Source of the DNA: an uncultured Clostridia bacterium
GTDB taxonomy: Bacteria; Bacillota; Clostridia; Oscillospirales; Acutalibacteraceae
DNA length: 56,688 bases
Direction: 5' to 3'
NCBI GenBank assembly: GCA_947169745.1
Contig: CAMVQZ010000006.1
Coordinates: 1-56,688, forward strand
Shown: in pieces, positions 1 through 56,688 of the stretch
How the letters are laid out: every line of letters begins with the position of its first letter
Position numbering within the stretch: position 1 is the stretch's first letter
The notes under the pieces: model-generated
Database searches by the model: none
Told to the model about the DNA's origin: nothing
The model's input: only the letters and a program-made list of their open reading frames with translations
Program-made: the position numbers and the translations under genes

Positions 1-429
1 ATAGAGAGCGGAGGCACTCCGCCGCCGGATGCCGCGCGACGAGAGTATATGTACGTACGACAGAGCGAGTGTAAACGAGCGATAACGCGAATTGCTCAGT
101 GCGAGCACGCACCGCGAACACGGGTGCAGCGTCACGCTGCCCGGATGCCGCGCGACGAAAGTAAAAATACGCACGACCGAGCGAGTGCAAACGAGCGATA
201 ACGCGAAATAGAGAGCAAAGGCACTGTGCAGGCGCTCTGTGCCGAGAAAGTGATATGATAACCAGCCGCAAGAAGCAGCCTGTGAGGGCTGCGGCGGCGA
301 GGGGTGGGAGCATTGTCTGAGGCACTATGCGCCGGATGCCGCGGCACGGTAGTTTATATACGTACGACAGAGCGAATGGAATGAGCGATAATGCGAACAT
401 GGGTCCAGCGTCACGCTGGTCGGCGCTGC
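1..429 (+). repeat. Modular intergenic repeat, locus 1 (upstream of nnr)
   Basis: This gene-free 5' stretch is filled by repeat modules seen at eight other places in the window. Core C copies lie at 25-91, 141-207 and 332-397; each starts CCGGATGCCGCG (allowing small changes) and ends GAGCGATAACGCGAA or nearly so. A T unit lies at 92-118 (CTCAGTGCGAGCACGCACCG). Palindromic P modules (GCAGCGT-C-ACGCTGC type) lie near 126-140 and 403-419. An M module lies at 229-331 and carries the hairpin GCAGCC-tgtga-GGGCTGC. The array ends at about 429, and the -35 box of the nnr promoter begins at 430. Open frames across it are Arg/Ser-rich shadows of the repeats, not genes. The repeat nature is seen directly; function is unknown. 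Confidence 0.88.
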
Positions 430-458
430 TTGAAATATTCTAAAATACGTGATAGAAT
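430..458 (+). promoter_or_regulatory. Sigma-A promoter for nnr
   Basis: TTGAAA at 430-435, a 17-bp spacer and TAGAAT at 453-458, with TGA directly before the -10 (extended -10). It abuts the repeat array that ends at about 429. Confidence 0.75.
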
Positions 459-519
459 ATCAATAGAAATTGAGTACTCTGCGGCGGCAGAGGCTCTGAA
501 TTATGCGGGGTGAAATTTT

Positions 520-2040
520 ATGATAGTTGTAGAAAGCGGAGAAATGAAGATCATGGAGAGAGATGCCATCAGACAAGGGGTGTCATTGTCCTCGCTGATG
601 GAGCAGGCAGGAGCTGCGGTTGCGGAGCTTGCTGCAAAGCTTATCACGCAAAAAAAGCTGAAAAACATAACCGTGCTCTGCGGAAAAGGCAATAACGGCG
701 GAGACGGCTTTGTAATTGCGAGATTTCTTTCCCTGATGTGCAATGTTACTGTAATAATCGCAAGTGAAAATCCCGAAACAGACCTGGCAAAGCTTAATTT
801 CAACCTTATTCCCGATAAGGTCAATATTCTTTACCACACCTCCCAGAGAGAAGAATGCGCGGATGTAATAATCGGCTCGGATATGATAATAGATGCTATT
901 TACGGCATCGGCTTCAAGGATATACTGGATCCCGACAGCACAGAGCTGGTCATCCGCAGCAATATGAGTACCGCTATCAAGATCGCTGTAGACATTCCCA
1001 GCGGAATAATATGCAATACCGGCGAGATACTTGGAGATTGCTTCCACGCCGATTATACAGTGACCTTTACAGCACTGAAACCCCTTCACGTTCTTTACCC
1101 CTCAATGGATTACTGCGGCGAGGTCACAGTCGCAAAAGTAGGTATCCCCCAGAATATAGTGGATATGTGTACCTACGCAATGAAAACCACTGACGAATAT
1201 ATTGAAAAACATCCCATAAAGCCTCTGGCAAAATCTGCTCATAAAGGGACAAACGGAACCCTTCTCTCTGTCTGCGGAAGCTACGGAATGTCCGGCGCGG
1301 CAGTTCTTTCCGGAATGGCAGCTCTGAGAAGCGGCGTCGGCATACTCAAATCCGCTATTCCGAAATCCATATATCCCATCGTTGCCGGAAAACTGACAGA
1401 AGCTGTTTTCCTGCCCCTGGAGGAAACTGAGGACGGTCTGATCAGCATTGATGATTTTGATAAACTCCAGATGGAAATACTGAACAGAGCCTCCGCTGTA
1501 CTTATCGGATGCGGCCTGGGACAGAACGATGATATGGGAGACCTGGTATCCGCACTCATAACCACTTCCACAAAACCGGTGGTTCTTGACGCCGATGGTA
1601 TAAATGCTATTGCGGCGAATATAGATGTATTAAGACAGTCCTATGCCCCCATTATCCTCACACCCCACCCCGGAGAAATGGCAAGGCTCACAAGTACAGA
1701 TACACAGACTGTCCAGAAAAACAGATACAGCACCGCCCGGAATTTTGCTTCGGAATTCGGTGTCACTGTGGTATTGAAAGGAGCAAACACCATAATAGCC
1801 CTGCCTGACGGAAATGTCTATGTTAACCTCACAGGTAATAACGGAATGGCAAAGGGCGGAAGCGGAGATATTCTCGCAGGTCTTATGGCTTCCTTCCTCG
1901 CTCAGGGTATGAATTATGATGAGGCTGCCATCAATGCGGTATATTATCATGGCCTTCTGGGAGATAAATGTTCCGAAAAATTCTCTTCGAGAACTATGCT
2001 CCCCAGTGATATGCTGGATGCGATACCGGAGGTGCTCTGA
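520..2040 (+). CDS. nnr: Bifunctional NAD(P)H-hydrate epimerase / ADP-dependent NAD(P)H-hydrate dehydratase
   Basis: Repairs hydrated NADH/NADPH: the N-terminal YjeF_N domain (about residues 1-215) epimerises R-NAD(P)HX to the S form, and the C-terminal kinase-fold domain (about 225-500) dehydrates it using ADP or ATP. Visible N-domain motifs are GKGNNGGDGFVIARF, AIYGIGF and DIPSGI. C-domain motifs are TPHPGEMARL, VLKGANTII and the catalytic GGSGDILAG loop. The length, 506 aa, is normal for the fused form. The ATG at 520 follows a GGGGTGA Shine-Dalgarno. The next gene starts 25 bp downstream, so the two are probably cotranscribed. The family call is secure. Confidence 0.95.
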   Translation: MIVVESGEMKIMERDAIRQGVSLSSLMEQAGAAVAELAAKLITQKKLKNITVLCGKGNNGGDGFVIARFLSLMCNVTVIIASENPETDLAKLNFNLIPDKVNILYHTSQREECADVIIGSDMIIDAIYGIGFKDILDPDSTELVIRSNMSTAIKIAVDIPSGIICNTGEILGDCFHADYTVTFTALKPLHVLYPSMDYCGEVTVAKVGIPQNIVDMCTYAMKTTDEYIEKHPIKPLAKSAHKGTNGTLLSVCGSYGMSGAAVLSGMAALRSGVGILKSAIPKSIYPIVAGKLTEAVFLPLEETEDGLISIDDFDKLQMEILNRASAVLIGCGLGQNDDMGDLVSALITTSTKPVVLDADGINAIAANIDVLRQSYAPIILTPHPGEMARLTSTDTQTVQKNRYSTARNFASEFGVTVVLKGANTIIALPDGNVYVNLTGNNGMAKGGSGDILAGLMASFLAQGMNYDEAAINAVYYHGLLGDKCSEKFSSRTMLPSDMLDAIPEVL

Positions 2041-2065
2041 CAGTACCGGAAAGGGAGGCGTTTGA

Positions 2066-2521
2066 TTGAAAAAAGCCATCTCAGCCGCTCTGGCTCTGAC
2101 AGCTGCTTTAGGTCTTTGCTCATGCGGCAGTCCCAGAAGCGACCTCCGGGTAAACATTCCGGAGGGTACAGTGTGCAGGATAACCGAAAAGGACAAAAGC
2201 TGCAGGGTCAGGATAAGCTATGTTTCAGAGGACACAAACACATTGACTGTCACTGAGCCGGTGGAATTATCCGGACTCAGTCTGAGACAGGCCGGGGACA
2301 CCTTTTCCCTGTCCCTGGGAGGAATGATCTGCCGGGGAGACCAGCCGGCGCTTCCGGAGAGCTCTGTGCTTATGAAAGCGATGGCTGCAATTAAGAAACT
2401 GAATTCACTGCCGCCGGATATTTCTTCTGACCGGGAAAGTGACGGCAGCATCACCTCTGACGCTCTGGGGTTTTCATTTAAAACTGACGGATCCGGAAAG
2501 CTGACGGAATTAAATTTCTGA
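2066..2521 (+). CDS. Small putative lipoprotein
   Basis: A 151-aa protein that begins with TTG at 2066, chosen because GGGAGG lies about 8 bp upstream and the frame opens straight into a signal peptide. The signal is Lys-Lys plus a hydrophobic stretch and a lipobox-like LCSC that puts the lipidated Cys at residue 20, so the mature protein should be anchored on the outer face of the membrane. The remainder is small and mostly beta-like, with no motif I recognise. It follows nnr by 25 bp. Function is unknown; a link to nnr is only positional. Confidence 0.75.
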   Translation: MKKAISAALALTAALGLCSCGSPRSDLRVNIPEGTVCRITEKDKSCRVRISYVSEDTNTLTVTEPVELSGLSLRQAGDTFSLSLGGMICRGDQPALPESSVLMKAMAAIKKLNSLPPDISSDRESDGSITSDALGFSFKTDGSGKLTELNF

Positions 2522-2560
2522 AAAAACAGGTCCGTCGCAAAAAGAAAAGTTTCGCCACCC

Positions 2561-2603
2561 AAAAAAATCAGTCATTTTCAATGCAAAGCGAAAAAATGAC
2601 TGA
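2561..2603 (-). terminator. Rho-independent terminator for the mntP transcript
   Basis: An 11-bp stem TCAGTCATTTT (2568-2578) pairs with AAAATGACTGA (2593-2603). Read on the minus strand it is followed by seven T residues (2561-2567). It lies about 160 bp beyond the mntP stop. On the plus strand there is no T-tract, so it serves the minus strand. The rest of 2522-2760 shows no gene. Confidence 0.75.
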
Positions 2604-2760
2604 CAGAAAACATAAAAATCCGGTGAATCCAACAGTTCATCGGCTTTTGTTTGTGTTACTGAATTTCTCTTATTGCGACAGACCCATTATTATTTTTATT
2701 CTTTTATACTTTGATTTCAACACGCAAGGACAGAACCATGGGACATACCTTGCGGTCAAA

Positions 2761-3351
2761 TCAACTGAAAAACATACCTTTTATAAATATTTCGGCGCCT
2801 ATGAATATCAGGATAAGACCTCCCAGAACAGATGCCTTTCCTGAAAGACTGGTGCCGATCTTTTTTCCTATTTTCAGTCCGGCTATGCATATAATAAAGG
2901 TAACGACACCGATGATAAGGGCTTCAAGGACAGCGGCCGCCAGATCATAATATGCGATGGTAAAGCCAACCGAAAGAGCGTCGATGGATGTTGCTATTCC
3001 CTGGAGCATCAGACCGCCGACAGAAACCGGCTTTTTATCTCCTTCCTCCTCCTGACCCCTGATACTTTCAAACAGCATTTTTCCGCCGATAAGAAGCAGC
3101 AGCACAAGAGCTATCCAGGGTACCAGCTTTTCAAAAAACTCCAGTACGGAAGCTATTGTATGTATACAAATCCAGCCCAGAAGCGGCATCAGCGTCTGAA
3201 AGACGGCAAAGGTTCCGGCGATTGCGCTCATTCTTCTCTTTCTCATACCGGCGTCATCCAGACCATTTGCAAGAGAGACCGAAAAGGCGTCCATTGCAAG
3301 ACCCACGCCAAATAAAACACTATTAAGAAAAAACCAGCTATCTACCTGCAC
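2761..3351 (-). CDS. mntP: MntP-family manganese efflux pump
   Basis: A 196-aa polytopic membrane protein with about six hydrophobic segments and the family hallmark near the N-terminus: a segment reading GLAMDAFSVSLANGL, in which the membrane Asp is conserved. A second copy of the pattern (ATSIDALSVGF, about residue 120) fits the internal duplication of the family. MntP proteins export Mn2+ and protect from manganese toxicity. The start is GTG at 3351 with AGGAGG about 11 bp upstream. It lies 52 bp after the 408-aa gene and is probably in its operon. I see no yybP-ykoY manganese riboswitch in the short gap, though this class often has one. Confidence 0.88.
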   Translation of the reverse strand: MQVDSWFFLNSVLFGVGLAMDAFSVSLANGLDDAGMRKRRMSAIAGTFAVFQTLMPLLGWICIHTIASVLEFFEKLVPWIALVLLLLIGGKMLFESIRGQEEEGDKKPVSVGGLMLQGIATSIDALSVGFTIAYYDLAAAVLEALIIGVVTFIICIAGLKIGKKIGTSLSGKASVLGGLILIFIGAEIFIKGMFFS

Positions 3352-3403
3352 TTTCTGTTATGCCTCCTAAAATATATCCGAAGATGTGTTCCACTGAAAA
3401 AAT

Positions 3404-4630
3404 TTATTTATTCATTTCCTCATATGCCTCCCTGCTGATATAGCATCCGGCTGCCGGCTTTTCGGACGGATTTATGATACAGTCAAATATCTCTATCATT
3501 GCTGAAACAGGCTGCACAATATATCTCTGACCTTCGCCGCAGGCTTTATTCAGTCTCTTTACATCGGTGAACATATGCACTGCCTGTCTGTTATTTCTTC
3601 CGGCGACAGTGCTGAAGAGGACTTCCTTTTCCGACTCTCCGCTCACCGGCATATACAGACGCGCCTTTACAAGCTCCCTGGAAAGGAAATGATAATACAG
3701 ATTGAAAATGATCTTTTCGTCTGTTGTCTCCGGCTCATTCATCTGTCCTATAAGTAGTATCCACTGCTCAAGAGAGGGGTTTGCGTCATCTTTGCTGATA
3801 TCAGGCACAAACATTTCTGCATCTATGCTGGTCTTATCCGTCAGTACACGAACACCCCGGACGCCATTGGAGGCAAACACGTCTGCAAGAAAGCTGCGGA
3901 TACCTTCTCCGTCATTTCCGTTTTCGATTTTTCTTACTGTAAAAGCATCCCCCTGATAAAGGCGGCTATAAAGCTTTTCACAGGCCTTTGGTATTAAAAG
4001 TATCTCCGGCGGAGTGCACATATATGTGTCATCGTTTCTGTCGATAGTCTGACTGAACATATGAGGGTTATCTGTTTTATTATTGTAGATACAGAATACC
4101 TCATCCGAAGAAAGTATCTTTTTACACAGAGCCTCAGCAACCCTTCTGCGTTTTTTCAGATCCTCCTCTTTCCGGCTTTCGTCTCTGTTCTGGGCACAGA
4201 CCATCCCGAAGATACGCCATGCCTCCGCGCAGTCGGTAATACTCATATCCCTGAGATCCTCATCGCTCAGCTCCAGCCTTTTCTTTCCCACAAAATAATC
4301 GCCGATAGCTGAAACATATGTGTCGTGGATCCTGCTCTCCTCAACATCCGAGGTATAAAGCACGGTTCCGGTTTTTATCTTCATCATCTGTCCGCATTCT
4401 ATCCTGAGAGCAGCAAAACAGTTCTCTGCCATTTTCTCAGACCTTTGCTGGATCTCCACCGCCGTTATCTTTACCACATTTTCTGCAGCGTCATCATCAC
4501 CGTAATTTCTTATCATTACAGCCATTCCTTTTTCGATCACACCGTTGACCTTTCCGACAACAATAATATCTGTTCCGTCATCCATCCGGAATTTATCCAA
4601 AACTCCGAAAACAAAAGAATTACTATCCAT
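3404..4630 (-). CDS. Fusion of EF-Tu domain-2-like barrel and SseB-like domain
   Basis: A 408-aa soluble protein with no signal peptide. Residues 5-95 have the pattern of translation-GTPase domain 2: FVFGVLDKF, a VVGKV step, GVIEKGMAVMI, and an ITAVEI strand. There is no GTPase domain. The middle is Lys/Arg/Glu-rich and possibly helical. Residues about 290-400 look like an SseB N-terminal-type domain (YYHFLSRELVKARLYMPV, then AVHMFTDVKRLN). SseB-type domains are found in enhanced-serine-sensitivity proteins and many Firmicute proteins of unknown role. The ATG at 4630 has a GAGAGG site. It has its own promoter and is followed by mntP. Domain calls are moderate; function is unknown. Confidence 0.6.
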   Translation of the reverse strand: MDSNSFVFGVLDKFRMDDGTDIIVVGKVNGVIEKGMAVMIRNYGDDDAAENVVKITAVEIQQRSEKMAENCFAALRIECGQMMKIKTGTVLYTSDVEESRIHDTYVSAIGDYFVGKKRLELSDEDLRDMSITDCAEAWRIFGMVCAQNRDESRKEEDLKKRRRVAEALCKKILSSDEVFCIYNNKTDNPHMFSQTIDRNDDTYMCTPPEILLIPKACEKLYSRLYQGDAFTVRKIENGNDGEGIRSFLADVFASNGVRGVRVLTDKTSIDAEMFVPDISKDDANPSLEQWILLIGQMNEPETTDEKIIFNLYYHFLSRELVKARLYMPVSGESEKEVLFSTVAGRNNRQAVHMFTDVKRLNKACGEGQRYIVQPVSAMIEIFDCIINPSEKPAAGCYISREAYEEMNK

Positions 4631-4681
4631 AATTATTACCTCTCGATCAATTCATTTACATCCTGAGACATCTATAAATAT

Positions 4682-4710
4682 ATATTATCCTAAATCCTCC
4701 AAATATTCAA
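4682..4710 (-). promoter_or_regulatory. Sigma-A promoter for the 408-aa gene
   Basis: On the minus strand, TTGAAT (4705-4710), a 17-bp spacer and TAATAT (4682-4687). Its -35 lies about five bases from the palindrome CAGCGTCGACGCTG at the edge of repeat locus 2. Confidence 0.6.
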
Positions 4711-4714
4711 CCCC

Positions 4715-5000
4715 AGGCAGCGTCGACGCTGCCGAATCGCTCAGTGCGAGCACGCACCGCGAACACGGGTGCAGCGTCACGCTGCTAAAATAATTCTGGT
4801 AGAAAGCAGGCGCTCACTATCAAGGGAGTGAAAAGCCGTAAGTCAGAATAAGCCAGCCGCAAGAAGCAGCCTGTGAGGGCTGCGGCGGCGAGGGTAGGGA
4901 GTATTATCCGGGGTAGTGTGCGCCGAATGCCGCGCCACGAGGGTATCGGTACGCACAACAGAGCGAGAGTAGCGAGCGATAACGCGAACACGCACCGCTG
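4715..5000 (+). repeat. Modular intergenic repeat, locus 2 (upstream of the EAL gene)
   Basis: Fills most of the gap between two divergent genes. In order: perfect palindrome CAGCGTCGACGCTG (about 4718-4731), a T unit (4736-4763), a P palindrome (about 4771-4785), an M module starting AGGCGCTC (4807-4922) with the GCAGCC/GGGCTGC hairpin, a core C (4923-4988, ending GCGATAACGCGAA) and a truncated T unit. The EAL promoter begins at 5004. The flank before M (about 4788-4806) also matches the flank at 32015-32036, so the repeat unit extends left of AGGCGCTC. Confidence 0.88.
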
Positions 5001-5003
5001 GGG

Positions 5004-5033
5004 TTGATTTTGGTGTGAATTATGTGATATAAT
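5004..5033 (+). promoter_or_regulatory. Sigma-A promoter for the EAL gene
   Basis: TTGATT (5004-5009), an 18-bp spacer and TATAAT (5028-5033), with TGA before the -10. It begins about 4 bp after the repeat ends. Confidence 0.75.
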
Positions 5034-5072
5034 TTTTAAAGAAGAAAAAAGATCGAAACGGGAGGTGAAGGT

Positions 5073-6998
5073 ATGGAGAAGCTGCTGTATTTCGACTATG
5101 CGGCTCTGATAGTGGATATAGTTCTTTTATTCTGTATAATCCTGAGAAGAATGGTACACGGCAAAATGAACAGGATATTCCTTTTTGTGGTCTGTACCTC
5201 AACCTTTACCTGCGCTATGGATATCATTGCCGTTCAGTATGATAACAGCGGAATGTATTATCTTACCGAAAAAATGATCTTTCATTCCGCATATCTGACA
5301 ATGAGGGCTTTCACTTCCTTTTTCCTGCTGAATTATATAATCGCACTCACCGATACCTGGTTCCGGTTTGAAAAAAGTATGATAAAGAGAACCGCTATAT
5401 ACCTTCCTGTTCTGATACTTCTTGCGATGATAATTGCAAATTTCTTTGCCGGAAATATGTTCTATATAGACAGCAATGGAACTTACACACGAGGAAGCAG
5501 TTTCATAGCCCTGTATATTGTAAGCGCCTATTATGCCCTTTATGGCTTTTCAAAGATCTTTCGTGAAAGACGTATGCTTGATACGGGAAAGACCATCTCT
5601 TTATATGCAGGATTTATGATTATTGTAGTGGCGGCAATTGTTCAGTTGATATTCCCGAGGGTTCTTGTAGATATGTTCTCATCCTCGATATCCACTCTGT
5701 TTATTTTTATGATGGTACAGAGACCGGAGGAAAATATCGACGGGGAAACAGGTCTGCTCAGGCTGGGCACATATGACAATGATATAAACCGCAGCTTCCA
5801 TAACAAAAAACCTGAGACCATCATAATGATAAAGATAACAAATGCGGATACTATCAATAATATGCTGGGCTACAGAGATAATGTTAAATTCAAAAGAGCC
5901 CTGTCCGATCAGATAATAAAGAAACTGAAAAGCGAAAAGATTTCCGCAGATGTTTATTGTATCGGCCCCGGTGATTTCCGGATAAAGCTGGAAAGACGCT
6001 TCCGGAAGCACGCACCTCCGCTGGCTGAATATTTCAACAACAAATGGAAACAGCCCTTTGAATACAAGGGAATCAGCGTAAACGTCCTTGCGTGCATCTG
6101 TATTGTGAATATTCCGGATGAAATAGATAACAAAAGCTCTCTTATACTTTTAGGAGATATGATAGGAAGCATCCACAGCGGAAATGTTATCACGGCATCT
6201 GAGCTGAAAAACAGGATCGATAATAATGTTGTCAGGGATATGGATATGATAATCGAAACCGCCATTGCGGAGGATCGCTTTGAGGTTTATTATCAGCCCA
6301 TATATTCTCTGAAGGAAAAACGCTTCAACTCTGCAGAGGCTCTTCTCAGGCTCAAGGATAAAAAATACGGTTTTGTATCTCCGGAGCTTTTTATTCCTGC
6401 CGCAGAAAAAACCGGTTCCATTCACAAAATCGGAAATATCGTAATGGAGACTGTATGCCGGTTTATAGGCAGCGACGAATTCAGCGGGCTGGGTATAGAT
6501 TATCTGGAGGTGAATCTGTCGCCTGTACAGTGTCTCGAAAATGACCTGGCGCCGAATATCATAGATACAATGGAGAGAAACAAGGTGCTGCCGGAGCAGA
6601 TAAATCTTGAGATAACAGAAACTGCTGCGGATGAATTGCAGAGCACCATCATAGAAAACATCAGCACTCTCCACAATGCAGGGGTAGCATTTTCTCTGGA
6701 TGATTTCGGAACGGGATATTCCAATATGACCAGGATAGCCTCTCTTCCTTTCAGGATGATAAAGCTGGACAGGAGCTTTGTAGCTCTTAAGGACAATCCG
6801 AATTACTCCATAGTACTTGAAAATCTTGTAAAAATGATAAAATCCCTTAATATGAAAATAGTTGTAGAGGGCGTTGAAAACGAGGACGCTGTGTATAAAT
6901 TCACCGAGTTGGGATGTGAATTTATACAGGGCTATTACTATTCAAGACCTCTCCCAAAAAATGAATTTATAAGCTTTATCAGATCACACGCAAAATAA
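5073..6998 (+). CDS. Membrane-bound EAL-domain c-di-GMP phosphodiesterase with degenerate GGDEF
   Basis: A 641-aa protein. The first 217 residues hold about seven transmembrane helices, a likely sensor. Residues about 235-390 match the GGDEF fold but read GPGDF where the active-site motif should be, so diguanylate cyclase activity is unlikely. Residues about 395-638 are an EAL domain with a complete-looking active site: EALLRL, LEVNLSP, LEITETA, LDDFGTGYS, IKLDRSF, VVEGVEN and the final QGYYYSRPLP. It should hydrolyse c-di-GMP at the membrane in response to an unknown signal. The ATG follows GGGAGGTGAAGG. No cyclase with an intact GGDEF lies in the window. Confidence 0.93.
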   Translation: MEKLLYFDYAALIVDIVLLFCIILRRMVHGKMNRIFLFVVCTSTFTCAMDIIAVQYDNSGMYYLTEKMIFHSAYLTMRAFTSFFLLNYIIALTDTWFRFEKSMIKRTAIYLPVLILLAMIIANFFAGNMFYIDSNGTYTRGSSFIALYIVSAYYALYGFSKIFRERRMLDTGKTISLYAGFMIIVVAAIVQLIFPRVLVDMFSSSISTLFIFMMVQRPEENIDGETGLLRLGTYDNDINRSFHNKKPETIIMIKITNADTINNMLGYRDNVKFKRALSDQIIKKLKSEKISADVYCIGPGDFRIKLERRFRKHAPPLAEYFNNKWKQPFEYKGISVNVLACICIVNIPDEIDNKSSLILLGDMIGSIHSGNVITASELKNRIDNNVVRDMDMIIETAIAEDRFEVYYQPIYSLKEKRFNSAEALLRLKDKKYGFVSPELFIPAAEKTGSIHKIGNIVMETVCRFIGSDEFSGLGIDYLEVNLSPVQCLENDLAPNIIDTMERNKVLPEQINLEITETAADELQSTIIENISTLHNAGVAFSLDDFGTGYSNMTRIASLPFRMIKLDRSFVALKDNPNYSIVLENLVKMIKSLNMKIVVEGVENEDAVYKFTELGCEFIQGYYYSRPLPKNEFISFIRSHAK

Positions 6999-7008
6999 TA
7001 TCAGAATC

Positions 7009-7037
7009 AAAAAAGCCGGCGGAACTTCTCCGCCGGC
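7009..7037 (-). terminator. Terminator between the EAL gene and the transketolase operon
   Basis: A 9-bp GC stem GCCGGCGGA (7015-7023) pairs with TCCGCCGGC (7029-7037) around loop ACTTC. On the minus strand it is followed by TTTTTT, so it terminates the transketolase operon. The plus side has only a broken A/T-rich tract and could work weakly for the EAL gene. Confidence 0.8.
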
Positions 7038-7051
7038 CAAATTATTATATT

Positions 7052-7996
7052 TTATTTTGCTGCAAGCTCTGCAATCTTCTTTTCAAGACCGGCAGCATCA
7101 AGTCCGAATTCAGCAAGGAGACCAACAGCCGGACCGCTGTGACCAAAGACGTCCTCAACTCCCACACGATATACGGGAACTGGACAGTTCTCAGCAGTAA
7201 CTGCTGCAACAGCCTCTCCGAGACCGCCGATAATATTGTGCTCCTCGACGGTGATTATCTTTCCGGTTTCCTTTGCAGCCTTGATGATGATATCCTTATC
7301 TATAGGCTTTATGGTATGCATATTGATAAGACGGACGCTGAGACCCTTTTCTTTAAGAGCTCTGACAGCCTTCAATGCCTCATTTACAACCAGACCTGTA
7401 GCGATGACAGTAACATCACTGCCCTCCTCAAGAGTTATGCCCTTGCCTATCTCGAAGGAATAATTATCAGGGTCATTGAAGCTCTCTATTGCAAGTCTGC
7501 CGAGACGGATATAAACCGGACCATCATAGGCATATGCAGCCTTGGTAGCCTCTATCATTTCATAGTGATCAGCAGGATTGAGAACTACCATTCCGGGGAT
7601 CGTCCTCATAAGCGCCAGATCCTCGCAGCACTGGTGGGTAGCACCGTCCTCGCCTACAGATATGCCGGCGTGGGAGCCTGCGATCTTTACATTAAGGTGG
7701 GGATATCCAACGGAATTACGCACCTGCTCATATGCTCTTCCTGTAGCAAACATTGCGAAGGAAGCGGCAAAGGGTACCTTTCCTGCTGTTGCAAGTCCTG
7801 CAGCAACGCCGATCATATTACCCTCTGCGATACCGCAGTCAAAGAAACGATCGGGATATGCCTTTTTGAATATTTCTGTCTTTGTAGCAGCGGCTAAGTC
7901 TGCGTCAAGCACTACAATGTCATCGTGTTCCTTTGCAAGCTCACAAAGAGCCATACCAAAGCTTTCTCTTGTTGCTATCTTTTTACTCTCTGCCAT
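7052..7996 (-). CDS. Transketolase, C-terminal subunit
   Basis: A 314-aa protein corresponding to the pyrimidine-binding and C-terminal domains of transketolase. Visible motifs: DADLAAATKT near the N-terminus, FDCGIAEGNMIGVAAGLA with the Glu that activates thiamine diphosphate, GEDGATHQCCEDLALMR, and a final domain containing ITVEEHNIIGGLG. It moves two-carbon ketol units between sugar phosphates in the pentose phosphate pathway and pairs with the N-terminal subunit encoded 2 bp upstream. Split transketolases are common in Firmicutes. It is the last gene before the terminator at 7009-7037. Confidence 0.93.
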   Translation of the reverse strand: MAESKKIATRESFGMALCELAKEHDDIVVLDADLAAATKTEIFKKAYPDRFFDCGIAEGNMIGVAAGLATAGKVPFAASFAMFATGRAYEQVRNSVGYPHLNVKIAGSHAGISVGEDGATHQCCEDLALMRTIPGMVVLNPADHYEMIEATKAAYAYDGPVYIRLGRLAIESFNDPDNYSFEIGKGITLEEGSDVTVIATGLVVNEALKAVRALKEKGLSVRLINMHTIKPIDKDIIIKAAKETGKIITVEEHNIIGGLGEAVAAVTAENCPVPVYRVGVEDVFGHSGPAVGLLAEFGLDAAGLEKKIAELAAK

Positions 7997-7998
7997 CT

Positions 7999-8841
7999 TT
8001 ATGCCTCCATTGCTTTAAGCTGAGCGTTGAGCTCGTCCATAGCTATCTTGTACTGATCGGCGTTGGGAGCCTTTCCGTGCCAGCCGACCTGGTTCTCCAT
8101 GAATGAAACTCCCTTGCCCTTTATTGTATTGGCGATAATCACTGTGGGCTTATCCTTAGTGCTCTTAGCCTTATTCACAGCGTCCTCTATTGCACAGAAA
8201 TCGTGACCGTCGATTGTAATAACCTCAAATCCGAAGGAAGCAAATTTGCCCTGGAGATCTGAAAGACCTGCAACATCAGCAACAGTACCGTCGATCTGCA
8301 GACCATTGAAGTCAACAAACAGGGTAAGATTGTCAAGCTTGTAGTGTGAAGCAAACATTGCTGCTTCCCAGACCTGACCCTCCTCACATTCACCGTCACC
8401 CAGCATAGCATATACTCTGTAATCCTGAGAGCTGAGCTTTGCGGAAAGAGCCATACCGCAGGCTGCGGATACGCCCTGACCAAGTGAACCGGAGCTCATA
8501 TCAACACCGGGAGTACCTTTCATATCAGGGTGCCCCTGAAGCATTGCTCCAATGTGACGCAGCACCTTTATTTCATCCGTGGAGAAATATCCCTTGAGTG
8601 CAAGAGCTGCATACAGAGCCGGGCAGCAGTGTCCCTTTGAAAGAACGAATCTGTCCCTGTCGGGCTTTTTGGGGTCAGCCGGATCTACATTCATTTCCTT
8701 AAAATAAAGATAGGTCATTATGTCGGCTGCAGACAGAGAGCCTCCGGGGTGACCTGATTTTGCATTAAAAACACCCTCGATGGTCCAGAGCCTGACTTTA
8801 CAAGCTGTTTTCTGCAGTTCTAAAAGTTCTGATTTTTCCAT
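7999..8841 (-). CDS. Transketolase, N-terminal subunit
   Basis: The thiamine-diphosphate-binding half of a split transketolase. I place the start at 8841 (MEKSELLELQK) because GGAGGA lies about 10 bp upstream; the open frame runs on to 8943 but would overlap the upstream gene. Motifs: SGHPGGSLSAADIM, SKGHCCPALYA, SSGSLGQG, and the GDGECEEGQVWEAA ThDP/Mg signature followed by FVDFNGLQIDG. About 281 aa. It forms the enzyme with the adjacent C-terminal subunit; the two are two bases apart, which suggests coupled translation. Confidence 0.93.
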   Translation of the reverse strand: MEKSELLELQKTACKVRLWTIEGVFNAKSGHPGGSLSAADIMTYLYFKEMNVDPADPKKPDRDRFVLSKGHCCPALYAALALKGYFSTDEIKVLRHIGAMLQGHPDMKGTPGVDMSSGSLGQGVSAACGMALSAKLSSQDYRVYAMLGDGECEEGQVWEAAMFASHYKLDNLTLFVDFNGLQIDGTVADVAGLSDLQGKFASFGFEVITIDGHDFCAIEDAVNKAKSTKDKPTVIIANTIKGKGVSFMENQVGWHGKAPNADQYKIAMDELNAQLKAMEA

Positions 8842-8929
8842 TATGTTCTTTCTCCTCCGATTCATTGTGGAATTGGTTAATAACTTAACAGACGGCATCA
8901 GCTGTCTGATCACTGCCTTGGGAGCCGCC

Positions 8930-9907
8930 TCAGAATTTATCATTTATATCCGTAAAGTCAAGAGGCTTATCCAATGTATCAACAAGATCTCTTGGAAGCT
9001 TTTTATCCTTGCCATCCGGTGATACCTGAGCATATCTTCCCTGCTCTTTCCCCCCGCTTTCTTCTGAAGCTCTGCGGGGAGCCGGATCTCTGCCGGTCTT
9101 TCCGGAAGATCTGCTTTTCTTTTTATTATTTCCTTTTTTACCCTTATTATTTTTTCCGCCCGGGCCGTCATTATTATCAGCCGGTTTTTTCAGATTAATG
9201 TAAATAACAAGACCGATAAGTCCGACACCGAGAACGATGAGGGGTATCCCGATAGCAAGATATTTCCACGTATCGTTTCCGCCCTCAGCCGCATCCTTGA
9301 GATCATCAAATTCGGATCCGCCGGAATTCTGTCCCTGTGAGGGAGGAAGGACCTTACTGGATTTGCTTTCGCTTCCGGAAGATTCATCCTTGGAGGGAGT
9401 CATATTTTCCTGAACGTCCTTCCAGTCCTTTGAAGTCATTTCAGATGTGTCCACCGAATGTTCCTTTGGCACCTTAGATGTTCTGGAGCTTTCTCCGTCT
9501 CCTGATGTCCCGCTTTCGGAGGAGCTTTCCTCTGTCTCCTCTTCGCTGCTGGTATTTTCGTAATCATAATCGTCTATGTATGAAAACTCGCCGTCGTCAG
9601 TGTCATCATCGTAATAATCCGATGTCCATGTATTGCTCTCAGCATCCGACCACGTTTCAGAGGATTCCTCGTAATAATAGGAGCTTTCTTCGTAAGATGA
9701 GCTTTCCTCGTAAATTGTACTACTTTCCTCAGCAGATTCGTCCTCTGTATCAGAATCCTCAGAGGAAACATTTTCGGAGTATTCCGTAACTGTGCCGGGA
9801 TCCTCATCATCAGGAACAGCATTCGCCGCAAACATCCCGGAGGAAATAACAACACATGACAGTATACATACCGATAATATCTGAAATGGATTGCGTTTCA
9901 TTTTCAT
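8930..9907 (-). CDS. Acidic Ser/Glu-rich single-pass membrane protein
   Basis: A 325-aa protein with an N-terminal signal peptide (about residues 1-30), a low-complexity outer region rich in Ser, Glu, Asp and Tyr with repeated S-Y-E-E-S-type units, a transmembrane helix at about 216-239 (YLAIGIPLIVLGVGLIGLVI), and a basic Lys/Gly/Asn-rich cytoplasmic tail of about 86 aa ending in an acidic stretch. It resembles a surface stalk or a substrate for serine/threonine kinases, but no enzyme domain is seen. It precedes the transketolase genes by 88 bp and may share their promoter. I do not recognise the family. Confidence 0.7.
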   Translation of the reverse strand: MKMKRNPFQILSVCILSCVVISSGMFAANAVPDDEDPGTVTEYSENVSSEDSDTEDESAEESSTIYEESSSYEESSYYYEESSETWSDAESNTWTSDYYDDDTDDGEFSYIDDYDYENTSSEEETEESSSESGTSGDGESSRTSKVPKEHSVDTSEMTSKDWKDVQENMTPSKDESSGSESKSSKVLPPSQGQNSGGSEFDDLKDAAEGGNDTWKYLAIGIPLIVLGVGLIGLVIYINLKKPADNNDGPGGKNNKGKKGNNKKKSRSSGKTGRDPAPRRASEESGGKEQGRYAQVSPDGKDKKLPRDLVDTLDKPLDFTDINDKF

Positions 9908-9955
9908 ATTATTTATCCCTTCGGATCTAAAAAATTACAGGATTTTTTCAATTCA

Positions 9956-9985
9956 ATAATATCACAACAGTACCCCTGAATACAA
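9956..9985 (-). promoter_or_regulatory. Sigma-A promoter for the Ser-rich/transketolase operon
   Basis: On the minus strand, TTGTAT (9980-9985), an 18-bp spacer and TATTAT (9956-9961), with TGA directly before the -10. A decayed repeat remnant (10061-10110) lies about 75 bp further upstream. Confidence 0.6.
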
Positions 9986-10060
9986 TATATTAATTATATT
10001 TCTGCAATTTTACGATATTATTTAAATAAGAAACAAATTTAATGTTGATATTAACTACTT

Positions 10061-10110
10061 GCCGCAGCGGAGTGCCTGTCCTGTCGATTTGCAGCAACGT
10101 GACGCTGCCT
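10061..10110 (-). repeat. Decayed remnant of the modular repeat, locus 3
   Basis: Contains GGAGTGCCT, CTGTCGATT and a broken P palindrome (ACGTGACGCTGCC). These are the same words, in the same order, as the linker at 11228-11249 plus a P module. Orientation points toward the 9907 gene. No intact core C. The flanks on both sides (9986-10060 and 10111-10175) show nothing else I can support. Confidence 0.55.
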
Positions 10111-10175
10111 CTGTTTCGCTTTATTCTGTCCCGGAAAGTACACTCTTCTGCCTGATGCAGTTCAGCCATAACAGC

Positions 10176-11039
10176 CTACAGCAATGCGCCCTGCTGTCCG
10201 CCGCACAACTCTCTCAAAAGCAGCTCAAAGCACAAGCCGTCCTGGGGCGGAGTTTCCAGCTTTTCTGTTATCCTTATCGCATCCAGTACAAAATCCGAGG
10301 ATCTTTCCACTGCCTCCTCCAGAGCATCTCCGCAGACAAGCCTGGAAGCCAGCACCGCGGCAAAAACATCTCCCGTCCCTGCTCTTTCGCAGCCAATGGA
10401 TGGAGCTGCTACGACAGAATATGAGCCGTCCCGTTTATATATAAAATTGCAGATACTGCCGCTCTTTTTTATTCCGGTAATCACGATATCCCGGCTTCCG
10501 GCCGATCTTAGCTTTTCCGAGATCATTAAAAGCTCCGGTATCTCACATATATTTTCGTTATACGGTATACCAGTCAGGATACAGGCTTCTGTCAGATTCG
10601 GGGTCAGGACATCAGCCCTTGCGGCAAGCCTGCGGAGGCTCCTGCAATGCTCCGAAGTAAGTGTAGCATAGATCCTGCCGTTATCCCCCATTACCGGGTC
10701 AACGATGATGTGGGTTTCATTTCCCGCAAACCTGTCTATGAAATCCTCTACGATAGCTATCTGTCTGACAGAACCCAGAAAGCCGGTATAGATCGCATCA
10801 AAGCTGAGGTTCAGTTTTTCCCATTTTGAATAGTAGACCGACATCTTATCTGTATAATCGTCAAAGAAATAATCCTCATATCCTGTATGATTGGAGAGTA
10901 CAGCCGTGGGTACCGCACAGCACTGTATACCCGCAGCGGATATTATCGGTATCGAAACACTCAGAGAACATCGTCCGAAACCGGAAAAATCATTTATGAC
11001 CGCAATTTTTTTCTGTTTTGATATGGTCAAATACATCAC
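10176..11039 (-). CDS. pdxK: Pyridoxal/pyridoxamine kinase
   Basis: A 287-aa ribokinase-fold enzyme that phosphorylates pyridoxal, pyridoxine or pyridoxamine with ATP in vitamin B6 salvage. Key signs: INDFSGFGRCSLSVSIPI at the N-terminus (substrate loop), VLSNHTGYED, VDPVMGDNG, LTPNLTEACILTG, and GTGDVFAAVLAS containing the catalytic Asp. Length is typical of the PdxK/PdxY group; I cannot separate the two names with certainty. The start is ATG at 11039; an in-frame ATG one codon later is possible. It is transcribed divergently from an ECF substrate-binding component, which suggests a shared role in B6 uptake and trapping. Confidence 0.88.
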   Translation of the reverse strand: MMYLTISKQKKIAVINDFSGFGRCSLSVSIPIISAAGIQCCAVPTAVLSNHTGYEDYFFDDYTDKMSVYYSKWEKLNLSFDAIYTGFLGSVRQIAIVEDFIDRFAGNETHIIVDPVMGDNGRIYATLTSEHCRSLRRLAARADVLTPNLTEACILTGIPYNENICEIPELLMISEKLRSAGSRDIVITGIKKSGSICNFIYKRDGSYSVVAAPSIGCERAGTGDVFAAVLASRLVCGDALEEAVERSSDFVLDAIRITEKLETPPQDGLCFELLLRELCGGQQGALL

Positions 11040-11063
11040 CGCTTAATATTTTTTGACAACTAT

Positions 11064-11093
11064 ATAATAGTATAAACCCCTCCCCCCTGTCAA
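11064..11093 (-). promoter_or_regulatory. Sigma-A promoter for pdxK
   Basis: On the minus strand, consensus TTGACA (11088-11093), an 18-bp G-rich spacer and TATTAT (11064-11069). The -35 starts about 14 bp after the repeat T unit ends. Confidence 0.7.
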
Positions 11094-11106
11094 TTATTTT
11101 CTTCCC

Positions 11107-11382
11107 AGCGGTGCGTGCTCGCACTGAGCGATTCGGCAGCGTGACGCTGCACCCTTGTTCGCGTTATCGCTCGTTTACTCTCGCTCTGTTGTGCGTATAT
11201 AAACTACTGTGCCGCGGCATCCGGCGGCGGAGTGCCTCCGCTGTCGATTCGCGTTATCGCTCATTCCATTCGCTCGATTATGCGTACATATACCCTCGTT
11301 CCGCGGCATCCCTTACGGGCTGCTTTTTGCGGCTGGTTTTATTCCGATATAAATAAACACTCCCTGGGCGCTAAGTGCCTGA
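11107..11382 (-). repeat. Modular intergenic repeat, locus 4 (between pdxK and the ECF gene)
   Basis: Read toward pdxK: a scrambled M module (11313-11382, with AGCCGC and CACTCCCTG words), core C (11248-11312), linker containing CGGAGTGCCTCCG, core C (11158-11224), P palindrome GCAGCGT-G-ACGCTGC (about 11137-11151) and a T unit (11107-11133). The T end faces the pdxK promoter, as at the other loci. The same array separates two divergent transcripts. Confidence 0.85.
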
Positions 11383-11422
11383 AATGATGTACATATTAAT
11401 CGGAAGTCAAATAATACAGGTG

Positions 11423-11451
11423 TTGACAAAGGGGGAGTATATGTCTATAAT
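11423..11451 (+). promoter_or_regulatory. Consensus sigma-A promoter for the ECF S-component gene
   Basis: TTGACA (11423-11428), a 17-bp spacer and TATAAT (11446-11451): a full consensus at both boxes, with a GGGGGAG spacer. Confidence 0.9.
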
Positions 11452-11477
11452 TTAGGGGTAAATATAAAGGTTTGATG

Positions 11478-11500
11478 TGTAATCCAGAAGATGGATTACG
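11478..11500 (+). promoter_or_regulatory. 5'-UTR hairpin before the ECF S-component gene
   Basis: GTAATCC (11479-11485) pairs with GGATTAC (11493-11499) around loop AGAAGAT, in the leader between promoter and Shine-Dalgarno. No T-tract follows, so it is not a terminator. It could affect RNA stability or initiation; this is inference. Confidence 0.45.
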
Positions 11501-11520
11501 TATGAAAGGGGAAATTATAA

Positions 11521-12062
11521 TGGAAAGAAAAAACAGCACAATGCATATCAGATATATGATACTCGCTTCTCTGTTTGCAGCAATGATCTATATACTGACA
11601 GCAGTCGTACACATACCCACTCAGCAGGGCTATGTCCATATCGGCGACGGAGCAATTTATCTGGCAGCATCACTTCTGCCGGCGCCTTATGCCGTTGCAG
11701 CAGCGGCAATCGGAGCAGGACTTTCGGATTATCTTTCAGGCTTTGCGCTCTGGGTACTCCCCACAGCCGTCATCAAAGCATTGACAGTGCTTTCCTTCTC
11801 ATCGGATCGCAGCAGGATCATCTGCAAGAGAAATCTCTTCGGACTTATCCCTGCGGCTGTAATCTGCGTGGGAGGATATTATCTTTCCGGAAGTCTGCTT
11901 TACGGAAGCTTTATAGCCTCTCTTGCCGATATCCCCGGAAATGTGACTCAATCAGTAATGAGCTCCGCACTTTATATTTTCCTGGGCTGCGCTCTTGACA
12001 AAATGAGTATCAAAAGCACCTGGGGAATGTTTTCACCGGCAGTAAAAAGCAAAAGAAAATAA
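11521..12062 (+). CDS. ECF transporter substrate-binding (S) component, putative vitamin B6
   Basis: A 180-aa membrane protein with five to six hydrophobic segments. HIGDGAIYLAASLLP followed by a Gly/Ala-rich helix (AAAIGAGLSDYLSG) is typical of S components of energy-coupling-factor vitamin transporters. S components bind one micronutrient and borrow a shared energising module, which is not encoded here. The start at 11521 (MERKNSTMHI) is chosen over an upstream in-frame ATG at 11472 because GAAAGGGGAA precedes it and the upstream stretch folds as a leader hairpin. Adjacency to pyridoxal kinase suggests a B6 vitamer as substrate; a different vitamin cannot be excluded. Confidence 0.8.
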
Positions 12063-12072
12063 TAAAGAATAA

Positions 12073-12453
12073 TTATGGTAGTTACTTCGCTCCTTTCTTA
12101 CAGTAAGCTCTTGCGTAATGGATGTTCTTACGGCCTTCAATTATTATGTGCAAAAAAACAGGCGCTCGGTGTCAGGGGAGTGAAATACCGGAAATCAGAA
12201 TAAACCAGCCGCGGAAAGCGGCCCGTAAGGGCTGCGGCGGCGAGAGGCGGGGTTATTGTCTGAGGCACTCCGCGCCGGATGCCGCGCGACGAGAGTATAG
12301 TTAAACACAACCGAGCGAGTGTAAGCGAGCGACTACGCGAACACGCTCAGTGCGAGCACGCACCGCGAACATGCTCAGTGCGGGCACGCACCGCGAACAC
12401 GCTCAGTGCGGGCACGCACCGCAAACATGCTTACTGCGGGTACGCACCTGCTG
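12073..12453 (+). repeat. Modular intergenic repeat, locus 5: the most complete copy (upstream of rimP)
   Basis: Starts about 10 bp after the ECF gene. In order: leader module L (about 12073-12158, with AGTAAGCTCTTGCG), module M (12159-12274, AGGCGCTC start, nested CCGC/GCGG and GC hairpin), core C (12275-12341), then four tandem T units of 28 bp (12342-12369, 12370-12397, 12398-12425, and a diverged fourth from 12426). T units share CTCAGTGCGGGCACGCACCG. The rimP -35 lies 25 bp further on. There is no coding signal in 12063-12578. Confidence 0.9.
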
Positions 12454-12477
12454 GCACAAAAGAAAATCGGTTGGGGG

Positions 12478-12506
12478 TTGCATATTTTAAAAATATGTGA
12501 TAGAAT
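12478..12506 (+). promoter_or_regulatory. Sigma-A promoter of the rimP-infB operon
   Basis: TTGCAT (12478-12483), a 17-bp spacer and TAGAAT (12501-12506), with TGTGA directly before the -10 (extended -10). Confidence 0.8.
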
Positions 12507-12532
12507 ATATTTATGATTAATGTATGTTGACT

Positions 12533-12560
12533 AAAGAGTGGGGCGACCCGCTCTTTTATT
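12533..12560 (+). promoter_or_regulatory. Leader hairpin / candidate attenuator of the rimP operon
   Basis: A 10-bp stem AAAGAGTGGG (12533-12542) pairs with CCCGCTCTTT (12547-12556) with one G-T pair, closed by a GCGA tetraloop of the GNRA class. TTTTATTGTT runs from the end of the stem. It sits in the roughly 65-nt leader between promoter and Shine-Dalgarno, so it has the form of an intrinsic terminator inside a 5'-UTR. Control of read-through by NusA, an operon product, is plausible but inferred. Confidence 0.65.
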
Positions 12561-12578
12561 GTTAAAACGGAGGAGAAT

Positions 12579-13058
12579 ATGGCAAAGAAAAAGAGCGGCA
12601 ATACCGTCGCAGGGGTCTCGGAGCTTGTCCGTCCTATAATTGAAGCTATGGGTCTGACGCTCTGGGATGTAAGGTATGTCAAGGAAGGTGCGGTGTGGTA
12701 TCTGCGGATATTCATTGACAAGGACGAAGGAGTCACAATTGAGGATTGTGAGGCCGTCACAAGGGCTGTAAACGATCCTTTGGATAGGCTTGACCCCATT
12801 GAGGGCAGCTACTGCCTTGAGGTGTCCTCGCCGGGAATCGAAAGAGAGCTTGTCACCGATGAGCATTTCGACAGGTTTCTGGGGGCTCCGGTAATGATAA
12901 AGCTTATCAGACCGGACGAAAAAGGAGAGAGAGAGCTCAAAGGAACTCTTATATCCCACGATAAAGACAGTGCAGTAATCATGTCCGAAAACGGGGAGGA
13001 AAGAGTAATAAAGAAAAAGGATACTGTATATATTAAACTGGATGATTTTAATATTTAA
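12579..13058 (+). CDS. rimP: Ribosome maturation factor RimP
   Basis: A 159-aa protein needed for assembly of the 30S subunit. It shows the RimP pattern: LGLTLWDVRYVKEG-like N-domain strands, LRIFIDKDEGVTIEDCEAVTRA, YCLEVSSPGIERELVTDEHF, and a C-terminal SH3-like domain (KGTLISHDKDSAVIMSENG). The ATG at 12579 follows GGAGGAG. It is the first gene of the translation operon, and nusA follows after 18 bp. Confidence 0.95.
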   Translation: MAKKKSGNTVAGVSELVRPIIEAMGLTLWDVRYVKEGAVWYLRIFIDKDEGVTIEDCEAVTRAVNDPLDRLDPIEGSYCLEVSSPGIERELVTDEHFDRFLGAPVMIKLIRPDEKGERELKGTLISHDKDSAVIMSENGEERVIKKKDTVYIKLDDFNI

Positions 13059-13076
13059 TAAACGGAGGGTCAGAAA

Positions 13077-14291
13077 ATGAAAAAAAATAAAGAACCGGAA
13101 GAGAATTTGTTTGAAGCACTTTCTCTGATTGAAAAGGAAAAGGGCATACCCGCCGACTTCATGCTGGCACAGATCAACAAGGCTATAATCACCGCCTGCA
13201 AGAATTCCTACGGTGGAAACGACGATGTTACAGTTGAATTCAATAAGACTACCGGCAGACTTTCAGCAAGCCTGAACAAGATTGTTGTCGAAGAGGTCAC
13301 AGATATCAACAGGGAAATCTCTCTGGATGAAGCAAGAAAAATAAACGCATCAGTTGCTCCGGGAGACAAGGTCGGAATAAGGCTTGACCCCAAGAATTTC
13401 GGCAGAATCGCTGTTATGACTGCAAGAAATATGATCCGCCAGGGCATCAGAGACGGAGAAAAGGAACAGGCGTTGTCTGAGTATCAGAGCAAGCTCCAGG
13501 ATATCGTCACCGCAACTGTTGAACAAGTTGACCCCAATACAGGAAATGCGACACTGCGACTGGGCAAGGCTATCGCGATCCTCCCGAAGAACGACCAGGT
13601 CGCAGGAGAGGAATACAAGGTGGGCGACCTTATCAAGGTCTATGTCGTAAATGTCAAGACCGGGGACAGAGGCCCCAGAGCCATCATTTCCAGAACTCAC
13701 CCGGATCTTGTCAAGAGACTTTTTGAAGAGCAGGTTCCGGAGATATTCGACGGTATTGTAGAAGTCAAATCCATATCAAGAGAAGCCGGCTCCAGAACAA
13801 AGATAGCTGTTCTGAGCACTGATCCCGAGGTAGACGCTGTGGGAGCCTGCATCGGTCCAAAGGGACAGCGGGTCGGCACCATCGTTGGACAGCTGGGCGG
13901 AGAAAAAATAGATATCATAGAATACAGCGAGGATCCTGTAGAGTTTATCAAAAAGGCTCTTTCCCCTGCCGATGTTCTGGATGTAACCCTTGATCCCACA
14001 GGAGAAAAGAACTGCAGAGCAACAGTGCCGGATGGTCAGCTCTCCCTTGCTATAGGAAACAAAGGACAGAATGTGCGCCTTGCAGCAAAGCTTACAGGCT
14101 GGAAAATAGATATCCGCCCGGAAAGCGGCTTCTTCGGCGAGGATGACGAGGATGAAGAAGAGATAAAGCCGGAAGAAGAGACTGCAGAGGAAACAGCAGA
14201 GATTACCGGGTCTGAAGCTGAGACCGATGAAGCAGAAGAGCCTGCAGCAGAGGAGGAAGCAGCTGCAGAGGATACTGAAGATAACGAATGA
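13077..14291 (+). CDS. nusA: Transcription termination/antitermination factor NusA
   Basis: A 404-aa RNA-polymerase-binding factor controlling pausing, termination and antitermination. Domains in order: N-terminal RNAP-binding domain (1-125), S1 domain (about 135-205), KH1 (about 210-280, with VGACIGPKGQRV), and KH2 (about 285-350, with AIGNKGQNVRLAAKLTGWKIDI). A low-complexity acidic Glu/Ala tail of about 55 aa follows in place of the two acidic repeats of E. coli NusA. The ATG at 13077 has CGGAGG upstream. It lies between rimP and rnpM in the standard order. Confidence 0.97.
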   Translation: MKKNKEPEENLFEALSLIEKEKGIPADFMLAQINKAIITACKNSYGGNDDVTVEFNKTTGRLSASLNKIVVEEVTDINREISLDEARKINASVAPGDKVGIRLDPKNFGRIAVMTARNMIRQGIRDGEKEQALSEYQSKLQDIVTATVEQVDPNTGNATLRLGKAIAILPKNDQVAGEEYKVGDLIKVYVVNVKTGDRGPRAIISRTHPDLVKRLFEEQVPEIFDGIVEVKSISREAGSRTKIAVLSTDPEVDAVGACIGPKGQRVGTIVGQLGGEKIDIIEYSEDPVEFIKKALSPADVLDVTLDPTGEKNCRATVPDGQLSLAIGNKGQNVRLAAKLTGWKIDIRPESGFFGEDDEDEEEIKPEEETAEETAEITGSEAETDEAEEPAAEEEAAAEDTEDNE

Positions 14292-14318
14292 TATAAGCCG
14301 ACAGGAGGAAACAGCAGG

Positions 14319-14612
14319 GTGCGTGAAAAGAAGATACCAATGAGAAAATGCACAGGCTGCGGCGAAATGAAGGAAAAGAAGCAGCTTGTCAGAATAGTAA
14401 GATCCCCCAGGGGCGAGGAAGAGACAAGCGTCGAAATATCGGTTGACGTTACAGGAAAGAGACCAGGACGAGGGGCATACATATGTTACGATCCCGGCTG
14501 TCTGGCAAAGGCGAGAAAAGCCCGCAGGCTGGAAAAAGCCTTTTCCTGCAAGATCCCCGATGAGATATATGAGCAGCTGGAGCTCCAGCTGAGAGAAGCA
14601 TCTGATAAATAA
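14319..14612 (+). CDS. rnpM: YlxR-family RNA-binding protein (RnpM)
   Basis: A 97-aa protein beginning with GTG at 14319, 8 bp after AGGAGG. The family signature is clear: MRKCTGCGEMKEKKQLVRIV, a GKRPGRGAYIC strand and a Cys-containing PGCLAKARK helix. YlxR proteins bind RNA; the Bacillus member RnpM has been linked to RNase P. It is in the conserved nusA-ylxR-ylxQ-infB order. Length is normal. Confidence 0.92.
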   Translation: MREKKIPMRKCTGCGEMKEKKQLVRIVRSPRGEEETSVEISVDVTGKRPGRGAYICYDPGCLAKARKARRLEKAFSCKIPDEIYEQLELQLREASDK

Positions 14613-14641
14613 ACGGATAGTCCGGAAAGAGTGGTCGGAAA

Positions 14642-14944
14642 ATGAATGAAAAATTGCTGTCGCTTATGGGTATCGCCAGAAAAGCCGGAAGGCTCTCTCT
14701 GGGATATGACCCGGCCGAGGAAGCTATGAGGAAGGGGAAATCAAAGCTTTTGCTGATCGCAAAGGATGTTTCGGAAAGAACTCTGAAAAGCATCACGGCT
14801 GCCGCGCAGCAAACCGGCACCCGGATGATCCTTACAGATATAACGATGGACGCCTTCGGAGCGGCTGTCGGAAAACGATCGGGAATCGTTTCTGTGAACG
14901 ATCGGGGATTTGCAGAAAAAATGGAAACACTATGCAGCGAATAA
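14642..14944 (+). CDS. ylxQ: YlxQ, L7Ae/L30e-type RNA-binding protein
   Basis: A 100-aa protein of the L7Ae ribosomal-protein family. The start reads LLSLMGIARKAGRLSLGYD, followed by a Lys-rich segment, LLLIAKDVSERT and a late SGIVSVNDRGFAEKM. Family members bind kink-turn RNA; the cellular role of YlxQ is poorly known. It is positioned between rnpM and infB with short gaps of 29 and 18 bp. The ATG at 14642 is preceded by a GAGTGG site. Confidence 0.9.
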   Translation: MNEKLLSLMGIARKAGRLSLGYDPAEEAMRKGKSKLLLIAKDVSERTLKSITAAAQQTGTRMILTDITMDAFGAAVGKRSGIVSVNDRGFAEKMETLCSE

Positions 14945-14962
14945 AGACAGGAGGATGAATGT

Positions 14963-17473
14963 ATGATAAAATATAAACTCAGCGAACTGGCAAAGAACCT
15001 GAATATCCCCTCAAAGGAGATATCCGAGGTATTAAAGACATATCTCAATGTCAACAAGAAGGCGGCTGCCGTCCTCAGCGAGGAGGAGCTGAACCTTGTT
15101 ATTGAGTATTTTACCCAGAAGAACATTATGCCAAACCTTAATGCATATTACGCCAGCGCCAGTGAGCCGGCGGAGACAAAAGCAGAGGCAAAATCTGATA
15201 AAAAGGAAAAGCCCGCTGCTCAGAGCACAGGAAAAACCCAGGCTGCCGAAAAAGCAGAAAAGCCCCGGAATCCTGAAAAAGCAAAGGCTCCCGGAAAAGC
15301 TGATAACCAGGGCAAAAAAGACAACAAGGACAACAGAGACAATAAGGACAGAAGCCAGCAGAGACCCGGCGACAGAAAGAATCAGAAAAAGTCAAAGCAG
15401 CCGGCTGCTCCCAGACCCAAGCAGGAGACCCATATCCTCAGCGGTAAAAAACTCGATAAGAGTGAGACCGTTACAGAGGATAACAGCAAGGTCAATGAAA
15501 ACAGAGGCAGGGTTGTCAATGCCAATACAAGGGCTTCTCATGTCAATATAGACAGATATAATGAAAAATACGACAGGCTTGCAAGTGAGAAAATGCACAA
15601 GGAGCCTACCGTACAGAAGCAGAAGATAAATCAGCGCTCCCAGCAGAAGGGCAAGCCCCGTAACTCCAGAAAAGAGACCGAGGCTGAGCGTATGAAGAGG
15701 ATCGCAAACGACCGCAAGAATAAGCCGATCACAGTGCAGATACCTGATGAGATCACTGTAGGAGAGCTTGCTCTCAGGCTCAAGGCAACCGCTGCAGAGG
15801 TCATCAAAAAGCTGATGATGCTGGGAGTCATGGCATCTGTAAACGATGTTATCGACTTTGATACAGCGTCCCTTGCGGCAATGGAATTCCACGCAAAGAT
15901 CGAAAAGGAAGTTATTGAGACTATCGAGGAAAAGATCATAGACGACAGCGAGGACGACGACGCTAATCTGGTCGAGCGTGCTCCCGTGGTAGTAGTTATG
16001 GGTCACGTTGATCACGGAAAGACCTCACTTCTGGACGCTATACGCCACGCTCACGTAACTGCAACAGAGGCCGGCGGTATCACCCAGCATATCGGCGCAT
16101 ACAGAGTCAATATAAATGACAGGGAGATCACCTTCCTGGATACTCCCGGACACGAGGCATTTACAACAATGCGTGCAAGAGGCGCACAGGTAACAGATAT
16201 CGCTATTCTTGTAGTCGCAGCAGACGACGGTATAATGCCTCAGACAGTTGAAGCTATACATCACGCAAAGGCTGCCGGTGTTTCCATTATCGTTGCAGTC
16301 AATAAGATAGATAAGCCCGGCGCAAATGTGGAGCAGGTAAAGACCCAGCTCACAGAGCACGAACTGGTACCTGAGGAATGGGGCGGCGATGTTCCTGTTA
16401 TCCCCGTTTCCGCTCATACCAAGGAGGGTATAGACGATCTTCTGGAAATGGTCATCCTTGTGGCTGATATGAAGGAGCTGAAGGCTAATCCCGACAGAGC
16501 AGCAAAGGGTACTGTTATCGAGGCGCGTCTTGACAAGGGCAGAGGTCCTGTTGCAACTATGCTGGTGCAGAATGGTACTCTCCATGTGGGAGATATAGTT
16601 GTCGCCGGCACAAGTGTGGGAAGAGTCAGGGCGATGACAAACGACAAGGGCTCAAAGGTAAAGGAGGCAGGTCCTTCGGTGCCTGTTGAGATAACAGGTC
16701 TTGACGATGTTCCCACAGGCGGAGACACCTTTGACGCAGTTTCCGATGAGCGTCTTGCAAGAGAGCTGGTAGCCCAGAGACGTGACGCAGAAAAGGAAGA
16801 GCGCTTCAATTCCAGAACAAAGGTCACCCTTGATAACCTCTTTGACCAGATGAAGCTGGGCGAGATGAAGGAGCTGAAGATAATAGTCAAGGCCGATGTC
16901 CAGGGCTCGGTGGAGGCTGTAAGGCAGTCCCTTGAAAAGCTGAGCAATGAAGAGGTCAGGGTAAATGTGATACACAGCGCAGTCGGCGCTATCAGAGAGT
17001 CTGATGTTATGCTGGCTTCCGCCTCCAACGCTATCATTGTGGGCTTCAATGTAAGGCCCGACCCGGTAGCTGAGGAAAACGCCAAGAGAGACGGCGTGGA
17101 TATGCGCCTTTACAGGATAATCTATGACTGCATCGAGGAGATCGAGGCTGCTATGAAGGGTATGCTTGCTCCCAAATTCAGGGAGAATGTCCTGGGTAAG
17201 GTGGAGGTCAGAATGACCTACAAGATCACCAATGTAGGACTGGTATCCGGCTCCTATGTTCTCTCCGGAAAGGTAGTCAGAGGCGCTCAGTGCCGTGTTG
17301 TAAGAGACGGTATAATAATCGCAGACGACAACATCGCTTCCCTGCAGAGATTCAAGGACAGCGTGAAGGAAGTCGCCCAGGGCTTTGAGTGCGGTATTAC
17401 TCTTGAAAAATACAGCGACATCAAAGAGGGAGACATCTTTGAGATATACGAGATGGAACAGATAACAGAATAA
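14963..17473 (+). CDS. infB: Translation initiation factor IF-2
   Basis: An 836-aa GTPase that brings fMet-tRNA to the 30S subunit and promotes subunit joining. The N-terminal IF2_N motif ([16 protein letters not shown]) is followed by a long Lys/Pro/Gln/Asn low-complexity linker (about 65-250), a second IF2_N motif, then the G domain with [20 protein letters not shown] and NKIDK, and the beta-barrel and C-terminal tRNA-binding domains. Last gene of the operon here: a strong terminator follows at once, and rbfA and truB, which often follow infB, are absent. Confidence 0.97.
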
Positions 17474-17479
17474 AAATCA

Positions 17480-17516
17480 AGCACTTCCGCCTTTTATGAA
17501 CGGAAGTGCTTTTTTA
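17480..17516 (+). terminator. Terminator after infB
   Basis: A perfect 10-bp stem AGCACTTCCG (17480-17489) pairs with CGGAAGTGCT (17501-17510), followed by a run of T. It ends the rimP-infB operon. Confidence 0.92.
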
Positions 17517-17587
17517 TGTTTTATATTCAGATCACAGCGAAGGCCGGAAAAATACAATCCGTCACCTGTGACCGCAGGACGGTACGT

Positions 17588-18520
17588 TCAGCTCAGTGAA
17601 AGCGGATTCCCTGAAAAGCTTTCTTTGCAGTCCTTGCCGCTCAGGTGACTGGTCTCGTGCAGCTTTCTGATAAGCAGGAGAGCCTTTTCCTCCGCCCTGT
17701 CCGCAAGCTCAAAAAATGTCTCCCTGTGAACAGAGCCGTCTGCCGGAGATATCCACTCTCTGCGCCGGAAATTTGCATAGTCTGCTCCGGGTTCAACGTT
17801 GCTGCTCCTGAAGAAAAATGATACAAGCTGAGGAAACCCCAGTATTTTTTCTCCATACGACAAAGCATATTTTTTCAGATGATATCTGTCATTGAGAAGG
17901 ATAATGCACCTGCGCCAGTCATATACCGCTCTTTCTATTTCCTCATGGTCTGCCCACGGCCAGATACCGGAATCCCGGATATAGGAATCCATTGCCCCGG
18001 CTATTTTTCTTATGCATTTACCGTCATTCGGGCAGGTCACTTCAAGCCGTATCTGACCAACAGACATACCTGTTTCCTTTTTCAGAAACACAGAATCAAG
18101 ACAAGCCTCCATCCTGTTATGGTATATGGAGGATTTTTTTATATCCGTTATCAGAGGGATGTCTATGATTTCCTCTTCTGCCCCTCGGTTCGCCCGGTAC
18201 AGCACATAAGGATGAGCAACGCTGTCGAAGGCGTAATGAGTAACGAAGCCAAAGGCATAATCCCTCAGCTCTCTGTCCTCCTTTTCCACAGAATAGGAAT
18301 AAAGATAATCAAGGATTTTTTCCGGAGGTGAATCGTGAATTATATGGGATATTTCAGACAGGCTTTTACGGTACTGCCACGGAAGCAGTCTGTGTCCATA
18401 GAAGAAATCCGGTCCGGTTGCACCCCAGAAAAAGGCATTTTTATATACGACCTCATATTCCTCCGGTATTTTTCTGAGTATTCGCTGCGCAAGAATATAG
18501 TGTGATAAAAAAGCAGGCAT
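17588..18520 (-). CDS. Zinc-dependent phospholipase C-like protein
   Basis: A 310-aa protein with the spaced His/Asp pattern of the zinc-dependent phospholipase C / S1-P1 nuclease-like fold: PAFLSHYILA at the N-terminus, WGATGPDFFYGH, ISHIIHDSP, and FVTHYAFDSVAHPYV. No signal peptide is visible, unlike secreted clostridial alpha-toxin, so it is probably intracellular. Members in Firmicutes are common and mostly uncharacterised. The ATG at 18520 has an AAAGGA site. It lies 59 bp downstream of pcrA and is probably cotranscribed with it. Confidence 0.8.
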   Translation of the reverse strand: MPAFLSHYILAQRILRKIPEEYEVVYKNAFFWGATGPDFFYGHRLLPWQYRKSLSEISHIIHDSPPEKILDYLYSYSVEKEDRELRDYAFGFVTHYAFDSVAHPYVLYRANRGAEEEIIDIPLITDIKKSSIYHNRMEACLDSVFLKKETGMSVGQIRLEVTCPNDGKCIRKIAGAMDSYIRDSGIWPWADHEEIERAVYDWRRCIILLNDRYHLKKYALSYGEKILGFPQLVSFFFRSSNVEPGADYANFRRREWISPADGSVHRETFFELADRAEEKALLLIRKLHETSHLSGKDCKESFSGNPLSLS

Positions 18521-18579
18521 ACTACTCGTCCTTTCACAGTATCAAAATATTCCCCCTGTCTCCGGGGCAAGGGCTATGA

Positions 18580-20964
18580 TTACAGCTTTTTCAGATTTGC
18601 ATAATTAGCCATCAGCTTTTTGGTTCCGACGGTATCAAAGGCGACCTCCAGAAGAGAATCCGCACCCATCGGGGTAACGTTTATTATCATTCCATCGCCG
18701 AATCTCTTGTGGGAAACTCTCATTCCCGGATAATAACTCCCAGTACCCGTAGATTGCTGTTGTCTGCCGGATATAATCCGGGTCATTTCCATATCCGTTC
18801 TTCTTTTTTCTTTTTTTATTTCCAGTCCAGCTCCTGTTCCCCACTGTGGAGCAGCCTCAGACTGCTGTTCTTCTATCAGTTCCTCAGGTATTTCCGAGAT
18901 AAAGCGGGAGGGCTTGTTATAATTGGTCTTTCCGAAAAGGGTTCTTGACCGGGAGGATATGAGGCAGAGCTGTTTCTTTGCTCTTGTTATTCCCACATAT
19001 GCCAGCCGGCGTTCCTCCTGCATTTCGGTAGAGGACAGGGTAGAGAGATATCCAGGAAAAGTATTCTCCTCCATTCCGGGGATGAATACATTATCAAATT
19101 CCAGCCCCTTTGCCGAGTGCAGTGTCATCAGAACCACCCTGCCCTCAGCCTCTGCCGAATTATAATTATCTATATCCGTCATCAGAGCGATTTCCTCCAG
19201 GAAGCCCTGAAGATCTGCATTGTCCGGATTATCCTGCTCATAGCGCATAATACCTGAGCGAAGCTCCCGGATATTCTCCACAGCCTCCTCGCCGTGGTCG
19301 CTTTCCTTCAGGATAAAGGGGATATATCCGGTCTTTTCCACCAATCGGTCATACATATCAGAAACAGGCATACCTGATTCAAGGAGATCGGACATTTCAT
19401 CAATAATCCCCGCAAAAGCAGCAAGCTTGGATTTGCTTTTTGTCAGAGCGTCAAAATCCTCTGCCTGTCTGATCGTTTCAAACATACTCTGTCCCAGCAT
19501 ATTTCCGATTTCTTCTATCTGGGATACGGTCTTATCGCCTATTCCTCGTTTAGGAATATTGATTATTCTTTTCAGTCTTGTGTTATCGTTATGGTTGCTG
19601 ATAACGCTGAGATATGCCACCATATCCCTTATTTCCCGTCTTTCATAGAATCGTCTGCCGCCGATTATCCTGTAGGGAACAGCCGCTCTTACCAGCGCAC
19701 GCTCAATGCTCTGGGACTGGGAATTCATTCTGTAAAGAACAGCAAAATCCGAATAATCTCCGCCCTCAGAGACCTTTTCAGTTATTGTATTGACGATGAA
19801 CCGGCTTTCGTCTCTTTCGTCCGAAGCCTTATAGAGAATGATCTTTCCGCCTTTTTCATTATCAGTCCAGAGGGTCTTGTTTTTGCGTGAGGTATTATTT
19901 TTTATAACGCCGTTTGCAGCATCCAGGATATTTTTGGTAGAGCGGTAGTTCTGTTCAAGCTTTATAACTGTGGTATCGTCAAAGGTGCTTTCAAAATCCA
20001 GTATATTCCTGATCGTAGCGCCCCGAAAGCTATAAATGCTCTGGTCGTCATCTCCCACAACGCAAAGGTTGCCGTGGGTCTGGGAAAGCAGACGCACAAG
20101 CTCATACTGCATATGATTTGTATCCTGATATTCGTCCACCATAATGTACATGAACTGGCTGCTGTATTTTTCTCTCACCTCCGGAAAATCCCGTAGAAGA
20201 ACCACAGTATTGAAGATCATATCGTCAAAGTCCATAGCATTTGCCTTTATGAGCCTGTCCTGATACATGGAGTATACCCTTGATACAGACAAAAGCCTGC
20301 TGTCTCCCTCAGCAGTCTCCGCAAAATCCTCCGGCGCAAGCATATTATCCTTTGCATTGGAAATCTCTCCCAGCACCATTTTTACAGGAATAAGCTTTTC
20401 GTCAATATTGAGGCTCTTCATACATTCCTTTATAAGTCGCTTCTGATCGTCTGTGTCGTATATTGTAAAATGCTCCGTATATCCGAGAAAATGGGCACAC
20501 CTGCGCAAAATCCTTCCGCAAGCGCTGTGAAAGGTAGACGCCCATATATCAAGACCCTTTTCTCCGATTTTTTTACATATTCTTTCCTTCAGCTCATTTG
20601 CCGCCTTATTAGTAAAGGTTATGGCAAGTATCCTCCACGGTGCCGGAGCTGAGACAGAAAGCCTTTCAGCCAGCTCCTCGCGCAGAGGTATATTTTCTTC
20701 AGCAGACCTGCGTATCTCCTCTATTTCCTCGCTGCTGTATTCTCCGTATACTATATCTGTTTCACACGCTTTTCCCCATTTTATGATATTTGCTATCCTG
20801 TTGACAAGCACCGTCGTCTTTCCGCTGCCTGCCCCGGCAAGTATCAGCAAAGGACCGCTCACTGAATATACCGCCTTCTGCTGCATATCATTGAGCTCCC
20901 TGAATTCGTTTTCGATTATCCTTAACCTCAGAGCCGCAAGCTCCCTGTAAAGCTCCTTATCCAA
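18580..20964 (-). CDS. pcrA: ATP-dependent DNA helicase PcrA/UvrD
   Basis: A 794-aa superfamily 1A 3'-5' helicase for repair and rolling-circle replication. Motifs in order: AGAGSGKTTVLVNRI (Walker A), ITFTNKAANELKERI, VDEYQDTNHMQYE (motif II), GDDDQSIYSFRGA (III), LEQNYRST (IV), LMTLHSAKGLEFDNVFIPG (V), and RRLAYVGITRAKKQL (VI). A C-terminal Tudor-like segment (GMRVSHKRFGDGMI) is the RNA-polymerase-binding end seen in PcrA. The start is TTG at 20964 with an AGGACGAGG site. It has its own promoter abutting a repeat array. Confidence 0.95.
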   Translation of the reverse strand: MDKELYRELAALRLRIIENEFRELNDMQQKAVYSVSGPLLILAGAGSGKTTVLVNRIANIIKWGKACETDIVYGEYSSEEIEEIRRSAEENIPLREELAERLSVSAPAPWRILAITFTNKAANELKERICKKIGEKGLDIWASTFHSACGRILRRCAHFLGYTEHFTIYDTDDQKRLIKECMKSLNIDEKLIPVKMVLGEISNAKDNMLAPEDFAETAEGDSRLLSVSRVYSMYQDRLIKANAMDFDDMIFNTVVLLRDFPEVREKYSSQFMYIMVDEYQDTNHMQYELVRLLSQTHGNLCVVGDDDQSIYSFRGATIRNILDFESTFDDTTVIKLEQNYRSTKNILDAANGVIKNNTSRKNKTLWTDNEKGGKIILYKASDERDESRFIVNTITEKVSEGGDYSDFAVLYRMNSQSQSIERALVRAAVPYRIIGGRRFYERREIRDMVAYLSVISNHNDNTRLKRIINIPKRGIGDKTVSQIEEIGNMLGQSMFETIRQAEDFDALTKSKSKLAAFAGIIDEMSDLLESGMPVSDMYDRLVEKTGYIPFILKESDHGEEAVENIRELRSGIMRYEQDNPDNADLQGFLEEIALMTDIDNYNSAEAEGRVVLMTLHSAKGLEFDNVFIPGMEENTFPGYLSTLSSTEMQEERRLAYVGITRAKKQLCLISSRSRTLFGKTNYNKPSRFISEIPEELIEEQQSEAAPQWGTGAGLEIKKEKRRTDMEMTRIISGRQQQSTGTGSYYPGMRVSHKRFGDGMIINVTPMGADSLLEVAFDTVGTKKLMANYANLKKL

Positions 20965-21003
20965 TTTATCCTCGTCCTTCCCTCTATTTTTCTTCTACAT
21001 CCT

Positions 21004-21032
21004 ATTTTACAACAATTCCAACCCAAGTGCAA
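21004..21032 (-). promoter_or_regulatory. Sigma-A promoter for pcrA
   Basis: On the minus strand, TTGCAC (21027-21032), a 17-bp spacer and TAAAAT (21004-21009). The -35 starts about 12 bp after the last repeat T unit. Confidence 0.6.
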
Positions 21033-21044
21033 CGTCCGCTGCGT

Positions 21045-21600
21045 GCGGTGCGTGCTCGCACTGAGCGATTCGCGTTATCGCTCATTTCATTCGCTCGGTC
21101 GTGTGTACATATACTCTCGTGGCGCGGCATCCGGGCAGCGTGACGCTGCACCCTATTTCGCGTTATCGCTCGTTTACACTCGCTCGGTTGTGTTTAACTA
21201 TACTCTCGTGGCGCGGCATCCGGGCAGCGTGACGCTGCACCCTATTTCGCGTTATCGCTCGTTTACACTCGCTCGGTTATGTTTAACTATACTCTCGTCG
21301 CGCGGCATCCGGCGCTCATAGCATCAGACAATACTCCCACCCCTCGCCGCCGCACCCCTTACGGGCTGCTATTCGCGGCTGGTTTATTCCGACTTCAGGC
21401 ACATCACTTCCTTGACAGCAAGCGCCTGTTTTTTCAGAACCATTTTACACTGACGTCAGCAGCGTCGACGCTGGACCCCTTACGGGCTGCTTTACTTTGA
21501 CTTCAGGCATCTGACTTCCCTGTCACTGAGCACCTGGTTTTGTAGTCAGTATCCGTCATGCACAAGTTTACTATAATACCACTACTTTCCATTTTCAATT
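21045..21600 (-). repeat. Modular intergenic repeat, locus 6: the longest array (upstream of pcrA)
   Basis: Read toward pcrA: leader L (about 21600-21531), partial M ending in palindrome CAGCGTCGACGCTG (21530-21460), full M (21428-21313), core C copies 21312-21246, 21223-21157 and 21134-21069, P palindromes between the cores, then a T unit (21068-21045). Two neighbouring cores with their P linkers are nearly identical (89-bp period), a recent tandem duplication. The array starts at the end of the acyltransferase gene and fills the whole gap of 630 bp. No gene is present. Confidence 0.88.
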
Positions 21601-22749
21601 TTCCGTTAAAGAGATTTTCCTTTTAATGAACGTTCTCAGCTTTTTTAGTGACCACATCACAAGCATAAGTATCAGAAAGACAATAATATCCGTTATCAGC
21701 CTCGGAATAATTGAGCCGACACGGTCATAGGTTAACCACAGAGATTTTGTCAGATCATCCATTGCATGGACCCAGAAAAAATACATGGAATTTCTGCCGA
21801 TAAAAATAAGCGGAATCATCAGCTTTTTCGCTTTGACAAGCAGGGTACAGAGATATATCAGCACCATCACACCGGCTATCGCCGATATAAAGCATAAGGG
21901 GAATAAAGGATAAGACCGTACACCCAGATCCAGATAACGACCCCTGTCATATATGTATATAAACTCGGATACGATATTTTCCGGAAGGTGCATAGTCTGA
22001 CAAAGAGTGTATTTTAATCGGGACATACTGGTATTGTACTGAATAAAAAAGCAAACTGCCCAGACAACAAAACAGACTGCTGCAGCCTTCCACTTATTTT
22101 TATTCAGATCGATCCGCTTCAGATAATTTCCGAAAGCAAAAAAAGGAATTATCGCGAGAGCAATATCCCATGAAAAAGGAAGATTCTGCACACGGCCTAT
22201 TGTCACACCCACAAAGGAAAGCAGGCATATGACCGCAGCGAGTACCTTTTTGTTTTTGATCCTGAGGTGAAGATAATCATAGAGGGTACGTCCGAAAAAC
22301 AATCCGAAAAAGAACCACGATATGCCTATGTTGGGAATAGAAGCGCCGGCGATAGACACATCTTTAGCGCTTGCATAGACAAATATGTTGATCCTTTCAG
22401 CCGTGTAATCCATCCAGCCTGCCTGTGCAGCCTTATCCGGCTGCATGGCTATATCATATATTGTCTGCAGAATAAACAGAACGACCGCCGGTAAAATAAG
22501 ATGACGGAAGGCTTTTTCGGTTTTTTTCAGGAATGCTTCTCCGCTGTCGGACGATCTGTATGTATATGCGCTCAGGATAAAAAACAGGGGCATATGAAAG
22601 GAATAGATCAGCCCTCTCACTAAAATTTCTGTCTCACCCGGCATAAAAATACAGACGGTATGTGCGACCACCACCAGGATCATACCGATGCCCTTCGCGA
22701 GATCTATCCAGTCTATTCTGTTTTTTGATTTTAAAGCATTATTTTCCAT
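21595..22749 (-). CDS. Membrane acyltransferase (acyltransferase-3 family)
   Basis: About 384 aa with roughly ten transmembrane helices. The N-terminal family signature is present: RIDWIDLAKGIGMILVVVAH with the catalytic-type His, then FHMPLFFILSAY. Such enzymes O-acetylate or succinylate surface sugars. I place the start at 22749 (MENNALKSK) because GGGAGGG lies 8 bp upstream; the frame remains open to 22803. It stands apart from the upstream sugar-transferase run (151-bp gap with a terminator), so it probably has its own promoter. Confidence 0.85.
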   Translation of the reverse strand: MENNALKSKNRIDWIDLAKGIGMILVVVAHTVCIFMPGETEILVRGLIYSFHMPLFFILSAYTYRSSDSGEAFLKKTEKAFRHLILPAVVLFILQTIYDIAMQPDKAAQAGWMDYTAERINIFVYASAKDVSIAGASIPNIGISWFFFGLFFGRTLYDYLHLRIKNKKVLAAVICLLSFVGVTIGRVQNLPFSWDIALAIIPFFAFGNYLKRIDLNKNKWKAAAVCFVVWAVCFFIQYNTSMSRLKYTLCQTMHLPENIVSEFIYIYDRGRYLDLGVRSYPLFPLCFISAIAGVMVLIYLCTLLVKAKKLMIPLIFIGRNSMYFFWVHAMDDLTKSLWLTYDRVGSIIPRLITDIIVFLILMLVMWSLKKLRTFIKRKISLTEN

Positions 22750-22852
22750 TTCCGCCCTCCCGGATTTCTCTTTATCAGAAATATTATATACGCTATTTTT
22801 CACATCGTCAACAGAATATTAATGTCAATATATAACACTGAATACACTCCAC

Positions 22853-22891
22853 AAAAACTCAGCGGCTCCCGTTCTTATCCGGAAACCGCTG
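22853..22891 (-). terminator. Terminator after the sugar transferase gene
   Basis: On the minus strand, CAGCGGTTTCCG (22891-22880) folds onto CGGGAGCCGCTG (22871-22860) with a small internal mismatch, followed by AGTTTTTG. It ends the four-gene minus-strand run. Confidence 0.7.
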
Positions 22892-22900
22892 TATATACGT

Positions 22901-23581
22901 TTATTTCAGTACCGCAAAAAATGTCATAAACATCAGCTTTATATCGTAGAAGATACTGAATTTTTTCAGATACTCCAGATTATACTCCATTTTCCTGGGC
23001 AGTACTTCATTAACATAGGTCTTGTCGGGGTCATTTGCTCCGTCGAGAAGCTTTTCTTCATCCTTGAATCTGATACTTGCAAGAGACGTTATACCGGCCG
23101 GCATCAGAAGCGTAGCCATCATTTCGTCGGTATATTCATTGACATATCTTTCCACCTCCGGCCTTGTTCCCACAAAGCTCATATCTCCGATGAGAACGTT
23201 AAATACCTGGGGCAGCTCGTCAAGCCTGCATTTTCTCAGAAATTTTCCGGCTCCGGTAACCCTTGCGTCGTGGGTAACGGTAACCTGCGTTCCCAGCTTT
23301 TCAGCATCGGAAACCATCGTGCGGAATTTGAATATCCTGAATACCCTGCCGTATTTTGTGACACGCTTTTGTCTGAAAAATACAGTTCCCTTTGAATCCA
23401 GTTTTATCCATACTGCAATTATAAGCATGAATGGCCAGGTTACTGCAAGCACTATTATACCCACCAATATATCAAACAATCTCTTTGCAAAAAGATTGAC
23501 CGGTCTTGACGCCAGGATATCATAATATTCTTTTACAGCATCATTACGGAAGCTTTCGGGAAGCTTTTCCCATTTTTTCAT
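22901..23581 (-). CDS. Undecaprenyl-phosphate sugar transferase (initiating glycosyltransferase)
   Basis: A 226-aa monotopic membrane enzyme that puts the first sugar phosphate on undecaprenyl phosphate for exopolysaccharide or glycan assembly. One hydrophobic hairpin (FDILVGIIVLAVTWPFMLII) precedes the catalytic domain with FRIFKFRTMVSDAE, then CRLDELPQVFNVLIGDMSFV and GTRPEV. It lacks the large N-terminal CoA-binding/TM domain of WcaJ-type enzymes, so it is the short class. The start has a strong AAAGGAGGAG site. It follows the lipase by 13 bp. Confidence 0.93.
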   Translation of the reverse strand: MKKWEKLPESFRNDAVKEYYDILASRPVNLFAKRLFDILVGIIVLAVTWPFMLIIAVWIKLDSKGTVFFRQKRVTKYGRVFRIFKFRTMVSDAEKLGTQVTVTHDARVTGAGKFLRKCRLDELPQVFNVLIGDMSFVGTRPEVERYVNEYTDEMMATLLMPAGITSLASIRFKDEEKLLDGANDPDKTYVNEVLPRKMEYNLEYLKKFSIFYDIKLMFMTFFAVLK

Positions 23582-23594
23582 GCCTGCTCCTCCT

Positions 23595-24920
23595 TTAAAA
23601 GCCCTTTTCCCTCAGATCGCTGACAAGGCCGATATAAAATTCCCTGATATCAAGATCCGGCTTGTCGTGACGAAAGAGATCGATAACATCCGCATGGGAT
23701 ATTCCGTCCGGATCAGCAGATCTCAGGACCGTATAATTTTCCCCCCATTCTGATGAACTCACAGATACAAGACCGTCGTTTTCACCGTCAAACCGGGACG
23801 CCAGCATATGTGAGAAATTCAGCGGAAATGCGCTTGTCATAGCTCTGTTTATTTTGCTCCCGAAGCTCTGATAATATACTCCGGGACTATCCGGTACGTT
23901 TTCATTGAACCGGCGGCAGCTTTCGGCTGTAAGGTCGCTCACTGCTCCGATAAAATCAGGGGCGCTGTCCCCTGCAAGATGAAAGGCTGCATTATATTTG
24001 TCTGCGATGGTTTTTTTCAGCTTTTCGGGAGCATTTTCCAGCAGCCAGTCGGCAAATTCACATCCCCGGTGGGGAGTATTGATCGTTGTGAGAGACGCAA
24101 CATACTTATCTCCTCCCAGACAGGAAATTGCATACCGGCTGTCCAGTCCTCCCTTGGAGTGAGCGATGATATTCAGCTTTTCGCTTCCGGTCTCTTCGAT
24201 AACCTGTTTGATGCGTTCCATAAGCTCTGCAGCACTGTCCTTTATATTCAGAGCGGACTGCTGATCTCCATAGAACAAAACTGCTCCGTTTTCCTCTAAC
24301 TCCTTCGGGACACGTCCCCAGTAATTGAAAACGTTGCTGTCCCTGAAAAACACTCCATGCACAAGCAGGATAGGATATTTAGTACGGCAGATATTTTTTC
24401 CGGCGCGGTTTTTTCTGAGGATCCGGCGCTTTTTCTCTCTGTCTGTTTCCTTGTGCACAACAGATATTATCTTTATCAGAATGATAATATTGACAACAGG
24501 TATCAGTCCGCATAACATCCCCAGTATCCTCAGCCTTGCTCTCAGCATTGAAGAGGTGAAGTATACTCTTATTATTCCGTTCCAGAAAATTATCAACTCT
24601 GAAAAAAAGAGTATCAGAGCGTCCCGGAGGAACTGACTGCTGAAAACCCCGTATGCAGCCGCATTGGCGGCAAATCCGAATAGTGTCTCAGGAACAATAA
24701 GTATCAGAAAGGCGCAAAGAAGCCGGCTTCCTCCGCAGGCTATCCTGAGTTTTACCGGAAGCCCCGTACAGGGTGCCGGAAAAACATTAGCGGCGAAAAA
24801 GACTGAACCGGAAATTATATACAGCCAGAACGGCAATTCATATGCCGCCGTGATACACGGCAGTATCGCGGCGGCGAAAAGAATGATTGAAAGTAAGGCA
24901 ATATCTAATATTTTTTTCAT
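23595..24920 (-). CDS. Membrane-anchored alpha/beta-hydrolase (lipase-like)
   Basis: A 441-aa protein with about four N-terminal transmembrane helices (1-155), followed by a lipase domain. Motifs: YPILLVHGVFFRD (oxyanion-hole HG), NIIAHSKGGLDSRY (nucleophile Ser in an H-S-K-G elbow), INTPHRGCEFADWL, and a late GENDGLVSVSSSEWG region with the acid residue plus a C-terminal His. This resembles Pseudomonas/Burkholderia-type triacylglycerol lipases. It begins 2 bp after the stop of the upstream dehydratase-like gene, with only a weak Shine-Dalgarno, so translation is probably coupled. Substrate unknown. Confidence 0.8.
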   Translation of the reverse strand: MKKILDIALLSIILFAAAILPCITAAYELPFWLYIISGSVFFAANVFPAPCTGLPVKLRIACGGSRLLCAFLILIVPETLFGFAANAAAYGVFSSQFLRDALILFFSELIIFWNGIIRVYFTSSMLRARLRILGMLCGLIPVVNIIILIKIISVVHKETDREKKRRILRKNRAGKNICRTKYPILLVHGVFFRDSNVFNYWGRVPKELEENGAVLFYGDQQSALNIKDSAAELMERIKQVIEETGSEKLNIIAHSKGGLDSRYAISCLGGDKYVASLTTINTPHRGCEFADWLLENAPEKLKKTIADKYNAAFHLAGDSAPDFIGAVSDLTAESCRRFNENVPDSPGVYYQSFGSKINRAMTSAFPLNFSHMLASRFDGENDGLVSVSSSEWGENYTVLRSADPDGISHADVIDLFRHDKPDLDIREFYIGLVSDLREKGF

Positions 24921-24922
24921 TG

Positions 24923-26197
24923 TCAGTTTTTATTTTCAAGCTGTTCCCTTGCAACTGCAAGCATAAGCTTTATCCTGTTTTCCTGATTGACCTTAGGAGC
25001 GCCGGGATCATAGTCTATAGCAACGATGTTTGCCCTTTCATCCAGCATCTTTATCGGTCTTATCATACCCTTTCCGTTGATATGATTGGGCAGACATCCG
25101 AATGGCTGGGTGCAGACTATATTTTCAAAGCCCGATTCGATAAGCTCCAGCATTTCTCCTGTAAGGAGCCATCCCTCGCCCATCTTGCTTCCGTAGCCCA
25201 CCATACCCTTGACCAGGCTTTTGGTATGCTGATATGTGCCATTGGGTCTGAAGCCGTATTTTTTCTGGCTGTTTATGATCAGCTCCTCAAGGCCGGTAAG
25301 ATAATCGAAAAGCTTTTTTACGATAATGTATTTAGCCCTGCTACCGCCATAGAGCTTGAAGTCCTCCATACGGTTATCCACCTTGAACATAGCAAAGCCC
25401 AGTATACCGGGGAGATTCACCTCGCAGTCCTGCTCATAGAGGAACTGCTCCAGGTTATTATTTCCCAGCCCGGAATATTTTACATATATTTCTCCCACAA
25501 TACCCACCTTTACCTTCGGGGTACGCTCCACCTTGACCTTTGAAAAATCATTTGCGATGCCGTCCAGATTTTCAGCCATTTCCTTTTTGGTAAAGCCGTG
25601 TCCGCTGGCAAGGATATCAGTAAGCTTTTCCACCCACTTGTCAATAAGCTTCTGGCTGTCGCCCTTATTTATCTCGTAAGGCTTTGTCTGATTATCCAGA
25701 GCCATTATCATATCTCCGTATATAAGGCCTGCGGCGATCCTTCTTATCATAGGAAGGGTAAGACTGAAACCGCTGTTCTTTTCCAGACCGGACATATTAA
25801 GTGAAATGACCGGAACATTCTCAAAACCGGCCTTGACAAGAGCCTTTCTGAGAAGATGAATATAATTGGAAGCACGGCAGCCTCCGCCTGTCTGGGTTAT
25901 CATAAGAGCTGTCTTATTAACGTCATACTTTCCGCTCTGGAGAGCGTGTATCATCTGACCTATTACAAGCAGCGCGGGATAACAGGTATCATTGTGGACA
26001 TATTTCAGTCCCACCTGAGCGATCTCCGGGCCCTCTGTATCAAGGAGTACAGCATTGTATCCGTAGTGCACAAACACATTTCTCATTATATTGAAATGTA
26101 TCCTGGCCATCATAGGGATAAGGATAGTATATCCCTCTTTTTTCATTTCCTTTGTAAACAGAAGCCGTCCTGTTTTATCATATACCAGATCTGCCAT
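24923..26197 (-). CDS. 2-hydroxyacyl-CoA dehydratase-like Fe-S protein, separate C-terminal unit
   Basis: A 424-aa protein that matches the last third of the ~1400-aa activase/dehydratase fusions of Firmicutes. Conserved Cys motifs that could hold an Fe-S cluster: HNDTCYPALL (about residue 70), TGGGCRASNY, and CTQPFGCLPNHINGKG near the C-terminus. It should accept electrons from the ATP-driven activase encoded 18 bp upstream. True substrate unknown: classical partners dehydrate 2-hydroxyacyl-CoA, but these proteins are often found with no fermentation genes, as here. The ATG at 26197 has an AGGGGG site. Confidence 0.82.
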   Translation of the reverse strand: MADLVYDKTGRLLFTKEMKKEGYTILIPMMARIHFNIMRNVFVHYGYNAVLLDTEGPEIAQVGLKYVHNDTCYPALLVIGQMIHALQSGKYDVNKTALMITQTGGGCRASNYIHLLRKALVKAGFENVPVISLNMSGLEKNSGFSLTLPMIRRIAAGLIYGDMIMALDNQTKPYEINKGDSQKLIDKWVEKLTDILASGHGFTKKEMAENLDGIANDFSKVKVERTPKVKVGIVGEIYVKYSGLGNNNLEQFLYEQDCEVNLPGILGFAMFKVDNRMEDFKLYGGSRAKYIIVKKLFDYLTGLEELIINSQKKYGFRPNGTYQHTKSLVKGMVGYGSKMGEGWLLTGEMLELIESGFENIVCTQPFGCLPNHINGKGMIRPIKMLDERANIVAIDYDPGAPKVNQENRIKLMLAVAREQLENKN

Positions 26198-26215
26198 CTG
26201 AACACCCCCTGTAAT

Positions 26216-29131
26216 TTACTGCTTTGCCTTTTCGGTGGTTGCAAGAAGGCTCCTGAGCCTTATCTTGACCGCTCCGAGATTTGTTATCTCGTCTATCTTT
26301 ATCTGTGTATAAATCCTGCCGTTTCTTTCGAGTATAGCTCTCACTTCATCAGTAGTAATAGCGTCGACGCCGCATCCGAAGGATACCAGCTGCACCAGGT
26401 TCATATTTTCCTGATGGCTCACATATTCAGCCGCAGCATACATTCTGGAATGATATGTCCACTGATTTAGAACGCTTGTCCTGACCTTCTTTGCTTCCTT
26501 GTCGCTGACGATATCCTCGGAAACAATAGCTACTCCGAAGCTGGTTATAAGCTTGTCTATGCCGTGATTTATCTCCGGGTCTGCATGATAGGGTCTTCCG
26601 GCAAGAACGATTATCTCCTTGCCCTCTTCCCTTGCACGCTTTATAATTTCATTTCCCTTTTCCCTGATAAGCCCCAGATATTTTTCATATTCTGCATAGG
26701 CAGCCTTTGCTGCTTCCTTTACTTCCTTCAGCTTTATATCTCCATAGAGCTTTACAAGCTCCGGGTGTATCTTTTTCGGGAAATCCTTTGGTCTGTGTAT
26801 ACCCACAAATTCATGGAAAAGCTTTACGTCCTCCATTCCCCGGACATTTGCGCTGATAACCTCCGGATAGTAAGCTACAACCGGACAGTTATAGTGGTTA
26901 TCACCCAGGTGCTCGTCAAAATTATAGGACATACAGGGATAAAAAATATTCCTGATACCGTTGTCCAGAAGCCACTGGATATGACCGTGCATAAGCTTTG
27001 CCGGGAAGCATACAGTATCTGAGGGGATAGTTTGCTGACCGTGGAGGTAGAGCTTTCTGTTTGAGAAGGGAGATACCACTACCTCAAAGCCCAGCTTTGT
27101 AAGGAAGGTGTGCCAGAAGGGGAGCAGCTCAAACATATTCAGACCCAGAGGTATACCGATCTTTCCCCTCGGCCCCTCCTGGGGAGCATAGCTTTTCAGA
27201 AGCTTCAGCTTATACTGGTAGATATTGAAGCTGTCGTCCGGTGATTTTTTGGTGATAGGCTTTTCACAGCGGTTTCCTGCTATGAATTTTCTTCCATCGC
27301 TGAAGGTATTTACCGTCAGCCTGCACTTATTGCTGCAGCCGCTGCAGTTTATGGCCTTTATCTCGTGGCGGAAGGTATCCAGCTGGACTATATTCAGAAG
27401 GGTGGATCTGTAGTTTCTGCCTGCCATAGACCTTGCATACAGGGCTGCGCCGTATGCTCCCATAAGTCCGGAAATATCCGGGCGGATAACGTCAACGCCC
27501 ATTTCCTGCTCAAAGGCTCTGAGAACGGCGTCGTTAAGGAAGGTGCCGCCCTGGACCACGATCTTTTTGCCCAGTTCTCTCGGACTGGAAACGCGTATGA
27601 CTTTATAGAGCGCATTTTTTACAACACTCAGGCAAAGTCCGGAGGATATATCCTCGATAGTCGCGCCGTCCTTCTGCGCCTGCTTTACTGAGGAATTCAT
27701 AAATACGGTACATCTTGAGCCCAGATCCACAGGGTGCTTTGCAAGAAGTCCTATCCTTGAGAATTCCTCGGCGGAATACCCAAGGGCATTCGCAAAGGTC
27801 TGGAGGAAGGAACCGCAGCCGGAGGAACAGGCTTCATTGAGGAAGATATTATCTATCACTCCGCCTCTTATCTTGAAGCATTTGATATCCTGACCGCCGA
27901 TGTCTATTATAAATTCCACATCCGGCATAAACTTCTTTGCGGCAGTCATATGAGCAATTGTCTCAACAACTCCAAAGTCTACTCCGAAGGCATTCTTGAT
28001 TATCTCCTCGCCGTAGCCTGTGACAGCAGAGGATGCGATCTTTATGCCTGGACATTTGCTGTATATGTTTTCAAGGAATTTCTTTACTATCGGAACAGGG
28101 TTTCCGCTGTTTGACATATATTCGGAATATAGCAGTGTGCCGTTTTCATCAGTGACAACTCCCTTGACTGTAGTGGAGCCGGCGTCGATTCCCACATATG
28201 CTTTTCCGCTGTAGCCCTCAAGCGTGCCCTTTTCAACCTTTGCCTTTGCGTGTCTTTCCCTGAAAGCTTTCAGCTCCTCTTCACTGTTGAAGAGAGGCTT
28301 ATTGAAGGCAAAATTTCCTGTACCCTTGTAATGCTCGATCTGCTCCTCGGCTTTTTCAAAATCTATGCTCTTGTCAGCGCATAAGGCAGAGCCCAGCGCA
28401 ACATAATAAAGAGAGTTATCAGGACAGATACCCTTTGTTTTAAGGGCCTTGTCGAAGCCATCCCTGAGCTGGGGTATGAATGTAAGAGGACCTCCGAGAT
28501 AAACGATCTGTCCGCTTATCTCACGTCCTTGGGCAAGACCTGCTATGGTCTGGTTTACCACGGCCATAAATATGCTTGCCGCAACGTCCTCTTTTTTGGC
28601 TCCCTGGTTAAGAAGGGGCTGGATATCCGTCTTTGCAAACACACCGCACCGCGACGCTATTGTATATGTCTTTTCATGCTTTTCTGCCAGCTCTCCCAGC
28701 TTCTCGATGGGAACATTGAGCAGGGTAGCCATCTGGTCTATGAATGCTCCGGTACCTCCGGCGCAGGAGCCGTTCATTCTGACCTCCATGCCTCCGGAAA
28801 GAAAGAGTATCTTCGCATCCTCTCCTCCCAGCTCGATGACTACATCTGTATTCGGGATGAGAGTATTTGCCGCAACTCTGGTAGCATATACCTCCTGGAT
28901 AAAATCGATCCCGCAGGCGTCAGCCACACCCATTCCCGCTGAACCGGACATAGCTATAGCCGCTTCCTCTCCGGCAGGAATATTTTCCTTTACAGTCTTT
29001 AAAAGATCAGATATCTTGCTGGTTATCTGAGAATAATGTCTTTCATACGTCTTGAAAAGGATATTATTGTCCTTGTCAATAACAACGCACTTGACGGTGG
29101 TCGAACCTATATCAAGGCCTACTCTTACCAT
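26216..29131 (-). CDS. Acyl-CoA dehydratase activase, tandem BadF/BcrA ATPase domains plus DUF2229-like region
   Basis: A 971-aa protein. Two activase ATPase domains are in tandem: VGLDIGSTTVKCVV at residue 3 and VGIDAGSTTVKGVV near 308. Each keeps the two Cys that bridge a [4Fe-4S] cluster in HgdC: GSCAGGTGAFID and ASRCGVF in the first, ACSSGCGSF and GSRCTVF in the second. Downstream, INCSGCSNKCRLTV gives another Cys cluster, and the final about 320 aa match the DUF2229-type region (LAGRPYHADPEINHG). It should use ATP to drive very low-potential electrons to its partner. It is the first gene of a run of four. The start at 29131 is ATG. Confidence 0.88.
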   Translation of the reverse strand: MVRVGLDIGSTTVKCVVIDKDNNILFKTYERHYSQITSKISDLLKTVKENIPAGEEAAIAMSGSAGMGVADACGIDFIQEVYATRVAANTLIPNTDVVIELGGEDAKILFLSGGMEVRMNGSCAGGTGAFIDQMATLLNVPIEKLGELAEKHEKTYTIASRCGVFAKTDIQPLLNQGAKKEDVAASIFMAVVNQTIAGLAQGREISGQIVYLGGPLTFIPQLRDGFDKALKTKGICPDNSLYYVALGSALCADKSIDFEKAEEQIEHYKGTGNFAFNKPLFNSEEELKAFRERHAKAKVEKGTLEGYSGKAYVGIDAGSTTVKGVVTDENGTLLYSEYMSNSGNPVPIVKKFLENIYSKCPGIKIASSAVTGYGEEIIKNAFGVDFGVVETIAHMTAAKKFMPDVEFIIDIGGQDIKCFKIRGGVIDNIFLNEACSSGCGSFLQTFANALGYSAEEFSRIGLLAKHPVDLGSRCTVFMNSSVKQAQKDGATIEDISSGLCLSVVKNALYKVIRVSSPRELGKKIVVQGGTFLNDAVLRAFEQEMGVDVIRPDISGLMGAYGAALYARSMAGRNYRSTLLNIVQLDTFRHEIKAINCSGCSNKCRLTVNTFSDGRKFIAGNRCEKPITKKSPDDSFNIYQYKLKLLKSYAPQEGPRGKIGIPLGLNMFELLPFWHTFLTKLGFEVVVSPFSNRKLYLHGQQTIPSDTVCFPAKLMHGHIQWLLDNGIRNIFYPCMSYNFDEHLGDNHYNCPVVAYYPEVISANVRGMEDVKLFHEFVGIHRPKDFPKKIHPELVKLYGDIKLKEVKEAAKAAYAEYEKYLGLIREKGNEIIKRAREEGKEIIVLAGRPYHADPEINHGIDKLITSFGVAIVSEDIVSDKEAKKVRTSVLNQWTYHSRMYAAAEYVSHQENMNLVQLVSFGCGVDAITTDEVRAILERNGRIYTQIKIDEITNLGAVKIRLRSLLATTEKAKQ

Positions 29132-29310
29132 TTAACGTACTCCCCTTTACTATTCCTCGACAAACTTTACCTTATAATCATACATTCAGTCAAATAAATA
29201 TTATAAAGCAAATACCGATTTGTATTATTCTTATATAGAACAATATTTGATAAAAATCTTCCAAATAAGTCAGATTTCTTCTGAATAAAACGGTAATTTT
29301 TTATATTCTA

Positions 29311-29339
29311 TTGTATTTTATCATAAAAAGTAATATAAT
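29311..29339 (+). promoter_or_regulatory. Sigma-A promoter for the CapD-like gene
   Basis: TTGTAT (29311-29316), a 17-bp spacer and TATAAT (29334-29339). A short leader hairpin AGCCGC/GCGGCT follows at 29361-29379. The rest of the divergent gap 29132-29405 is A/T-rich, with no gene. Confidence 0.75.
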
Positions 29340-29405
29340 CTTTTATGTATAACAAATCAGAGCCGCTTTTTCTGCGGCTTTCTGAACGGAGAATGATGAA
29401 CTTCT

Positions 29406-31316
29406 ATGTTTAAAATATATAATGCTATCAACAAGCACAGGCGTATCATCCTGTTTTTGTGCGACTTTCTTTTGTGGAATCTGTCGTACTATCTTTCATA
29501 TGGAATAAACAAGGACAATCTGGCTCTCAGAGGGGAGCTCACTGTTTTTCTCTGGGGACTCCTTGTGGAGAACGTCTGCTTTGCCGCAATATTCATATTA
29601 TTCAGGCTGTATGACAAGCTGTGGCGTTATGCAGATATCGAGGATTTCTTTTTTGCCGGTATAGCGTCCCTCACCGCAAATCTTACCTTTATGGTCATAA
29701 CCATGTGCCTGGGCGGCTTCTATATGGAAGAATTCAATCTGGGAACGAGAGTATACATCACCTTTGCGCTGATGTCCACCTTCTTCCTGATGATGTTCCG
29801 TATAGTCTACCGTCTCAACAAGATACTTGAGCGGAGAAATCTCGCTCAGAAGGCAAAGAAACGGCTTCTGATAATCGGTGCCGGTGAAGGCGCCCTGTCT
29901 GTCCTGAGCGAGCTTTCAAAAACTCCGGGCAATGAATATATCCCGGTGTGCATCGTTGACGATGACAAGGAAAAGCTTCACAGGCGTATTGCCGGAGTAA
30001 AGGTAGTCGGAACCACATATGAAATACCGGAAATATGTGAGGAAATGGGGATAGAGGTCATACTCTTCACCATATCCCAGATAAGCGTCACTGATAAGAA
30101 GAGAATACTCGATGCCTGCACAAAGACTCACCTTGAGGTGAAGATCATACCCAACATCTACAACCTTATGACCTCCGGCGTGCCCATTACCTCATCCATA
30201 CGTCAGGTAGAGGTAGAGGATCTTCTCGGCCGTGAGCCGGTGGTCTTTGATACCGAAAAATACGGAAAATACATCATTGGTCAGACTGTACTCGTAACAG
30301 GCGGCGGAGGTTCCATAGGCTCGGAGCTTTGCAGACAGATTGCAAGACTTCGTCCCAAGCACCTTATCATACTTGATATCTACGAAAACAATGCCTATGA
30401 GATTCAGCAGGAGCTGATAAGAAAGCACGGCAGTGATCTTTCCTTTGAAGTGCAGATAGCCTCTGTCAGAGACAGAAAGAAGCTGGAGCATATTTTCAGC
30501 GAGCGCCAGATAGATGTTGTATTCCACGCAGCAGCCCACAAGCACGTTCCTCTTATGGAGACAAATCCCGAGGAGGCTGTCAAGAACAATGTTTTCGGAA
30601 CTCTGAAGCTTGTAGAAACTGCGGATAAATACAATGTCAAGAATTTTGTGCAGATATCCACAGACAAGGCAGTCAATCCCACAAGCGTAATGGGCGCCTC
30701 AAAGAGGATATGCGAAATGATAATCCAGATGATGGGTCGGCGCAGCAAGACTAATTTTGTAGCTGTGCGTTTCGGAAATGTACTCGGGTCAAACGGCTCT
30801 GTTATCCCCCTCTTCAAGGAGCAGATACGTACCGGAGGTCCTGTTACTGTTACTCATCCGGATATCATCAGATACTTTATGACAATACCCGAAGCGGTAT
30901 CCCTTGTGCTTACCGCAGGCAGCCTTGCAAAGGGCGGAGAGATCTTCATCCTTGATATGGGCGAGCCTGTCAAGATAAGGGTGCTTGCAGAAAACCTTAT
31001 CCGCCTCTCCGGCTTCAAGCCCCACGAGGATATCAAGATCGAATATACAGGGCTTCGTCCCGGCGAAAAGCTTTATGAGGAGCTTCTGCTGAATGAAGAG
31101 GGCATAACCAAAACAGACAATAAGAAAATATATATCGGAAAGCCTATAGAATTCAGCAACGATATTTTCTTCTCTCACCTGAAAAATCTTTATTATGCAG
31201 CCCAGAAAAATGACAAGGACAGAGTTGAGAGCATAATTGCAGATATCGTACCCACATATCATCACGAGGTCAACGGATCATCGTCGCTTCCCGATGAGAT
31301 AGAAGAGGAAGGATAA
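29406..31316 (+). CDS. Membrane nucleotide-sugar 4,6-dehydratase/epimerase (CapD/FlaA1-like)
   Basis: A 636-aa protein with four N-terminal transmembrane helices (about 12-130), a CoA-binding-like Rossmann domain (LLIIGAGEGALSVLSEL, about 150) and a catalytic SDR domain starting VLVTGGGGSIGSELCRQI (about 295). The catalytic loop STDKAVNPTSVMGASKR is that of large PglF/WbpM-type UDP-GlcNAc 4,6-dehydratases, in which the usual Tyr is replaced. It probably makes a deoxy-amino sugar precursor for surface glycans. It is monocistronic, ended by the hairpin at 31323-31364. The Shine-Dalgarno is weak (CGGAG, long spacing). Confidence 0.92.
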   Translation: MFKIYNAINKHRRIILFLCDFLLWNLSYYLSYGINKDNLALRGELTVFLWGLLVENVCFAAIFILFRLYDKLWRYADIEDFFFAGIASLTANLTFMVITMCLGGFYMEEFNLGTRVYITFALMSTFFLMMFRIVYRLNKILERRNLAQKAKKRLLIIGAGEGALSVLSELSKTPGNEYIPVCIVDDDKEKLHRRIAGVKVVGTTYEIPEICEEMGIEVILFTISQISVTDKKRILDACTKTHLEVKIIPNIYNLMTSGVPITSSIRQVEVEDLLGREPVVFDTEKYGKYIIGQTVLVTGGGGSIGSELCRQIARLRPKHLIILDIYENNAYEIQQELIRKHGSDLSFEVQIASVRDRKKLEHIFSERQIDVVFHAAAHKHVPLMETNPEEAVKNNVFGTLKLVETADKYNVKNFVQISTDKAVNPTSVMGASKRICEMIIQMMGRRSKTNFVAVRFGNVLGSNGSVIPLFKEQIRTGGPVTVTHPDIIRYFMTIPEAVSLVLTAGSLAKGGEIFILDMGEPVKIRVLAENLIRLSGFKPHEDIKIEYTGLRPGEKLYEELLLNEEGITKTDNKKIYIGKPIEFSNDIFFSHLKNLYYAAQKNDKDRVESIIADIVPTYHHEVNGSSSLPDEIEEEG

Positions 31317-31322
31317 AAAACG

Positions 31323-31369
31323 AACCGGAAGCTCTGCAGACGCTGATCTGCTGATCTTCCGGTTTTATA
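31323..31369. terminator. Bidirectional terminator between the CapD-like and carD genes
   Basis: AACCGGAAG (31323-31331) pairs with CTTCCGGTT (31356-31364); TTTTAT follows on the plus strand, and CGTTTTTT on the minus strand. It serves two convergent genes. Confidence 0.8.
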
Positions 31370-31382
31370 ATAATTAAAATTA

Positions 31383-31901
31383 TTAAAGCTGCACAGTCCT
31401 TTTCTCACCGATCCGGCTGCTTATCAGGGGCAGCACCTCTTTGGGATCTATATTCAGTACATATGCAAACTCCTCATACAGAAGCCTTTCCGCTCTGTCA
31501 AGAACAACCTCATCCACCTGATGGAGCCGTTTCCCTCTCTCCTCCTGCTTTATTCTATGGAGAAAAATAGATTTTATCATTTTCATTATTTCTGTCCTGT
31601 CACCATTTGAAAGGATATTTTGAAAGACAGTTTTCCTTTCGTTATCATCCTCGATCCAGCTTGTTTTTTCATCCGGCATAAGGCTGATAAGCTCCTCCAC
31701 TTCTTTCCTGTCCATCACAGGTCTCATCTTTGCGGTCAATTTTTCACTTTTGCTGGGAACATAAATAGTAGAATCCTGATCGAATACCGGCTTCAGAATG
31801 TAGTACTCGATATACTGTCCTCTGACAGCCCTTATTTCTTTTCCCTCGATCCTGCATACACCCTGCATACCATAGATAACGGTATCACCTTCGTTAAACA
31901 T
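31383..31901 (-). CDS. CarD/CdnL-family RNA polymerase-binding regulator
   Basis: A 172-aa protein. The N-terminal RNAP-interaction domain (about 1-60) reads FNEGDTVIYGMQGVCRI, then YYILKPVFDQDSTIYVPSKS, matching the TRCF-RID fold. A mainly helical C-terminal half with basic residues would contact promoter DNA near the -10. CarD proteins stabilise open complexes. It is single-gene, with its own promoter and shared terminator. Start ATG at 31901 with a GGGGAGA site. Confidence 0.9.
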   Translation of the reverse strand: MFNEGDTVIYGMQGVCRIEGKEIRAVRGQYIEYYILKPVFDQDSTIYVPSKSEKLTAKMRPVMDRKEVEELISLMPDEKTSWIEDDNERKTVFQNILSNGDRTEIMKMIKSIFLHRIKQEERGKRLHQVDEVVLDRAERLLYEEFAYVLNIDPKEVLPLISSRIGEKRTVQL

Positions 31902-31935
31902 CAGCTGGTCTCCCCTTTTAATTATCCTTGATAAT

Positions 31936-31965
31936 ATTATAGACCTTCAAAAAAATAATTGTCAT
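31936..31965 (-). promoter_or_regulatory. Sigma-A promoter for the carD-like gene
   Basis: On the minus strand, ATGACA (31960-31965), an 18-bp spacer and TATAAT (31936-31941). Confidence 0.6.
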
Positions 31966-32014
31966 AGGCAAATTATACAAACTTCCCGCGGCATAATACC
32001 GGCACAGGTCAGTG

Positions 32015-32066
32015 TAAAATTATTCCGGAAGAAAGCAGGCGCTCAGTGCGGGCACGCACCCGCTGA
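32015..32066 (+). repeat. Short chimeric copy of the modular repeat, locus 7
   Basis: The left flank GAAAGCAGGCGCTCA (32031-32045) is the start of module M as at 4802-4816, but it passes directly into a T unit (GTGCGGGCACGCACC), skipping the rest of M and the core. It ends 6 bp before the -35 of the broken lipoprotein gene. Confidence 0.75.
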
Positions 32067-32071
32067 GTGTG

Positions 32072-32100
32072 TTGACTGGCTATTCGCCTTGTGTTAGAAT
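32072..32100 (+). promoter_or_regulatory. Sigma-A promoter for the broken lipoprotein gene
   Basis: TTGACT (32072-32077), a 17-bp spacer and TAGAAT (32095-32100). The promoter looks intact although the gene is not. Confidence 0.7.
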
Positions 32101-32129
32101 TACTACAATAATACATATGGGGGAGAAAA

Positions 32130-33056
32130 ATGCACAAAAAAATCACAACCGCTCTTTCTGTACTTTAAGCGGCACTGATCCTGACTGCCTGCGCTCAGAA
32201 TGTAAGTAAGGATGATCCGGGGAAATCCCCTGATGAAAGCAAAAACACTTCGGATTCATCCACAATAAAAGCCACAGAAGAAAGCTCAGAAGCGGAGGAA
32301 AGCCCTAAGACAGAAAAAAGCTCAGACCAGGAAAAGAGCAGCACTGAAAAAGATAACAAGGCTGTCAATCTGATAGACAAATCCATCAAAACTCCGGCAA
32401 AGATAGAATATAATAACGGAGCCGGCACAATGACCGTCACAGACAACTATGCTATCAAAATTGCATTTGATGAGTTGGGAAAGATGAAGCTCGGAAAAGA
32501 GACGGATAGTGTATACGATACTCTGAATAAAAGGGTCAGCTTCTATGACTGAAGCGGTAAAAAAACTTTAACGCTGGTATTCAACGGAAATAACCTGGTA
32601 AAGGATGACAAAAATTATATAATCACCGACAGTGAGAATCTGACCCGGATATTCAATTTGTTCCTCGTTCACAAGACCCGTGAAAAAAGCAGCGAGCAGA
32701 TCCCGGAGGAGCCTACTCCGCCTCATTTCAGAGCCTATTCAGCCGAGGATCCGTATCATATGATACCGCAGCATATAATTGAACCGGATGAGGATGAATT
32801 AACAGAGGATCCGGATACAGGCAAAAAATATGCCCGGAATGAATTGATAGTTGTTATTGACAAACAGTCTTCCTCCGAAATGATAGATCAGGCAGCCTCC
32901 GATCTTAGCGCAGATATCATTGCAAGTCACTATGAAACAAACAGATATCAGTTCCGGTTTGACCACGATATGTCAAAGCAGGAGCTTGAAAAAGCAGCAG
33001 ACAAGCTGAAAAGCAATTACAGCTACATAACAGACGCATATCTGCATTATGTATGA
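32130..33056 (+). pseudogene. Lipoprotein gene broken by two in-frame stop codons
   Basis: From ATG 32130 (after GGGGGAG) one frame runs for 308 codons to 33056 without a shift, but has TAA at codon 13 (32166-32168), inside the signal peptide, and TGA at codon 141 (32550-32552). Ignoring these stops gives a signal peptide, lipobox LTAC, a Ser/Glu/Lys-rich linker, a middle domain and a C-terminal segment (from about codon 225, NELIVVIDK to the end) that resembles the ferredoxin-like prodomain of subtilases. The long open C-terminal frame and intact promoter suggest recent inactivation. Recoding is unlikely because two different stops are involved. Confidence 0.8.
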
Positions 33057-33061
33057 AATTC

Positions 33062-33106
33062 AAAAAAACACCGGTGAGTCCAGAAAAGGATCTCATCGGT
33101 GTTTTA
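33062..33106. terminator. Bidirectional terminator between the pseudogene and asnB
   Basis: AAACACCGGTGAG (33066-33078) pairs with CTCATCGGTGTTT (33092-33104) with one G-T pair; T-tracts follow on both strands. Confidence 0.85.
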
Positions 33107-33119
33107 TCATATTATCCTA

Positions 33120-35000
33120 TCAGAGCTCGTTTGAGGGCTTTGTCACGCCGTCGGGACGGTTGATCTTATCCTCATCTCCGAAGAAGATTCCGTACCAGAT
33201 AAGGAAAACATATATTGTCCATACCTTCCGGCTGTTGTCGTCCTTGCCGTTAAAGTGATCGTCCAGATAAGACACGATCAGATCTGTATTGAAGAATTTC
33301 TCCGCTGTTTCAGACTTGAACATAGCCTTTACCTTCTCATAGTACTTTTCGTCCTTAAGCCATACTCTTGTAGGAACAGGGAAGCCCAGCTTCGGCTTCT
33401 GCGCCGTAGCCTTGGGAAGATGACGCATAGCTGCCATACGCATAGCATATTTGGTAGTTCCGTGGGCGATACGGTATTTTGTGGGGATAGTCCTTGCTAC
33501 CTTGAATACCTCCCTGTCAAGGAAGGGAACTCTCAGCTCCAGGGAATTAGCCATACTCATTCTGTCAGCCTTGAGAAGGATATCTCCGACCATCCAGAGA
33601 TTAATATCCAGATACTGCATCTTTGTCTCGTCGTCATAATTCTTGACTCTGTCATAAAACTTTTTGCAGAGATCCTGGGGTCTTGTCACGATAGAGGGAT
33701 CCTTGAGTATCTGCTTCTTTTCCTCGTCATCATACATAAAGGCATTGCCGATAAATTTATCCTCTGTCTTTCTTGCGCCTCTGAGGATATAACCTCTGCC
33801 CTTGACATGAGGCCATTTCTTTGCCTTTCTTGCAAGAGCATATCTAAATTTCTGAGGGAATATCTTCTGATATGTTTTGAAAACGTGAGGCTCATTATAT
33901 ACGGTATAGCCTCCGAAAAGCTCATCCGCGCCTTCTCCGGAAAGTACAACCTTTACATATTCACTGGCAAGCTTTGATACGAAATAAAGTGCTATACAGG
34001 AGGGATCCGCAAGAGGCTGATCCATCTGATACTGTACCCTGGGCACTGCTGACCAGAATTCCTCGGAACCGATAAGGTGAGTGTGGTGGTCAACTCCGAT
34101 CTCCTTGGAGAGACCCTCTGCCCAGCTTATCTCATTGTATTTTTCTCCGAAGTCAAAGCCCACGGTAAAGGTCTTCTGATCGGCAAAATATGTGGAAACA
34201 TAGCTGGAATCAACTCCGCTGGAGAGGAAGCAGCCGACCTCAACGTCGCTTATCTTGTGAGCGCTGACGGAGTTTTCAAAGACTGCCTCTATTTTGTCGA
34301 TGGCTTCCTTTTCTGTCAGCTCGTGATCCGGCTCGAAGGTAGCCTCGAAATATCTCGTGATACTCACCTCGCCGTTCCTGAACCACATAAAGTGACCCGG
34401 AAGCAGGCAGTATATACCCTCAAAGAAGGTCTCCGGCGGAACCACATACTGGAATGAAAGGTAATTGTCCAGCGCCTTGTAATTGAACTTCTTCACATAC
34501 TTCGGGTGCTCCAGTATGCTCTTTATCTCGGAGCCGTAGATCAGCTCACCGTCGATGACCGCATAATGCATAGGCTTTATCCCGAAGAAATCCCTTGCGA
34601 TAAAGACAGAGCCGTCCTTTGTATTATATACGGCAAAGCCGAACATACCCCTGAGCCTGCCCAGCATCTTTTCGCCCCATTCCTCAAAGCCGTGGATAAG
34701 CACCTCGGAATCAGCATTTGTATAAAAGCTGTGTCCGCACTTTTTAAGCTCCTCCCTGAGCTCCCTGTGGTTATATATCTCACCGTTGAACATAAGCACC
34801 AGGCTCTTGTCCTCGTTATAGATCGGCTGATGTCCCCCCTCAAGGTCAATTATACTGAGGCGGCGGAAGCCCATCGATATACGGCTGTCCTTGTAATATC
34901 CCACACTGTCAGGACCCCTGTGGGTTATAACGTCAGTCATATTTTCAAGGACCTTGTCCCTGTCAATTATTTCTCCAGTAAATCCGCATAATCCGCACAT
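33120..35000 (-). CDS. asnB: Asparagine synthetase (glutamine-hydrolysing)
   Basis: A 626-aa enzyme that makes asparagine from aspartate, glutamine and ATP. The start is placed at 35000 so that Cys2 of MCGLCGFTGE is the N-terminal nucleophile of the glutaminase domain, with an AGGGGAA site upstream; the frame extends 12 codons further but would block the nucleophile. Glutaminase motifs: HRGPDSVGYY and LMFNGEIYNHRELR. Synthetase P-loop: LSSGVDSSYVS; later SGEGADELFGGY. It sits among surface-glycan genes but looks like the ordinary biosynthetic type. Confidence 0.95.
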   Translation of the reverse strand: MCGLCGFTGEIIDRDKVLENMTDVITHRGPDSVGYYKDSRISMGFRRLSIIDLEGGHQPIYNEDKSLVLMFNGEIYNHRELREELKKCGHSFYTNADSEVLIHGFEEWGEKMLGRLRGMFGFAVYNTKDGSVFIARDFFGIKPMHYAVIDGELIYGSEIKSILEHPKYVKKFNYKALDNYLSFQYVVPPETFFEGIYCLLPGHFMWFRNGEVSITRYFEATFEPDHELTEKEAIDKIEAVFENSVSAHKISDVEVGCFLSSGVDSSYVSTYFADQKTFTVGFDFGEKYNEISWAEGLSKEIGVDHHTHLIGSEEFWSAVPRVQYQMDQPLADPSCIALYFVSKLASEYVKVVLSGEGADELFGGYTVYNEPHVFKTYQKIFPQKFRYALARKAKKWPHVKGRGYILRGARKTEDKFIGNAFMYDDEEKKQILKDPSIVTRPQDLCKKFYDRVKNYDDETKMQYLDINLWMVGDILLKADRMSMANSLELRVPFLDREVFKVARTIPTKYRIAHGTTKYAMRMAAMRHLPKATAQKPKLGFPVPTRVWLKDEKYYEKVKAMFKSETAEKFFNTDLIVSYLDDHFNGKDDNSRKVWTIYVFLIWYGIFFGDEDKINRPDGVTKPSNEL

Positions 35001-35054
35001 ATATGTTTCCCCTTCTGTCTTTTTTGACTTATTCATTAAAAAGCTTACATTTGA

Positions 35055-35083
35055 ATTTTATCATAATAAAAACAAAGTTTCAA
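35055..35083 (-). promoter_or_regulatory. Sigma-A promoter for asnB
   Basis: On the minus strand, TTGAAA (35078-35083), a 17-bp spacer and TAAAAT (35055-35060) with TGA before the -10. There is no repeat array here, so this extended -10 also occurs without one. Confidence 0.7.
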
Positions 35084-35214
35084 CTGTTTTAACTCCTATC
35101 TTACCCTAAAGATTATTATTTTATTTTTGTTCCGGCGGTAAGTACAAAAATAACTTTCCCTATCTGACTTTATTGGAGATGATTTGACAATTATAACCTA
35201 TTTGCGCCAACTTG

Positions 35215-35243
35215 TTGAATTTGACTTTTTTTTAGTTTATAAT
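35215..35243 (+). promoter_or_regulatory. Sigma-A promoter for the polymerase/ligase gene
   Basis: TTGAAT (35215-35220), a 17-bp T-rich spacer and TATAAT (35238-35243). The remaining divergent gap 35001-35339 is A/T-rich, with no gene. Confidence 0.7.
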
Positions 35244-35339
35244 CCATAATAGATACAGATATTTCTGACAGTACACCGCCGTATAAAAATACCTGAACGG
35301 CATTGAAATAACTTGAAATACAGAGGGAGGTAGTTCCGG

Positions 35340-36869
35340 TTGACTGATATTAAAGGTAAAAAGACAAACCCTGTTATCAGTTTCTTTAACAGCGAGCATT
35401 GTTTTCGCTTTGTATTTATCGGCTCGCTCTTTTTTGCGTCGCTTTGTCTTGTGAGATTTTATTTCTATGTCATCTGCGGAGTTTCGATGATATGGGCCTT
35501 ATACCTGTTTATCAGAAAAATGATAATAAACGGCAGTATCCTCAGAGTCAGGAACAGAAGGCTCATATACCTTTTTCTCGGATGCTCGGCTCTGACCTGC
35601 ATACTGAATATCCGCAGCAACTTTTTTGTCAATATGTATATGGTGGCCTGGATGGCGGTCTGCTTCTTTATGTTTTACGGTATCCACAGGGAAAGCAAAA
35701 ACAAATGCCGCCGGGAAACGCAGCAGCTGCTGGAATTCATAAATGCTGCTACCACCCTGATAATGATCGCCGGTCTTGTCCTTCTGGTCATATTCCCCAA
35801 GGGCTTCCGGTATGAGGGAGACGCCTTTGCTATATATGAAAGCCGCTTTGTGGGGATCATCTTCAATGCGAATGTGACCGCATTCTATGCGCTGACAGCA
35901 TTTATTGCCTGCACCATTCTGATCGCCATCCGGTCATCAACAGGCACGCTCAGCAGACAGATACTGATTTATTATTCCTTCTGCATACTGATAAACATCC
36001 TTTCAGTTTTTCTCTCGGATTCAAATGATTCCCTGCTGATGCTGATCGTTTACTGCTGCTTCATCACCTTTTACATATTTTTCCGGGGACAGAGAAGAAG
36101 CATCCTTAAATTCATCCTCCGCATCATCGGTACAGCCATCGCCTGCGTCCTTATAGCTGTAATGCTTCTCATATTCAGGACAATAGTCCAGACAGGAGTT
36201 TCCCATCTTCTCAGCCTTCTCACTCCCACGGCGCAGATCTCCACAGGAGTCACAGCCCCCGGCGGAAATGTGGTCATCCGCCCGGATGAAACACCCAAGC
36301 CTCCCTCATTCGGACACGAGAACACAAACCTTGACAGCGGACGGTTCTATATCTGGAAACAGGCGCTCTGTCTTTTTCAGAGGTTCCCCTTATTCGGGAT
36401 GGGTAAGGCCAATTTAGTTGATTACGGAGAAACATACCTGGGAGGTCTGAGATACGAGGATCTTCACAATGGTCTCCTGACCATAATGGTCTGCTACGGC
36501 GGTGTGGGGCTTATAATATTCCTGATCTTTTCCATCACTGTAGCAAAGACCCTTTTCAAAGCCATATTCCGCTACAAGGATGAAACAAGAAAGGACCGGT
36601 ATGTCCTTGTTCTCCTCACAGCCTTTGCTGCGGCATACTGCGCATATTCCATGTTTGAGGTTGCACTTCTTGTAGATATCGCCTACCGGATCGTCATTTT
36701 CTGGCTGCTCATCGGAACAGCTACCTGTTATGCAAATTCCTATGAGCACAGTGCATTCCTGAAATTCGAGAACATACCGGCACGAAGCCTCAGCATATAC
36801 CGTATTGCAGCCTACCGGCACCGTAATTGCTCCGGCAAAAGCTATACAGAAAGCGGGCAGGAAAAGTAA
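35340..36869 (+). CDS. O-antigen ligase/polymerase-like membrane protein
   Basis: A 509-aa protein with about ten to twelve transmembrane helices. A large outer loop precedes the Wzy_C-type motif: FPLFGMGKANLVDYGE, then YEDLHNGLLTIMVCYGGVG with the conserved His-Asn. Such proteins polymerise or transfer surface polysaccharide units. The start is TTG at 35340, nine bases after GAGGGAGG. The last about 35 aa are basic and cytoplasmic. It is followed after 53 bp by nadE. Confidence 0.8.
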   Translation: MTDIKGKKTNPVISFFNSEHCFRFVFIGSLFFASLCLVRFYFYVICGVSMIWALYLFIRKMIINGSILRVRNRRLIYLFLGCSALTCILNIRSNFFVNMYMVAWMAVCFFMFYGIHRESKNKCRRETQQLLEFINAATTLIMIAGLVLLVIFPKGFRYEGDAFAIYESRFVGIIFNANVTAFYALTAFIACTILIAIRSSTGTLSRQILIYYSFCILINILSVFLSDSNDSLLMLIVYCCFITFYIFFRGQRRSILKFILRIIGTAIACVLIAVMLLIFRTIVQTGVSHLLSLLTPTAQISTGVTAPGGNVVIRPDETPKPPSFGHENTNLDSGRFYIWKQALCLFQRFPLFGMGKANLVDYGETYLGGLRYEDLHNGLLTIMVCYGGVGLIIFLIFSITVAKTLFKAIFRYKDETRKDRYVLVLLTAFAAAYCAYSMFEVALLVDIAYRIVIFWLLIGTATCYANSYEHSAFLKFENIPARSLSIYRIAAYRHRNCSGKSYTESGQEK

Positions 36870-36922
36870 ACAGAGAATAAAGAATAACAGGACGTTGGTT
36901 TATGGTGATAAGGAGGTATTTT

Positions 36923-38806
36923 ATGAGAGACGGATTTTTACGGGTTGCCAGCGCAACCCCCAGGATAAAGGTCGCTGACTGCGAAAAAAACGCGGACGAA
37001 ATAATCAGCCAGGCAAGGGAGGCTGCAGAAAAGGGGGCCTCTATGATCGTATTTCCGGAGCTTTGTATAACCGGATATACCTGCTCTGACCTTTTTTTAC
37101 AGAACAGCCTTATTTCTGCTGCCGAAAAGGCTCTTGGCAGGATAATTGAGGAAACAACGGACCTGGACGCTGTGATACTGGTGGGACTTCCTGTGGCGGC
37201 AAGGGGCGCTTTATATAACTGCGCTGCCGTTATATGCAAAGGAAAGCTTCTGGGCTGTCCTGCAAAAAAATATGTGCCTAATTATTCCGAGTTTTACGAG
37301 CTGCGGCATTTCACTCCTGCAGAGGATACAAAGCTCACAGAGCTTCTCGGGGAGACAGTGAACTGCGGTAACAAGCAGCTTTTTCAGTGTGTTGATATGC
37401 CTTCCTTCTGCTTCGGAGTAGAGCTTTGCGAAGATCTCTGGACTGTTGAGCCGCCCTCCGGGGAGCTTGCAAGAAACGGCGCTCTTATTATCGCAAATCT
37501 CTCAGCCAGTGATGAGGTTATCGGAAAGGCTGATTACCGCCTTATGCTTGTCAGATCTGCGTCTGCACGACTGCTCTCCGCTTATATATACACCAGCGCC
37601 GGAATGGGAGAAAGCACCCAGGATCTTGTATTCTCCGGACACGACATCATCTGCGAAAACGGAGCCATACTTGCACAGTCGAAAAGATTTACCACAGGCA
37701 TTGTTTACGCTGACATTGATCTTCAGAAGCTGGAGCACGAGCGCAGAAGATGCAATACATTTGTTCCCTGCGACGAGATATGCACAGAGTATTTTGATCT
37801 TCCCCTCAAGGATATACAGCTTGAAAGATATATAAGCAAAACCCCCTTTGTTCCTGCTGACAAAAACAGCCTTGATGACCGCTGCGAGGAGATACTGACC
37901 ATTCAGGCAACAGGACTTGCCACAAGGATAGACCACACAAAAGCGGCCTCAGTCGTTATCGGTCTTTCCGGAGGTCTGGATTCCACCCTTGCTCTTATCG
38001 TCGCTGTACACGCCATGGATATGCTGGGCAGGGACAGAAAGGATATAATCGCAGTAACAATGCCCTGCTTCGGAACCACAAAGAGAACAAAAAGCAATGC
38101 CTGCATACTCGCAGAAAGCTACGGAGTGAGCTTTAAGGACATAGATATCAGCAAGTCTGTCATACAGCATTTCGAGGATATAGGTCAGGATCCGGAGAAG
38201 CTGGATGTCACCTATGAAAACTGCCAGGCAAGGGAAAGAACTCAGGTTCTTATGGATATCGCAAATAAAACAGGCGGCTTTGTCATCGGCACAGGTGATC
38301 TCTCTGAGCTGGCTCTCGGCTGGGCGACCTATAACGGCGACCATATGTCAATGTATGGTGTTAATTCCTCTATACCGAAAACACTGGTTCGCCATCTTAC
38401 GGCATTCGAGGCTCAGAATTCGGAGGGACAGCTGAAAAGCTCTCTTCTGGATATCCTGGATACCCCGGTGAGCCCGGAGCTCCTTCCTCCGAAGAACGGA
38501 GAGATATCCCAGAAAACAGAGGATCTTGTGGGACCCTATGAGCTTCATGATTTCTTCCTCTATTATTTCGTCCGCTTCGGCTTTACGGCCGAAAAGATAT
38601 TCCGTATGGCAAAGCACGCTTTCGGCGGAGATTACAGCGAAGAAACCATTAAAAAATGGCTGGATACATTTATCAGGAGATTTTTCAGTCAGCAATTCAA
38701 AAGATCCTGCCTCCCGGACGGTCCCAAGGTGGGAACCGTCACCCTGTCACCCAGAGGAGACTGGAGAATGCCCAGCGATGCATCCGGAAGGATGTTTATG
38801 ATATAA
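36923..38806 (+). CDS. nadE: Glutamine-dependent NAD+ synthase
   Basis: A 627-aa two-domain enzyme that converts deamido-NAD+ to NAD+ with glutamine and ATP. The start at 36923 (MRDGFLRVASATP) is set by AAGGAGGT six bases upstream, over a longer in-frame ATG at 36902. The N-terminal nitrilase-like glutaminase shows the Glu-Lys-Cys triad: VFPELCITGY, CPAKKYVPNYSEFYE and FGVELCEDLW. The C-terminal synthetase has the PP-loop GLSGGLDSTLAL and later GTGDLSELALGW. Ends at a strong terminator. Confidence 0.95.
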   Translation: MRDGFLRVASATPRIKVADCEKNADEIISQAREAAEKGASMIVFPELCITGYTCSDLFLQNSLISAAEKALGRIIEETTDLDAVILVGLPVAARGALYNCAAVICKGKLLGCPAKKYVPNYSEFYELRHFTPAEDTKLTELLGETVNCGNKQLFQCVDMPSFCFGVELCEDLWTVEPPSGELARNGALIIANLSASDEVIGKADYRLMLVRSASARLLSAYIYTSAGMGESTQDLVFSGHDIICENGAILAQSKRFTTGIVYADIDLQKLEHERRRCNTFVPCDEICTEYFDLPLKDIQLERYISKTPFVPADKNSLDDRCEEILTIQATGLATRIDHTKAASVVIGLSGGLDSTLALIVAVHAMDMLGRDRKDIIAVTMPCFGTTKRTKSNACILAESYGVSFKDIDISKSVIQHFEDIGQDPEKLDVTYENCQARERTQVLMDIANKTGGFVIGTGDLSELALGWATYNGDHMSMYGVNSSIPKTLVRHLTAFEAQNSEGQLKSSLLDILDTPVSPELLPPKNGEISQKTEDLVGPYELHDFFLYYFVRFGFTAEKIFRMAKHAFGGDYSEETIKKWLDTFIRRFFSQQFKRSCLPDGPKVGTVTLSPRGDWRMPSDASGRMFMI

Positions 38807-38820
38807 CTACAAGCTTTCAG

Positions 38821-38848
38821 GACACGCCTCAGACGGCGTGTCTTTTTT
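38821..38848 (+). terminator. Terminator after nadE
   Basis: GACACGCC (38821-38828) pairs with GGCGTGTC (38835-38842), followed by TTTTTT. Beyond it, 38849-39094 shows only a possible -10 (GCTATTAT near 39054) for the next gene. Confidence 0.9.
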
Positions 38849-39094
38849 GTGCAGCGGTCTGAAATAGCCTGATAAACGGATAAAAAGCAAATAACTTCGC
38901 AACATAATGGTATTGCTAAGCCACTGTAAAATAAAATTTACCGCCTGCCGGAAGCATAACCTCAGGGGATCCTGAAAGTATACTTTTGCAAAAAACATCT
39001 CAGGTGACCGGGAGGAAAAATAAAAAAATATCATATCCAAAACGGGAAAAATATGCTATTATATATTCAAAGAAAAGCGATAGGAGAGATAGTA

Positions 39095-40246
39095 TTGACT
39101 CAGAAAAAAACAGACATAAGTCCTGTTATTACATTTTCAAAAAAGGATACCCTTGTCATAAAGGGGATCGCAATAATTATGCTGGTGCTTTATCACTGCT
39201 TTTCCACTCAGGACCGCCTGATGGGATACAGCGTAAATATGGCGCCCATTGAATTCTATGAAAGTATGAATATATGCGTGGGAATCTTTTCCTTCCTTTC
39301 AGCATACGGACTGACAAAGGTAGCAATAAAAAAATACGGAGACCGGCTTTATACCGGCAGGGGGGCGTCTGATTTCAACCTTCGCCGGATCATTTCCCTG
39401 CTGAGCGCATTTATCATTCCCTATGCCGTCTGCACTGCTTCCACACTTATATTCGTAGGCTATAATCCCTATGGACTGGATGCGGATTTTTATTTCAATA
39501 TGATAGCCGATATGCTGGGTATTGCAGGACTGCTGGGCTCAAAAATGATGGTAAGCACCTGGTGGTATATGAGCTTTGCCCTCATAATCATTCTTCTCAT
39601 ACCGTTTACTGTGGCTCTTTATAAAAAATTCGGAGCCGCGTGTATAGTACCCTATATAGTTATCCCCCTGCTTCTCAACGGCTCCGGAGCCTATGCATGG
39701 ACAGGTCTCGATAATATGACACGCTGGCTCCTCACCGTTCCACTGGGAGTTATCTTTGCACAGGGAGACACCCTGGAAAGGATGAAGTCCTTTTCTCTCA
39801 TAAAAAATAAGGTAGTATCCAAAATCGTCCGCTTCCTTATCCTCGGGCTGATACTGACCGGTCTCTTTGTTTTCAGGAAGAACCCCTGGTGCCAGAGGTA
39901 CTTCTATTATTTCATAAGCTCGATACTCCCCGTGGTATTTGTTTATTTCCTTTATGAATTCATCTGCCCTGTACCCATCCTCAATACCATACTTGCATTT
40001 CTGGGAAAGCACTCTTCAAACATTTTCTTTGTGCACACCTTTGTCAGAGCAGTCTGGTGGCCGGATATGGTATATTCCACCGGAGAATGGTACTGGGTAT
40101 TCCTCATCGTTTTCGGAATTTCCCTGGGCATATCCATCGCAATAACACTGTTCCAGATGCTTGTACGCTGGGATAAACTGATAGCCTTTCTCACATCAAA
40201 GGCCGCAAAACTCACCACACCTGCCCCAGAAAAAGAAGAAGCCTGA
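39095..40246 (+). CDS. Membrane acyltransferase (acyltransferase-3 family)
   Basis: About 383 aa with roughly ten transmembrane helices. The N-terminal signature reads LVIKGIAIIMLVLYHCFS, then GIFSFLSAYGLTKV. The start is probably TTG at 39095, preceded by AGGAGAG; an in-frame ATG at 39053 has no good ribosome site. It likely modifies a cell-surface glycan. It is 30 bp upstream of the Ig/VanY gene, so these may be cotranscribed. Confidence 0.82.
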   Translation: MTQKKTDISPVITFSKKDTLVIKGIAIIMLVLYHCFSTQDRLMGYSVNMAPIEFYESMNICVGIFSFLSAYGLTKVAIKKYGDRLYTGRGASDFNLRRIISLLSAFIIPYAVCTASTLIFVGYNPYGLDADFYFNMIADMLGIAGLLGSKMMVSTWWYMSFALIIILLIPFTVALYKKFGAACIVPYIVIPLLLNGSGAYAWTGLDNMTRWLLTVPLGVIFAQGDTLERMKSFSLIKNKVVSKIVRFLILGLILTGLFVFRKNPWCQRYFYYFISSILPVVFVYFLYEFICPVPILNTILAFLGKHSSNIFFVHTFVRAVWWPDMVYSTGEWYWVFLIVFGISLGISIAITLFQMLVRWDKLIAFLTSKAAKLTTPAPEKEEA

Positions 40247-40276
40247 ACAAATGTACTATCAGAAAGGAGAATAGTT

Positions 40277-42130
40277 ATGAAGAAGATCCAGAAAATGTTT
40301 TCCCTGTTATTATCCGGAGCAATAATTGCCGGCAGTGCTTTATGCTGCAGTTCTGTTGCGTATGCCGAAGCTGATCTGAAGATAAGCAGAGGACTGTTCT
40401 CCGCAGGCGTAGGAGAGACTGTGAGGCTCTCCGCAAACAAGGCCGTTACCTGGCGTACCTCCGAAAGCAGCATACTGACCGTGGATCAGAGCGGTTCTGT
40501 AAAGGCAGTTAACAAGGGCACTGCCTGGATCACAGCAAGAGACCAGAAGGGAACGGAAAAAAGCTGCCGGATAAACGTGAAAAACGCTCCGGAAAGCGTT
40601 CGTATATCAAAAAGCATCATCAGTATCGGGACAGGAGAATCCGGTGATCTTTCTTCCATTATCCCGGAAGGCTCCGCAGCCTCTCTGAGAACCTTCCGCA
40701 CCAGCGACAGCAGCATCGTCAGAATGACAAAGACAAACTGGACTGGAGAATTTACTGCTGTAAAAACGGGTACCGCATGGGTGACTGTCAGGACGTATAA
40801 CGGAAAAGAAGCCTCCTGCAGGGTCACAGTAAAGAAAGCCCCCAAAAGCGTTAATATTTCAAAAAAGACTCTGACACTGGGGCTGGGTGAGAGCTATTCC
40901 CTCTCCTCCTCTGTTCCGGCTGATTCCGCATCCGGCAGCAGAAGCTTCCGCACCAGCGACAGCAGCATCATCAGAATGACAAAGACAAACTGGACGGGAG
41001 ATTTTATCGCTGTAAAAGAAGGCACAGCCTGGGTAACTGTCAGGACGTATAACGGAAAAGAAGCCTCCTGCAGAGTTACAGTAAAAAAGGCCCCAAAAAG
41101 CGTTAATATTTCAAAAAAGACTCTGACACTGGGACTGGGTGAGAGCTATTCCCTCTCCTCCTCTGTTCCGGCTGATTCCGCATCCGGCAGCAGAAGCTTC
41201 CGCACCAGCGACAGCAGCATCATCAGAATGACAAAGACAAACTGGACGGGAGATTTTATCGCTGTAAAAGAAGGCACAGCCTGGGTGACTGTCAGGACAT
41301 TCAACGGAAAAGAAGCCTCCTGCAGGATAACAGTAAAAAAAGCTCCCAAAAGCGTCTCCATCAACAAAACCAGCATCAGGCTCCGGGTGGGAGAAAAGGC
41401 CTCTCTCTACGCTGTCCTCCCGGAGGGCTGCGGATGTGCCTCCAGAATATTCCGTTCCAGTGATAACGATATAGTAAAACTCACCCGAAGTGAGTGGACA
41501 GGAGAATTTACCGCTGTAAAAGAAGGCACAGCCTGGGTGACTGTCAGGACATTCAACGGAAAGGAAGCCTCCTGCCGCATTGATGTAAGCAATAAGCCGG
41601 TAAAGACAGTGGTAAACGGAGTCACATATTTTGACGGAGTTCTTGTAGTTAACAAAACATACTCCATACCCTCGTGGTACGGCAACGGTCTTGACCCCAC
41701 TGCACATTCCGCTTTCAGAAAAATGGCAGATGACGCTGAGGATGACGGCATATACCTCTATATCGTTTCCGGCTTCCGCAGCTACTCTCTCCAGGATTCC
41801 ATCTATCATAATTTCGTGAGCGAAAGAGGAGTTGCCGGAGCAGACAGGGTATCCGCAAGACCCGGCCATTCCGAGCACCAAACAGGCCTTGCGATGGATA
41901 TAAACAGCACAGCCTTCAGCTTTGCGGATACTGCAGAAGGACACTGGCTGGCTAAAAACTGCTGGAAATACGGCTTTATCATCAGATATCCTCAGGGCAA
42001 AGAAAGTATAACCGGATATGCATACGAAAGCTGGCATATCAGATATGTGGGAAAGGAGCTTGCGGAAAAACTCTTCCGTTCCGGAAAAACTCTGGAAGAA
42101 CACTTCGGCATAACCTCAGAATACCAGTAA
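40277..42130 (+). CDS. Secreted Ig-like repeat protein with VanY-type D-Ala-D-Ala carboxypeptidase domain
   Basis: A 617-aa protein with a signal peptide (about 1-30, ending AYAEA), then one short and four full bacterial Ig-like (BIG2) units of 84 aa, each closing with the pattern GTAWVTVRTYNGKEASCR, then a peptidase M15B domain (about 440-617). Zinc ligands are visible in SEHQTGLAMDIN (His and Asp) and ESWHIRYVG (His). It should trim D-Ala from peptidoglycan stems outside the cell, with the Ig units acting as spacer or wall binder. Two of the 84-aa units are nearly identical at DNA level (252-bp period). Strong AGAAAGGAG site. Confidence 0.93.
   Translation: MKKIQKMFSLLLSGAIIAGSALCCSSVAYAEADLKISRGLFSAGVGETVRLSANKAVTWRTSESSILTVDQSGSVKAVNKGTAWITARDQKGTEKSCRINVKNAPESVRISKSIISIGTGESGDLSSIIPEGSAASLRTFRTSDSSIVRMTKTNWTGEFTAVKTGTAWVTVRTYNGKEASCRVTVKKAPKSVNISKKTLTLGLGESYSLSSSVPADSASGSRSFRTSDSSIIRMTKTNWTGDFIAVKEGTAWVTVRTYNGKEASCRVTVKKAPKSVNISKKTLTLGLGESYSLSSSVPADSASGSRSFRTSDSSIIRMTKTNWTGDFIAVKEGTAWVTVRTFNGKEASCRITVKKAPKSVSINKTSIRLRVGEKASLYAVLPEGCGCASRIFRSSDNDIVKLTRSEWTGEFTAVKEGTAWVTVRTFNGKEASCRIDVSNKPVKTVVNGVTYFDGVLVVNKTYSIPSWYGNGLDPTAHSAFRKMADDAEDDGIYLYIVSGFRSYSLQDSIYHNFVSERGVAGADRVSARPGHSEHQTGLAMDINSTAFSFADTAEGHWLAKNCWKYGFIIRYPQGKESITGYAYESWHIRYVGKELAEKLFRSGKTLEEHFGITSEYQ
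40847..41350 (+). repeat. Near-identical 252-bp tandem repeat inside the Ig/VanY gene
   Basis: AGCGTTAATATTTC begins units at 40847 and 41099, and most bases match across 252 bp (84 codons). It encodes two adjacent Ig-like units. Flanking units are more diverged, so this pair is the latest duplication. Confidence 0.85.
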
Positions 42131-42138
42131 CAAAAAGC

Positions 42139-42178
42139 TCCGCCGCACGGATGCAATTGCCGGTGCGGCGGAGTTATT
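42139..42178 (+). terminator. Terminator between the VanY and LRR genes
   Basis: CTCCGCCGCAC (42139-42149) pairs with GTGCGGCGGAG (42163-42173), followed by TTATTATT. The T-tract is imperfect, so it may be partial. Confidence 0.7.
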
Positions 42179-42204
42179 ATTCATTATAACACCAGGAGAA
42201 TGAT

Positions 42205-43026
42205 ATGAATCTGTTTGCAAAAAAATTCACCGGCATACTTGCAGCCGCAGCTATAGCCACAGCTTCCTGCACAGGGATAGCACTAAGCAGAAGCAGCAGC
42301 TACCAGACCTCCCTGACCATTGCACGGGGAGACCGGATATATACAGAATATCAAGAAAATACTCAGACTTTGAGTATTTGGGGTACAGGCTCACTTACAG
42401 TAGATGAACTGCGTGAGCTGAAGGATAAGGAGAAAATCAAAACTATCACTGTATCCAAGGGCATTACCTCCATCGGAGAAAAAGCCTTCGAGGACTTCCG
42501 GGGAGCAGTCAGCATTACCCTTCCGGACGGACTTCTGAAAATAGAGCAGGGCGCCTTCACCTCCTGCCTTTCCCTCAAAGGTCTGAGGATCCCGAAAAGC
42601 ACAGATGAAATAGACGCCTCCGGGATATTTATCGACTGCCCTGTTCTTTCCTCCGTCAAGGTCACTAAGGGAAATAAAAACTATACATCCACTGACGGCA
42701 TACTTTACAGCAGTGATATGACAAAGCTTATCTATTATCCTCAGGGGAGAAGCAGAAGCAGCTTTTCCGTACCTCAGGAGGTGACCACGGTCATTTCTCT
42801 GAGCTGTCCCTTCCTTAAAAGCGTGACCCTCCCGGAGGGACTAAGAGAGATAAAGGCCGGAGCGATGGCAGAATGCAGTGCTCTCGGAGATGTATATATC
42901 CCCTCGGAGAATTGCGTCCTTTCGGGAAAGGATATTTTTCCCTCTGCCGCAGTGATACACGCCCCCGCCGGAAGCACCGCAGAAGAATACTGCCGGAAAA
43001 ACAATATTACCTTCCGTGAGCTGTGA
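42205..43026 (+). CDS. Secreted leucine-rich repeat (BspA/LRR_5-type) protein
   Basis: A 273-aa protein with a signal peptide (about 1-26, ATASC could be a weak lipobox) and four to five BspA-like repeats of about 23 aa with the pattern ITSIGEKAFEDF, LLKIEQGAFTSCLSLKGL and LREIKAGAMAECSAL. Such repeats mediate surface adhesion or protein binding. The end reads APAGSTAEEYCRKNNITF, the usual closing strand of this family. The ATG at 42205 follows AGGAGA. It is behind the VanY gene and a partial terminator. Confidence 0.85.
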   Translation: MNLFAKKFTGILAAAAIATASCTGIALSRSSSYQTSLTIARGDRIYTEYQENTQTLSIWGTGSLTVDELRELKDKEKIKTITVSKGITSIGEKAFEDFRGAVSITLPDGLLKIEQGAFTSCLSLKGLRIPKSTDEIDASGIFIDCPVLSSVKVTKGNKNYTSTDGILYSSDMTKLIYYPQGRSRSSFSVPQEVTTVISLSCPFLKSVTLPEGLREIKAGAMAECSALGDVYIPSENCVLSGKDIFPSAAVIHAPAGSTAEEYCRKNNITFREL

Positions 43027-43107
43027 GCGGTCGGTGTTTCTGCGTATCTGAGTTTTTTTCTGAGGCGACAGTCTCTGCAGGCATGCCTCCGGCACGGGAC
43101 AAAACGG

Positions 43108-43270
43108 GGCGCGTGCTCGCGCTGAGCAATTCGCGTCATCGCTCGCTTGCACTCGCTCGGTTGTGCTTAAATATACTGCCGTGCGCAGCGACAGGAGAGC
43201 ATAGGAACGCACGACAGAGCGAATGGAATGAGCGATAACGCGAACACGCTCAGTGCGAGCACGCACCGCA
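43108..43270. repeat. Modular repeat, locus 8: inverted pair upstream of the 43.4 kb gene
   Basis: The left half (minus orientation) is a T unit (43108-43129) and partial core (43130 to about 43187). The right half (plus orientation) is a partial core (about 43192-43244, ending GCGATAACGCGAA) and a T unit (43245-43270). Together they form an imperfect inverted repeat of about 160 bp that could fold into a large cruciform. The plus half ends 13 bp before the -35 of the next gene. The rest of 43027-43355 holds no gene. Confidence 0.83.
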
Positions 43271-43282
43271 GTGGTTTTGTTG

Positions 43283-43311
43283 TTGATTATTTTTTTTAAA
43301 TATGATAGAAT
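43283..43311 (+). promoter_or_regulatory. Sigma-A promoter for the 43.4 kb gene
   Basis: TTGATT (43283-43288), a 17-bp spacer and TAGAAT (43306-43311) with TGA before the -10. Confidence 0.75.
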
Positions 43312-43355
43312 ATAGGCATACTGTTTCGAGGAAGCAATAAAAAGGAGTAATTCAA

Positions 43356-44012
43356 ATGGAAAAACTAATGGATCTTGGCAGAATGGATAACTATTATGAG
43401 CAGATAGTGAAGAAGCGCTTCACACCCGGAAGATTGTTTTCCCTGATAATGTATCTGGGCGGTATCGTGCTTGTTATCTTCACCTGCTTCTTTCTGGGGG
43501 GAATAGATGAAAAATTCGGATTTCTTATTCCCATTTCTCTCATACTCCTTGCTTTTGGCATATGGCTTGCATACTATATCATAAAGAATTCCGGCGTCGA
43601 ATATGAATACACCTTTGTTCTCGGAGAAATGAGGATAGAAAGAATAAAAGGCAAATCAAAACGTAGAAAAATAACGGCATTTGATATCAAAGCCATTGAC
43701 GATATCGGAAGATATCTCGATCTGGAAACTGGCAACAGAAACGTAGATCCCTCAAAATTCCCCCTCGTACTCAGAGCAGAGGAAAATGAGATCTTCACCA
43801 ACACATATTATGTTGTCATCCACGATAAGATCCGCCACCAGCCTGCCCTCCTGCTTTTCAGCCCGAATGAAACCACTCTTGAAAAGCTGAGACCCTTCCT
43901 TTCAATAGAGCTGAAAAAGAAATATATCCAGATCAAAAAGGAAAACGACGAGCTGGCTGAAAAAAGAGAACGGGAAGCAGCTGCAAAAAAAGCACAGGCA
44001 AAAGAAAAATAA
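43356..44012 (+). CDS. Two-TM membrane protein of unknown function (DUF6106-like)
   Basis: A 218-aa protein. Two adjacent transmembrane helices lie at about 30-50 and 58-78 (LIMYLGGIVLVIFTCFFLGG, then a Leu/Ile-rich helix), followed by a cytoplasmic domain with strands EYTFVLGEMRIERIKG and a Lys/Glu/Ala-rich coiled tail. The arrangement resembles small clostridial PH-like membrane proteins; I believe it fits DUF6106, with moderate certainty. AAGGAG lies upstream of the ATG at 43356. It has its own promoter and terminator. Confidence 0.7.
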   Translation: MEKLMDLGRMDNYYEQIVKKRFTPGRLFSLIMYLGGIVLVIFTCFFLGGIDEKFGFLIPISLILLAFGIWLAYYIIKNSGVEYEYTFVLGEMRIERIKGKSKRRKITAFDIKAIDDIGRYLDLETGNRNVDPSKFPLVLRAEENEIFTNTYYVVIHDKIRHQPALLLFSPNETTLEKLRPFLSIELKKKYIQIKKENDELAEKREREAAAKKAQAKEK

Positions 44013-44016
44013 TAAC

Positions 44017-44055
44017 AAAAAAGCATGAGGGCTCAGAGCGGCCTTCATGCTTTTA
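44017..44055. terminator. Bidirectional terminator between the 43.4 kb gene and aroB
   Basis: AGCATGAGGGC (44022-44032) pairs with GCCTTCATGCT (44041-44051) with one wobble; T-tracts follow on both strands. Confidence 0.85.
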
Positions 44056-44086
44056 CTATTTTTTAATTTTTTCAGTGATAACAGTA

Positions 44087-45136
44087 TCACACACCAAAAA
44101 AGTCCATCATACTGTTTGTGGGGAGCTTGTGTATATAGCAGTCCCCGATGTCTTTCAGAAAAACAAATTTCAGATCATTTCCGGCAGTTTTTTTATCTCC
44201 CCTGGTTGCTCCGATTATTTCCTCAAGAGTAAAGCTATCACCTGTGGGCATATTGTTCTTTTCCAGCAAAGCTCTTATTCTTTCGCTGACCCCCTTTTCA
44301 GTGATGCCCTTTGCCTCTGTTATCTCTGTCAGCATAAGAGCGCCGATGCCCACTGCTTCCCCGTGGGTCAGACCTGAATAACCGTGAAGCTTTTCGAGGG
44401 CGTGACCGAAGGTGTGGCCGAAATTAAGTATGGCTCTCAGCCCTGATTCCCGTTCATCCTCACTGACAACATCACGCTTTATCGCAACAGAGCGGCATAT
44501 GATTTCGTCTGTAATGTCCCTTGCATTTTCTTTTTCAAGAAGCTCAAAAAGACTTCTGCTTTTAATGCAGCCGTATTTGATAACTTCCCCCATTCCGTCC
44601 TCATAAAGACCAGCAGGAAGAGTATCCAGGGTATCGGGATCTATCAGAACGACCCTCGGCTGCCAGAAGGCTCCCACCAGGTTCTTACCTCCGGGAAGGT
44701 CAACTCCTGTTTTTCCCCCTACAGAGGAATCCACCTGAGAGAGAAGGCTTGTGGGTATCTGCACAAAGTCTATCCCTCTGAGATAGCTTGCAGCCGCAAA
44801 GCCTGCCATATCTCCGGTAACGCCGCCTCCCAGCGCAACAACGATATCAGTTCTCGTAATATTATGGTCAAAAAAATGCATATACATTTTTTCGATAGTG
44901 GAGAGACGCTTCCTTTCCTCGCCGGCTTCAAATACAAAAACAGAGGTCTCAAAGCCTTCCTTTTTCAGAGAGCTCTCAACTCTTCCGGCATAAAAGGGGG
45001 CTACATTGCTGTCACTGATAATAACAGCCCTGAGAGCACCGCTGACCTCCCTCACATATTTTCCGGCTTCATCCAGTATACCGTGCTCTATATATATTTT
45101 GTAGGGCGCTCCGGTATTTACATCAAGTGTTTTCAT
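44087..45136 (-). CDS. aroB: 3-dehydroquinate synthase
   Basis: A 349-aa NAD- and metal-dependent enzyme forming 3-dehydroquinate from DAHP in the shikimate pathway. Motifs: ALGGGVTGDMAGFAAASYLRG, QIPTSLLSQVDSSVGGKTG, GAFWQPRVVLID, and a metal site in FGHTFGHALEK. The ATG overlaps the tyrA stop (ATGA), so translation is coupled and the two genes form an aromatic amino acid operon. The other shikimate genes are not in the window. Confidence 0.97.
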   Translation of the reverse strand: MKTLDVNTGAPYKIYIEHGILDEAGKYVREVSGALRAVIISDSNVAPFYAGRVESSLKKEGFETSVFVFEAGEERKRLSTIEKMYMHFFDHNITRTDIVVALGGGVTGDMAGFAAASYLRGIDFVQIPTSLLSQVDSSVGGKTGVDLPGGKNLVGAFWQPRVVLIDPDTLDTLPAGLYEDGMGEVIKYGCIKSRSLFELLEKENARDITDEIICRSVAIKRDVVSEDERESGLRAILNFGHTFGHALEKLHGYSGLTHGEAVGIGALMLTEITEAKGITEKGVSERIRALLEKNNMPTGDSFTLEEIIGATRGDKKTAGNDLKFVFLKDIGDCYIHKLPTNSMMDFFGV

Positions 45137-45975
45137 TCTCCCAGTTCCTCCTTTATCTGACGGCTCTTTTCGAGGTAGGATCTCAGCTTTTCGCTGTCGT
45201 TTTCTTTTATGGCGTCTCTTATTTCAGAAAGTCCGCTTATCAGAATATCCAGTTCCTCTGTAAGAGGACTGCTGTTTTCCAGAAAAAGCTCCGTCCATAA
45301 ACGGGCGTTTATATTTGCCACCCTTGAAATATCCCTGTAGCTTCCGGCTGAAAAGCCGTCATGCTTTTTGCATACCGGGCTCTGTACATATGCACACGCC
45401 AGCGCATGGGGCAGCTGAGAGGTAAAGGCTATCATTCTGTCATGCTCCTGAGGAGTGGTATAGACATTTTTTGCAAAGCCGATGCTCTTTGCAAGCCTTG
45501 CCACAGTCTGTACTGCATTTTTGTATTCCTCGTCATCTCTTTCACAGGGTACCAATATACAGCTTGCGCCCTTGAAAAGATCCGCCTCGGATGCTCCGAA
45601 GCCGTTTTTCTCCTTGCCTGCCATAGGGTGACAGCCCACAAAGGGAAAGCCGTATTTTTCCGAAAGCTCCGAAAGCTCCGGAAATATCACAGATTTGATT
45701 CCGGAGGTATCCGTCACAATGCAGCTATGGGGTATAAGACTGGCATTATCCCTGACAAAGCTGACGGCGGCTTCAGGAAATGTTCCCAGTATCAGCATAT
45801 CAGCTTTTTCAAGAGAGCCTGTATCCCCTATCTCATCTATAGCGCCGCACTCCAGCGCTTCCCTGAGGGGTTCCGGAGACCGGTTTATCCCGATAACATA
45901 GTGGTCGGTATATTTTTTTATAGCCCTGGCATAGGACCCTCCGATAATGCCAAGACCCGATATCACGATATTCAT
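45133..45975 (-). CDS. tyrA: Prephenate dehydrogenase
   Basis: About 280 aa; oxidises prephenate to 4-hydroxyphenylpyruvate for tyrosine. The start is set at MNIVISGLGIIGG (45975), which places the NAD-binding GLGIIGG loop at the N-terminus as usual; AGGAGG lies about 14 bp upstream, a rather long gap. Motifs: VTDTSGIKS, FVGCHPMAGKEKNGFGA and SQLPHALACAYV. No ACT domain is present, so feedback control by tyrosine through that domain is not expected. It overlaps aroB by 4 bp. Confidence 0.93.
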   Translation of the reverse strand: MNIVISGLGIIGGSYARAIKKYTDHYVIGINRSPEPLREALECGAIDEIGDTGSLEKADMLILGTFPEAAVSFVRDNASLIPHSCIVTDTSGIKSVIFPELSELSEKYGFPFVGCHPMAGKEKNGFGASEADLFKGASCILVPCERDDEEYKNAVQTVARLAKSIGFAKNVYTTPQEHDRMIAFTSQLPHALACAYVQSPVCKKHDGFSAGSYRDISRVANINARLWTELFLENSSPLTEELDILISGLSEIRDAIKENDSEKLRSYLEKSRQIKEELGE

Positions 45976-46087
45976 AATTACAGCCTGAGCCTCCTGTTTT
46001 TCTGTATAATTGCCACGCCCCGTCCTCTCGGAAAAGAGCACGGGGAGCGTTTGTATAAAATATTGACGACGTATGAAAAGACCTGAC

Positions 46088-47263
46088 TCAATATATCACC
46101 AGGGTATTGTTCTTTATGTAGCAGCTGCATTCATAGGTCTCGGACATACCGTTTTCGGAATCATAGACCGTACATTCGCTGTGGAGCTCATTTTCTTCGT
46201 CGTAATATGCTCTTGTAGCTATCGCATATCTGTTTTCGATGCACGCAACAAATCCGCCGAGATCGCTTTTATATCTGAGGCTTGCGGTACTGTTCACCAC
46301 TCCCCTGACCACAGTTTCATCCTTGCCGGAAGTGACAGTAAATACTGTAAAGGGGTTTTCCTCAATTATGTATACTGTATTTTCGTCCTCCGGGAGTGCA
46401 AGATCGCACTCAACCCTGAGGGAATTAGTAAATACATCATAGCTGCAAAGCTTTTCATTTCCTGTGCGGAATTCCTTTGCCCTGAAATACATCTTGTCTC
46501 CGGCGATGCCCATATATCTTGCAAGAGCCTTTATGTCTGCGCTGGCGATACATTTTTTTGTTATCTCCTCGCTTCCCTGCTCCAGCTCTCTAATGAGATC
46601 ATTCAGATCACAAAGCCAGATGTTATCCCTGATATCAGCATTTATCCATCTTTGCTCCTCATAATAGCCCTTCTTGATTTCCTCATCGGCAAAGGGGTCA
46701 AGAAGAATAACATTCTTTATCCCGTGAACATCCATAATCTTTATGCCGTCTCCGGAAAGCTTTGCGATAAGCCTGTTTTTTACAAAGGTTTTTGAATTTG
46801 TTTTAAGATCATAAAGATAGCAGAGAGTATCATTCCCTGTCATTTCCTTATACTGCCGGAACATCTCGCTGTTTTCTTCATCCGGGCCCATATATATGAG
46901 GATATGACTTTCATCAAGAGCGCAGCAGCTTCTGAAGGAGCCGGTGCAGACCACCTTTCTCCTGTTTATCTCGCTGCCGGTCTTTTTATCTATTTCTATG
47001 AGCCAGAGACTGTTTCCGCCATTTTCCAGTATAAGAACAATACTGCCGGAGAAGGAAAAAATATGCTCAACAAAGGTAGGGTCCTCCAGGGTATAGTTCG
47101 TAATAAGCCTTTCGCGTCTTGTGGCGCGGTTGTATTCAAGTATAAAAAGCTCATTTGCAGAGCCTTCGTTTTTTTCCTCAGCATAATAAATAAACGATCT
47201 GCTTACCTCAAAGATCTCTATATCGCGCTTTGAAAAAATATTTCTTATATCAACTACGGTCAT
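46088..47263 (-). CDS. Uncharacterised protein, possibly beta-propeller-like
   Basis: A 391-aa soluble protein without signal peptide or membrane segment. It is rich in short beta-strands with repeated patterns such as SLWLIEIDKKTG, TLCYLYDLKTNSK, NIWLCDLNDLI and KLCSYDVFTNS, about 50-60 aa apart, as in WD-like or DUF5050-type propellers. I do not recognise a family. It lies 112 bp upstream of tyrA with a GC hairpin between them, so cotranscription is uncertain. The start has a GAAAAATG context and a weak AAGG site. Confidence 0.55.
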   Translation of the reverse strand: MTVVDIRNIFSKRDIEIFEVSRSFIYYAEEKNEGSANELFILEYNRATRRERLITNYTLEDPTFVEHIFSFSGSIVLILENGGNSLWLIEIDKKTGSEINRRKVVCTGSFRSCCALDESHILIYMGPDEENSEMFRQYKEMTGNDTLCYLYDLKTNSKTFVKNRLIAKLSGDGIKIMDVHGIKNVILLDPFADEEIKKGYYEEQRWINADIRDNIWLCDLNDLIRELEQGSEEITKKCIASADIKALARYMGIAGDKMYFRAKEFRTGNEKLCSYDVFTNSLRVECDLALPEDENTVYIIEENPFTVFTVTSGKDETVVRGVVNSTASLRYKSDLGGFVACIENRYAIATRAYYDEENELHSECTVYDSENGMSETYECSCYIKNNTLVIY

Positions 47264-47524
47264 TTTTCAGCCTTCCTTTTCAGTATGATCTTATTGCCGA
47301 TAACACAAAATCATTATCAATCGAATATCAATACTGATACCTGATAAAGAACAGACAGCCGCCGGTGTCTGTCAGGAATCAGTATAACATTTCTGTCCTG
47401 CGGATTTTGATATTTTATATCCCCGAGGAGAATATCCCTTCTCCTCTACTCTTAAAGTATATGTTATTGATGGGTTTTTGTCAATGAAGATACAAATACA
47501 AATATAAAAAATTATTAAAATCCA

Positions 47525-47553
47525 TTGTATATTTGGCAATTTTCGTATATAAT
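47525..47553 (+). promoter_or_regulatory. Sigma-A promoter for the 47.6 kb gene
   Basis: TTGTAT (47525-47530), a 17-bp spacer and TATAAT (47548-47553). The rest of the divergent gap 47264-47590 has two hairpins (ACAGACA/TGTCTGT near 47350; GAGGAGAA/TTCTCCTC near 47430) but no gene. Confidence 0.75.
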
Positions 47554-47595
47554 CATATTATATGGGCTTTTGCACCCAAAAAGGAGGTAATGGAT

Positions 47596-48276
47596 TTGGA
47601 GTACTATTCTCTTACTCTCAAAGGCATAAAATATCTCCTGTACAGTATCGGAATGAACAACTACGGCGATGTGGTACAGGAATGTATTGAAAAATGGGAA
47701 AAAGAAAAAGATGTAGATATGTTCAAAAACGAGTTTGCCCCCGGAGGAGGATTTTCTGATTTCCGTATAACCGGAAAAAATATCCCCGACCCGGAAAAGG
47801 GTCTCTGGACAGCTCAGACATTTTCCGCTCTGGTCGCTATGTCGGCTCAGCTTGCGGAATTTGAAAGAAGAAAGATCAAGGTCAATATAGAGTTTCTTCG
47901 CAAAAACTTCGGTGCAGCAAATGAGATAATGGTCACCGGAATGTGCGGCAGCTGCGGATACAGAACAGCCACTATGAACGACATTGATAAATACATCTCA
48001 AAAATGGTGATCGCAAGAAAGGTCGTTGACGGTCTTGAAAGCGGCAATCTCGACAGCAGGATAGAAGAGCTTCTGAATGTTTCTGATCCGGAAATCGAAA
48101 AAGAACGCAGGAGAACCTTTGTCCGTCTTGAAAACAGCAATGTCGCTGTTGATAAAAAGTATACAAAAATGGAAAAATGTCCGGTCTGCGGCAGCAGCGA
48201 TATAAAGCAAGGAGGTCTTCTCAGAAGCGTCCGTGAAAATGTTTTTGTTGCTCTTAACAGACAGGGAGGACAGTAA
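47596..48276 (+). CDS. Uncharacterised protein with Cys-pair (zinc-ribbon-like) motifs
   Basis: About 227 aa. The start is probably TTG at 47596, 9 bp after AAGGAGG; the in-frame ATG at 47590 lies only about 3 bp from it. The N-terminal half (LEYYSLTLKGIKYLLYSIG) is helical. Two CxxC pairs, MCGSCGY near 135 and CPVCGSSD near 205, could bind one zinc. I do not recognise the family. The following lipoprotein gene starts two bases after its stop, so the pair is translationally linked. Confidence 0.65.
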   Translation: MEYYSLTLKGIKYLLYSIGMNNYGDVVQECIEKWEKEKDVDMFKNEFAPGGGFSDFRITGKNIPDPEKGLWTAQTFSALVAMSAQLAEFERRKIKVNIEFLRKNFGAANEIMVTGMCGSCGYRTATMNDIDKYISKMVIARKVVDGLESGNLDSRIEELLNVSDPEIEKERRRTFVRLENSNVAVDKKYTKMEKCPVCGSSDIKQGGLLRSVRENVFVALNRQGGQ

Positions 48277-48278
48277 TA

Positions 48279-49013
48279 ATGAAAAGAAGTCTTACACTGA
48301 TCCTGATCAGCTCCATGATCGCAGTTATTCTCTGCGGCTGTACGTCATCAGACAAGGAGAAAAGCAGCGCACCGGAAAGCGGAGCTTCAGGCACATCCCA
48401 GACCTCCGGAGAAAGCTCTGCTGAGGAGTCTGCAGAGGACGGCTCCGGAACACTGTCAGGAGAAGAGGAATCTCAGGGAAAAAAATATCTGGATACCCTG
48501 CAGATAATGGTAGACGTATCCGACAAGGCTATCTCCGGCTCAGGAATAAAGCCTGACGAAACGAAGGGCGTTTTCATCAAGACCTATGATGAATTCCAGA
48601 AGTTTTATTCCGATCACAAAAACGATTACTCCCTTGAAAATGTAGATTCAGGCTACGGCTTCAAGGAAGCTACCAAGGATCTGGAAAAATCTTTTTTTGA
48701 TTCCTATTCGGCAATGATCACCCTGCAGCCCTATGACAAGACTCAGGAGATCGAGATCGGGGATTCATATACGGAAAATAAAACTCTCACTATGGATATC
48801 TATAAGGAACAGCCCCGGGCTCCGGATAAGACAGGATATAAGCTGCTTCTCATCTGTCTCAAAAAAGATCAGTGCGGCAGTCTTACTCCAAAGCTTAATA
48901 TCCTTCCCCTTTCTGAGCACTATTCAGATGAAAGCGATGACGGCGTATCAGTGGAGCTGATCCACGAGGACTCTGACAGTCCATCTGATAACGCAGACGG
49001 AAAGGACAACTGA
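48279..49013 (+). CDS. Putative lipoprotein with acidic Ser-rich linker
   Basis: A 244-aa protein. The signal peptide ends in a lipobox LCGC (lipidated Cys at about 21), followed by a Ser/Glu/Gly-rich linker (22-70) and a folded domain of about 150 aa beginning KYLDTLQIMVDVSDKA, with KTYDEFQKFYSDHKNDYSL. It has no recognised family. It begins two bases after the Cys-pair gene and is followed after 37 bp by secA. It is anchored on the outer face of the membrane. Confidence 0.78.
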   Translation: MKRSLTLILISSMIAVILCGCTSSDKEKSSAPESGASGTSQTSGESSAEESAEDGSGTLSGEEESQGKKYLDTLQIMVDVSDKAISGSGIKPDETKGVFIKTYDEFQKFYSDHKNDYSLENVDSGYGFKEATKDLEKSFFDSYSAMITLQPYDKTQEIEIGDSYTENKTLTMDIYKEQPRAPDKTGYKLLLICLKKDQCGSLTPKLNILPLSEHYSDESDDGVSVELIHEDSDSPSDNADGKDN

Positions 49014-49050
49014 GATATATTCAAAAGAAATAATTATGAGGTGAATACCA

Positions 49051-52000
49051 ATGGGAATAAAGGCATGGTTCAACGGCAGCAACAGCCGCAGAGAGCTTAA
49101 AAAGATCAATCCGACGGTGGAAAAGGTCCTTAAGCTTGAAGAAAAATATCAGAAATATACAGACGATGAACTGAGAGCGGAAACAAAACGTTTCCAGGAG
49201 ATGTTCAGGGAAGAGGATATGACAGACAAGCGCAGAGATGAGCTTCTGGATGAAATACTTCCGGATGCATTCGCTATCTGCAGAGAGGCTTCCTGGCGTG
49301 TTCTTGGAATGAAGCACTTCCGTGTACAGATCATCGGCGGCATCATCCTTCACAGAGGAAGGATAAGCGAAATGAAAACCGGTGAAGGTAAGACCCTTGT
49401 GGCTACTCTTCCCGCTTACCTTAATGCCCTTGCAGGTCAGGGTGTTCATGTAGTTACCGTAAATGAATATCTGGCTAAGCGTGACGCGGAATGGATGGGA
49501 AAGCTTTATCGTTTCCTGGGTCTTACTGTCGGAATACTCCAGCACGACTCCACAAATGAACAGAGAAAAGAAGCATATAACTCGGATATTACATATGCCA
49601 CAAACAATGAACTGGGCTTTGACTATCTGAGAGACAATATGGTGGTCTACAAGGAAAACAAGGTTCAGAGAGGTCACGCCTTCGCTATCGTGGATGAGGT
49701 GGACTCAATACTCATAGATGAAGCGAGAACACCTCTTATCATTTCCGGTCAGGGAGATAAATCAACAGAGCTTTACAACAAGGCAGACGAGCTTGCAAGA
49801 ACTATGAAATGCAAGCGTCTCACAGAAACTGATGCAAAAGAGGATAATGACGAAGAATATATCGAGCAGGGCATTGATTATATTGTTGACGAAAAAGCAA
49901 AGACCGCTACCCTGACTCCCGTGGGTGTAAAGAAAACAGAGAAATTCTTCGGGGTAGACAATCTCACAGACCCGGAAAATATCACCATCCAGCACCATAT
50001 CAACCAAGCCATCAAGGCTCACGGTGTAATGAAAAGGGATATCGAATATGTCGTCAATGAAAAAGGCGAGGTCATTATCGTCGATGAATTTACCGGACGT
50101 CTTATGTACGGCAGACGCTATAACGAGGGTCTGCACCAGGCTATTGAGGCAAAGGAAGGCGTTAAGGTAGAAAGAGAAAGCAAGACCCTCGCTACCATTA
50201 CATTCCAGAATTTCTTCCGTCTTTACAAAAAGCTTTCCGGTATGACCGGTACAGCTATGACCGAAGAAACAGAGTTTTCAGAGATCTATCGTCTTGACGT
50301 TATTGAGATACCCACAAACAAGCCTATTCAGAGGCAGGATCTTCCTGATGTTATTTTCAGAACAGAGGCAGGCAAGTATGAGTGTCTTATCGAAGATATC
50401 ATGGAAGCCAATAAAAACGGTCAGCCTGTTCTGGTAGGTACTATATCCATTGACAAATCCGAAGAGCTCAGTAAGCTTCTGAGAAAAAAAGGCATCAAGC
50501 ACAATGTCCTCAATGCTAAATTCCACGAAAAGGAAGCAGAGATAGTTGCACAGGCAGGTAAGCTGGGCGCTGTTACCATCGCTACCAATATGGCCGGCCG
50601 TGGTACCGATATCAAGCTGGGCGGAAATGAGGAATTCCTGGCAAAGGATGAGATGCGCCGCCTGAATTTCAGCGAGGAAATGATTAACGAGGCTACCGGC
50701 TATGCTGAGACCGACGACGAGGAGATCCTTGCGGCAAGAGAAAAATACAGAGAGCTTATTGACAAATACAAGGCTGAGATCGAGGTCGAGGCAGAAAAGG
50801 TAAGAGAGGCCGGCGGTCTGTTTATCATGGGTACTACCCGTCATGAATCAAGACGTATCGACAACCAGCTCAGAGGACGTTCCGGACGTCAGGGTGATCC
50901 GGGCGCAAGCCGTTTCTATCTCTCTGCAGACGATGACATTCTCCGTCTTTTTGCCGGGGACAGAATAAAGAATATAATGAACAAAATGCCCGGAGAGGAC
51001 AGCGAGCCCCTGGAAAGCAAGCTTCTCACCAGCGTTATTGAGAGTGCACAGTCCAAGGTTGAGGGACGGAACTTCAGTATCAGAAAGAGCGTGCTGGAAT
51101 ACGACGATGTTATGAATCGTCAGCGTGAGATAATCTATTCACAGCGCGATCAGGTTCTTGACGGAGAAAACCTGAGAGAGACCATTATCAAAATGCTCAC
51201 AGAAACAATGGAGTCTATGGTAGAGGAATATCTGCCCCACGACGACAAGGACAACTGGAACCTGGAAGGCCTCAGAGACGCTCTGAAGGGCTGGCTCCTG
51301 GACGAGGACGACGAGGAGACCTTTGTTTACGACGAGGACGAGCTGGAAAGGCTTGAAAAAGAATATCTGATCGGAGAGCTCTCCGAAAAGGCCGTAGCCG
51401 AATATGAGAAAAACGAGGAGCTTATCCCCGAAGAAACTATGCGTGAGCTGGAGAGAGTATATCTCCTGAAAAATGTTGACAAATACTGGATGGATCACAT
51501 CGACGCCATGGATGAGCTCAAGAGGGGTATCAGACTGCGTTCCTATGGTCAGCATGATCCGGTAGTAGAATACAGAATCGAAGGCTTTGATATGTTTGAC
51601 GACATGATCAGATGCATTCGCGAGGATACTGTAAAAATGCTTATGGTTGTTCCGAAGAAGGTAGCTCAGCGACTCGAGGAACAGGAAAAAATGCGCGAAA
51701 TGGCTTCCAGAAGAGGTGCTATGAGCAGAGCAAGAGCTGCCGCTATCGCTGCTGCAAATAATCAGACTCCCGAAGAGGTAGTCATCGAAATATCCCAGGA
51801 GGATGATGCAGCCCAGGAGGAGATTCCGGAGATCACACTGACCCCGGAGGTCGTCCCCGAAAAGGAAGAGGAAAATATCTCTCAGGATGATATCAGGAAG
51901 GCTGCCGGCAAATTCATGGAAAGAGAGCAGGTCGCCAAGCCCACTTCCACAAACATGGATTCCTCATCCGAAGCTGTCAATAAGACAGTACGCGGAGTCA

Positions 52001-52077
52001 AGAAGATCGGCAGGAACGACCCCTGTCCCTGCGGAAGCGGCAAAAAATACAAAAAGTGCTGCGGCGCAAACAAATGA
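49051..52077 (+). CDS. secA: Preprotein translocase ATPase SecA
   Basis: A 1008-aa motor that drives proteins through SecYEG. Motifs: [20 protein letters not shown] (Walker A), [20 protein letters not shown] (Walker B), [40 protein letters not shown], and [17 protein letters not shown]. The helical scaffold and wing are present. A long acidic C-terminal linker (about 890-975) ends in a complete SEC-C zinc motif ([13 protein letters not shown]) for SecB or ribosome contact. It is longer than the usual 840-900 aa mainly through acidic inserts. Ends at a strong hairpin. Confidence 0.98.
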
Positions 52078-52087
52078 TATGATACGA

Positions 52088-52122
52088 GCCGCCGACGAGA
52101 TAAGATCGTCGGCGGCTTATTT
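52088..52122 (+). terminator. Terminator after secA
   Basis: GCCGCCGACGA (52088-52098) pairs with TCGTCGGCGGC (52106-52116), followed by TTATTT. Confidence 0.8.
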
Positions 52123-52139
52123 GGAATATGGTGACTTTT

Positions 52140-52784
52140 ATGAAAAAGACGATTATCTTTCTGATACTTGCCGCAGCTTTGTTATCAGCTGCCGGGTGTT
52201 CTGCCGAAAAAGATAAAACAGAAAAAAAGACCTCCCTTCCCTCCTCCTCTGTTGCCAGCGAGGATGTGAGCAAAGAGGAGATAAAGCCTGTTTCTTCTTC
52301 TCTCACTTCTCCCCTTTCTGCAGAAGAATGGGGATCCGCCGCTAAATTTTCCACTGCAGACAACAAATACTACAATGTTCCTATCCGGGTAACAGCAGTC
52401 ACCACAGGGAGTGACGCAGAAAAGCAGGTAAAAACCTTTATGCAGGAAAACGAAACCTACAGCTACAAGTCTCCTGAAAAAGGGATGGAGTGGGTTGTCA
52501 TTGAATATGAGATATCCCTTGACAGCTTTCCAACTGACAAGACCGGCACGGATGCAGCGATAACGGCATTTATAAGCTCCGGTGACGGAAGCCCGGTCAG
52601 AAAAGGCAGTGATATGGCAGGTATATCCACAATAAATATGACAGACGGCAAATACAGCTTTGAGGGCAAAGTCAAAGGCAGGAGTGCATTTGAAATGTTT
52701 ACCGGGGTAAAGGATTATGTCGTAGCCTTCGGAGAATATGGTGAAACGCAGGCCTTCTTCTCCCCTTCCTCCCCGACGGGGTAA
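52140..52784 (+). CDS. Putative lipoprotein with DUF4352-like beta domain
   Basis: About 214 aa. I use the ATG at 52140 (MKKTIIFLI) because it opens a clean signal peptide; an in-frame ATG at 52128 would add four residues. The lipobox is AAGC (Cys at 20). A Ser/Lys/Glu linker is followed by a beta-sandwich domain, with AAKFSTADNKYYNVPIRVTA, EWVVIEYEISLDSF, and final KDYVVAFGEYGE, resembling DUF4352-type lipoproteins. Role unknown. It lies immediately beyond the secA terminator and before repeat locus 9. Confidence 0.75.
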   Translation: MKKTIIFLILAAALLSAAGCSAEKDKTEKKTSLPSSSVASEDVSKEEIKPVSSSLTSPLSAEEWGSAAKFSTADNKYYNVPIRVTAVTTGSDAEKQVKTFMQENETYSYKSPEKGMEWVVIEYEISLDSFPTDKTGTDAAITAFISSGDGSPVRKGSDMAGISTINMTDGKYSFEGKVKGRSAFEMFTGVKDYVVAFGEYGETQAFFSPSSPTG

Positions 52785-52862
52785 AAGTGAACGGACAATA
52801 ACGAAAAAACGGAAAGTGGAAAATATAATAAAAATGAATACTGAAAACTGAAAAATTAATAA

Positions 52863-53035
52863 TAATGGTTGTCACTCCTATTATAGTAAGCTTATGCGAA
52901 ACAGTAGTATTTTCGGCATTTGATCATTATAAACACAAAAAATGCGCTCAGTGACGAGAGAGTGGAATGCAAGAAGTCAGAATAAACCAGCCGCAAGAAG
53001 CAGCCTGTGAGGGCTGCGGCGGGCAGCGTCTATTA
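52863..53035 (+). repeat. Truncated modular repeat, locus 9 (upstream of the TIR gene)
   Basis: Leader L (about 52863-52945, with TATAGTAAGCTTATGCG) passes into module M (52946-53035, with ACCAGCCGC and the GCAGCC-tgtga-GGGCTGC hairpin). The copy stops there: no core C and no T unit. The TIR gene -35 lies 14 bp further. It shares the L-M junction with locus 5. The rest of 52785-53135 holds no gene. Confidence 0.82.
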
Positions 53036-53048
53036 TGCAAAAAAAGCA

Positions 53049-53077
53049 TTGATATGTGGAAAGATCTGTGATATAAT
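53049..53077 (+). promoter_or_regulatory. Sigma-A promoter for the TIR/RCC1 gene
   Basis: TTGATA (53049-53054), a 17-bp spacer and TATAAT (53072-53077), with TGTGA directly before the -10. Confidence 0.8.
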
Positions 53078-53135
53078 TGCTAAAGATTATAGATAAAAGT
53101 GATTTTTTCACCACAAAAAAGCGGAGGCAAAAAAA

Positions 53136-56100
53136 ATGGCTGTACTTAAATGTAAGATGTGCGGAGGTACTCTTGAAGTAAGCGAGGGTATGACCGTATG
53201 TGAGTGTGAATACTGCGGAACGATGCAGACTGTAACAACGGCAAAGGATGAAAACCTGCAGGCGCTTTTTAACCGTGCAAATATCCTGCGAATGAAAAGC
53301 GAATTTGACAAAGCTGAACAGCTCTATGAAAAGCTTGTGCAGAACTCACCGGAGGATGCAGAGGCTCACTGGGGTCTGATACTCTGTAAATTCGGTATTG
53401 AATATGTTGAGGATCCGCAGACTTTCAAAAGGATACCGACCTGTCACAGAACATCGTTTGATTCTATCATTGCCGATGATGACTATAAAGAAGCCCTTCG
53501 CTGTGCGGATAGTGTTTCCAGAAGGGTTTATGAAAGTGAAGCAAAGGAGATTGACCGCATTCAGAAGGAAATACTTGCTCTGTCTGCAAAAGAAGAGCCG
53601 TATGATGTATTTATCTGCTACAAGGAAACGGATGAGAGCGGCAGCCGCACACAGGACAGCGCAATAGCAAACGACATATACTATCAGCTCAAAAACGAAG
53701 GCTTCAATGTGTTCTATGCCGCAATAACCCTTGAAGATAAGCTTGGCTCAGCGTATGAGCCTTGTATTTTTGCGGCTCTCAACAGCGCAAGGGTCATGCT
53801 TGCTATCGGTACAAAGCCTGAGTATTTTAATGCTGTGTGGGTAAAAAATGAGTGGTCACGTTTCCTCAAGATGATGAAGAAAGACCGCTCAAAGCTGCTT
53901 ATCCCCTGCTACAAGAATATGGATGCCTACGAGCTGCCTGAAGAGTTTGCACATTTGCAGGCTCAGGACATGGGCAAAATCGGATTTATAAATGATATTG
54001 TCCGGGGAATAAAAAAGGTAATCAAAAAAGACGATACAAAAACTGCAAAACAGGCGTCGGCAGCACCCGAAGCGTCGGGTGGCACAAAGATCAATGCACT
54101 TCTCAGAAGGGTATCTCTGTTTCTTGAGGACGGTGACTGGGATAGTGCTGATGAGTACTGTGAAAAGGTTCTTGACAATGACCCGGAAAATGCACAGGCA
54201 TATCTTGGCAAGCTTATGGCAGTGCTGAAGGTCAGGAAGCGGGATGATCTTAAAAACCAAGCGGAGCCGTTTGATAATAATGTCATATATAAGAATGTAC
54301 AGCGCTTTGGTGATGATACACTCAAGGCCGAAATGAAGGGATATATAGAGTTTATAAACGAAAGAAATCTGAAAGCATATAAAGAATCTGTTTATCAGAG
54401 GGCCGTGTCAGTTTATAATGAACCGAAATCCACAAAGGCACAGATAGGAGAAGCCAGGAAAAAGTTTGAGTCGATTTCAGGCTATAAAGATGCAGATGAA
54501 TATGTCCGTAAATATGACGACAGGATAAAAGAAATCGATTATCGGAAAGCCCTGACAATTTATTATGAGCCGAAATCCACAAAGGCACAGATAGGAAAAG
54601 CCAGGAAAAAGCTTGAGTCGATTTCAGGCTATAAAGATGCAGATGAACTGGCGAAAAAATGTACAGATAAAATACAAACGATTGAGAATAGAATTAAGTA
54701 CAAGGAAGCTCAGAAGTACTGTAGTGATGCAGCCTGCAGGTATAAAACCGGAGTCGAAAAAATGGATGCTGTGATAGTCAGAGAAGCATTGACAATAAAC
54801 GAGAAGGCTATCAAAGCTTTTGCAAGTCTTGGTGATTTCAATGATTCCGGAGTAAAAGTAAAAGAGTGCGAAAAACGGTCTGAGGAATATAATGCAAAAG
54901 CAGTTGACATAGAACTGATGTTAGAATCCGCGGCAAAGAAAAAAAGGAAACAAAAAATTGTCACAGGACTGGTCGTTTCGGCAATAATTATTGCTGTGGG
55001 AATCTATTTTTCTATGACAATGTATTTTATTCCTGAGAAAAAATATAATGACGCGGCATCTTTGTATAAGAGCGGAAAATACGAAGAAGCGCTTGCTGTT
55101 TATAAAGAGATAAATAATTACAAGGACTCAGAAGAACAAATAAATGAATTGAGTGTTATTGTGGAAAATGAAAAAGCATATAATAACGCTGTGAAGCTGT
55201 TTGAAAGTGGGAAGTATACTGAGGCTGCTGCTGCATTTGAAAAAATGGGAGATTATAAGGATTCAAAAGAAAAAATGAATCAAGCAATTTATAATTCTGC
55301 TGTTAAACTTAAAGAAAGCGGGAAATATGCTGAGGCTGCTGCTGCATTTGAAAAAATGGGAGATTATAAGGATTCAAAAGAAAAAATGAATCAAGCAATT
55401 TATAATTCTGCTGTTAAACTTAAAGAAAGCGGGAGATATGCTGAGGCTGCTGTTACATTTGAAAAAATAATAAATTACAAAGACTCAGCAAAACTAATAC
55501 AAAATATAGCAGGTAAACATACCGGAAAAAATCAGAATAATATCTCGGCTGGTGGATATCATACGGTCGGTCTTAAAAAAGGCGGGATAGTTGTTGCGTC
55601 CGGCTATCATAGTGATGGTCAATGCAATGTTACAGGCTGGAAAAATATTGTGGCAGTTTCAGCGGGAGGATATCATACAGCCGGACTGAAAAAGGATGGA
55701 GCTGTTGTTGCTGCCGGTAAAAACGATGATGGTCAATGCAATGTTTCAGACTGGAAAAATATTGCAGCAGTTTCAGCAGGAGGATATCATACAATCGGAC
55801 TGAAAAAGGATGGAACTGTTGTTGCAACTGGTTACAATTATTCTGATCAATGCAATGTTACAGGCTGGAAAAATATCGTGGCAGTTTCAGCAGGAGAATA
55901 TCATACAGTCGGACTGAAAAAGGACGGAACTGTTGTTGCTGTTGGTAAAAACGATGATGGTCAATTCAAGGTATCAGGCTGGAAAAATATCGTGGCAGTT
56001 TCAGCAGGAGGATATCATACAGCCGGACTGAGAAAGGACAGAACAGTTGTTGCTACCGGTAAAAACAATAATGATCAATGCGATGTTACAGGCTGGAAAA

Positions 56101-56339
56101 ATATCGTGGCAGTTTCAGCGGGAGGATATCATACAGTCGGACTGAAAAAGGACGGAACAGTTGTTGCTACCGGTAAAAACGATGATGGTCAATGCAATGT
56201 TTCAGACTGGAAAAATATCGTGGCAGTTTCAGCAGGCAAAAATTATACAGTTGGTCTGAAAATTGACGGTACAATTGTTATTGCAGGAGATGCAGGTGCA
56301 GATGCTCATTTCTCCGACTGGAAACTCAAGGTTGAGTGA
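53136..56339 (+). CDS. Zinc-ribbon/TIR/TM/repeat/RCC1 multidomain protein
   Basis: A 1067-aa protein. In order: zinc ribbon (CKMC at 6-9, CEYC at 24-27); TPR-like helices (40-80); TIR domain (about 155-298: PYDVFICYKETDESGS, SAYEPCIFAALNSARVMLAI, AVWVKNEWSRFL with Glu239 at the place of the NADase catalytic Glu in SARM1); helical repeats including two copies of EPKSTKAQIG; one TM helix (about 610-632); 37-aa TPR-like repeats (about 640-795); and seven RCC1-type blades of about 38 aa from 804 to the end. The start follows GCGGAGG. The N-terminal part should be cytoplasmic; the C-terminal repeats would then be outside. NADase activity and role (defence, signalling or adhesion) are not shown. 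Confidence 0.85.
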   Translation: MAVLKCKMCGGTLEVSEGMTVCECEYCGTMQTVTTAKDENLQALFNRANILRMKSEFDKAEQLYEKLVQNSPEDAEAHWGLILCKFGIEYVEDPQTFKRIPTCHRTSFDSIIADDDYKEALRCADSVSRRVYESEAKEIDRIQKEILALSAKEEPYDVFICYKETDESGSRTQDSAIANDIYYQLKNEGFNVFYAAITLEDKLGSAYEPCIFAALNSARVMLAIGTKPEYFNAVWVKNEWSRFLKMMKKDRSKLLIPCYKNMDAYELPEEFAHLQAQDMGKIGFINDIVRGIKKVIKKDDTKTAKQASAAPEASGGTKINALLRRVSLFLEDGDWDSADEYCEKVLDNDPENAQAYLGKLMAVLKVRKRDDLKNQAEPFDNNVIYKNVQRFGDDTLKAEMKGYIEFINERNLKAYKESVYQRAVSVYNEPKSTKAQIGEARKKFESISGYKDADEYVRKYDDRIKEIDYRKALTIYYEPKSTKAQIGKARKKLESISGYKDADELAKKCTDKIQTIENRIKYKEAQKYCSDAACRYKTGVEKMDAVIVREALTINEKAIKAFASLGDFNDSGVKVKECEKRSEEYNAKAVDIELMLESAAKKKRKQKIVTGLVVSAIIIAVGIYFSMTMYFIPEKKYNDAASLYKSGKYEEALAVYKEINNYKDSEEQINELSVIVENEKAYNNAVKLFESGKYTEAAAAFEKMGDYKDSKEKMNQAIYNSAVKLKESGKYAEAAAAFEKMGDYKDSKEKMNQAIYNSAVKLKESGRYAEAAVTFEKIINYKDSAKLIQNIAGKHTGKNQNNISAGGYHTVGLKKGGIVVASGYHSDGQCNVTGWKNIVAVSAGGYHTAGLKKDGAVVAAGKNDDGQCNVSDWKNIAAVSAGGYHTIGLKKDGTVVATGYNYSDQCNVTGWKNIVAVSAGEYHTVGLKKDGTVVAVGKNDDGQFKVSGWKNIVAVSAGGYHTAGLRKDRTVVATGKNNNDQCDVTGWKNIVAVSAGGYHTVGLKKDGTVVATGKNDDGQCNVSDWKNIVAVSAGKNYTVGLKIDGTIVIAGDAGADAHFSDWKLKVE
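55190..55500 (+). repeat. Tandem 111-bp repeats encoding 37-aa TPR-like units
   Basis: CATTTGAAAAAATGGGAG recurs with a period of 111 bp (for example 55235 and 55346). About three units encode the pattern YAEAAAAFEKMGDYKDS. DNA is close to identical between the second and third units. Confidence 0.85.
55546..56336 (+). repeat. Seven tandem 114-bp RCC1-type repeats
   Basis: Each unit encodes about 38 aa of the form SAGGYHTVGLKKDGTVVATG followed by a DGQCNVTGWKNIVAV-like end. The period is 114 bp (for example 55661 and 55775). The last unit is diverged. Seven blades is the number needed to close an RCC1 propeller. Confidence 0.88.
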
Positions 56340-56359
56340 CAAAACGAAAACAAACAAAA

Positions 56360-56396
56360 GCGGCAGCGCGGCACTATTCTCTGTGCAGGCTGCCGC
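56360..56396 (+). terminator. GC hairpin after the TIR/RCC1 gene, possible terminator
   Basis: GCGGCAGC (56360-56367) pairs with GCTGCCGC (56389-56396) with additional GCAC/GTGC pairing inside. There is no clear T-tract after it, so termination is uncertain. Confidence 0.45.
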
Positions 56397-56469
56397 GCCG
56401 TTGTCTCTGTCACACGCAGGACGGTATAGACACTATCGGAGTCGACGAAGGATATGAAATAAAATTTTG

Positions 56470-56498
56470 TTGACAAAACGAAAGAATTATGATATTAT
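56470..56498 (+). promoter_or_regulatory. Sigma-A promoter for the tRNA genes
   Basis: TTGACA (56470-56475), a 17-bp spacer and TATTAT (56493-56498), overlapped by TATAAT at 56496-56501. Upstream of tRNA-Asp. Confidence 0.82.
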
Positions 56499-56533
56499 AA
56501 TATAGCAGTCGGAAATGATCCGAAAATACGCAT

Positions 56534-56607
56534 GGTCCGGTAGTTCAGCTGGTTAGAACGCTAGCCTGTCACGCTAGAGGTCGACGGTTCGATCCCGTTC
56601 CGGATCG
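56534..56607 (+). tRNA. tRNA-Asp (anticodon GTC)
   Basis: Cloverleaf is complete: acceptor GGTCCGG/CCGGATC, D arm GTTC/GAAC, anticodon stem CTAGC/GCTAG around CTGTCAC with anticodon GTC, T arm GACGG/CCGTT with TTCGATC, and discriminator G. The next bases are TCA, so CCA is not encoded and must be added. Confidence 0.97.
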
Positions 56608-56640
56608 TCATTGGCTCTCTGAAAAGGGAGCCAAAAAAAT

Positions 56641-56688
56641 GCTGGTATAGCTCAGTAGGCAGAGCGCATCCTTGGTAAGGATGAGGTC
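56641..56688 (+). tRNA. tRNA-Thr (anticodon GGT), cut by the window end
   Basis: The 5' 48 nt: GCTGGTA acceptor, D arm GCTC/GAGC, and anticodon stem CATCC/GGATG around TTGGTAA with anticodon GGT. The T arm and 3' acceptor strand lie beyond the window. It follows tRNA-Asp by 33 bp, so a tRNA cluster probably continues. Confidence 0.93.

Follow-up and report, generated by a model that had tools for sequence, protein, structure and literature searches.

Small repeats in bacterial genomes are often viewed as parasites that are tolerated where they do little harm (excerpts of PMC3049150). REP and BIME sequences, which are associated with RAYT transposases, are short extragenic palindromes, frequently present in more than 100 copies and with species-specific spelling (excerpts of PMC2817692). 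BOX elements of Streptococcus pneumoniae are modular (boxA-boxB-boxC), 67-637 bp long and foldable, carry terminal inverted repeats and target duplications, and have reported effects on neighbouring genes; pneumococcal repeats are overrepresented between convergent genes. MITEs are AT-rich and likewise bear terminal inverted repeats and target duplications (both from excerpts of PMC3049150).

Here we describe a modular repeat family in an uncultured Clostridia bacterium of Ruminococcus type (Acutalibacteraceae, GCA_947169745.1). The window, the whole stretch of DNA analysed, comprises 56,688 nucleotides of contig CAMVQZ010000006.1. A sequence-only reading had placed nine intergenic repeat loci in it; a repeat search together with module profiles and patterns recovered eight, and the remaining one, at 10061-10110, gave no cluster and showed no strong promoter alongside by eye.

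Table 1. Repeat elements and predicted promoters in the window (promoters as −35 box, spacer length, −10 box)
Position	Strand	Feature	Modules	Context
1-429	+	element C-T-P-C-L-M-C	C 25-91, C 141-207, L 228-258, M 261-322, C 332-397	contig edge
430-458	+	promoter TTGAAA-17-TAGAAT		directly after element 1-429; ahead of gene 520-2040
4715-5000	+	element P-T-P-L-M-C	L 4789-4846, M 4853-4913, C 4923-4988	T fragment at end
5004-5033	+	promoter TTGATT-18-TATAAT		ahead of EAL-domain gene 5073-6998
10061-10110	-	hairpin scraps only		by eye; no cluster from profiles or patterns
11107-11382	-	element M-C-C-P-T	M 11299-11337, C 11248-11311, C 11158-11224, T 11110-11128
11064-11093	-	promoter TTGACA-18-TATTAT		ahead of kinase gene 10176-11036
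12073-12453	+	element L-M-C-T-T-T-T	L 12140-12198, M 12204-12265, C 12275-12341, T units to 12448
12478-12506	+	promoter TTGCAT-17-TAGAAT		ahead of rimP (12579-13058)
21045-21540	-	element L-P-L-M-C-P-C-P-C-T		given as 21045-21600 by the sequence-only reading
21004-21032	-	promoter TTGCAC-17-TAAAAT		ahead of pcrA/uvrD (18580-20964)
32015-32066	+	chimera, 5' part of L fused to T
32072-32100	+	promoter TTGACT-17-TAGAAT
43107-43270	+	head-to-head pair	T-C (-), then C-T (+, 43184-43267)
43283-43311	+	promoter TTGATT-17-TAGAAT		ahead of gene 43356-44012
52863-53035	+	3'-truncated element	extra stretch, L 52941-52980, M 52986-53023
53049-53077	+	promoter TTGATA-17-TATAAT		ahead of gene 53136-56339

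A modular family of intergenic hairpin repeats

The repeat family is confirmed as genuine. Its C core has 317 near-matches (at most two mismatches) in the 2.53-Mb genome and its T core 186 (at most three mismatches), while the reversed-pattern control gave one in each case. A sample of 784,886 nt, 31% of the genome and biased toward the longest contigs, holds 69 clusters. Complete elements with L, M, C and T/P account for 28; the others are made up of C and T/P (11), C only (7), M, C and T/P (5), T/P only (5) or other combinations (13). The module order L-M-C-T/P with loss and duplication, proposed from the window, is thus borne out across the sample. C occurs in both orientations in 8 of the 69 clusters; units are mostly unidirectional. 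Modules are richer in GC than the sample (57.6% vs 43.8%), and near-identical copies lie at distant loci (L 100%, C 98.5%).

Of the linker-bounded units, seven of nine in the own genome, 17 of 21 in G026 and four of five in G007 form hairpins, compared with 1-9% of shuffles; in G015 one of six does so. Stem spelling varies across hairpins and pairing is maintained. By eye, own units are headed by CTCA, GGGT, GACAG or GAGAG and some relatives' units by GGGAG. Within the window, the first element terminates in a CCAGCGT...ACGCTGG hairpin, and the stretch at 12073-12139 is by eye similar to that preceding L in the element at 52863.

Position and polarity relative to predicted promoters

Genes were called with a codon-usage-based caller, and promoters are predicted, as consensus matches. 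Among the elements of the 785-kb sample with a gene ahead, 41 of 49 show a strong sigma-A-type promoter no more than 110 nt from the T/P end, as against 198 of 980 distance-matched controls. In a second comparison, promoters occur at 44 of 59 T/P ends and at 9 of 58 outward-read L ends, the background being 29 of 2000 for random genome stretches and 20 of 1180 for shuffles. The −35 box begins 5-29 nt past the last module in 29 of the 44 promoter-facing cases; at the own mreB gene the element is 97 nt away from the box. With its T/P end next to the −35 box, the repeat is upstream of the predicted promoter and outside the 5' UTR. The sequence-only reading, which had the arrays pointing at gene starts, missed this target, the upstream edge of the promoter.

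The gaps that hold the 52 placed elements are tandem for 31 (28 along the genes, three against), divergent for 17 and convergent for four. The three against-gene elements comprise a solitary C, an array of mixed orientation and the head-to-head pair at 43108 in the window, whose promoter-side half is co-directional with the gene. Orientation is therefore not random, and the fixed polarity claimed earlier holds for most copies (28 of 31 in tandem gaps), with the promoter rather than the start codon as its target.

Promoters with an element also differ in sequence. A GGG run in the spacer accompanies the element in the own genome (15/40 with, 8/78 without), in G007 (4/4 vs 3/36), at pcrA (4/5 vs 0/22) and at ten genes in five species (6/9 vs 7/34). 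The GC fraction of the 20 nt preceding the −35 box is 0.56 with a repeat and 0.27 without, and the A-rich upstream stretch is absent from filled promoters.

Small bacterial repeats are not usually positioned at the upstream edge of promoters. An element lies within 100 nt of 40 of the 118 strong promoters detected in the sample. A family placed in this way, mostly in one orientation, at about one third of them would represent either promoter-directed transposition or a layer of promoter control not recognised so far. Related species offer both filled and empty versions of a given promoter, so either reading can be tested.

Filled and empty promoters in related species

Two differently spelled hairpin units are each found in 15 out of 41 genomes of the genus, and neither is present in the own genome. 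Some of the units of other species lie immediately upstream of promoters that are filled in the own genome too, at sites where close relatives carry nothing. Across the genus, a strong promoter lies ahead of 15 of 50 arrays and behind none of 50, at a score threshold of at least 17 that leaves 35 of the 50 arrays below it and with species counts uncorrected for relatedness. Arrays of the G026 type have a promoter of that score at 8 of 44 C ends, some of them within the repeat. Unit copies number 65 in G018, 88 in G023 and 92 in G026; the strong promoters listed for G018 and G026 have no clear repeat ahead. No hairpin was found in the 60 nt preceding detected promoters in 10 of 13 relatives sampled, G026 (0/16) included.

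The core of the pcrA promoter is similar in most of the congeneric genomes compared. This promoter is filled in a scatter of species that have empty near relatives, and is empty in most species. Its tree requires five changes, or four without the doubtful G019, and at least three are forced either way; these three could represent a single gain plus two losses. The PcrA proteins compared in the tree share about 60-72% identity with the own protein, so empty sites may have arisen by loss. The leuB promoter is filled in the own genome, G015 and G032, and also in G019, where the hairpin is damaged; the orthologous rimP promoter in G019 bears a different hairpin. Other own-filled genes were empty, on reading, in every relative compared (ilvD 0/3, prfA 0/3, purE 0/4 and mreB 0/3 filled). 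For the C14 aminotransferase gene, filled in the own genome and empty in G063, DNA similarity begins no more than 1 nt from the −35 box. Units are often led by TTGACA, and an insertion that duplicates the −35 box was considered and rejected, since the leader does not track the spelling of the box; at miaB of G015 the leader is TTGACA and the box TTGCAA.

Candidate explanations and comparison with known systems

We favour, with a probability of about 0.5, a REP-like non-autonomous hairpin repeat that is inserted or kept at the upstream promoter edge. Its building blocks are a C core, short hairpin units rich in GC (T/P) and upstream modules that are optional. Copies may be placed at the promoter edge in a fixed direction by machinery that recognises these hairpins, hairpin units would afterwards multiply in tandem, and a filled promoter would lose the A-rich stretch at the position of an UP element. 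Among the roles suggested by the sequence-only reading, the best fit is a non-autonomous mobile element with insertion preference, given interspersed copies, some near-identical at distant loci, filled and empty orthologous promoters and mostly one orientation. Its suggestion of an upstream regulator site may also hold. The enzyme candidates RAYT, IS110 and reverse transcriptase were rejected. Transposase searches of the own genome covered the Y1_Tnp (RAYT, PF01797) and IS110 (PF01548) families and gave no match to either, with matches in five and four of 14 control genomes, respectively, and the only reverse transcriptase detected comes nearest to UG26 DRT. Searches for copies on phages or plasmids found no match when one C-core pattern was compared with viral contigs and one element each with plasmids and phages.

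Less probably, the repeat is a promoter module useful to the host, its hairpins acting as insulator, supercoiling buffer or protein-binding site selected at certain promoters. The share of strong promoters with an element (40/118), the scattered filling of pcrA, the filling of leuB in four genomes, the accompanying GGG run and the retention of pairing under changing stem spelling are consistent with such a role. However, own-filled genes are often empty in relatives, loss of the A-rich stretch would be expected to weaken filled promoters, and the downstream genes (37 of 50 scanned) are of mixed function, which also argues against a shared regulon. In the window they encode, for example, NAD(P)H-hydrate dehydratase/YjeF-N domains (Pfam; 520-2040) and TIR, TPR and RCC1-repeat domains (53136-56339). 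A broader and more doubtful proposal is a genus-wide promoter architecture, in which a hairpin cap would have been installed repeatedly and independently at the same Ruminococcus housekeeping promoters, replacing the upstream A-rich region and co-evolving with the spacer G-run; cap and spacer might then form either a new kind of promoter control or an insertion system that is guided by DNA structure and directed to promoters.

Random intergenic insertion with purging of harmful copies and no targeting seems to us improbable. No cluster in the sample lies entirely within a called gene (0/69), in keeping with the intergenic placement reported earlier, and 31 of the 69 clusters lack L while keeping C or T/P, the reverse (L or LM, neither C nor T/P) being seen in five, as if the promoter side alone were retained. 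Yet occupancy is lowest in convergent gaps, in which purging would be expected to act least (4/46, compared with 29/189 tandem and 17/53 divergent), and the single orientation and short distance to the −35 box are not easily explained by purging.

A structured RNA, whether leader, riboswitch or small RNA, is very unlikely. The RNAalifold energy of 26 LMC copies is −23.9, whereas 30 column shuffles averaged −6.8 (sd 3.5). The opposite strand, however, reaches a comparable energy (−25.5) and the two strands share no pair, so neither strand nor RNA is supported. There is no Rfam match, and a transcript from the predicted promoter that follows 41 of 49 elements would exclude the element. Of the structured element suggested earlier, the folding of hairpin units stands, and it does not tell DNA from RNA. 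An artefact of the fragmented assembly is scarcely credible: several element matches are located at contig ends, but many clusters sit inside contigs between called genes, and assemblies of other species likewise contain hairpin arrays.

At the gathering score, Rfam returned only tRNAs for the window, and 4700-5072 had no match up to E 1. The literature searched, mostly non-subscription journals, describes neither such a Ruminococcus family nor repeats abutting −35 boxes. Like REP and BIME sequences, the own repeat is a short palindromic unit, extragenic and of high copy, and by eye the CGGGAG-hairpin-CGCGAA units of relatives resemble the Pseudomonas putida REP TGTGGGAGCGGGC-TGCCCGCGAA (excerpts of PMC2817692). 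It differs in that no Y1 transposase (RAYT) was found in the genome, that own units lack the GT(A/G)G head, which the GGGAG of relatives only resembles, and that units border promoters on their upstream side. Nor do they alternate in orientation as in BIMEs, C running both ways in only 8 of 69 clusters. The repeat shares modularity and extragenic location with BOX, whereas convergent gaps are its least occupied (4/46). It is short, interspersed and presumably non-autonomous like MITEs, but its modules, at 57.6% GC, are not AT-rich. UP elements are A/T-rich contact sites just upstream of the −35 box. Our repeat occupies the same position, just upstream of −35, but is GC-rich (0.56 in the 20 nt before the box).

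Modular elements and the promoters they face

The source genome, probably a Ruminococcus judging by a named relative, comprises 2.53 Mb in 177 contigs, and the window is one whole contig (C6). Of nine intergenic loci that the sequence-only reading described as built from shared modules, eight were recovered by repeat search, profiles and patterns, and the ninth was not. The many genomic copies it had named as support were present in a scan with the modules: the short core patterns of modules C and T had 317 and 186 near-matches, respectively, in the source genome, versus one for each reversed pattern. One window element (see table) had 92 BLAST matches in the source genome, and short or weak partial matches to it were seen in 9 of 60 relatives.

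The anatomy of the element was derived from a 784,886-nt sample, consisting of the window and stretches of contigs C1–C5 and C7–C16 chosen irrespective of repeats. Profiles and patterns together detected 45 L, 46 M, 82 C, 47 T and 44 P modules, grouped into 69 clusters that make up 1.4% of the sample. The modules have a GC content of 57.6%, versus 43.8% for the whole sample. L-M-C-T/P is the most frequent cluster form (28/69), while 31 clusters keep C or T/P without L and five have L or LM with C and T/P absent. By eye, two further repeated stretches were noted, one ahead of L at some loci and one before some C modules, where it replaces L-M.

Coordinates of the element, side features and the reverse transcriptase
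Feature	Location	Description
Element matched by BLAST	window 4715-5000	
Stretch ahead of L	window 12073-12139, 52863-52940	AGTAAGCT...
Stretch before C	contig C14 17261-17350 (example)	CCAGACACGAACAGACT...
Promoter spacer with GGG run, after element	window 11070-11087	example
Gene	window 40277-42130	Ig-like domains; carboxypeptidase domain of VanY type
Tandem repeats within gene 40277-42130	window 40649-41575	252-nt repeats
Large gene	window 53136-56339	domains: TPR, TIR, RCC1-type repeats; 111- and 114-nt tandem repeats in the DNA
Reverse transcriptase	L273:1315-2514 (contig C88)	best PADLOC model RT_UG26, E 2.4e-167

Beyond most T/P ends lies a near-consensus −35/−10 pair. By a simple score, a promoter scoring ≥17 lay within 110 nt of 44/59 T/P ends and 9/58 L ends read outward, compared with 29/2000 random stretches and 20/1180 shuffles. 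The −35 box starts 5–29 nt past the last detected module in 29 of the 44 promoter-facing T/P ends. A promoter lay ahead in 41 of 49 cases, versus 198 of 980 control positions at equal start-codon distance in element-free gaps. Elements in tandem gaps are oriented with the genes in 28 of 31 cases, and occupancy is 29/189 for tandem, 17/53 for divergent and 4/46 for convergent gaps. The promoter-facing ends, this orientation and the gap occupancy therefore indicate polarity toward promoters, with the element upstream of the predicted transcript. The polarity toward downstream genes originally proposed holds for the orientation of most elements, but its target is the promoter.

Sequence and structure at filled promoters

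Among 118 promoters scoring ≥17.5 in the source-genome sample, 40 have an element ≤100 nt upstream. The 20 nt preceding the −35 box have a GC content of 0.56 in these 40 and of 0.27 in the remaining 78; the box itself is immediately preceded by GG in 15/40 versus 3/78. A GC-rich hairpin was found within 60 nt before −35 at 29 of the 118 promoters, compared with 3 in the next 60 nt upstream, 1 downstream and 3.1% of random 60-mers. When the short repeat units were excised at their linkers, with pairing not required, stems of ≥5 base pairs were predicted in 7/9 units from the source genome, 17/21 from relative G026, 4/5 from G007 and 1/6 from G015, versus 1–9% of shuffled units. More than ten different stems occur among the linker-bounded units.

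A GGG run in the −35/−10 spacer (gene strand) also accompanies the element, with p values uncorrected for relatedness: 15/40 with versus 8/78 without in the source genome (p 0.001), 4/4 versus 3/36 in G007 (p 0.0004), 4/5 pcrA promoters with a hairpin versus 0/22 (p 0.0003; the fifth is a mis-assigned box), and 6/9 versus 7/34 for ten genes in five species (p 0.014). The few promoters available gave 1/1 versus 1/3 in G015 and 1/3 versus 1/2 in G032. At prfA of G015 the run is present and the element absent. Spacer CCC was not enriched in the source genome (0/40 with element versus 4/78 without).

Filled and empty promoters across species

The pcrA promoter core is similar in most congeneric genomes examined. 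It is filled, with a hairpin element just upstream of the −35 box, in the source genome, G015, G032 and G007, and the upstream sequence is AT-rich in most other congeneric genomes. G019 was scored filled by eye for a GC-rich stretch, with no hairpin within 60 nt. When the filled state is mapped on a tree of PcrA proteins from 24 species, it needs five changes, or four if G019 is dropped; well-supported branches force at least three, and a single gain plus two losses could explain three changes. G015 is filled while its group mates G009, G005 and G003 are not.

Seven more genes filled in the source genome were compared in G007, G015, G019 and G032 by reading, with hairpins computed. For leuB, G015 and G032 are filled, G019 is damaged and G007 has a hairpin only farther away. 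For yicC, G015 is filled, G007 retains a scrap and G019 is empty; for miaB, G015 is filled and G007 empty, and no strong promoter was found in G019 or G032. Promoters of ilvD, prfA and mreB (three relatives each) and purE (four) are empty in the relatives compared; the source mreB element lies 97 nt from the −35 box. The amy and glgP promoters are empty in the source genome and all four relatives, and that of an ATPase gene, empty in the source genome, is filled in G007 only, the G015 promoter being weak. Both the source genome and G019 are filled at rimP, with different hairpins. An aminotransferase gene on contig C14 is filled in the source genome and empty in G063, and DNA similarity between the two begins ≤1 nt from the −35 box. 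The sequence-only reading had suggested a search for empty sites at orthologous loci, and such sites exist, for example at ilvD, prfA, purE and this aminotransferase gene.

Stretches of 13 relatives were examined for hairpins in the 60 nt upstream of each detected promoter. Hairpins occurred there in G032 (3/5), G007 (4/40) and G015 (1/4), mostly unlike those of the source genome in spelling. None was found in this interval in G019, G036, G018, G026, G017, G016, G002, G063, G020 or G023 (4–17 promoters each). Two unit spellings from relatives, used as patterns, each occurred in 15/41 genomes (reversed control, 0), with top counts of 154 in G015, 88 in G023 and 68 in G029 for one and 92 in G026, 86 in G007 and 65 in G018 for the other; neither matched in the source genome. 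Among 50 distinct arrays with enough flank, from 60 loci returned, a promoter scoring ≥17 lay within 90 nt ahead of 15 and behind none. These 15 come from at least seven species, including the previously known G015. Of G026-type arrays, 8/44 C ends face a promoter scoring ≥17, some within the repeat. The link of repeat to promoter is therefore strong in some species and was not seen in others. Loci L096–L126, mostly from isolate Lapin-005__bin22, hold a related repeat in which a palindromic AAGCCTTTGAAAAGGCTT stretch precedes C, together with arrays of ~27–28 nt hairpin units.

Possible targeting and spread, and known families

The mostly single orientation, the short distance to −35, the few convergent-gap copies and the recurrence at a single promoter speak for targeting to, or selection at, promoters and against tolerance alone. 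Copies that are nearly identical although they lie at distant loci of the source genome point to some recent spread or exchange. No Y1 or IS110 transposase match was found in the source genome. Its one reverse transcriptase found was considered as the enzyme and set aside; it is closest to UG26 DRT. One C-core pattern searched in viral contigs, one element in plasmids and one in phages gave no matches.

The sequence-only reading knew of no named family of this kind. The nearest known families are REP/BIME palindromes (PMC2817692) and modular BOX elements (PMC3049150). The promoter-edge position is unlike the descriptions in the cited passages, and the transposase, head and alternation of REP elements were not found in the source genome. 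Because of these differences, we file the family as a new variant among small interspersed hairpin repeats.
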